Shown piece by piece: positions 1 to 32,860 of a stretch of DNA of 32,860 bases; the stretch's first letter is position 1, and each line of letters starts with the position of its first letter. Below the pieces are notes generated by a model that worked only from the letters and a program-made list of their open reading frames with translations, did not search any database and was not told where the DNA came from. The translations under genes were made by a program, and so were the position numbers. The stretch comes from Candidatus Latescibacterota bacterium (GTDB taxonomy: Bacteria > Latescibacterota > UBA2968 > UBA8231), in assembly GCA_021295675.1 (NCBI GenBank), contig JAGWBY010000116.1, positions 1-32,860 of the forward strand. The letters run 5' to 3'.

Positions 1-129
1 TTTGATGTCGGCGAGGACTGCGCTCTCGCCGGGTTCGATCCACCAGGCGTCGCTGTTGCGGCCGGTTTCGTCCCAAGATGAGGCGCGCCCGGTTTGGGCG
101 TCGCGGATATTGGCGAGTTGGTCGAGCAT
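1..129 (-). CDS. DUF2961 / GH172-like protein, N-terminal fragment
   Basis: The first 43 codons of a minus-strand gene that continues beyond the left edge. The start ATG is at 129 with AAAGGA about nine bases upstream, 13 bp after the stop of the enolase-like gene, so both are probably co-transcribed. The visible residues include a short leader, the pattern SSWDxTGxNxD, then WWIEPGESAVLADI. This Ser-Ser-Trp-Asp ... Pro-Gly-Glu ... Leu-Ala-Asp-Ile pattern is how I recall DUF2961 proteins beginning, the family that contains glycoside hydrolase family 172 (fructofuranosidase/difructose-anhydride enzymes). The catalytic region is outside the window, so activity is inferred. The neighbouring sugar-acid type enzymes fit a carbohydrate role. 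Confidence 0.65.
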   Translation of the reverse strand, partial: MLDQLANIRDAQTGRASSWDETGRNSDAWWIEPGESAVLADIK

Positions 130-142
130 GAAGCGTTCCTTT

Positions 143-1357
143 CTAAGCCTTGAGTTTGCCTTGTTTCTGCACCTGTTCGTAAATCCGCGCGAATTCCTCG
201 GACCCGTCGTCGTTCCAGACCTCGGTGCGCACGCCGCGCACATTGCCTTCGACAAAGCCGGTCAACCGCTCAACCGACGGGATGCTCGGGGTGTAGTACG
301 TGGTGCCGCCGGGCAGGTGCAAGATGCCGACGTGGCGCGGCAGTTCGCTCTTGGGCCGCGCGGCTAGCTCTGCCAATATCTGCTCATCGACCTCTACGCC
401 TAGCCCCGGTCCTTCGGGCACTGGCGTGCTGCCTTCACTCACTTCGAGACGGCCGCCGGTCGCATCCTCGGCGTATTGGTCGTCTAAGTTGGTCGAATGC
501 GAGACATTGGGAATGACCGCGCCCAAGTGCATGGCCATGGCTTTGCACAGGGTGCCGCCGGTGAGTTGGACCACGGTCGAAAGGCCAGCGGCGGCGGCCG
601 CCAAGCCCCGGCGGATGGATTGGCCAATGCCCATTTCGCCGATCATGTAGAGGTCGGCCACATCCCGCTGAATTTCCGGGCCACCCCCGAGCTGCGGCAC
701 GTGCATCAGGAGCGGCAGGGAAGTTTTGGAGCGCAACAGACGCCAGCCTTCGATGTCGTAGGGATAGAGCGGATCTTCCAAGAAGCCGACGACCGGAAAT
801 TTTTCCAGCTCATCGACGATGCGCAGCACGGCGGTAGAGGGCCGATTGTGGTTAAAGTCCCAGTGGACCTTAAAGCCATCCGGCGCGACCTCTTGGGCGG
901 CGCGCGTCTGCTCGACCACATCGTGCTGTTCGGCTGAGTGCATCTTGAAGATGGTGTAGCCCTCTTGAGCGGCGCGCTGGATTTCGCTGGCAAAGTCCTC
1001 GGGGGCTGCGGGTCGGGTCCACGCTGCTACGGGCACGCGGTCGCGGACCTTTTGGCCCAACAGCTTGTACGCCGGCTCTTCGATGGCCTTGCCCATAGCG
1101 TCGTACAGCGCACCCATCAGGCCGGTGCTGAGCGCACCCGCGACGTAGTTGAACGGCGATTGGTCGATTATGCCCGCGATTTGCCCCTCGGACAGCGAGG
1201 TGTGGCCGCGCTCGTCGCCGTAGCCGACGACGCCGTTGTCGAGGGTTATGCGGAAGACGGTCTGAGTGTCGATGCCGGAGAAGCGAACCTCGTGGCCTTT
1301 ATAGCGGTCGCAGAGGCGCGGATTGAGGTGGAAGAATTCGACGTTGGTGATTTTCAT
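143..1357 (-). CDS. Enolase-superfamily (mandelate racemase/MLE-like) enzyme with atypical active site
   Basis: A 404-residue protein with the two-part architecture of mandelate racemase/muconate lactonizing enzymes: an N-terminal capping region (about 1-110, with ALYDAMGK and LLGQKV) and a TIM barrel. Recognisable barrel positions are FKMHS at strand 2, WDFN (Asp metal ligand) at strand 3 and FLEDPL (Glu metal ligand) at strand 4. By eye, the usual third ligand (GE at strand 5) is replaced by LLMHV, the strand-6 Asp by IGEMG, and the strand-7 His by VVQLTGG. The superfamily abstracts a proton alpha to a carboxylate using Mg2+, usually on sugar acids; the substrate here is unknown. The start has AAAGGA eight bases upstream. 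It precedes the GH172-like gene, suggesting a catabolic pair. Confidence 0.8.
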   Translation of the reverse strand: MKITNVEFFHLNPRLCDRYKGHEVRFSGIDTQTVFRITLDNGVVGYGDERGHTSLSEGQIAGIIDQSPFNYVAGALSTGLMGALYDAMGKAIEEPAYKLLGQKVRDRVPVAAWTRPAAPEDFASEIQRAAQEGYTIFKMHSAEQHDVVEQTRAAQEVAPDGFKVHWDFNHNRPSTAVLRIVDELEKFPVVGFLEDPLYPYDIEGWRLLRSKTSLPLLMHVPQLGGGPEIQRDVADLYMIGEMGIGQSIRRGLAAAAAGLSTVVQLTGGTLCKAMAMHLGAVIPNVSHSTNLDDQYAEDATGGRLEVSEGSTPVPEGPGLGVEVDEQILAELAARPKSELPRHVGILHLPGGTTYYTPSIPSVERLTGFVEGNVRGVRTEVWNDDGSEEFARIYEQVQKQGKLKA

Positions 1358-1373
1358 AATGCAAGTCCTTTCA

Positions 1374-1637
1374 TTAGCAGCTTACAAGTCCCATCATTAG
1401 CAGCAATCCAAGTCCAAGGATAATCAAGGGCAAGACAATAAACATGCCGCACCCAAGCCGCACCCCATCGGCAACACCACTTTTAGCTTGGACTTCCTGA
1501 GATTGAGTACTCTCTTTGTCGTCTTGCCGAATCGGTTGGCTGTTTGTTAGATCCATCCGGCAAAAGCGACAAATTATTGCATCTTTCTTAATTGTCTCGG
1601 CACAGTAAGGACACTGTTTCGTTTCCTCAGTGGACAT
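1374..1637 (-). CDS. Small zinc-ribbon protein with C-terminal membrane helix
   Basis: An 87-residue protein. A zinc ribbon lies at the N-terminus with C9-x2-C12 and C23-x2-C26 (CPYC and CRFC), followed by a polar Gln/Ser/Lys-rich linker (about 28-60) and one hydrophobic helix (about 64-84) at the very C-terminus. The arrangement predicts a tail-anchored protein with the zinc ribbon in the cytoplasm. No catalytic motif is visible and the function is unknown. AGAAAGG lies 8 bases before the ATG. It ends 16 bp before the start of the enolase-like gene, so it may be transcribed with it, though there is no functional link. Confidence 0.6.
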   Translation of the reverse strand: MSTEETKQCPYCAETIKKDAIICRFCRMDLTNSQPIRQDDKESTQSQEVQAKSGVADGVRLGCGMFIVLPLIILGLGLLLMMGLVSC

Positions 1638-1735
1638 TGCTTGCCTTTCTACTTAGCGGCCGAATAACGTAATAACGTACCTTAACCAATGGTGATAGTG
1701 AGTTGACTGTGGTATATAGCTGAGAGGATGATCCC

Positions 1736-1954
1736 TCAGTTAGAGTTATGCCCTTCCCGGGCCGCTTCAATTGCCGCCTCAATATCTTCGATGGTCAAAT
1801 CCTTAAAAAGCTCCTTGCGCTCTTTAGTGTAGTCACCATAGCCTGTTGTGAATTGGCCACAGAAACGCACTGCATCTGCTGGCCCCATTTCCCGCACTAA
1901 GAGCCTAATAGCCTGCTCGTTAATTTCGCTTAATGGCCTAGCTGGGACTGCCAT
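1736..1954 (-). CDS. Putative antitoxin/partner of the PIN protein
   Basis: A 72-residue, mainly helical and charged protein; residues 37-43 read TTGYGDY, followed by TKERKELF and an acidic IEDIEAAIEAA helix. I cannot assign a named fold. It overlaps the end of the upstream PIN gene by 25 nt, which points to translational coupling and a toxin-antitoxin relationship with the toxin gene first. The assignment as antitoxin is inferred from size, overlap and pairing only. A weak inverted repeat (1720-1739) covers its stop codon and could help to end transcription. Confidence 0.5.
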   Translation of the reverse strand: MAVPARPLSEINEQAIRLLVREMGPADAVRFCGQFTTGYGDYTKERKELFKDLTIEDIEAAIEAAREGHNSN

Positions 1955-2391
1955 TTTTCTATTTCCTCCGCAAGTTCTAATGGTGAAACTGCTTTGGTTT
2001 TACCTTTGACCGCTCGCTTTGCTTTCCGCAAAAATAAATCATCGCAGGTGCAGAAAAGGTCTGCCTCGCCAGCTTCCGCCGATGCAAGATGTAGGCTATC
2101 CAAAGCCGCAATCCCCGTTTGGTGTAGCTCTTTGGCGCGCCTTGCTACAGTTTTCGCGTGCTGAACACAGATTGATGCAGCCAAAATAGTTTCCAAGGCA
2201 AACGCCCGACGTACTGGGTGCGGATTGCGCATAATCTCAAAAGTAAGCACATCGGACGACATAAGCTCAATGCGACCGGTTCTAACAAGGTCGAGAATAC
2301 TCAAAATTGCTTCAGCCTCAAGACGATTGCGAAGTTGCGATTTGTCGTCAAGTGGGCGCTGAATACTGCAAGTGTCCAGATAAACTCTCAT
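1930..2391 (-). CDS. PIN-domain ribonuclease-like toxin
   Basis: A 153-residue PIN domain. The expected acidic residues are present: D6 in VYLDTCS at the end of strand 1, E52 in the TFEIMRNP region, D98 in AALDSLHLASA and D117/D118 in CTCDD. PIN domains are Mg2+-dependent RNases, and in bacteria many are VapC-type toxins that cleave tRNA or rRNA. A small overlapping partner follows directly. The start lies only 9 bp after the stop of the broken FAD oxidase, and no clear Shine-Dalgarno site is seen, so translation may be coupled to the upstream gene. The target RNA is unknown. Confidence 0.75.
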   Translation of the reverse strand: MRVYLDTCSIQRPLDDKSQLRNRLEAEAILSILDLVRTGRIELMSSDVLTFEIMRNPHPVRRAFALETILAASICVQHAKTVARRAKELHQTGIAALDSLHLASAEAGEADLFCTCDDLFLRKAKRAVKGKTKAVSPLELAEEIEKWQSQLGH

Positions 2392-2400
2392 GTTTGGAGA

Positions 2401-3767
2401 CTACAAGCCATGCAGGACTTTGCCGGGATTCATCAGGTTGTCTGGGTCGAGTGCTTTTTTGATGCGGCGCATGACCTCGACGCCTGGACCGCACTCGGCT
2501 TCAAGTGCGTCGATTTTGCCCAGGCCGATGCCGTGTTCGCCGGTGCAGGTTCCCCCGGCTTGGAGTGCCCACTCGACGATTTGCTCGCCTAGCTTCTGCA
2601 CTTGTGCCAGTTCCTCGGCATTGCCCGGTTCGATGAGACAGACGACGTGGAAGTTGCCGTCGCCGACGTGGCCGAAGAGCGGCGCGGGAAAGTCGAGGTC
2701 GGCCAGCGCGGTTCTCGTCTGGTGAATGCAGCGGGCGAGGGCCGTGATCGGTACGCAGACATCGGTTACATAGCCGACTGAGCCGGGGCGGAGCGCGCGC
2801 GAGGCGTAATAGGCATCGTAGCGCGCTTGCCACAAGCGGTCGCGCTCACCCTCGGCCGTGGCCCAGCGGAAGGGGCCGCCGCCCCGCCGGGCTACGTACT
2901 CGCCAGCGGTTTCAGCTTGTTCGACGACTCCCTTTTCCGAGCCGTGGAATTCAAAAAAGAGCGTTGGGGCCACTTCGTAATCGAGGCCGGCGTATTGGTT
3001 GCAGGCCCGCATTTGTACTTCGTCGAGCAATTCGAGCCGCGCGACGGGGATTCCCGCGCTCAAGACATCGATGGCCGCGGCGACAGCCGTGTCGAGGTCG
3101 GCGAAGGGGCAGACGGCTGCGGAGATGGCTGCTGGCAGCTTGGCTAGGCGCAGGGTTACTTCGGTGATAAGGGCCAGCGTGCCTTCGGTGCCGACGAGCA
3201 GGGCGGTCAGGTCGTAGCCCGCCGAGGATTTGCGCGCCCGCCCGCCCGCTTCGACGACGGTGCCGTCGGCAAAGACGGCCTTGAGGCCCAAGACATTGTC
3301 GCGCATGGTGCCATAGCCAACTGCCGCGCTACCAGAAGCGCGGGTGGCGGCCATGCCGCCCAAGGAGGCGTCGGCACCGGGATCGACTGGGAAGTGCAGG
3401 CCGGTATCTTGTGCCCGGAGGTGTTCGTTGAGTTGTTGGCGGGTGACGCCAGCTTCGACCGTGGCGTCCATGTCGGCGGCGCTGACGCGGAGGATGCGGT
3501 TCATGCGCGAGAGATCGACGCACAGGCCGCGCCTTCGACGGCCGTGCCGGTGCCATAGGGTATGATCGGCACTTGGTGCGCGGTGCAGATCCGAGCGATC
3601 TGGGCTACTTCTTCGACGCTTGCGGGGAAGGCTACGGCCTGCGGCGGTTGCGGCGCGTGGTACGAGGCGTCGGCAGCGTGGGCGCGGCGCACCTCAGAGG
3701 TTTCATTCAGGCGCGGGCCAAGGAGAGCGGCAAGCGCCGACAGGGCTTGGGGGTCTATGGGAATCAT
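2401..3767 (-). CDS. FAD-linked oxidase, D-lactate dehydrogenase/GlcD type, interrupted by a frameshift
   Basis: Two overlapping frames encode one protein. Codons 3767-3520 give the N-terminus ending in IIPYGTGTAVEG, and the frame ending at 2401 resumes at LCVDLSRMNRIL and contains PGADASLGG, YGTMRDNVLG, GTEGTLALITEV, GHVGDGNFH, TGEHGIG and NLMNPGKVL. These are the FAD-binding (PCMH-type) and FAD-oxidase C-terminal motifs of D-lactate dehydrogenase/glycolate oxidase GlcD. The two frames meet at about 3520-3530, where only two bases remain between Gly of VEG and Gly of GLC; family members normally have about seven residues there, so some 19-22 nt seem lost. ATG 3767 is preferred over an upstream TTG. 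As written the gene is inactive: either a pseudogene or an assembly error. Confidence 0.8.
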
Positions 3768-3854
3768 GGGCGGTTCACTGTGCCCCAAACATAAATGCTT
3801 GGGATTGTCCTATCAACAAATGCCGGCCTCCTACGGGTACCCGGGTAGTTGCGT

Positions 3855-4853
3855 CTAGCTCTCCACGTCGCGCCCATAGACCGTGCGAATTACGTCCTCG
3901 ATGTCGGGCTCCTGGACGGACACGTCGCGCACCGGGTAGCGGGCCGACAGCTCCGAGATGAGTGCCGACGCAGACACCTGACTCCTCGCAAAGCGAATGC
4001 GGACGACACGGTCTCGCCGTTCAAGGATCTCTGCGTGGGCGTGGGCAAAGCCAGCCAGCGGCTTTCCGGTGCCGGGATCGCACTCGACGATCAGATAGCG
4101 GTGCGGGGTGATCGAGTCGATGAGCGCCGCTAGAGGACCATCTTCGATGATGCGTCCTTGGTTGATGATGATGAGTCGCTCGCAGAGTTCCTCCACATCG
4201 TCTAGGTCGTGCGTGGTGAGCAGCACGGTGGTGCGCCGGCGCTGGTTAATGTCTCGGATGAAGGCCCGAATCGCCGCTTTTACCTCGATGTCCATGCCTA
4301 TCGTAGGCTCGTCGAGAAACAGGATATCCGGCTCGTGCAGCATGGCACCGGCCAATTCCCCGCGCATGCGTTGCCCCAGGGACATCTGTCGCACCGGTGT
4401 GTCGAGGAGGTCGCCGATGCCGAGGACCTCACAGAGTTCAGCGAGGCTCCGTTCGAAGTCGTCGTCGGCAATGCGGTAGATCCGCTTGAACAGCTCAAAG
4501 GACTCGCCTAGGCGAAGGTCCCAGTTTAGCTGGCTGCGCTGACCGAACACGGCGCCGATGCGCTGGACGACCGCCCGCCGCTGCTTCTGGGGCGAAAGGC
4601 CGACGACGGTGACACGCCCGGACGTGGGATAGAGGATGCCGGATAGCATCTTGATAGTCGTCGACTTCCCCGCGCCATTGGGGCCGATGAACCCGACCAG
4701 TTCGCCTGGCTCAATCGCAAAGCTCACGTCGCGCACCGCGTGCACTTCACGTCGGTCGGGCCGGAACAGGCCCTTCACCGCACCGGCCAGCCCTTTTTGC
4801 TTCCGGGTCACGCGGAAGGTCTTGCAAACCCTCTCTAACTCTATATGTGCCAC
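3855..4853 (-). CDS. ABC-2 exporter ATP-binding protein (COG4586 type)
   Basis: A 332-residue ABC ATPase with Walker A GPNGAGKST (57-65), a Q-loop region GAVFGQRSQL (about 100-109), signature MSLGQ (157-161), Walker B ILFLDEP (177-183) and the switch histidine in TTHD (H215). The FGQRSQL Q-loop and MSLGQRMR signature are typical of the ATPase that works with paired ABC-2 permeases of the COG4587/COG3694 type. The open frame extends far upstream, but that part is a shadow of the permease. The start is GTG 4853, which shares one base with the permease stop (TAGTG). It ends the five-gene operon. The transported substrate is unknown; by family an export role is expected. Confidence 0.88.
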   Translation of the reverse strand: MAHIELERVCKTFRVTRKQKGLAGAVKGLFRPDRREVHAVRDVSFAIEPGELVGFIGPNGAGKSTTIKMLSGILYPTSGRVTVVGLSPQKQRRAVVQRIGAVFGQRSQLNWDLRLGESFELFKRIYRIADDDFERSLAELCEVLGIGDLLDTPVRQMSLGQRMRGELAGAMLHEPDILFLDEPTIGMDIEVKAAIRAFIRDINQRRRTTVLLTTHDLDDVEELCERLIIINQGRIIEDGPLAALIDSITPHRYLIVECDPGTGKPLAGFAHAHAEILERRDRVVRIRFARSQVSASALISELSARYPVRDVSVQEPDIEDVIRTVYGRDVES

Positions 4854-5647
4854 TAGGATCCCGCGCTTTCGTAGCGGCGAAGGCCGGCGGCAAAGACAGC
4901 CAGCGCCAGCGCGAGCATGGCAATACCCACGACAGGGGTCCACAGGGCCACATCGAGGGGCAGAGAGGTGTTCGCGCTCTGGCCGAGGAAGATGAAGCCG
5001 AGGGGCAGCACAAAGGTCAGCAGCGCCTGCAGAGGCCACGGATACACGGTCAGCGGGTAGAACGTGCCGCGCGCCATCAGTTCCATGCTGGCGTCCACGA
5101 GGGGCTGGCTGCGCATGGTCCAGAACGCGATGGAGCTGATGAGGGTGAGGTAGGACCAATAGATCAGGGTCCCGCCGGCAATGACGAGGAGCACCTCGGC
5201 GACGTGCAGCGGCGTCCAGACAAAGCCAGACAGCCGGGCCCCGTAGAGGAAGTAGCCCGTGCCGATGCCCAGATGCACGAGGCCGACCACATTGATTCGG
5301 TGGCAGGAGAAGTGGAAGGTGACCTCCAGGGGTCTGAGAAGCATCAAGTCGAACTCACCGCGCGTGACAAAGCGATCGATCAGCCGCGACTGAAACGACA
5401 GGATGGACATGACGCCACGGCTCATCAGGCTCAGCCCATATAGGAAAGCGAGCTGGGAGAAGGTCCATCCCGATAGCGGCTGGAACCGATCGACTAGCAC
5501 CTTCAGGGCGACGCCAATCCAGACGTAGTTGAAGCCCAAGCCAAGGCAGATGCTCAGCAGCGAAAACGGATACTCCAACGCCCGCTGCGCCGACAGGCGG
5601 CCGTACAGGGCTGCAACGGACAAGTGATGACGCACGTCGGCGATCAT
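4853..5647 (-). CDS. ABC-2 family permease (first partner)
   Basis: A 264-residue integral membrane protein with about six hydrophobic segments and the family pattern of a long cytoplasmic N-terminus followed by FLYGLSLMSRG and DRFVTRGEFDLMLLRPL. The RGEFDLMLLRP motif also appears, as RAGEIALDLIRPV, in the neighbouring permease, so the two are paralogous halves of one channel. It belongs to the ABC-2 membrane family (Pfam ABC2_membrane_6 by recollection). It sits 7 bp after the other permease and overlaps the ATPase start by one base, which means tight co-expression. Confidence 0.85.
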   Translation of the reverse strand: MIADVRHHLSVAALYGRLSAQRALEYPFSLLSICLGLGFNYVWIGVALKVLVDRFQPLSGWTFSQLAFLYGLSLMSRGVMSILSFQSRLIDRFVTRGEFDLMLLRPLEVTFHFSCHRINVVGLVHLGIGTGYFLYGARLSGFVWTPLHVAEVLLVIAGGTLIYWSYLTLISSIAFWTMRSQPLVDASMELMARGTFYPLTVYPWPLQALLTFVLPLGFIFLGQSANTSLPLDVALWTPVVGIAMLALALAVFAAGLRRYESAGS

Positions 5648-5654
5648 GGGCTAC

Positions 5655-6428
5655 CTATCCTCCTTGCACGAAGACCCGCCGCTGGGCGCGCGTCCAGACG
5701 AGACCTACGAGCAGGGCGAAGACCACGACCCAGAGAGCCTGTACGGAGAGGAGGTGGACGACCTCTGTGGCAGAGACGCGGCCGATGTAGATCTCCAGCG
5801 GCACCTGGAACATGTACTGGAAGGGCAGCCACCGCGATGCATCGGCGATGAGGTCGGGGAACAGCCACATTGGTACCAATCGTCCCGACAGGGCAAAGAC
5901 GAGGCTGTTTTTCACTGTGCTCACATCCCATAAGTCAGTGACCCAAAAGCCCGTCATGCCCACTAGGGTACTCAGCAGCCATAGCAGCAGGAAGCTCAGC
6001 GCACAGCTCGGCAGAAACAGCAACCCCGCTCCCACTCCCGCTGGCAGCGGAGGAGCCACAAGCAGGGGCAGGGCGAACTGTGTGACGGCCGCCAGTGAAC
6101 GCCCCACATCTTCGGTCATCCAGTACCAGACGAGGTTCACCGGCCGGATTAGGTCGAGCGCGATCTCACCTGCGCGGATCTTGGCGAAGAGCTCGTTGTC
6201 GATGCTGACAGTGAAGCATGCATTCATCAGCACGGCGACGACGGCGTAGGTGACCATCTGCGCCTCGGTAACACCGGCGACTTGGTCGATCCCGCGATAC
6301 GCGGTGCGCCAGAGGAAGACGGAGCCAAGGAGAAAAAACAAATTCCGCCCAATGGAGGACAAATACTCAAAGCGGTAGGCCAGCGCGTTGAGCAGTTGGA
6401 GCTTTAGCAGGTAGGTGTACAGGCGCAT
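5655..6428 (-). CDS. ABC-2 family permease (second partner)
   Basis: A 257-residue membrane protein with six predicted helices. Near residue 80 it carries FAKIRAGEIALDLIRPV, the counterpart of the RGEFDLMLLRP motif in the next gene, and a conserved GFWVTDLWDV segment mid-protein. Together with the 4853-5647 product it should form a heterodimeric ABC-2 exporter energised by the 3855-4853 ATPase. The gene starts 5 bp downstream of the duplicated protease-like gene, so all are in one transcription unit. Substrate not predictable from sequence. Confidence 0.85.
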   Translation of the reverse strand: MRLYTYLLKLQLLNALAYRFEYLSSIGRNLFFLLGSVFLWRTAYRGIDQVAGVTEAQMVTYAVVAVLMNACFTVSIDNELFAKIRAGEIALDLIRPVNLVWYWMTEDVGRSLAAVTQFALPLLVAPPLPAGVGAGLLFLPSCALSFLLLWLLSTLVGMTGFWVTDLWDVSTVKNSLVFALSGRLVPMWLFPDLIADASRWLPFQYMFQVPLEIYIGRVSATEVVHLLSVQALWVVVFALLVGLVWTRAQRRVFVQGG

Positions 6429-6433
6429 GACGG

Positions 6434-9400
6434 CTAGCGGCCAGGATTAAGGCGGGGCTCTGTTGTGCTTCGTTCCCTGAGCGAGGAGACGACGGCAAAC
6501 ACGACGGGAACGAGGCCGAAGAGGATCATCAGGATGCCGTTGATCTTCCATACGTGGGCATCGAATTCGAGGTACCGAATGCCCACGAACAGGATGGAAC
6601 TCCAGCCCAATACGACGTAAAAGAGCAGGTTGAAGCGGATATACTTCAGGAAGAGGAAAGCCGAGATTAGCCAGAATGGACTGCTCAGCGCGAGGAGTAC
6701 GCCTGCGTGGTAGAAATCTTGGGCTGGCGAGACGACGGATCGGAAGATGAGAACGACGAAGACGCCGAGGATCATCAGGTTTGTCCTGCGCAGGATTCGC
6801 CACCAGACAAAGAGAAGGCTGAGGATCGCAATGGGGCCTATGAGCATACCGCTGAATTCGTCGACGAGTTCACCGAGCGCGGGCAGATAGGTGTTGACGC
6901 TGGCGGGCACACCGCCGCCTGCGAAAAGGTAGTCCGTGAGATAGGTAAGATGTACGTGAGTGGAGAGAACGCCGGTGCCTCTTCTGATACCGGAATAGCA
7001 CGCCACCAGAAAGACGACCTGCCACCACAGTGCCGCGCTGCCCGCCTTCAGGCGGAGCACATCGATCCAGTCGGAGATGTGCATCTCTCCGGGACGCTCC
7101 ACGCGGTATAGCGTATCTCCGAGGGCGCAGACCAACAGGGTGAGGATGGCCGTAGCAACGAGGCCCATAACGACACCGACAAGCTCGCCAAGGAGGAAGG
7201 CACCCATAACCTCAGTGGTGTCATAACCCTGGTAGAATGTGGGTAGTTCGTTGAGATCCTCGAGTAGGGAACACAGGCCAAAGAGGATGCCGATGCAGAT
7301 GGGCAATCGCCACTCGACCAGCCCGTTCCGGTAGGCGCGTAGTAGGTAAATGACGGCTAGGACGAGGGTGACAATGACAGCGATGGTGGGGAGAGTGGAG
7401 ACAATGGTGCTCTTTGCAGTCTTCTCTCCCAGTTTGCGCAGAAATTCCTCGGGTGCCTTGTAGGTCTTGTACGCACGGCCGATCCGGTCGCCCTGGACAG
7501 AAGCGACGATGCGGAACTCGCCCTCTTCCACTTTGACGTCCATGCGTTCCCACACAAAGCTGTGGTCCATCCGGTTCTCGCGCTTGAAAGACCGTGCTTC
7601 GAGACGCTTGTAGAGCGTCGTATCGGCTACATCCCGGTTCAGGTGTTGGCGCAGGAAGGCCTCGGCCACTTGCTGCGCTGCTTCGATGGTGAGCTCTACA
7701 CCCTCTTGGCCCTCGGGCACGGCATGCGAGATGTAGGAGAGGTCGCCGTGGCCGTCGACGCTAATGGTGAGTTCCTCTTTTTCGAGAGGCTTGAACCATC
7801 GCACACTCCAGCGCCACGAGCCCGTGTGCTCCGCCGCGAGCGTGTCCGCCCGCGCTATATCGACTTTTCGCAGCAGGTGTGTAAAGTGGTTGGAACCGAG
7901 ACTGCTCGAGAATGAGGTGGTGCGACGATAGCCTTCGAGGTCGAGTCCGAGCTGTCCCCGAATCCCTTCGGCAATCTCGATGGCCTGTCCACGGGTGGGG
8001 ACCTTCTCGCGTGCGTATTCAGCGAAATTCCGCGGTTCGTAAATGAAGTATGCGGACCAGCCCAACAGACCGAGGATGCCAAAGACGAGGAGACCCTTGC
8101 CGGAAATGAGGTGGTCAGAGGGCCTCTTGCGTTCGATCGGAGGTTCGGGCGGCTCCGCGGGAAGGGCAGATGGCGGGGGTGCGGCCTTTGGTGCCTCCGG
8201 AGTGGGTTCAAGGGGCTCGTCCTCGTAGCGGCCGCGGACGGCGCTCCAGATGGCGGGCAGGGCCGGGATGGAGATGATGGCGACAGCGAGGATGCCCGAG
8301 ATTTTGAAATAGAGGCTGTCGGACAGCACCATAGGATAGACGCCGAGAAAGCAGTTGTACACGTAGTGGGAGATGATGGTCGCCCAGACACCGAAGCGCA
8401 GGAAGACCATGCCGAGGAGGATTCCCACGATGGTCAGTTCCAAGCCTCGGATGTAGATCGGTTCCTGCGGATAGTCGGCGTGGAGGAAGGCCCACACCGC
8501 GGCGGAAACGAAAAGGGCCAACCAGCTTTTCTTAAACCAGCGAAGGAGGAGGGAGATGGCCACTAGTCGAAAGAGGAACTCCTCCATGGTGGCCGCCACG
8601 AGACCCGTCAGCAGGGGATATATCCAAGGCAGGTACGTGCTGTAGGCATTGCTGTATTGGGTCATGGCGGCAGGCGACCAGACCCCGAGGTAGTCGTTGC
8701 CCAGAATGTAAAAGAGGGTGACGTAACCCAAGTGGGCAAATGCCAGGCCATAACCGACAAGGGTAACGCGTGCAAAGCTCGCCGACCGCCAGCGCCGCAG
8801 GGAAACCCGCTCTAAGGGATTGCTCCAGTCTCTTACGTCCTGCGCGGCGGCTCCGCCTGCTGTGCCGCACACGGCGATGATGAGGGCCATGACAGCGGCG
8901 CCGAGGAGACCAGTGAAGATGAAGTTGAGAATGAAGGAGACGTAGGACTGCATGGTGTCGTATCCGAACAGACTGAGCGGATAGCCATTGATGGACCCGA
9001 GCAAGGAGGCGGCTCCCACGAGGATGCCGATGGATACGGCGACGCGCCATGTGAGTGTGCGCTGGCGATACTTGCGCACTAGGACGACGATCATGGCAAT
9101 GGCCAGTGCAAAGGCAAAGCCTCTGGCGACCTTGGTGAGCAGACCGGCACGAGCGCGGGTCTCGCGGTAGTCGCGCGAGAAGGTTTCGGGGACCTTGAGG
9201 TATTCGGCGAAGCTGCCTATCCGGTCTCCTTGGACCGTGACGCGCAGGCGGTAGTGTCCATCATCGCCGACGACGAAGTCCCGCTTGCGGTAGGTGAAGG
9301 TGTGGTCCCTCCGCTTGGGGCGGTCGATGCTGGAGGCCTCGATGGGTTCGTAGGCGTCGAGTGAAAAACCCTGAACATCGGCGAGGAAGGCCTCGGCGAT

Positions 9401-9841
9401 GTGCCGGGCATCCTCTTCTGAGAGGCTGGTACCTTCGTCGGACTCGAGGATGCTGTGGGTAAACCCCACGATGCGCCCGCCGGGATCAATGCGGACGCGG
9501 AGTTCTTCCTTCTGCAGCGGTTTGAAATAGCGGATGTTCCAATACCACACCGAGACCCACTCCCGCACGAGGCGGTTGGCCTCGGCCAAGCCCAAAGTGC
9601 GTTCGAGGAAAATCTGGGGCAGGCTGGCATGGGAGAAGACTTGAGCGCTCTCGTATTCGGTGAGGTCGTAGCCGAGGCGGTGGAGATATGCTTCGGCAGC
9701 TTGATAAGCCTGTTCGCGGTCTACGCGAAAGTTAAGTGAGGCAACGGGAAAGGCCCGGTCGAAGAACTGGACATAACAGGCGAGACCGAGAACGCCTGAG
9801 ATCAGGAAGGAAAGGATCCATACAGAATCGCGTCGGGTCAT
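6434..9841 (-). CDS. Duplicated CPBP (CAAX-type) intramembrane protease-like protein
   Basis: A 1135-residue membrane protein composed of two tandem copies (about 7-540 and 585-1120) joined by a Pro/Glu-rich linker (541-575). Each copy has an N-terminal helix, a soluble extracytoplasmic region and a block of membrane helices. The copies share FKPLQKEEL/FKPLEKEEL, VQGDRIG, KVPETF/KAPEEF and NTYLP/STYLP. Copy 1 has the CPBP active-site set: E420-E421 and R425 (EEFLFR), H454 (FLHADYP) and H492 (SHYVYN). Copy 2 has no EExxxR or His counterparts at the aligned place (about 988-1010). ATG 9841 is preferred over 9853 because GGGGGA lies just before it; it overlaps the upstream stop as ATGA. CPBP proteins cleave in the membrane or act in bacteriocin processing/immunity. 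The role with the ABC exporter is unknown. Confidence 0.85.
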   Translation of the reverse strand: MTRRDSVWILSFLISGVLGLACYVQFFDRAFPVASLNFRVDREQAYQAAEAYLHRLGYDLTEYESAQVFSHASLPQIFLERTLGLAEANRLVREWVSVWYWNIRYFKPLQKEELRVRIDPGGRIVGFTHSILESDEGTSLSEEDARHIAEAFLADVQGFSLDAYEPIEASSIDRPKRRDHTFTYRKRDFVVGDDGHYRLRVTVQGDRIGSFAEYLKVPETFSRDYRETRARAGLLTKVARGFAFALAIAMIVVLVRKYRQRTLTWRVAVSIGILVGAASLLGSINGYPLSLFGYDTMQSYVSFILNFIFTGLLGAAVMALIIAVCGTAGGAAAQDVRDWSNPLERVSLRRWRSASFARVTLVGYGLAFAHLGYVTLFYILGNDYLGVWSPAAMTQYSNAYSTYLPWIYPLLTGLVAATMEEFLFRLVAISLLLRWFKKSWLALFVSAAVWAFLHADYPQEPIYIRGLELTIVGILLGMVFLRFGVWATIISHYVYNCFLGVYPMVLSDSLYFKISGILAVAIISIPALPAIWSAVRGRYEDEPLEPTPEAPKAAPPPSALPAEPPEPPIERKRPSDHLISGKGLLVFGILGLLGWSAYFIYEPRNFAEYAREKVPTRGQAIEIAEGIRGQLGLDLEGYRRTTSFSSSLGSNHFTHLLRKVDIARADTLAAEHTGSWRWSVRWFKPLEKEELTISVDGHGDLSYISHAVPEGQEGVELTIEAAQQVAEAFLRQHLNRDVADTTLYKRLEARSFKRENRMDHSFVWERMDVKVEEGEFRIVASVQGDRIGRAYKTYKAPEEFLRKLGEKTAKSTIVSTLPTIAVIVTLVLAVIYLLRAYRNGLVEWRLPICIGILFGLCSLLEDLNELPTFYQGYDTTEVMGAFLLGELVGVVMGLVATAILTLLVCALGDTLYRVERPGEMHISDWIDVLRLKAGSAALWWQVVFLVACYSGIRRGTGVLSTHVHLTYLTDYLFAGGGVPASVNTYLPALGELVDEFSGMLIGPIAILSLLFVWWRILRRTNLMILGVFVVLIFRSVVSPAQDFYHAGVLLALSSPFWLISAFLFLKYIRFNLLFYVVLGWSSILFVGIRYLEFDAHVWKINGILMILFGLVPVVFAVVSSLRERSTTEPRLNPGR

Positions 9842-11401
9842 GGTGTCCCCCATCTCACGCCTTTGCCAATCTCTGTCTCCAGTGGGTATTCCTGCACCTC
9901 GCCCGGTGCTAGCTCAAAGCGTTGCCAGTCTGCCGTCCCTACTATACGCCACCCTAGCACCTGCTGCTCTTCGCTCCCGTTGTAAAACAACACTGCGCCC
10001 GGTCCACCAACCGGCGGTTGCAAAAGCGCCAGGATCTGCTCGGGCAAATGGCCTTCGGCCCACTCGACTAGCGGCACCACCGCGCCCTGTACTTCGCACG
10101 TACCCATCAACAGCGGTCCGTAGCAACCCGTCACTGCCCCGCAGCCCCAATTGCGGCCGTGTCCCGCGGCCACCGAGCAAATCGCCCCGCCCATATCGGC
10201 GTGCTCGCGCCCGCCGCGCAACACCCGCCGGGCCATTGCGAATTTGGCCGCCGCCGCCCCCAGCGCCCGCCGGGCCATGGTCCATTCGCCCGTCAATTGA
10301 TACCCCAGCGCCAACGCCGCGGTGCTCGGCTCGCGCGAGGGCTGCACCGAGCCATCTTCCGCCCAATGGCCCCAGTAGATCATGTCGCTGCGTTTGCCCA
10401 CCCCCGGCTCGCGACGCTTCCGCTCCTCGGGAAAGACCATCGCCCACGGTGCTTCCGGCTCGGCGGGTCGTCGCGCCAGCACCGCGCACATCGCGTCGTC
10501 CAGCGAAGAATCGGCGAAGGTGCGGCGATAGTAGGAGCGCGCGGCCGCGGCTGGGTCGGCGTAGGGATCGAGCAATTCGCCGATTAGCGGCTCGACGATT
10601 CTCTTTGCCGCGCGGCGAAAGATATCATCGCCCTCCAGCAAAAAGAGATCGCCCAGCGCGTAAATCGCGCCCGACGCCAGCAGATTTTCGATGCCAGCGA
10701 GTAGATCGCCGGTGATGTGGTGGTTGCTGGCGGCCATCCCCCGCTCTGCGCGGGTCTGTAAATCCTCTGGCTGCAATCCTCGCCCGTCCAGATCCCACAA
10801 CACGGGCATCCGTTTGTCCGCCGCCAGCAACCGCTCGGCCCGCTTGCGCCCATAGCGCAGCGCCCAGTCGCAATAGCGTGCCTCGCCCGTGACGCGCCAG
10901 GCGGCCAGCGCAATGTGCAAAAAGCGGAAGTGCTCGGCCAACTCGCGGTCGCCGTGCGCCCCACCGACGGTCCGCGTGCCGATCCAGTAGCTCAAAAAGA
11001 CGTCGCGCGTCCAGTCGTACCAAGCGGGCACACCCTCGACCCGCGTCGTCGAGCAGGGCGGCGGCTTCTGTGTCGTCGGGGAAGAGTCCGAGATAGCGGG
11101 GCAGAAACAACAAAAAGGGCTCGGTGCCGTGGTGGGCCTCGGCCTCGGGCTCGTACCCGTGCAGGCACTCGGCGCTAACCCAGGCCTTGAGGTCGTTGGC
11201 TAGCGAGTGAAACCGCACTGCGATCCGCTCGTCGCCGCTGACCAGATAATGAGGAAAGAAGGCCAGCGCGAAATTGGCCTCGTCCTCACCGCCTTGGTTT
11301 TTGTCCGGCCCATCGCGGAGAATGCTCTGCTCGACCCACAGCGAGAGTTCGCGCCGCAAGGCCACATAGTGCGCGTATGTCTGTGCCAGTTCGTCGATCA
11401 T
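9838..11401 (-). CDS. Conserved helical (alpha/alpha-barrel-like) protein, interrupted by a frameshift
   Basis: Two frames form one product of about 520 residues. The N-terminal piece (11401 to about 11040) has RRELSLWVEQS, GGEDEANFALAFFPHY, HGYEPEAEAHHGTEPF and LPRYLGLFPDD. The C-terminal piece resumes at VEGVPAWYDW and has FRFLHIALAAW, ASNHH, GGREHADMGG and WGCGAVTGCYG. Repeated helical hairpins with aromatic and His/Glu-rich loops resemble six-hairpin glycosidase-type barrels, but I cannot name the family; enzymatic function is inference. At 11038 one stray base separates DDA from VEGVP, and I believe about 23 nt are missing. No Shine-Dalgarno site precedes ATG 11401. It overlaps the protease-like gene by 4 nt and heads the operon. 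Confidence 0.6.
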
Positions 11402-11544
11402 GGGTCTGAATGTATCAGTTACAAGGTCTCGAAGACAAGCCTTGACACTACCCTCTTCGATTGGGAGTATGATCTACAAATTACCGTAGCCGCTCTCCTG
11501 TTATAGGAGGTCGGAGTAGCGTCCGATAGAAACAAGGAGCAACT

Positions 11545-12588
11545 ATGCCAAACATCCGATTCGCTCAGCTCTCCTTTTGGTTTGGTCACGCGCACGGCAT
11601 CTGCAACGCCGCGCAGAAACACGACAGCGTCGATCTCGTCGCAATCTGGGACGCCGACGCCAAGCGCGGCCAGGCCGCGGCCGATCACTTCGGCGTCGAA
11701 TTCATCCCCGACCTAGATGAGCTTCTCGCCTGCGATGACATCGATGCCGTCGGCATTGCCTCGGAAACCCAGCTCCACGGTGAACACATCATCCGCGCTG
11801 CCGAAGCGGGCAAACACTGCATGGTCGAAAAGCCGTTCACCCGCACCCCCGAGCAGGCGGACGAAGCGATCGCCGCGGCTGAGAAAGCGGGCGTCCAAGT
11901 CATGCCCGTCCACAACCTGCGCTTCTCCCCTGCGCATGAGCGCATGAAGGAAATCGTCGATTCCGGTGTGCTCGGCCCCATCACGCAAGTGCGGCGGCGC
12001 CACGGGCACGACAAGTACAGCGCCCAAGATTTCGACGCGCAGAGAATCCAGAACGACCCCAGCGATCCGTGGTTCGACGCAGATGCGGAAGGCCGCAGTT
12101 CGCTTTACCACGCTGGTTCCCACTCCGTTTTCTGGATGCAGTGGATGTTCGGCATGCCCGAGAGCGTCGTTTCCTTGGGCGTCTCGAGCGTCAAAGGACT
12201 CCCGGTCTACGCCAATGGTCCAATCGTAACGCTCCATACGAGCGAGACGGAAACTCGGGCTCCCCTAGCCACCGAAATCTACGGTCACAAAGGCGCGTTG
12301 GTGCAAGTCAGGGGCGACCATCCTTCCACCAAGCTGGATTTCGGCGACCCGGCCACGCTGATGCTCTACACAAGGGAAACCGAAGCTTGGCAACCCTTGT
12401 CAGAATTCCACCGCAGCTTCGTCCCTCCGGGATACAGCGTGTTCGGCAAATTCTTCGACGCCTTGGCCAACGGGGAGGAGATGCCGATCACGATGTACGA
12501 CGGCAGGGAATGCGTTCAGATTTTGGCGGCGGCGGATCTGGCGGGGAAGGAAGGGCGACAGGTTGAGCTGTTGGAGATAACGGGGTGA
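11545..12588 (+). CDS. Gfo/Idh/MocA-family oxidoreductase
   Basis: A 347-residue NAD(P)-dependent sugar or inositol dehydrogenase-like protein. The Rossmann part has an unusual start (FWFGHAHG instead of GxGxxG), VAIWDAD closing strand 2, IASETQLH and the hallmark EKPF (about 94-97). The C-terminal part has YHAGSHSVFWMQWMFG, the usual active-site Asp/His region, then THTS-like beta strands. AAGGAG lies five bases before the ATG. At about 12210 the text goes directly from GLPV to YANGPIVTLHTSETE; relatives usually have an extra strand of about nine residues there, so an in-frame loss is possible. It diverges from the exporter operon and is followed by a hairpin terminator. Substrate unknown. 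Confidence 0.85.
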   Translation: MPNIRFAQLSFWFGHAHGICNAAQKHDSVDLVAIWDADAKRGQAAADHFGVEFIPDLDELLACDDIDAVGIASETQLHGEHIIRAAEAGKHCMVEKPFTRTPEQADEAIAAAEKAGVQVMPVHNLRFSPAHERMKEIVDSGVLGPITQVRRRHGHDKYSAQDFDAQRIQNDPSDPWFDADAEGRSSLYHAGSHSVFWMQWMFGMPESVVSLGVSSVKGLPVYANGPIVTLHTSETETRAPLATEIYGHKGALVQVRGDHPSTKLDFGDPATLMLYTRETEAWQPLSEFHRSFVPPGYSVFGKFFDALANGEEMPITMYDGRECVQILAAADLAGKEGRQVELLEITG

Positions 12589-12669
12589 GATCGGAGTGTG
12601 CGCCAAGCAGACTCCAGAGGCGGTCGCTGCAATGTGGGCCGCGCAAGTGCTTGGAAAAAGCCAGATATG

Positions 12670-12704
12670 ACAAGCCCCCGGGGAAACGATCCCCGGGGGC
12701 TTGT
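12670..12704. terminator. GC-rich hairpin terminator, probably bidirectional
   Basis: A perfect 14-bp inverted repeat (ACAAGCCCCCGGGG / CCCCGGGGGCTTGT) with a 7-nt loop, between the end of the Gfo/Idh gene and the convergent tRNA gene. The T-tract is weak (TTGTGTT), but the stem is very stable. Confidence 0.75.
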
Positions 12705-12742
12705 GTTAAACAGCAAACCGCCAAAGTTAGCGGCGGGAAATA

Positions 12743-12819
12743 TGGTAGCGGCGAAGGGACTCGAACCCCCGACCTATGGATTATGATTCCACTGCTCTAA
12801 CCAACTGAGCTACGCCGCC
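12743..12819 (-). tRNA. tRNA with CAU anticodon, probably elongator tRNA-Met
   Basis: A 77-nt cloverleaf: acceptor GGCGGCG paired with CGCCGCT, D-arm GCTC/GAGC, anticodon stem GTGGA/TCCAT with loop ATCATAA (anticodon CAT), T-loop TTCGAGT and an encoded CCA end. The normally paired acceptor and the lack of the three G-C pairs in the anticodon stem exclude initiator tRNA. Elongator Met is most likely because the loop and D-arm look like it; tRNA-Ile with lysidine-modified CAU is not excluded. Confidence 0.93.
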
Positions 12820-12833
12820 AAAAACTTGTCTAA

Positions 12834-12862
12834 AAGCTAGCCGGTGGGGGGGGCTTTGTCAA
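12834..12862 (-). promoter_or_regulatory. Sigma-70 promoter of the tRNA(CAU) gene
   Basis: On the minus strand TTGACA (12857-12862) is separated by exactly 17 bp from TAGCTT (12834-12839), and the tRNA starts 14 bp further on. The spacer is a C-rich run. It sits in the 49-bp gap after the M16 peptidase gene. Confidence 0.65.
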
Positions 12863-12868
12863 TAGGAC

Positions 12869-15733
12869 TCAGAAGGCGAACAGGTCCTCCAAGCCCAGTT
12901 CGACGACCTCGCCCTGCCCTGCTAGAGCCTCTAAGTCCATTTTGCTCTTGTCGCCGGTGATCGAAATCAGCTTGGGGCGTCCTTGGACGTGTTGGCGGTA
13001 GAATGCGAGCACTTTGTCGAGGCCGCTGGCTTGGATCTGCTCAAAGCGCCATGCGCGCGGGTCGCCGGTCAGCCCCTTGCGCTCCCAGCCGCGTACGGTC
13101 CCCAGGATCGAGCGGAAGCCGAGCCGTTCAGTGCGGTACTTGTTGAGCACTGAAAGCTGGGCCGCGGCAAAGCGCTCGGGCGAGGAGGGGATGTCGTCGA
13201 GCAGGCCGGCGAAGGCCGCAACCGCTTCGGGCGTCTTGTCAGCTTGTGTGCCCATGCCGCCGACCATGTAGTTGTAGTCGGCTTTGTCGCGGCCGTTGAA
13301 GTAGAGGGCACCCACTGAGTAGGCCAAGGCGCGCGCTTCGCGGATCTCTTGGAATACGATGCCAGCCATGCCACCGTAGAAGTAGTCGTTGAACAGCTCG
13401 ACTGCTGGCTCAAGCGTCGCTTGGTAGGGCACGTCCACGTATTCGATCCTCACTAAAGCTTGGGCCATTTCCTTGTCGAAAAAGTAGATCTGAGTTTTCT
13501 CGGGCTGAGTAAACTCCAAGACCTGATAGGGCGGCGGCTCGACTGGAGACTCAGGCAGCGAATAGTGCTGGTCGAGGATCGCCTGTACGTCCTCGATAGA
13601 TTGCGACCCGGTGTAGCTGAGGGTCTGGCGATAGGAGAGCAAGCCGCTGAGTAGGTCGATAAGCTCTTCGCGTCCCAGAGCGCGGACCGACTCGTTGGAC
13701 AATACCCGGCGGTAGTACGCCATATCGCCCAAGCGGTGATAGCGGTAGAGAGCTTCGTGAATGGTGCGGTGATCCTTGAGCGCGTCGTCGCGCCGAGCGA
13801 TGATGATGGACTGAAGCTCGGCGAGCGTGGCGTCATCGGTGGTCGGGCCGTGCATCAGTTCAGACAATAAGGCCAGCGACGCAGCGAAATTTTCATCGAG
13901 GCCCGCAATGGAAATCGTGGTCTCTTGGTCACTGACGTTCATCCTAAAGTCGGTGCCCAACTTGTACCATTCCTTTTTCAGCTCTTCGGAGGTAAAGCGC
14001 GGAGTACCCGACTTGTCGAGCAGTTCGCGGGCCACGGGCAGGCGCTTTTCAGTTAGGGAGCCGAGGTCGATCGCGATAGAAAATTCGAACAGGTCGTTGA
14101 GCGGGTTGCGGGCGTAGTAGAGCTTGCTGCTGCCCGCGAGTTCTCGGATGGTAAAGTCGCGCTCGGGCACGAGGTAGGCCGGCTCGACCTCCGCAAAGGG
14201 CATAGCCATGACCTCGGCGAAAAAGGCCGATTGGCGCGAGGCGTCGATGTCGATTTTGTCGATGGGCGGCTTGGCGATCTCGGGGTAACCGGCAACGTAC
14301 GCGCCGTTGAAGTACTTATTGGCGGCTTCGACGATGTCGTGCTTCTCGATCTCGGCCATGCGGTCTAAGGCGCGCACCGCGTGGCTCCATTCCTCAAACC
14401 CGAGATATGCATCGCGCATGGAGCTGACCCGAGAACTGTTGTTTTCCTGCCCCTGCTTTACGCTCTTCTTGAAATCGGTGACAATGGCCGGGATGATCCA
14501 ATCCTCGAATTGCCCATCTTTGATCAGGTCGATCTGCTCCAAGAGCAGGGCCTCGACTTCCTCAAGGGTTTGGTCCTGTTTGGGGATGCCCCACAAGTAC
14601 TGGGCGCCGTAGTCGTTGAGCAGATAAGGGTACGAGCCGGCTTCGCGCACCTTCTGCTGCTGATTGAGGTTGAGGTTGATCAGCCCGGCCGTGGCGTTGT
14701 CGAGGATCATATCGAGGATTTGCAGCGTCTCGGCGTCCTCGTGCGTGCGCTCGGCGGTGCGAAAGGCCAAAAGGACGTATTCCTCACCGGGATAATTAAC
14801 CTCGGTCCGTTCCACTTCGCTGATTGCAGGCTCTTTGTAGTCGGGAAATGAGGGCAGTTCCTTGCGCTCCCAGAGCGAAAATTCGCGGTCGATGAGTTGG
14901 ATGGTCTCGTCGATGTCGATGTCGCCGGAGATGAAGATCGCCATGTTGTTGGCCACGTAGTACGTATTGTAGAACTCGTACATGCGCTCTAGCGAGGGAT
15001 TTTTCAGGTGATCTACTGTGCCTAGCGTGGTGACGCGATAGGGATGGACCTTGTAGAATTGCTCCTGCACGGCTTTGTGGATGACGCGGCCCTTGTTGTC
15101 GAGGGAGCGGTTTTTTTCCTCATAGACGGTTTCCAACTCGGTTTGGAAGAGGCGAAAGACCGGCTCGTGAAAGCGCTCGGCCTCGACCTTGGCCCATTGC
15201 GCTAGGCGATTGGCCGGCAGTTCCACTTTATAGACGGTTTCCTCGACCCAGGTATGGGCGTTGAGGCCGCGCTCGCCCATTGCGGTGTAGAGGCGGTCGA
15301 GTTCATTGGGAATGGCGTAGGCCGCGGCGAGTTGGTTTTCAGCGTTGATCTCGGCGTAGATTGCGGCCCTTTTTTCCGGGTCGGTTTCACTGAAATGCTG
15401 CTCGTAGAGCGCCTTGATGCGGTCGAGGTGGACCTGCTCCTTTTCGTAGTCGAGGGTGCCGATTTTTTGGCTGCCCTTGAAGAGCATGTGCTCCAGATAA
15501 TGGGCAATGCCGGTGGCGTCTTGGGGGTCGTGCTTGGAACCAGCGCGGATGGCGATTTCGGCGTAGAAGCGCGGCTCTTCCCGATTTTCGGTCAGATAGA
15601 CCGTCAGGCCGTTGTCCAATTGGTAGATATGGGCCGCCATGGGGTCTTTGGGGTCCGGGCCGTGGAGTAGTTTGTACTCGGCGGGAAGGGCCTCGGCCAA
15701 GGCGAGAAAGAAAAGCGCGTACAGCAGGGGCAT
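12869..15733 (-). CDS. M16-family zinc metallopeptidase (pitrilysin/insulinase-like), secreted
   Basis: A 954-residue full-length M16 protein. A short hydrophobic signal sequence (1-15, ending AEALPA) is followed by the inverted zinc site H78-Y-L-E81-H82 (HYLEHMLFKGS) and the downstream glutamate region TELETVYEEKNR (about 198-208). The second half is the non-catalytic M16 repeat. Such enzymes degrade peptides in the periplasm or at the envelope. ATG 15733 has AAAGGA eight bases upstream and is preferred to an upstream TTG. At about 14290 the sequence goes from NGAYVA straight to GYPEIAKPP; relatives as I recall have about nine more residues there, so a 27-nt in-frame loss is possible. It is divergent from comF. 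Confidence 0.9.
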   Translation of the reverse strand: MPLLYALFFLALAEALPAEYKLLHGPDPKDPMAAHIYQLDNGLTVYLTENREEPRFYAEIAIRAGSKHDPQDATGIAHYLEHMLFKGSQKIGTLDYEKEQVHLDRIKALYEQHFSETDPEKRAAIYAEINAENQLAAAYAIPNELDRLYTAMGERGLNAHTWVEETVYKVELPANRLAQWAKVEAERFHEPVFRLFQTELETVYEEKNRSLDNKGRVIHKAVQEQFYKVHPYRVTTLGTVDHLKNPSLERMYEFYNTYYVANNMAIFISGDIDIDETIQLIDREFSLWERKELPSFPDYKEPAISEVERTEVNYPGEEYVLLAFRTAERTHEDAETLQILDMILDNATAGLINLNLNQQQKVREAGSYPYLLNDYGAQYLWGIPKQDQTLEEVEALLLEQIDLIKDGQFEDWIIPAIVTDFKKSVKQGQENNSSRVSSMRDAYLGFEEWSHAVRALDRMAEIEKHDIVEAANKYFNGAYVAGYPEIAKPPIDKIDIDASRQSAFFAEVMAMPFAEVEPAYLVPERDFTIRELAGSSKLYYARNPLNDLFEFSIAIDLGSLTEKRLPVARELLDKSGTPRFTSEELKKEWYKLGTDFRMNVSDQETTISIAGLDENFAASLALLSELMHGPTTDDATLAELQSIIIARRDDALKDHRTIHEALYRYHRLGDMAYYRRVLSNESVRALGREELIDLLSGLLSYRQTLSYTGSQSIEDVQAILDQHYSLPESPVEPPPYQVLEFTQPEKTQIYFFDKEMAQALVRIEYVDVPYQATLEPAVELFNDYFYGGMAGIVFQEIREARALAYSVGALYFNGRDKADYNYMVGGMGTQADKTPEAVAAFAGLLDDIPSSPERFAAAQLSVLNKYRTERLGFRSILGTVRGWERKGLTGDPRAWRFEQIQASGLDKVLAFYRQHVQGRPKLISITGDKSKMDLEALAGQGEVVELGLEDLFAF

Positions 15734-15801
15734 GATCAATCCTTTGTTCGGAGTGTGAGTTGTGTAACGGAGTTATCGGAAATACGAGAAAGGAGTGAAT
15801 T

Positions 15802-15876
15802 ATGGCAAGTCCACAAAAAAGCGGTTTGGCACGCTTTTTTCTTTGTTGTACACAACGTGCTGCAGTGCGCCTGTGA
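15802..15876 (+). CDS. Possible 24-codon leader ORF upstream of comF
   Basis: A short ORF (starting MASPQKSG, with two adjacent Cys codons) has an excellent AGGAG six bases before its ATG and ends 31 bp before comF. A hairpin with a T-run lies within it. It could be an attenuation leader, a small protein or a remnant; no homology is recognised. Confidence 0.3.
   Translation: MASPQKSGLARFFLCCTQRAAVRL
15815..15840 (+). terminator. Hairpin with T6 tract (terminator or attenuator)
   Basis: AAAAAAGCG and CGCTTTTTT form a 9-bp inverted repeat with an 8-nt loop, followed by further T-rich sequence. It lies in the 174-bp gap between the divergent M16 and comF genes, inside the short leader ORF, so it could attenuate transcription into comF. 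The stem is mostly A-T with only three G-C pairs, so its strength is uncertain. Confidence 0.45.
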
Positions 15877-15907
15877 CGTGGTCTCTGGGTAACGAAAAGC
15901 GGGTAAA

Positions 15908-16576
15908 ATGGAAACACTACAGACGTGGGCCCGTGCCCTGTTGGACTTTGCCTATCCGCCGCACTGCGCGGTTTGCGAGGCAGACATCGAGGCTGCCGAA
16001 CTGCTGTGTGAGTCGTGCTGGGCGAAGATTGTGCCGCGCCGTCCACATTCTCGGGTCGAAGATGGAGGACGTGCCTTTGAAAAGATTGTCGCCTTGGGGC
16101 CTTTCACCGGTGCGCTGCAACAGGCCATTTACGCGCTTAAATTTCGCAACCAAGTGCGGCTAGGGAGGGAGCTGGGCGAGCGCATGGGACAGCGCTTGGC
16201 CGAGCAACTCGCTCCGCTGGACTGCTTGTTGCCCGTGCCCTTGCACCCGGCTCGGCAGCGGGAGCGCGGATTCAATCAGAGCGCGGAAATCGCCGCTGGG
16301 TTGGGGGCCGCACTCGGCGTGCCCGTGTGCCACGGGGTCGTGCGCCGGCAGAGAAATACTCGGCAGCAAGCCTTTTTGTCGGCAGAGGAACGCCGCGCCA
16401 ATATCCGCGGTGCCTTTGCGTCCGTGGCCGCGCTGCCTGCAAGTTTTCGGATAGGGATAGTAGATGACGTGTGGACGACCGGTGAGACCATAGCTGATTG
16501 TGCCCAAGCCGTGGAGAGCGACCGCCTGTGGGCCGTTGTCTTGGCGCGCTCGGGCGCGGGCGATCTATTGACCTAA
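15908..16576 (+). CDS. comF: ComF-family phosphoribosyltransferase-like protein
   Basis: A 222-residue ComF protein. An N-terminal zinc finger is formed by C20-x2-C23 and C34-x2-C37; GALQQAIYALKFRN is the family's linker; PVPLHPARQRERGFNQS and the PRPP-type loop IVDDVWTTGET follow near the C-terminus. In naturally transformable bacteria ComF helps convert incoming single-stranded DNA into recombinants, possibly with helicase and primosome proteins; the enzymatic reaction is not settled. A weak GCGGG precedes the ATG. It is on the same strand as the glycolytic genes, 92 bp before pfk. The stretch between CAQAV and the last strand is slightly shorter than usual. Confidence 0.85.
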   Translation: METLQTWARALLDFAYPPHCAVCEADIEAAELLCESCWAKIVPRRPHSRVEDGGRAFEKIVALGPFTGALQQAIYALKFRNQVRLGRELGERMGQRLAEQLAPLDCLLPVPLHPARQRERGFNQSAEIAAGLGAALGVPVCHGVVRRQRNTRQQAFLSAEERRANIRGAFASVAALPASFRIGIVDDVWTTGETIADCAQAVESDRLWAVVLARSGAGDLLT

Positions 16577-16668
16577 TTCTAACAAATTCCTACATTTAGA
16601 CGTTTTTGAAATCCCCCAAACTCCAAGCTGTACTCAAAGTTGGCCGCGAGCCAAGGAGTCCGAATATT

Positions 16669-17698
16669 ATGGCCGAAAAGACGATCGGCATATTGACCGG
16701 AGGAGGCGACTGTCCGGGTCTCAATGCCGTCATTCGCGCTGTGGTGCGCAAGGGCATTACTGCATACCGATATCGCTTTCGCGGCATTCTCAAGGGCTGG
16801 AAGGGGATGATAGAGTGCGACTGGGAGCCGTTGGGACTGGAGGAAATTTCCGGCATTTTGCCCAAGGGCGGCACCATCCTCGGCACGTCGCGCACCAACC
16901 CGTTCAAAGAAGAAGACGATGCGGCGGATGAAGTTAGACGCGCTGGTGGCCATCGGGGGCGAGGACACACTCGGGGTAGCCAACAAGCTGACGAGCATGG
17001 GCGTGCCGGTCATAGGCGTGCCTAAGACCATTGACAACGACCTGAATGGCACGGACTACACGTTTGGTTTTGATACCGCAGTCAACATCGTCACCGAGGC
17101 CATCGACCGAATTCACACCACGGCCGAATCCCACAACCGAGTGATGGTCATCGAGGTCATGGGGCGGCACAGCGGTTGGATTGCTCTCTACGCTGGTTTG
17201 GCTGGTGGCGCGGATATGATCCTCATTCCCGAGCAGAAATACACTATCGAGGAAGTCGTCGGCATCATCCGCAATCGACACGAGCGCGGCAAGGACTTTT
17301 CGATCGTGGTGGTGGCCGAGGGAGCGCAATTGGTTTCCGAGGAAGGCGGGGAGAAAGAATACGTGGTCTCCGAGGGGGGACTCGACGAATTCGGCCACGT
17401 CAAGCTGGGCGGTATCGGCCAACTCGTCGCCAACGCGGTCGAGGAAGGAACGAGTTACGAGACGCGGGTTACTGTGCTGGGTCATTTGCAGCGCGGGGGG
17501 ACGCCCACGGCCTTCGACCGCGTCTTGGGCACGCGCTTTGGCATCGCCGCCATCGACTTGGTGCACGCAGATGACTTCGGCAAGATGGTGAGTTTGCAAG
17601 GCAATGAAATCGTGGCGATCCCGCTCGCCGAGGCGGTCAATCAGCTCAAGGTAGTGGACCAAGAGCTGTACGACCTAGCGACGGTATTTTTCGGTTGA
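16669..17698 (+). CDS. pfp: PPi-type 6-phosphofructokinase, interrupted by a frameshift
   Basis: Two frames encode one group-A phosphofructokinase. The first (16669 to about 16918) has [19 protein letters not shown] and [14 protein letters not shown]; the second (from about 16919) has [38 protein letters not shown] and [14 protein letters not shown]. At the positions equivalent to E. coli 104 and 124 there are Asp (GGEDT) and Lys (PKTID), the combination known for PPi-dependent enzymes, so fructose-6-P phosphorylation with pyrophosphate is predicted. Between NPFK and KLDAL there are 28 nt where relatives have 51, suggesting a 23-nt loss. AAGGAG lies ten bases before ATG 16669. It heads pfk-pgk-tpiA; since the neighbours are intact core genes an assembly error is plausible. 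Confidence 0.87.
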
Positions 17699-17702
17699 TC
17701 AC

Positions 17703-18908
17703 ATGGCCAAGCGCACCATCAGGGACCTCGATGTAGCTGGCAAGCGGATTCTCGTGCGAGTGGATTTCAACGTGCCGCTCGACGACGACGAAGGCCAGAT
17801 CATCGACGACACGCGGATTCGCGCCGCTCTGCCAACGATCGAGCACTTGTTGGCGCAGGGTGCGTCCGTCATTCTGATGTCGCACTTGGGTCGCCCCCGC
17901 GGCCAGCGAGTACCCGCGCTATCGCTGGCTCCGGTAGCTGAGCGACTGAGCCAGTTGTTGGGACGCGCGGTGGGCATGGCCCCAGACTGCGTGGGAGACG
18001 GAGTCGCGGCCCAAGCCGCTGCCTTGCAGCCAGGACAGGTTCTCCTCTTAGAGAACGTGCGCTTCCACCCGGAAGAGGAGCAGAACGAGCAGACTTTTGC
18101 CCAGCAATTAGCCGGGCTAGGCGATGCGTACGTCAACGACGCCTTTGGGGCGGCGCACCGGGCGCACGCTTCGACCGAGGGAGTGCCGCGCTGTATGGGC
18201 GCGGGGGTCAGTGGCCTGTTGATGGAGCGGGAAATTGCCTATCTCGACGAGACGCTGCGCCGTCCGCAGCGGCCGTTTACCGCTATTTTGGGCGGGGCTA
18301 AGATCTCGGGCAAGATCGAGCTGATTGAGCACTTGCTCGACCGAGTGGATGCCCTGCTCATCGGCGGCGGCATGTCCTATACCTTTTTCAAGGCCATGGG
18401 GCTGGAGATCGGGGATTCGCTGCTCGAAGAAGACCGCCTAGACACGGCTCGGCAGCTATTGACCCGAGTCGAAAAGGGGGGATTGGATCTCCAGCTTTCT
18501 GTAGATTGCGTAGTCGCCGACCGCTTTGCCGCTGACGCCCAAGCGCAAGTAGTAGCCCGCGATGCCATCCCGCTTGGTTGGCAGGGCATGGACATCGGCC
18601 CCCAGACCCGGCAGCGCTACGCCGACCAGATCGCCCGGGGCGGTACCATTGTGTGGAACGGTCCCCTTGGAGTGTGCGAGATGGCCCCCTTTGCCCAAGG
18701 GACCCAACAAGCTGCTCAAGCCCTAGCTGACGCTACTCGCGAGGGGGCCGTGAGCATTATTGGTGGTGGGGACACGGCCGCGGCTGTAGCCCAAGCCGGA
18801 TTGGCCCAAGCGATGACTCATATTTCCACTGGAGGCGGGGCTTCGCTAGAGTGCATGAGCGGGCGGGTCTTGCCCGGGGTGGCGGTCTTGGATGACGAGG
18901 AAAACTGA
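17703..18908 (+). CDS. pgk: Phosphoglycerate kinase
   Basis: A complete 401-residue PGK that converts 1,3-bisphosphoglycerate and ADP into 3-phosphoglycerate and ATP. Seen are the N-terminal substrate site [27 protein letters not shown], the hinge region [17 protein letters not shown] and the nucleotide loop IGGGDTAAA, then STGGGASLE. It begins 4 bp after the pfk stop with no clear Shine-Dalgarno site, implying translational coupling, and ends 1 bp before tpiA. Length and motif spacing are normal, with no sign of loss. Confidence 0.97.
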
Positions 18909-18909
18909 G

Positions 18910-19662
18910 ATGCGCCGACCCATTGTCGCTGGCAACTGGAAGATGCACAAGACTGCTGCTGAGGCCATCGAGTTGGTCGAAGGGATCAAGCCGCTCGTCG
19001 CGGGACTCGACGTAGAAGTAGTAGTCTGCCCGCCGTTCACCTGCTTGGAAACCGTGCGCACGGTCCTTGCCGACAGCGCCATTGGGCTGGGGGCCCAGAA
19101 CATGCACTGGGAGCGGCAGGGAGCTTTCACTGGAGAAATATCCTCCGACATGCTCTTGGCGGCTGGTTGCTCTTACGTGTTGTTAGGGCACTCCGAGCGA
19201 AGACAGTTTTGCGGCGAGGACGACTCGCTGGTCAACCGCAAGCTAGCCTGCGCCCTCCAAGCCGACCTGTGTCCAATCGTCTGCGTGGGCGAGACCCTGC
19301 AAGAGCGCGAAGCTGGCCGAATTGAAGAGGTCGTCCTCGGCCAAGTAGGCGGTGCCCTGGCCGGGATTGAGGCGGGTGCAGCTAGCGCGGTAGTGTGGGC
19401 GTACGAGCCGGTTTGGGCGATTGGTACCGGCGCGACGGCGACGGCCGCGCAAGCCGAAGAGGTCCATGCAATGATCCGCTATTTCCTCGCTGGGCACTTG
19501 GGCAAAGCCGCCGCCGCCGAGGTGCGCATCCAGTACGGCGGCAGCGTAAAACCCGAAAACGCCGCCGAGCTTTTTGCCCAAGACAACATCGACGGGGGCT
19601 TGATCGGCGGTGCCGCACTGGACGCCGGACAGTTTGCCGCTATTGTGAAGGCCGCCCTTTAA
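18910..19662 (+). CDS. tpiA: Triosephosphate isomerase
   Basis: A 250-residue TIM barrel interconverting dihydroxyacetone phosphate and glyceraldehyde-3-phosphate. The catalytic Lys is in AGNWKMHK, the His in LLGHSERR and the Glu in AYEPVWAIGTG; the phosphate loops include YGGSV and GGLIGGAAL. ATG 18910 is chosen because it gives the usual N-terminus and has GAGGA upstream; an in-frame ATG at 18892 would overlap pgk. The order pgk-tpiA-secG is common in bacteria. Confidence 0.97.
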   Translation: MRRPIVAGNWKMHKTAAEAIELVEGIKPLVAGLDVEVVVCPPFTCLETVRTVLADSAIGLGAQNMHWERQGAFTGEISSDMLLAAGCSYVLLGHSERRQFCGEDDSLVNRKLACALQADLCPIVCVGETLQEREAGRIEEVVLGQVGGALAGIEAGAASAVVWAYEPVWAIGTGATATAAQAEEVHAMIRYFLAGHLGKAAAAEVRIQYGGSVKPENAAELFAQDNIDGGLIGGAALDAGQFAAIVKAAL

Positions 19663-19684
19663 CCTTAAATTTATTTCAATTAAA

Positions 19685-19759
19685 AATTGCGAATTGCGAA
19701 TTGCGAATTGCGAATTGGAGGAGGTAATTCCTAATTCCTAATTCTTAATTCCTAATTCC
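19685..19759 (+). repeat. Two heptamer tandem arrays forming an imperfect hairpin
   Basis: 19685-19719 holds five copies of AATTGCG (the last altered) and 19725-19759 holds five copies of TAATTCC (one altered). Each array is 35 bp. The arrays can pair with each other in RNA (GCGAATT against AATTCCT, with one G-U and one mismatch per unit), leaving the purine-rich GGAGGAGG in the loop. They lie between tpiA and secG. Confidence 0.85.
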
Positions 19760-19769
19760 GAGAAAGATT

Positions 19770-20140
19770 ATGTTTGAAATTCGCTGATTTGCGTGCTCCT
19801 AGTGGTGACCGTGCTCTTGCAGGCGGGCAAAGGGGGCGGCTTGGCTGGATCGATCGGCGGTGGCTTAGCCTCTTCCTCCGTGTTGGGCGGTCGCACTGCA
19901 GCCACGTTTCTGACCAAGGCCACGACCGTTTTGGCCACAGCTTTTATGCTTAGCTGTTTGGTGCAGTCGGTGGCCTTTCAGACAGCCGAGACCACTCCGA
20001 CGACGGCAACGCAACGGACGATGGCCGAGGAACAGGCACCAGCGGTGCCCGCCATCCCGGAAGCAGAGCACCTGCTGGGCGAGCAGGAAGAGGCCGCTGA
20101 GACCTCGACTGCTGAGGAGACGCCGGCCGAGGCTCAGTAG
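19770..20140 (+). CDS. secG: Protein-export subunit SecG, interrupted by a frameshift near the start
   Basis: SecG, the small accessory subunit of the SecYEG translocon. The body is unmistakable: LLVVTVLLQAGKGGGLAG, a Gly/Ser-rich loop, the second membrane helix (about 45-65) and an acidic C-terminal tail rich in Ala, Glu and Pro. A normal start exists at 19770 (ATG, then FEI), but its frame hits TGA at once, while the conserved frame begins around CTGATTTGC (19784). The conserved frame has no ATG upstream; only GTG 19793 remains, which would remove most of the first helix. About 16-22 nt appear to be lost between 19781 and 19784. It follows pgk-tpiA and precedes tRNA-Leu. Confidence 0.82.
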
Positions 20141-20158
20141 CGGGCCAAACTAGTTTTT

Positions 20159-20240
20159 GCCGAAGTGGTGAAATTGGTAGACACGCTGTCTTGAGGGGGC
20201 AGTGCCTTCGGGCGTCGGGGTTCGAATCCCCGCTTCTGCT
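20159..20240 (+). tRNA. tRNA-Leu (anticodon GAG) with an abnormal 3' end
   Basis: A class II tRNA: acceptor GCCGAAG, D-arm typical of Leu (TGGTGAAATTGGTAGACA), anticodon stem CTGTC/GGCAG with loop TTGAGGG (anticodon GAG), an extra arm (TGCCTTCGGGCG) and T-arm CGGGG-TTCGAAT-CCCCG. The 3' acceptor strand reads CTTCTGC then T, instead of the expected CTTCGGC and A73, with no encoded CCA (the other tRNA here encodes CCA). The gene may be truncated after CTTC. Confidence 0.88.
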
Positions 20241-20267
20241 TATACAGTCCCTTTTTTTGTGCGGGCG

Positions 20268-20516
20268 CTAGCGGAGCGGAATGGCCTCGTCGAGAAGCAG
20301 GATGGGGATTTCGTCTTGGATCGGATAGAGGTACGCGCCATCTGCACGCACTAGGCCGCCGTCGATCTTGCCTTCTACGGTCTTACCGGCCCGATTCTTG
20401 ACTTCCCCGCGCGCAATGCGGCTGTTGAGCGCGGCGATGAGTTCTTCCTCGGCGAGTGCAACCGGCTCTTTGGTCTCCGGACAGGCGAGAATTGCCAACA
20501 ATTCTTGGTCGATCAT
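20268..20516 (-). CDS. Trm112/YcaR-family small protein
   Basis: An 82-residue protein of the Trm112 family (UPF0434). The start ELLAILACPETKEPV and the end YLYPIQDEIPILL are the two family signatures; the middle (LNSRIARGEVKNRAG) is the longer insert form. Only one Cys (C12) is left of the usual zinc-binding set, so no zinc finger is expected. Trm112 proteins activate methyltransferases that modify tRNA or release factors; the bacterial members are poorly characterised. GAGGAG lies eight bases before the ATG. It is divergent from dnaE and convergent to tRNA-Leu. Confidence 0.85.
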   Translation of the reverse strand: MIDQELLAILACPETKEPVALAEEELIAALNSRIARGEVKNRAGKTVEGKIDGGLVRADGAYLYPIQDEIPILLLDEAIPLR

Positions 20517-20543
20517 CTGATTAGCTCCTCGGCAAAGATATTA

Positions 20544-20572
20544 AAGATAGACCGGTCTATTGCTAGCGACAA
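20544..20572 (-). promoter_or_regulatory. Probable sigma-70 promoter of the Trm112-like gene
   Basis: On the minus strand TTGTCG (20567-20572) and TATCTT (20544-20549) are separated by 17 bp. The start codon follows 28 bp downstream of the -10 box. Confidence 0.45.
20547..20560. promoter_or_regulatory. 14-bp perfect palindrome, candidate operator
   Basis: ATAGACCGGTCTAT is a perfect palindrome lying over the -10 and spacer of the leftward promoter, where a bound repressor would block polymerase. Palindromes of this form (AGACCGGTCT core) are typical of TetR-family operators; no regulator gene is visible nearby. Confidence 0.45.
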
Positions 20573-20683
20573 GTTCGCAGTGCAGGTGGGTGTGGTCTGT
20601 TTTGTCAACGGTGTATAACAAATTCTCTTTTTGTAAATAAAATAATAATAAAATGTTATAAAAATGGCCTCTTCTATGGGACA

Positions 20684-20712
20684 TTGACAGCCTTTTTTGA
20701 ATTGGCTATGCT
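20684..20712 (+). promoter_or_regulatory. Sigma-70 promoter of dnaE
   Basis: TTGACA (20684-20689), a 17-bp spacer and TATGCT (20707-20712), with an A/T-rich tract directly upstream. Transcription would start near 20719, about 100 nt before the dnaE ATG. Confidence 0.7.
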
Positions 20713-20817
20713 TCACCCGAGGCGATGCCCTTCCCTAGGCAGTCTGGCCCGTTGTTCGGCCGCATTCTCGTAAGTTCTAAAGATTTCTACTAGCGCATAC
20801 AGGTAGCGGAGGTGAGC

Positions 20818-23800
20818 ATGGCTTCGGCTGATTTCGTCCATTTACACGGTCACAGCGAATACAGTCTGCTCGATGGAGGGTGCCGGGTCGGCGAGATGGC
20901 CGAGTTAGCCGCCGAGCAGGGCATGCCGGCCCTGGCTATCACAGATCACGGCAACCTCTTTGGTGCCATCCAGCACTATCAGGCATGCCAAGCGGCTGGC
21001 ATTAAGCCCATCATCGGCTGTGAAGTATATGTCGCGATTGAAAGCCGCCACTTGCGCCAGGCCGCCCGCGGCCTGACCCACGGCTCTAATCATTTAGTCC
21101 TGCTGGCCAAAAACGACACTGGATACCGGAACCTGACCAAATTGGTCTCCAAAGGCTATTTGGAGGGCTATTACTACAACCCCCGCATCGACAAAGAGAT
21201 TCTACGCCAACACGCCGACGGCCTGCTGTGCCTGTCGGCCTGCGTCAGCGGTGAAGTCGCCCATCTCATTCAGCGCGAGGGCGTATCCGCGGCGGAACGA
21301 GCCGCCCGCGAGTACCTGGACATCTTTGGCGACGACTACTATCTGGAGATCCAGCGCCACGCCAACGACAGCAAGGCAAAGGTCAGAGACGACCTCCCGA
21401 AAATCGAAGCAAAGGTCAACGACGGCCTCCTGAAGCTAGAAAAAAAGCTGGGCCTGTCCTTGGTCGCCACCAACGACTTCCACTTCTTACGCTCCGAAGA
21501 CCACGCGGCCCACGACGCCCTGATCTGCATCCAGACCAATAAGAAAATCGCCGAAACTAACCGCATGTGCTATCCCGACGGCCTCTACATGAAAACGCCC
21601 GAGGAGATGTACGAACTGTTCGGCGATATGCCCCACGCTTTGGAAAACACGCTCGAAATCGCCGAAAAATGCAACGTGCAGCTTGAATTCGGCGACTTCA
21701 AGCTGCCCACTTTTCCCAAGCCCAAAGGGTTTGATGACGACGGCCAATATCTCACCCACTTGGCCAACGAAGGGCTCAAACGACGCTACGACCACATCGA
21801 TGATAAGTTACAAGGGCGCCTCGACTACGAGCTAAATGTCATCCTCCAGATGGGGTACGCTGGCTACTTCCTCATCGTGTGGGACTACGTCCACTTCGCC
21901 CGCAACAACGGCATTGCCGTGGGTCCGGGCCGTGGCTCGACTGCCGGCTGCTTAGTGGCCTATGCCCTCGGCATCACCAATACCGATCCCATCAAGTACA
22001 ATCTGCTCTTTGAGCGCTTTCTCAACCCCGAGCGGGCTGCTATGCCCGATATCGATATCGACTTTGCCGACACCGGCCGAGACCAGATCATCCGCTACGT
22101 CATCGACAAGTACGGCGAGCATAACGTCTCCCAAGTCATCACTTTTGCTACCATGGGTGCCAAGGCCGTCATCCGCGACGTGGGCCGCGTTTTGGGCATG
22201 GATTTCGGCGAAGTAGATCGCATAGCCAAACTGGTGCCCAATGAACTCAAGATCTCCCTCGACAAAGCCATCGACAAAGTCCCCGAACTCAAGCAGATGG
22301 CCGCAGCCCTAGATGAAAAAGGTCAGCTCATCGCCCACGCTCGCAAACTCGAAGGGCTCTCCCGCCACGCCTCGGTGCATGCGGCTGCGGTCATTGTAGC
22401 CCCCTCGGACCTAACTGATTTCGTTCCCCTGTACAAATCTCCCAGAGACGGCCGTATCTCCACCCAATTCGACGGCGAGACCTGCGACGCGTTGGGTCTG
22501 CTCAAAATGGACTTTTTAGGGCTTAAGGAACTCTCCCTCATGGATGAGGCCGTCCGCCTCATCAACCTCCGCCTCCCTGACTTCGATCTAGAGAAAATCC
22601 CCTGGGACGACCGAGCCACTTTCGACTTATTCGGCCGCGGCGAGACCATCGGCGTATTCCAGTTTGAAAGCGGCGGTATGCGCGAATACTTGAGTCAGCT
22701 CGAGCCCGACAATATTGAGGATATCATCGCCATGAATGCCCTGTACCGGCCAGGCCCCATGGAGATGATCCCCCATTATATCGCCCGCAAGCACGGCGAG
22801 GAACCCGTGGCTTACGACCATCCCGCTTTAGAGCCGATTCTCGCCGATACCTTCGGGGTACTGGTTTACCAAGAGCAGGTCATGCAGGTGGCCCAAGCCT
22901 TGGCTGGTCTGTCGCTGGGTGAGGCGTATATAATGATCAAGGCCATCGGCAAGAAAAAGCCCGAAGAGATGGCCAAAATGAAAAAGGCCTTCATCAACGG
23001 GTGCCTGGACAATGGAGTAGATCGCAAAATTGCGGACAAGGTTTTTGCCGCGGTCGAAGTATTCTCGGGCTACGGCTTCAATCGCTCGCATTCGGCTCCT
23101 TATTCGGAAGTCGCCTACAAGAACGCTTATCTCAAGGCCAACTACCCCAAAGAGTACATGGCGGCCTCGCTGACCATAGCGCGCAACAACACCGATACGC
23201 TCACCGTGCTTTTAGATGAGTGTCGCCACATGGAAATCCCGGTCCTACCGCCCGATGTCAACCAGAGTACGCTCAACTTCACGCCGACGGACGAAGGCGT
23301 TCGCTATGGCCTAGCAGCGATCAAGAACGTCGGCGAGGGCGCGGCGCAGAGCATAGTCGATACGCGGATTGCCGAAGGCCCCTTTACGACCCTCTTCGAG
23401 TTCTGCGAGCGCATCGACTTGCGCGCAGTCAACCGGCGCGTGGTCGAGAGTTTGATTGCTGCTGGCGCATTGGACGGTCTGGAAGGCCATCGCGCACAGA
23501 AAATGGCTGCGGGTAAGGCCCAAGAAGACCGCGAAAAGGGGCAGATCAGCCTTTTCGACGGCGGCGGCTCGTCCGAGCTGGTGGTGCAGGAACTGCCCCA
23601 AATCGAGGAGTGGTCCGAGCGCGAAAAGCTGGCCAAGGAACGCGACCTGTTAGGTCTCTATATCTCCAGCCATCCACTCAAGCCCTACGCCCGCGACCTC
23701 AAAAACTTCGCGCGGCCCCTAAGCGAGATAGATGGGCAACTCGACGGTGCACGACTACGAGTCGGTGGCCTAGTCGAGGAGGTTCGCAAGCTCTTTGACC

Positions 23801-24297
23801 GCCGAGGCAATCCCTTTGCCTTTGTCACGATCAAAGACCTCAATAGCACGGGCGATATCGCGTTTTTCGCCGAAGTCTTCGCCCGCCACCAACAGCTACT
23901 CGTGGAAGGCGAAACCATCCTCGTAGAGGGTCGCGTTTGCGAGCGCAACGGACGCCTTAGTTTACAGGCCGACAGCGCGCTGTCCCTCAAATCGGCGCGA
24001 GCGGAACTGACCGAGTCGGTCACTTTGTCGCTGCCCTACCATAAAGTGGGCGACCCCCTGCTCAGGCGGTTGCGCCAACTGTGCGAGCGCCACACGGGCG
24101 ATTGCGAGTTGTGGCTCCAGCTCCAAAACGGCGACGAGCAGGACAAGATGGTGCGCTCAAAGACCATTCGCGTCAATCCCTGCGACGATTTGCTGATCGG
24201 TATTGAAGAACAGATCGGCCCTCACTCCATTCGGCTGCAGCCCAAAAGGCAAATAGCCGTGTCCTCCTCGGCTATTCCAGTTAAGTACAGGACGTAA
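20818..24297 (+). CDS. dnaE: DNA polymerase III alpha subunit
   Basis: A 1159-residue C-family replicative polymerase. An N-terminal PHP domain begins with HLHGHSEYSLLDG, followed by the palm with GPGRGSTAGCLVAY, the catalytic PDIDIDF Asp pair and a third Asp near LKMDFLGLKEL, fingers (MIKAIGKKKPEEM, GYGFNRSHSAPYS), a helix-hairpin-helix region, the clamp-binding motif QISLF and a C-terminal OB fold (GLVEEVRKL ... FVTIKD). ATG 20818 has GGAGG five bases upstream. At about 23512 the text passes from HRAQKMAA to GKAQEDREKG, about eight residues shorter than the family helix, a possible 24-nt in-frame loss. It is followed after 2 bp by the TlpA-like gene. Confidence 0.97.
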   Translation: MASADFVHLHGHSEYSLLDGGCRVGEMAELAAEQGMPALAITDHGNLFGAIQHYQACQAAGIKPIIGCEVYVAIESRHLRQAARGLTHGSNHLVLLAKNDTGYRNLTKLVSKGYLEGYYYNPRIDKEILRQHADGLLCLSACVSGEVAHLIQREGVSAAERAAREYLDIFGDDYYLEIQRHANDSKAKVRDDLPKIEAKVNDGLLKLEKKLGLSLVATNDFHFLRSEDHAAHDALICIQTNKKIAETNRMCYPDGLYMKTPEEMYELFGDMPHALENTLEIAEKCNVQLEFGDFKLPTFPKPKGFDDDGQYLTHLANEGLKRRYDHIDDKLQGRLDYELNVILQMGYAGYFLIVWDYVHFARNNGIAVGPGRGSTAGCLVAYALGITNTDPIKYNLLFERFLNPERAAMPDIDIDFADTGRDQIIRYVIDKYGEHNVSQVITFATMGAKAVIRDVGRVLGMDFGEVDRIAKLVPNELKISLDKAIDKVPELKQMAAALDEKGQLIAHARKLEGLSRHASVHAAAVIVAPSDLTDFVPLYKSPRDGRISTQFDGETCDALGLLKMDFLGLKELSLMDEAVRLINLRLPDFDLEKIPWDDRATFDLFGRGETIGVFQFESGGMREYLSQLEPDNIEDIIAMNALYRPGPMEMIPHYIARKHGEEPVAYDHPALEPILADTFGVLVYQEQVMQVAQALAGLSLGEAYIMIKAIGKKKPEEMAKMKKAFINGCLDNGVDRKIADKVFAAVEVFSGYGFNRSHSAPYSEVAYKNAYLKANYPKEYMAASLTIARNNTDTLTVLLDECRHMEIPVLPPDVNQSTLNFTPTDEGVRYGLAAIKNVGEGAAQSIVDTRIAEGPFTTLFEFCERIDLRAVNRRVVESLIAAGALDGLEGHRAQKMAAGKAQEDREKGQISLFDGGGSSELVVQELPQIEEWSEREKLAKERDLLGLYISSHPLKPYARDLKNFARPLSEIDGQLDGARLRVGGLVEEVRKLFDRRGNPFAFVTIKDLNSTGDIAFFAEVFARHQQLLVEGETILVEGRVCERNGRLSLQADSALSLKSARAELTESVTLSLPYHKVGDPLLRRLRQLCERHTGDCELWLQLQNGDEQDKMVRSKTIRVNPCDDLLIGIEEQIGPHSIRLQPKRQIAVSSSAIPVKYRT

Positions 24298-24299
24298 TC

Positions 24300-24857
24300 G
24301 TGCGCGCAATGGCGATCAAAGGGCTGGTGATCGGATTGGCACTTCTAGCGTTGGGCTGTGGCTCTTCCGAGCCACAAAAGGACAAGCTCTTTCCTCCGCA
24401 GGCTGCTAAGTGGAGCGACTATCAGGGCCAGAGCGTGGATTTGCGCGATTACGAGGGCAAGGTCGTCTTGGTCAACTTCTGGGCGACGTGGTGCGGCCCA
24501 TGTCGCTACGAAATCCCAGCCTTAGTCGAGATGAGCAATGATTACGATCCCGAACAGGTGGCGATCATTGGCATTTCCCTAGATCAAGGTCCCCCCGAGC
24601 GCGTCCTACCCCTGATAGGCGAGTTCGTCGAGCGCTTGGCCATTAACTACCCGGTGGTTCACGACAGTCAACACGAGTTACTCCGCGCCTTCTACAAAGA
24701 AAATTTGGCGCGGGTAGGCGTACCGCTCACCTTTATTTTCGATCGCCAAGGCCGCGTGTATAAGAGGCACATAGGCGTGCCGCGCGACAAAAGTGGTCGG
24801 CTCAATCCCCGTGGGGTATTCAGCGAGGATATCGAGACCTTATTGGCTCGCTCGTAG
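24300..24857 (+). CDS. TlpA/ResA-like thioredoxin lipoprotein
   Basis: A 185-residue protein with a signal helix ending LLALGC (Cys20, probable lipidation site, slightly off consensus), a thioredoxin fold with FWATWCGPCRYEIP holding the CxxC pair, GISLDQGPPERV, and cis-Pro in RVGVPLTFIFDRQGR. Family members are extracytoplasmic thiol reductants for cytochrome c maturation or related redox tasks. GTG 24300 is preferred because AGGA lies seven bases upstream; ATG 24309 is the alternative. It starts 2 bp after dnaE, so it is likely co-transcribed, and ends 14 bp before a strong terminator. Confidence 0.88.
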   Translation: MRAMAIKGLVIGLALLALGCGSSEPQKDKLFPPQAAKWSDYQGQSVDLRDYEGKVVLVNFWATWCGPCRYEIPALVEMSNDYDPEQVAIIGISLDQGPPERVLPLIGEFVERLAINYPVVHDSQHELLRAFYKENLARVGVPLTFIFDRQGRVYKRHIGVPRDKSGRLNPRGVFSEDIETLLARS

Positions 24858-24871
24858 GACGGCGGCATATA

Positions 24872-24914
24872 GCAAAAGAAGGGATGGTCCCATGCGGACC
24901 ATCCCTTCTTTTGC
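24872..24914. terminator. Strong bidirectional intrinsic terminator
   Basis: A perfect 19-bp inverted repeat (left arm GCAAAAGAAGGGATGGTCC) with a 5-nt loop CATGC. The arms have A4 and T4 at the outer ends, so the RNA of both strands ends in a U-run. It lies between the convergent TlpA-like gene and the 97-residue gene. Confidence 0.93.
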
Positions 24915-24936
24915 ATGTAGGTGATTGGGCGTTGTT

Positions 24937-25230
24937 TTAGTAGTTGGAGTAGTGCTCCGCTAAGACTTCCTCGCCGTGGCGCTGGACCAGCACTTCTTTG
25001 AATTTGGCAATGGAGCCGCCAGCGCGTAGGTGCGCCAACATCTCGCTCTTGGACATGACCATCATCGTGCCATTTTTGTAGTCGGGGAAGCGACAAAAGC
25101 TGAACTCAACCGGCTCGCCAGTGACGCAGCAGGTATCTTCCATTTCCAACTCGATCTGCGTGCCGGGATCAAACGGAAATTCAGCGTTGTCGTCGTCGCC
25201 GTTGGATTGGGCTTTCTTCCGCCTTGCCAT
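24937..25230 (-). CDS. Small acidic protein of unknown function
   Basis: A 97-residue protein: basic start (MARRKKAQ), acidic linker (GDDDN), then a compact region with CCVTGEPVEFSFCRFPDY (three Cys), a Met-rich strand (TMMVMS) and a C-terminal helix ending AEHYSNY. I recognise no family. AAGGAG lies seven bases before the ATG, a strong initiation site. It follows map by 58 bp on the same strand, so they probably form an operon. The frame is open much further upstream, but that extension is a shadow of map. Confidence 0.65.
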   Translation of the reverse strand: MARRKKAQSNGDDDNAEFPFDPGTQIELEMEDTCCVTGEPVEFSFCRFPDYKNGTMMVMSKSEMLAHLRAGGSIAKFKEVLVQRHGEEVLAEHYSNY

Positions 25231-25288
25231 GCTGTTCTCCTTGTGAGATGAACTTAAAAAGATAAGAAAATGCCGCCGCTGAGCAAGT

Positions 25289-26050
25289 TCAGTACGGCAG
25301 ATCGGCAAAGCGCGATAGCACATCCGGCCCGTCGTGGGTGACGGCCACGGTGTGTTCGTATTGGGCCGAGAGCTTGCCGTCGGTGGTGACGGCCGTCCAG
25401 TCGTCGTCGAGTACGTGCGTGTCGTGCGCGCCTTCGTTGACCATCGGCTCAATGGTAAAGACCATGCCGTTTTGCAGGCGGCGACCCGTGCCAGCCTTGC
25501 CGTAGTGGAGCAATTGGGGTTCCTCGTGGAAGTTGCGGCCAATGCCGTGACCGCAATACGTGCGCACGATGGAAAAGCCGCGTGCTTCGACATAGCTTTG
25601 GATCGCGTGGCCAATGTCGCCGAGGCGTCGCCCAGGCGCGCATAAGGCCAACCCTTCCTCCAAGCTCTGGCGCGTGGCGTCGAGCAAGCGCTGGGCCTTG
25701 GAGGTCACGCAGCCGACTTTCATGGTGACGTTCATGTCGCCGTGAAAGCCATCTTTTTTAACGGCAATGTCAACGGCGAGGATGTCCCCTTCTTGCAGGA
25801 CGCGGTCTCCGGGAATGCCGTGGACGACTTCGTCATTGACCGAGACGCAGATGCTGCGGGGAAAGCCGCGATAGCCCAAGGCACTGGCGGTCGCCCCTTG
25901 GCTGCGAATGTAGCGGTCGGCTATTTGGTCGAGATGGAGGGTGGTGACTCCAGGTGCGAGGGCCTCTTCGACGCGGAGCATGGCTTCGGCGGCGATGCGG
26001 CAACTAGCGCGGATGCGGTCGATTTCCAAGGGTGATTTGAGATGTACCAT
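25289..26050 (-). CDS. map: Methionine aminopeptidase, type I
   Basis: A 253-residue enzyme that removes N-terminal Met from new proteins. All five metal ligands of the pita-bread fold are visible: Asp in ILAVDIAV, Asp in FHGDMN, His in CGHGIGRNFHEEP, Glu in TIEPMV and Glu in QYEHTVAV. Substrate His in EVVHGIPGD is also present. ATG 26050 gives the usual start (MVHLKSPLEI); ATG 26071 and an upstream TTG are alternatives, and none has a clear Shine-Dalgarno site. Length matches type I enzymes without the N-terminal SEC-C extension. Confidence 0.95.
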   Translation of the reverse strand: MVHLKSPLEIDRIRASCRIAAEAMLRVEEALAPGVTTLHLDQIADRYIRSQGATASALGYRGFPRSICVSVNDEVVHGIPGDRVLQEGDILAVDIAVKKDGFHGDMNVTMKVGCVTSKAQRLLDATRQSLEEGLALCAPGRRLGDIGHAIQSYVEARGFSIVRTYCGHGIGRNFHEEPQLLHYGKAGTGRRLQNGMVFTIEPMVNEGAHDTHVLDDDWTAVTTDGKLSAQYEHTVAVTHDGPDVLSRFADLPY

Positions 26051-26100
26051 ATAGGAATTAAAATCGGGCATGGAGCGAAAGAATGTCAAGCTCTTATGCT

Positions 26101-26143
26101 TAGCGACTATGAAAACGCAACCAGCTAGCGACCATGAAAACGC
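26101..26143 (+). repeat. Direct repeat duplicating a start-codon region
   Basis: TAGCGACTATGAAAACGC (26101-26118) and TAGCGACCATGAAAACGC (26126-26143) match at 17 of 18 positions with a 25-bp period. Each includes ATGAAAACG. Only the second ATG is in frame with the glycosyltransferase. Confidence 0.8.
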
Positions 26144-27156
26144 CTCGCGTATCTATACTACTGCCCGTGTTCAATGCCGCCGCCACGCTGGCGGAAACTT
26201 TGCAGAGCATCCAAGTACAAAGCTGCGAAGATTTTGAGGTCGTAGCCATAGATGACGGCTCGGAGGACGACAGCGGGGACATGCTGTCGGAATGGAGTCG
26301 CCGCGATCGCCGCTTCAGGGTGTTGCTGTCCGACCACCGAGGCATTGTCGAAGCTCCCAACCGAGGCTTGGCCTTGTGTCGGGGCGCGTACGTGGCGCGC
26401 ATGGACGCCGACGACCAGATGCATCCCGAGCGTCTAGAAAAGCAACTCGCGTGGTTGGAAGGAGATCCTAGCTTAAGTGTCGTGAGTTGTTTGGTGGAGA
26501 TCTTTCCGCGCGCGGAAACCGGGGAGGGGATGTTGGTGTACGAGGCTTGGTTGAACGGCTTGGTGGATAGCGCGGCGATAGAAAGAGAGTTTTTCGTCGA
26601 GAGTCCCATCGCCAATCCGTCGGCCATGATGCGCCGCGAGGAGTTGGTGGACTTGGGGGGGTACCAAGATCGGGGATGGCCGGAAGACTACGATTTGTGG
26701 TTGCGCTATCGGGCGGCGGGCCGGCGCTTTGCCAAGGTGCCAGAGGTCTTGCACTACTGGCGCGAACACACCGACCGGGCGACCCATACTAATAGCCGCT
26801 ACTCAGTGGAGAATTTTCTCCGCGCCAAAGCGCACTATCTTTGCGCCGGGCCGCTACAAGAGCGGGGTGGGCTAGCCGTCTGGGGCGCGGGCAAGACCGG
26901 TCGTCGGCTCGCCAAGCACTTGGAACGCGAAGGCCGCGCTCCCGATGTATTTGTCGATATTGCGCCCAAGAAAATTGGCGGCACCTTGCGGCGCAAGCCC
27001 GTGATCGGGCCGGAGGATTTACCGATGTGGTGGACGCGCCACGAGCGACCCATGCTGTTGGCGGCCGTGGCGTCGCGGGGGGCGCGGGCGCTGATTCGAG
27101 AGGCGTTGGGTGAATTGGGGATGGTAGAGGGGAATGATTTTTTATGCGTGGCTTAA
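26134..27156 (+). CDS. Glycosyltransferase family 2 with extra C-terminal domain
   Basis: A 340-residue protein. Residues 1-235 form a GT-A glycosyltransferase 2: ILLPVFNAAATL, AIDDGSEDDS, the metal-binding MDADD (90-94), NPSAMMRREEL and the acceptor-side GWPEDYDLWLRY. Residues about 240-340 (LAVWGAGKTGRRLAKHL, FVDIAPKKIGG, KPVIGPEDLP) look like a small Rossmann-type nucleotide-sugar domain of the kind attached to some transferases and C-methyltransferases. It transfers a sugar onto an unknown acceptor. ATG 26134 is selected; a duplicated copy of the start region lies 25 bp upstream, out of frame. No strong ribosome site is seen. It ends 22 bp before the isomerase gene. Confidence 0.85.
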   Translation: MKTPRVSILLPVFNAAATLAETLQSIQVQSCEDFEVVAIDDGSEDDSGDMLSEWSRRDRRFRVLLSDHRGIVEAPNRGLALCRGAYVARMDADDQMHPERLEKQLAWLEGDPSLSVVSCLVEIFPRAETGEGMLVYEAWLNGLVDSAAIEREFFVESPIANPSAMMRREELVDLGGYQDRGWPEDYDLWLRYRAAGRRFAKVPEVLHYWREHTDRATHTNSRYSVENFLRAKAHYLCAGPLQERGGLAVWGAGKTGRRLAKHLEREGRAPDVFVDIAPKKIGGTLRRKPVIGPEDLPMWWTRHERPMLLAAVASRGARALIREALGELGMVEGNDFLCVA

Positions 27157-27178
27157 CAAAAACGAGAAAGGAAACAAT

Positions 27179-27966
27179 ATGACGGTGCAATACGCGCTCA
27201 ACACATCGACTATTCGCCCGGCGTCGCTGATGGAGAAAATTCGCATCACCGGACAGACTGGCTATCAGGGCATTGAGCTGTGGAACGATGACTTGACCGC
27301 GCATGAGCAGCAGGGCGGCTCGCTCGCGGACGTGCGGCAGGCACTGGCCGACTACGGATTGGCAGTGCCGACGGTCATTGCACTCCACGGCTGGTTGGGG
27401 GCTGAGGGCGCGGCGCGGGCACAGGCATTGGAGGAGGTGCGACGGCGGATGGCGCAGGCAGTAGCGGTGGGGGCCGAGTTTATCGTCGCCAGCCCGCCGC
27501 GAGATCTCTGCGACCTGAGCCGAGGCGGAGCCGATTACCGCGAATTGCTGGAAATCGGCAAGGAAATCGGCGTGCGGCCGGCGATGGAGTACCTAGGATT
27601 TGTGCAAAGCGTGTACACCATTGACCAAGCTTGGCAGATTGCCACCGACGCCGACCATCCAGATGCCAGTTTGATTATGGATCCGTTCCACATATTACGC
27701 GGCGGCGGTCCCATTGCGAGCATCGCCAAGGTACCTGGCGACAAGGTCGCGGTCTGGCACTGGAACGATGCCCCGGGCGACAAGCCCTTTGCCGAACAAA
27801 GCGACGCCGACCGGGTGAATTGCGCGAAATCGAGCGGCTGGCGCAAGCGCAGGGATACGAGGGGTTTGTGTCGCTGGAGCTATTCAATCCGGGGCTATGG
27901 GAGCAAGACCCGGCAGATGTTGCCCGGATTGGTATAGAGAAGATGCGGACGTATTTCGCCGATTAA
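27179..27966 (+). CDS. Sugar phosphate isomerase/epimerase (xylose isomerase-like TIM barrel), frameshifted near the 3' end
   Basis: Two frames encode one protein of about 265-275 residues. The first has YALNTSTIRP, GYQGIELWNDD, ASPPRDLCDL, AMEYLGFV (metal Glu), MDPFHILRGGG (metal Asp/His) and VWHWNDAPGDKPFAEQSDADR; the second resumes at GELREIERLAQAQGYEG and ends FVSLELFNPGLW ... EKMRTYFAD (last metal Glu in SLELFN). At about 27818 only two bases separate the Asp of DADR from the Gly of GELRE; relatives have a PGDG-containing stretch there, so about 31-34 nt appear lost. AAAGGA lies before ATG 27179. Family enzymes isomerise or dehydrate sugars and inositols; the substrate is unknown. Confidence 0.83.
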
Positions 27967-28011
27967 TAGCTCTACCACCTGCGGGCAGGCAATTAGCTGG
28001 AGAAGCGCAAA

Positions 28012-29616
28012 TTAGTGCTGCTGCGCTGATTCGACCCCACTGGTCAAGTTTCTGAGTCCCTCCTCGATGGCCCTGCAATCCTGGGGCAGCAAAAAATCTA
28101 CCATCCGGAAGAGGAATACCATCCCTTTCTGCTCTGCAAAGTTCCTGCGTTGAGTCGCATCGAATTGGGAAATATCCTCTATTTGTCGGCCCATGAGTTC
28201 GGCCACGTAGCGACGCAATACTGCCGGTGGTTCTCGGTAGGGCATATTGCGCAGGAAGAGTATCAGGTCATTGCGGTAGAAGACGCGGGCCCACAGCGAA
28301 TAACCGAGTTGGCGGGCATAGGCTTCATAGTTTTTCAGCCTACCCGTATCGCCCACTCCCCAGTTTGCACCGACAGAACTCTGAACCAGATCCTCGACCA
28401 TGGAGCGGGCAATTAGGTAATGCCCATACACAGTTGGATGCAAGTACTCAGCGATCAATTCGTTCCCGACAATGCCGTGCGGCGAGTTGGCGGCAAAGAC
28501 TTTTTCCACATCGCTCAACAGGATCTGGTCCTCGGCTGTGCCGGCCAGCTTGCGGATAATCTGATTGAATATCGCGGGGGCGCGAAAGGGCAGCCTGTCC
28601 ATGTCGCGAGCGTAGACAAAAGCCTTGTGGGCCTTGCTGTACTCCCCGCGCCTATAGTGTAATCGGCCCAATTCAAAGTGGATGCCAGCGCAATAGGGGG
28701 CCTCATCGAGCGCTTCCTCGCAGAGGTCTATGGCTTCCTGCAGTCGGCCTTGGCGTACTAGGCCGTCCAGCTCTTGCGATAAATCCCCGCCGTCGCAGTC
28801 CGAGCGCAGCGGATAGAAGTCCTTTAGATTGGCAACCAGAGTCGAGATCAGCACCGGAGTCCCGTGCTGACGGGCCTGCAGCAGTATTTCCCCTAGATTA
28901 TCCCGGTAGTTTTCCGCAGTGACCCGGTGTTCCTCATCCAGCAGACCAATTTCTCTGCCGACCAGATGGAGTCCGAACTTCTCCTCTGCGGGACTCCACC
29001 ACTTTTGCAGACGGTAAATCGCCTCGCTGAGAAAGTAGTAGATTCTAGAGCGCTGCAACTCCATGTAGAGCCGGATCCAGGTCCGATTGTTGCCGAATTT
29101 GCGGAAGGGAGTGGTGACCCCGTAAGGGCCGACAAATTCGTTGTGCCCCGCGTAGAGGATGATTAAGTCCGGCTCATACCCGACGACTTCGGCCGCGAAG
29201 TCCAGCAAACAGAAGGTGTTGATGGCGGTCATGCCGCAGTTGATGACCTCGAAGCGTTTGTCTGGATAGACATCGGCCAGCATTTCTGCGAGAAAGTGCG
29301 GAAAAGCCGTATTGGGCGGGTTGGGAAAACCAAGCAGCGTAGAGGCCCCTAGGACAAAAATGCGCACCGCGTCAGGTGGTTTTTTTTGTAGGAAACTCGG
29401 ATTGTACGGTACGGGACGCCGGTACTGCTGCTGAAAGAAACGGTGGCCGACGTGCGGGTTGACTTCGTATACGACCTCCCCGTCCCGGTGGAAAGCCAGG
29501 AAAAGCCGACTGGAAGGGCCGGCATCCGCTAGGTAAAGGGTAACTTCCAGCAGTACTAGAGCCCCCATCCCCACCAGAACCGCCAGAAGATTCAGGAGGA
29601 GCGATTTCTTCAGCAT
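28012..29616 (-). CDS. Membrane-anchored SGNH/GDSL hydrolase with helical (TPR-like) insert
   Basis: A 534-residue protein with an N-terminal membrane helix (6-30) and an extracytoplasmic SGNH fold: block I VLGASTLLGFP (Ser92), block II INCGMTAINTF (Gly128), block III YAGHNEF (Asn159) and a last block E390-Y-L-H393-P-x3-GH. The usual DxxH is ExxH here. Between blocks III and V lies a helical region (about 280-345, QEAIDLCEEALDEAP and EYSKAHKAFVYA) resembling TPR units. Such hydrolases often deacetylate or esterify surface polysaccharides. It starts 25 bp after the large discoidin-like gene, which suggests joint action at the cell surface. Confidence 0.8.
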   Translation of the reverse strand: MLKKSLLLNLLAVLVGMGALVLLEVTLYLADAGPSSRLFLAFHRDGEVVYEVNPHVGHRFFQQQYRRPVPYNPSFLQKKPPDAVRIFVLGASTLLGFPNPPNTAFPHFLAEMLADVYPDKRFEVINCGMTAINTFCLLDFAAEVVGYEPDLIILYAGHNEFVGPYGVTTPFRKFGNNRTWIRLYMELQRSRIYYFLSEAIYRLQKWWSPAEEKFGLHLVGREIGLLDEEHRVTAENYRDNLGEILLQARQHGTPVLISTLVANLKDFYPLRSDCDGGDLSQELDGLVRQGRLQEAIDLCEEALDEAPYCAGIHFELGRLHYRRGEYSKAHKAFVYARDMDRLPFRAPAIFNQIIRKLAGTAEDQILLSDVEKVFAANSPHGIVGNELIAEYLHPTVYGHYLIARSMVEDLVQSSVGANWGVGDTGRLKNYEAYARQLGYSLWARVFYRNDLILFLRNMPYREPPAVLRRYVAELMGRQIEDISQFDATQRRNFAEQKGMVFLFRMVDFLLPQDCRAIEEGLRNLTSGVESAQQH

Positions 29617-29641
29617 TGATGAGCCAACGCCACCCAGCTAC

Positions 29642-32600
29642 CTAATACGCCACAGCAATCACCCGATAGTCCACCGTGTGAGTAGCCTCCACCGCGTCCG
29701 CATCTACCCCTATCTTACATAGATAGAGACCGGGCGGAACTACCTGCTCTGCCTCGTCCCAGCCGTTCCACACCACGCTCTGTTCGCCAAACCCCATCTG
29801 GACTTTGTGCCAGACTCGACGGCCGCTGAGGTCGAAAATCTCGACCCGTACTGCGCGATTTGTATTGAGGTTGCCTAGGGAAAAACGGATCTGCAGCTGG
29901 TCGTTGACGCCGTCGTCGTTGGGGGTAAAGGGATTGGGAGAAATTTCCACATCCCGCACCACCTGGGCGCTGAGCGGGACGGCGATACTCATCGTGTTTC
30001 CCTCTCTTAGAAAGGTCGCATTCCCGGCATCTACCTGCTGCCACATTGCCGGCCCACCAGCGTCGCGGATTGATGCGTCAATCGTGCTTCCATTCAATAT
30101 CACCTTGGCCTTAAAACGGACCCGGACCAGTTCCCCTGCAGCTACAATCGATCCCTTCTCGTCCGTTGGCAATGCGTTGTACGCGGTCTGGGACAGCGGT
30201 TGCCCTGCCCGATCAAAGGGAAATTCTCCACCCTTGCCGATCAACTTGCGAAAATAGAGAGTCTCCCCTTTCAGAGAATCCTCCAGACTCTTGTACTGAA
30301 AATTGGTGACTTCTTTCTGGACAAGCGTGCCATCTGGGTTCTCACCGACAATCTGGAAGTAGACCGTGCTCCCCCGCTGCTCTAAGGGCAGGCTCAAATA
30401 AGTGAGCTGGTTCAGCGGGCGACTATCCTCATCCACGGGGATCTCTTCCCCCTCTTCCAAGATGAGCCGATTGTAGAACCGCGATTTCTCCGATTGGGGC
30501 AATAGACCGACCTTGTGCGGCAGACGCATCAGCAGTTTGGATCCGGCTGCATCGGCATCCCCGGCGGCGATTCCTCCCTGGAAGACTTTGAGCGTATCGC
30601 CGGAGACGGGATCGATCAGGGACTGAAAGCGCTCTCCGGCGTTCTCGAACCAGTAGTCCTTCTCTCCCGCGACCAGACGCCACCCGAGCTCGGTGAAATT
30701 CTGCCCAGTGCCATTTTGCAAGTCCTCCTCCGACCCTAGGCTCACATCTAGGAGTTCGATCTCCTGAATAGGATCGGCATCAATGAAGATCTCGTCGAAA
30801 CGCCGACTCCCCTGACCATCGGGCTCGCGCTCCACAAAGGTGGGATTGAGGTAGACTTCAAAATCCTGCAGCGTGCCCAGAGATACCTCGTTGGGCCAGA
30901 TTTCGCCGGTTGCGCGGCGGGCCACCGGCGGAAGAAAATGCACCCGTACGGAGCGGACATTAGCGGCCATGTCGGGGGCCCGGGAAGCCATCTTTACCTG
31001 AATTTGCAAAAACCGCCTCGGACTGGGAGAAGTGATGGGATCGCCCGGCTCGATGTATTTCTGACTCCAAGGACTCCATCCACCTCCCGGGATCCTGCTG
31101 GTGACCACAGGGCCCTGGAACTTGGCGGGCAATTTATTGTAGTCCGCTTCGGTCTTGAAGTCGCCGCCGCTGCCGTAGTATTCAGTTCTCTCTATCAAAC
31201 GGTCTCCGGTGCGGGTGCGGATCTCCACATCAACCAGATCGGGATCGGGGATATCGGCTTCCCACTCTATCTTGCCTAGGATGAACGCGCCCGGCAGCTC
31301 GATCATGGGCGAAGTCAGAACAACCTCTGGGGGATACCCCTCGCCAAAGACCTGCACTTCCCTGAACCCGTCCGCGAGGATCCCACTCCCCGCGGCGCGC
31401 TGGAAATCCACCGTGGACCGGGACCACAAGTAGCGCACCCGCATGGGACGCTCCAAGAGTTGTTCGTAATTTACCCGGGTCATGCCTTTCTCGCTCCGGT
31501 CTATTTGCGTCCACTTCAGATTGCCATTGGTGTCTCTGCTTCCATCCGAGACGCGGGTCAAGTACTCATGGCGGCTAGAAATACTTCCCACCCAGCGCAA
31601 TTGATCGATCCAGAAGACGGCTCCCAGATCTACGATGAGTGTGCCTCTGTCCTCAAAGCGAGGGTCTGGTTGCCAGACCTCCTGTCTAAAATGGGTGTCG
31701 TAGATCCCGTCAAATCCCTCTGCCGCTGTCAATGGACCGAGCAGGTCGACACTGCCGCCGCCCTCGATAATGCCCAGAGCGATATTGTTCCCTTGGGCCC
31801 ACACCTCGATATCCGCTAGGCGGGGACGTTCCCGCTGGTAGTAGGCCAGCCGGCTCTGGCGATCGGCGGGAACCTGATCGAAGACCGCTTTGTCCACCTT
31901 GGTCTCTTTGCCAATTGCATTCACAATGAAGTAATCGATGCCTCCCTGGTGCCCCAGAGGCAGATCCATATATTCTCGCTCGGAGACCTCCTTGAACTTG
32001 TCGAATTTGCTGTCCGTGATCTGAATGCGCAGCCGGTGTACTAGCAGGTAATTCCTACTCGGATCGTTTGCAACCAAATTGTCGAACTCGACTACTCGCC
32101 GATTCTCGTTGGGTGTTACCGTGCGCGCGGTCAGGCTCAAAGTGGCGTCCCGCTTTTGCGAAGGCGTGGTGAGGATGCGGAACTGGCGGAAGGGCTCGCC
32201 TACCTCTTCGTCCACAAAGCGCAGCACGATCTTTGAGACCGGCACCACCCGGCCCAACTCCACATCCACGTACCACTTTTCTAGGGAGCGGCTGTTGTAC
32301 TGGATCCGCCGCGTAGGTATCCCGGTCAATGCGACGCTCCTGGCCGGCCGCGTCTTTGGCGAAATAATAAATGGGTCCCTGCTCGCCCGGTGGCAGAGCA
32401 TGGTACTCTTCCTCGCTCACCTCGGTGCTCGGCTCCCAGTAGGTACTCGGATCGCCGTCGAGAATATTGGCGGCCATTCCCGAGTGGTAGGGTGCTTCCC
32501 TAATGCCTCCCTGGTAGAAGTACCAGATCACGGGATCGCCTACCTCTATGCCGTTTTTTGCGTCCGCTTTCAAGTGCAGAATTGGGGCACCGGCTACATA

Positions 32601-32860
32601 GGCCGGGCCCGTGACTATGTTGAGCGGTAGCGAGGCACCCTCTCGGTTCAGGGTCTTGACCAGTTTATCATATGCCTTCTGGTCGCCGATCCTGGTGCGG
32701 AACCACTCCATATCTTCTATGACATTGATATTTTTGCTAAGGCGGCGCGGCGCGGCTGTATGGGTTGCGGGATCTATTGTTACTGCGTGATCGGGCCGGC
32801 CCCACGCTTCCCATTGCTCGGCCCTGTCCACCACGATCCCTTCCGCGGATATGCTGTAGC
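29642..32860 (-). CDS. Very large secreted discoidin-like protein with FlgD/CHU_C-like C-terminus; 5' partial and frameshifted
   Basis: The gene enters from the right edge and ends at 29642, over 1070 residues in view. The right-hand frame has NILDGDPSTYWEPS, a hallmark of F5/8 type C (discoidin) modules; the other frame resumes at IQYNSRSLEKWYVDVELGRVVPV, the completing strand. A second module has DGIYDTHFRQEVW and LIVDLGAVFWIDQLRWVG. The C-terminus (NPFTPNDDGVND, VEIFDLSGRRVW, PPGLYLCKI) is a FlgD-like/CHU_C Ig domain used for surface attachment or sorting in FCB bacteria. Beta modules are interspersed with YxxLPxxxxG elements. The frame changes at about 32306, inside such an element, with bases missing. 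A role in binding surface glycans or cell-envelope assembly is inference. Confidence 0.75.
30125..32423 (-). repeat. Recurrent YxxLPxxxxGxxxYF peptide element in the discoidin-like protein
   Basis: Elements are encoded at 32301-32423 (EVSEEEYHALPPGEQG), 31835-31990 (EVSEREYMDLPLGHQG then a VPADRQSRLAYY half-unit), 31103-31162 (TEADYNKLPAKFQG), 30329-30451 (LTYLSLPLEQRGSTVYF) and 30125-30232 (TAYNALPTDEKGSIV), with a degenerate unit between the last two (YKSLEDSLKGETLYF). Period is about 30-38 residues, and a G-x-E-x2-[VI]-D stretch often links units. Codons differ between copies, so conservation is at protein level. Confidence 0.75.

Follow-up and report, generated by a model that had tools for sequence, protein, structure and literature searches.

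Recurrent losses of about 22 nt across the genes of a Candidatus Latescibacterota contig most likely arose in the making of the record

In the pseudogenes of eroding symbionts, several conserved genes can be interrupted in one genome, as is the case in the stretch of DNA analyzed here; however, the mixture of lesions, the stop codons and the relaxed constraint that characterize such pseudogenes were not observed in the genes compared in this stretch. On the technical side, PacBio CCS drafts are polished in windows of approx. 22 bp, and Flye works through short "bubbles" during polishing, some of which can be skipped; consensus windows dropped in either way would give blunt, frame-blind losses of an approximately fixed, small size. 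Spurious pseudogenes resulting from assembly have also been documented, and the available portion of the study concerned names platform, coverage and assembler as causes (Cooley and Wright 2024, PMC11017572). The link from coverage to frameshift pseudogenes has, in this portion, low confidence in the causal model (37%) and is supported by reassembly and simulation (PMC11017572). The genes analyzed here resemble these spurious pseudogenes in that a single assembly contains the broken copies and close relatives carry intact forms, but they differ in kind, as the same portion of that study deals with RefSeq frameshifts and internal stops and has no characteristic loss of approx. 22 nt.

The window, i.e., the whole stretch of 32,860 nt that was analyzed (contig JAGWBY010000116.1 of assembly GCA_021295675.1), shows an ordinary gene content: an enolase-type gene, a GlcD-like FAD oxidase, an ABC transporter, Gfo/Idh, an M16 peptidase, pfk, pgk, tpi, secG, tRNA-Leu, dnaE, methionine aminopeptidase, an isomerase and a large protein at the end, some of these names being readings of the translations. 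The contig most probably stems from an uncultured member of the Latescibacterota. DnaE shows 88-93% identity to its five nearest aligned relatives. DnaE relatives further off are named by their sources as Candidatus Latescibacteria or Latescibacterota (P0011, P0078, P0093, P0109 and P0118) and as Gemmatimonadetes or Gemmatimonadota (P0085 and P0107). The window also encodes a membrane protein of 1,139 residues (6434-9853), the halves of which look alike by eye and a part of which looks CAAX-protease-like.

Ten sites of loss in the window

The original prediction, made from the sequence and from the spacing usual in each family, held that short stretches were missing from many genes of the window. 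These lengths have now been measured by alignment to relatives. Exact sizing used peptide diagonals against the proteins of close relatives (29 rows chosen from 360 listed proteins, 2 of the 29 for a control gene); all of these close comparisons were made at the level of protein and not of DNA, and, as the diagonals need shared 5-residue words, compensated small slips between words could be hidden. In each of seven genes, every row that spans the junction gave one and the same length. On the reverse strand, the FAD oxidase (pieces 3501-3788 and 2401-3504) lacks 19 nt between flanks at 3531 and 3528 (two of three rows; P0121 starts downstream), the barrel protein, which has no Pfam match (pieces 10625-11401 and 9838-11031), lacks 20 nt between 11045 and 11037 (five of five rows), and the large protein at the end of the window, termed discoidin-type in the original prediction (29642-32858, running off the window), lacks 20 nt between 32313 and 32311 (4/4 rows). 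On the forward strand, losses of 23 nt in pfk, encoding 6-phosphofructokinase (16669-17698; flanks 16917 and 16919; 4/4 rows), and of 22 nt in a gene for a sugar isomerase-type TIM barrel protein (27179-27966; flanks 27817 and 27820; 3/3 rows) were found, together with two losses that preserve the reading frame, i.e., 27 nt in the Gfo/Idh/MocA oxidoreductase (11545-12588; flanks 12207 and 12208; 4/4 rows) and 24 nt in dnaE (20812-24297; flanks 23505 and 23506; 4/4 rows).

The loss in dnaE was also apparent in DnaE alignments, in which eight residues absent from the DnaE of the window are present in all 11 aligned relatives; among 120 other DnaE rows, none shows the gap of the window. A search of genome contigs with DnaE gave no more than 50% identity among the best 80 matches listed, and DnaE in the 145 genomes reached from that search showed no more than 54% identity. 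With the C-terminal part of DnaE as the query, 386 further genomes gave no match at E 1e-45, and the scan of two of eight viral-contig sets found no close DNA.

The M16 peptidase (12869-15739, reverse strand) is 9, 8 and 9 residues shorter after residue 486 than three distant homologs (33-38% identity), i.e., it lacks 24-27 nt in frame at approx. 14281..14296. No other internal gap longer than a single residue is common to more than one homolog, where the row from L166, which is in the wrong frame, and homologs that do not cover the site were left out. Thus, the three genes that had been predicted to be shortened in frame (Gfo/Idh, M16 and dnaE) are all short by measurement. In secG (19770-20140, forward strand; junction 19781..19784), sizing rests on the usual spacing from the start Met to a conserved Gln, which is 50 nt in the window as compared to 66 nt in most of the rows that have a Met within range (12 of 16); the remaining four rows have 54, 63, 69 and 75 nt (27 loci were used as input, of which nine gave rows without Met or not SecG and two gave rows without the motif). 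Approximately 16 nt are therefore missing, or 13 or 19 nt if the spacing is one residue off. The tpi-secG interval contains two heptamer arrays side by side, AATTGCG with 4.7 copies (19685-19717) and TAATTCC with 5 copies (19725-19759).

Among 43 genomes, 12 contain the 5' 27 bases of tRNA-Leu(GAG) (20159-20240, forward strand), at 13 places in total, and the 12 copies that are complete in their locus all have the 3' end CTTCGGCA, whereas the copy of the window has CTTCTGCT. The gene thus breaks near 20237 (junction 20237..20241), in agreement with the predicted loss of its 3' acceptor end, although ARAGORN and Rfam still call this tRNA at full length, which counts against a break. A tRNA-Leu with the same 5' end is located less than 0.5 kb from secG in three genomes (G007, G065 and G122), as it is in the window. 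Overall, all ten sites are supported and nine of them are sized, which confirms that the observation itself is real.

Length, frame and shape of the losses

Taking the M16 loss as 27 nt and the secG loss as 16 nt, the nine sized losses have a mean of 22.0 nt (range 16-27 nt). The range first proposed (16-34 nt) was too wide at its upper end, and the measured lengths are more uniform. The seven exact lengths all fall within 19-27 nt, a spread significantly below the exponential expectation (P ~ 5e-6). Losses occur at a density of one per approx. 3.6 kb. Six of the nine break the frame and three keep it, which is the neutral 2:1 share that had been anticipated for a process blind to reading frame and is here borne out by measured lengths; this share holds even though dnaE, pfk, secG and a tRNA are among the genes affected.

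Junction homology was examined at the seven exactly sized sites. Six of these junctions can be placed within 0-2 nt without mismatch, so that the bases shared at the cut number at most 2 (upper bounds of 1, 1, 0, 2, 0 and 1 nt); random cuts in the window share a similar number (mean 0.74 nt). No direct repeats were found at the ends of the losses at these six junctions, while the barrel junction is blurred by two divergent positions and has at most 6 nt with 2 mismatches. We also searched for a periodic grid among nine positions (the tRNA left out; the M16 and secG positions being approximate) using 3,941 moduli. The best modulus, 150, gave R = 0.81, which is ordinary for so many moduli (null median R of 0.80, 95% point 0.90), and modulus 500 gave R = 0.39; a fixed software grid was rejected on this basis. 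While 150 also corresponds to a frequently used read length, this modulus was not chosen beforehand.

Internal stops were absent from the 4,651 codons compared in eight genes (i.e., the sequences flanking the seven exactly sized losses, and one intact gene), and flank identity across these codons was 88-99%. The intact gene, used as a control (28012..29616, reverse strand), encodes a protein of 534 residues that shows no indel as compared to two relatives, one of which (P0301) carries GDSL-lipase and TPR Pfam domains. When each compared gene was set against its closest relative, the 5-residue-word diagonals did not show any other length change. Further relatives differed by 33 and 3 nt in DnaE and by 3 or 6 nt in other genes; steps of 61 and 42 nt were observed against P0243, and single-base slips were observed against P0126 and P0360, where the sequence of the relative itself is out of frame.

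Further losses may be present in the regions outside the comparison with relatives, namely the enolase-type gene (143-1357), a PIN-like gene (1930-2391), the ABC transporter (3855-6428), the membrane protein described above, the comF-like and TlpA-like genes, a small protein (near 24937-25290), a glycosyltransferase (26134-27156) and intergenic DNA. The Pfam domain of the enolase-type protein is matched end to end, and PGK, TPI and methionine aminopeptidase have end-to-end spans with no such shortfall by family profiles only.

DnaE and PFK in relatives

Among 120 DnaE rows, a clean lone loss in a conserved stretch was found in one, P0062, which lacks 6 residues (18 nt) and is located on a 6.4-kb contig; this loss resembles those of the window. 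In P0005, gaps occur close to the start of DnaE, in a stretch that is out of frame, and the 5-column gaps of P0010, P0104, P0107 and P0110 lie in the variable tail at the C-terminus. None of 109 PFK rows showed an internal gap. Three PFK rows fall short in length: those of P0151 and P0157 start at or beside the Met where the broken copy of the window resumes, and P0162 is partial according to its source. As both the DnaE and the PFK rows were picked by score and length, frame-broken copies are under-represented among them, and these counts bound the rate of such losses only loosely.

DnaE of the window also contains an 11-residue addition (21361-21402), which, among the 11 aligned relatives, is shared only by P0001 and P0005; by eye, this addition resembles the stretch that follows it and may thus have arisen by genuine tandem duplication. 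The C-terminal quarter of DnaE seemingly occurs in two types shuffled among species (e.g., P0001 and P0014 vs. P0002 and P0006), a pattern that, by eye, suggests recombination. A strain chimera, with a switch of the closest relative at the dnaE junction, was also considered; by eye, likeness to the relatives seems to start changing before the junction is reached.

Technical and biological explanations

Two causes had been offered with the original prediction, an artefact and a deletion-prone biological process such as symbiont erosion, and only the former is in line with the blunt, frame-blind losses of narrow length reported here. Judging from the sequence, we consider it very probable that the losses are technical, i.e., that pieces of roughly fixed size (16-27 nt, mean approx. 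22 nt) were dropped in some step on the way to the record, be it consensus calling, polishing, assembly or later handling. The two flanks of each piece would then have been butted together regardless of sequence or reading frame. The roughly fixed size points to software that operates on short windows, some of which it dropped, or to subsequent editing of the record; a dropped consensus micro-window would fit the loss length, which is only a lead. This technical reading is supported by blunt cuts, blindness to frame, narrow lengths, intact forms on other contigs, the rarity of similar losses in conserved columns of the DnaE and PFK relatives and the fact that no other lesion was seen, and the pattern is not that of evolution, as erosion would leave stops and single-base indels, slippage would leave repeats and selection would favor in-frame losses in genes like dnaE or secG. 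On the other hand, we know of no standard assembler fault with just such a loss length, which counts against a technical cause, as do the PFK relatives P0151 and P0157 with their starts at or beside the Met mentioned above, and literature searches, judged by titles and the starts of abstracts, gave nothing on micro-window loss or on losses of such size.

A different technical step is conceivable but unlikely, namely coverage gaps, in which contigs ending for lack of reads would have been linked through read pairs and the intervening N later removed or set to zero, so that the uncovered bases disappeared. The density of one loss per approx. 3.6 kb and the mean of 22 nt are, by our own arithmetic, near the Lander-Waterman values for 100-150-base reads at approx. 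five-fold depth, and the N count in the window is 0. However, coverage gaps predict approximately exponential lengths, with many losses shorter than 15 nt and some longer than 40 nt, which is at odds with the narrow spread of the seven exact lengths; moreover, short duplications would be expected at joins between contigs with an overlap shorter than the k-mer, and none were found in the compared genes.

Real deletions in the living organism, through genome erosion or in a hypermutable strain, appear improbable. The losses are present in the record, and natural in-frame indels do occur in the clade (e.g., the 11-residue DnaE addition shared with P0001 and P0005). Erosion, however, predicts stops, single-base indels and relaxed constraint, as opposed to the stop-free codons and the lack of any other indel against the closest relatives reported above. 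Spontaneous deletions of such size usually occur between short repeats, which six of the seven junctions examined do not have, and hardly dispensable genes (dnaE, secG and a tRNA) are affected as well. We regard it as more improbable still that, in a living Latescibacterota lineage, an active process removes, or has just removed, blunt fragments about two DNA turns long (16-27 bp) from random sites across the chromosome, once per few kb. That the genes are functional as they stand, by recoding, bypassing, trans-splicing or RNA editing, has next to no likelihood, since it has in its favor the conserved flanks in shifted frames and nothing more, while the conserved codons are absent and can be restored by no frame shift or hop, a search of all frames within the window did not recover the missing-peptide motifs of eight genes, three of the losses are in frame and one lies in a tRNA.

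Overall, the losses are thus most likely a product of the making of the record rather than of the living bacterium and do not represent a real biological feature. If this technical signature is general, housekeeping genes in public metagenome records would contain small, invisible losses, with split genes being counted as pseudogenes and in-frame losses being mistaken for genuine short variants; such records would be revealed by scanning conserved columns for isolated, blunt losses of approx. 22 nt. Should the losses prove real after all, they would represent an excision process new to bacteria.
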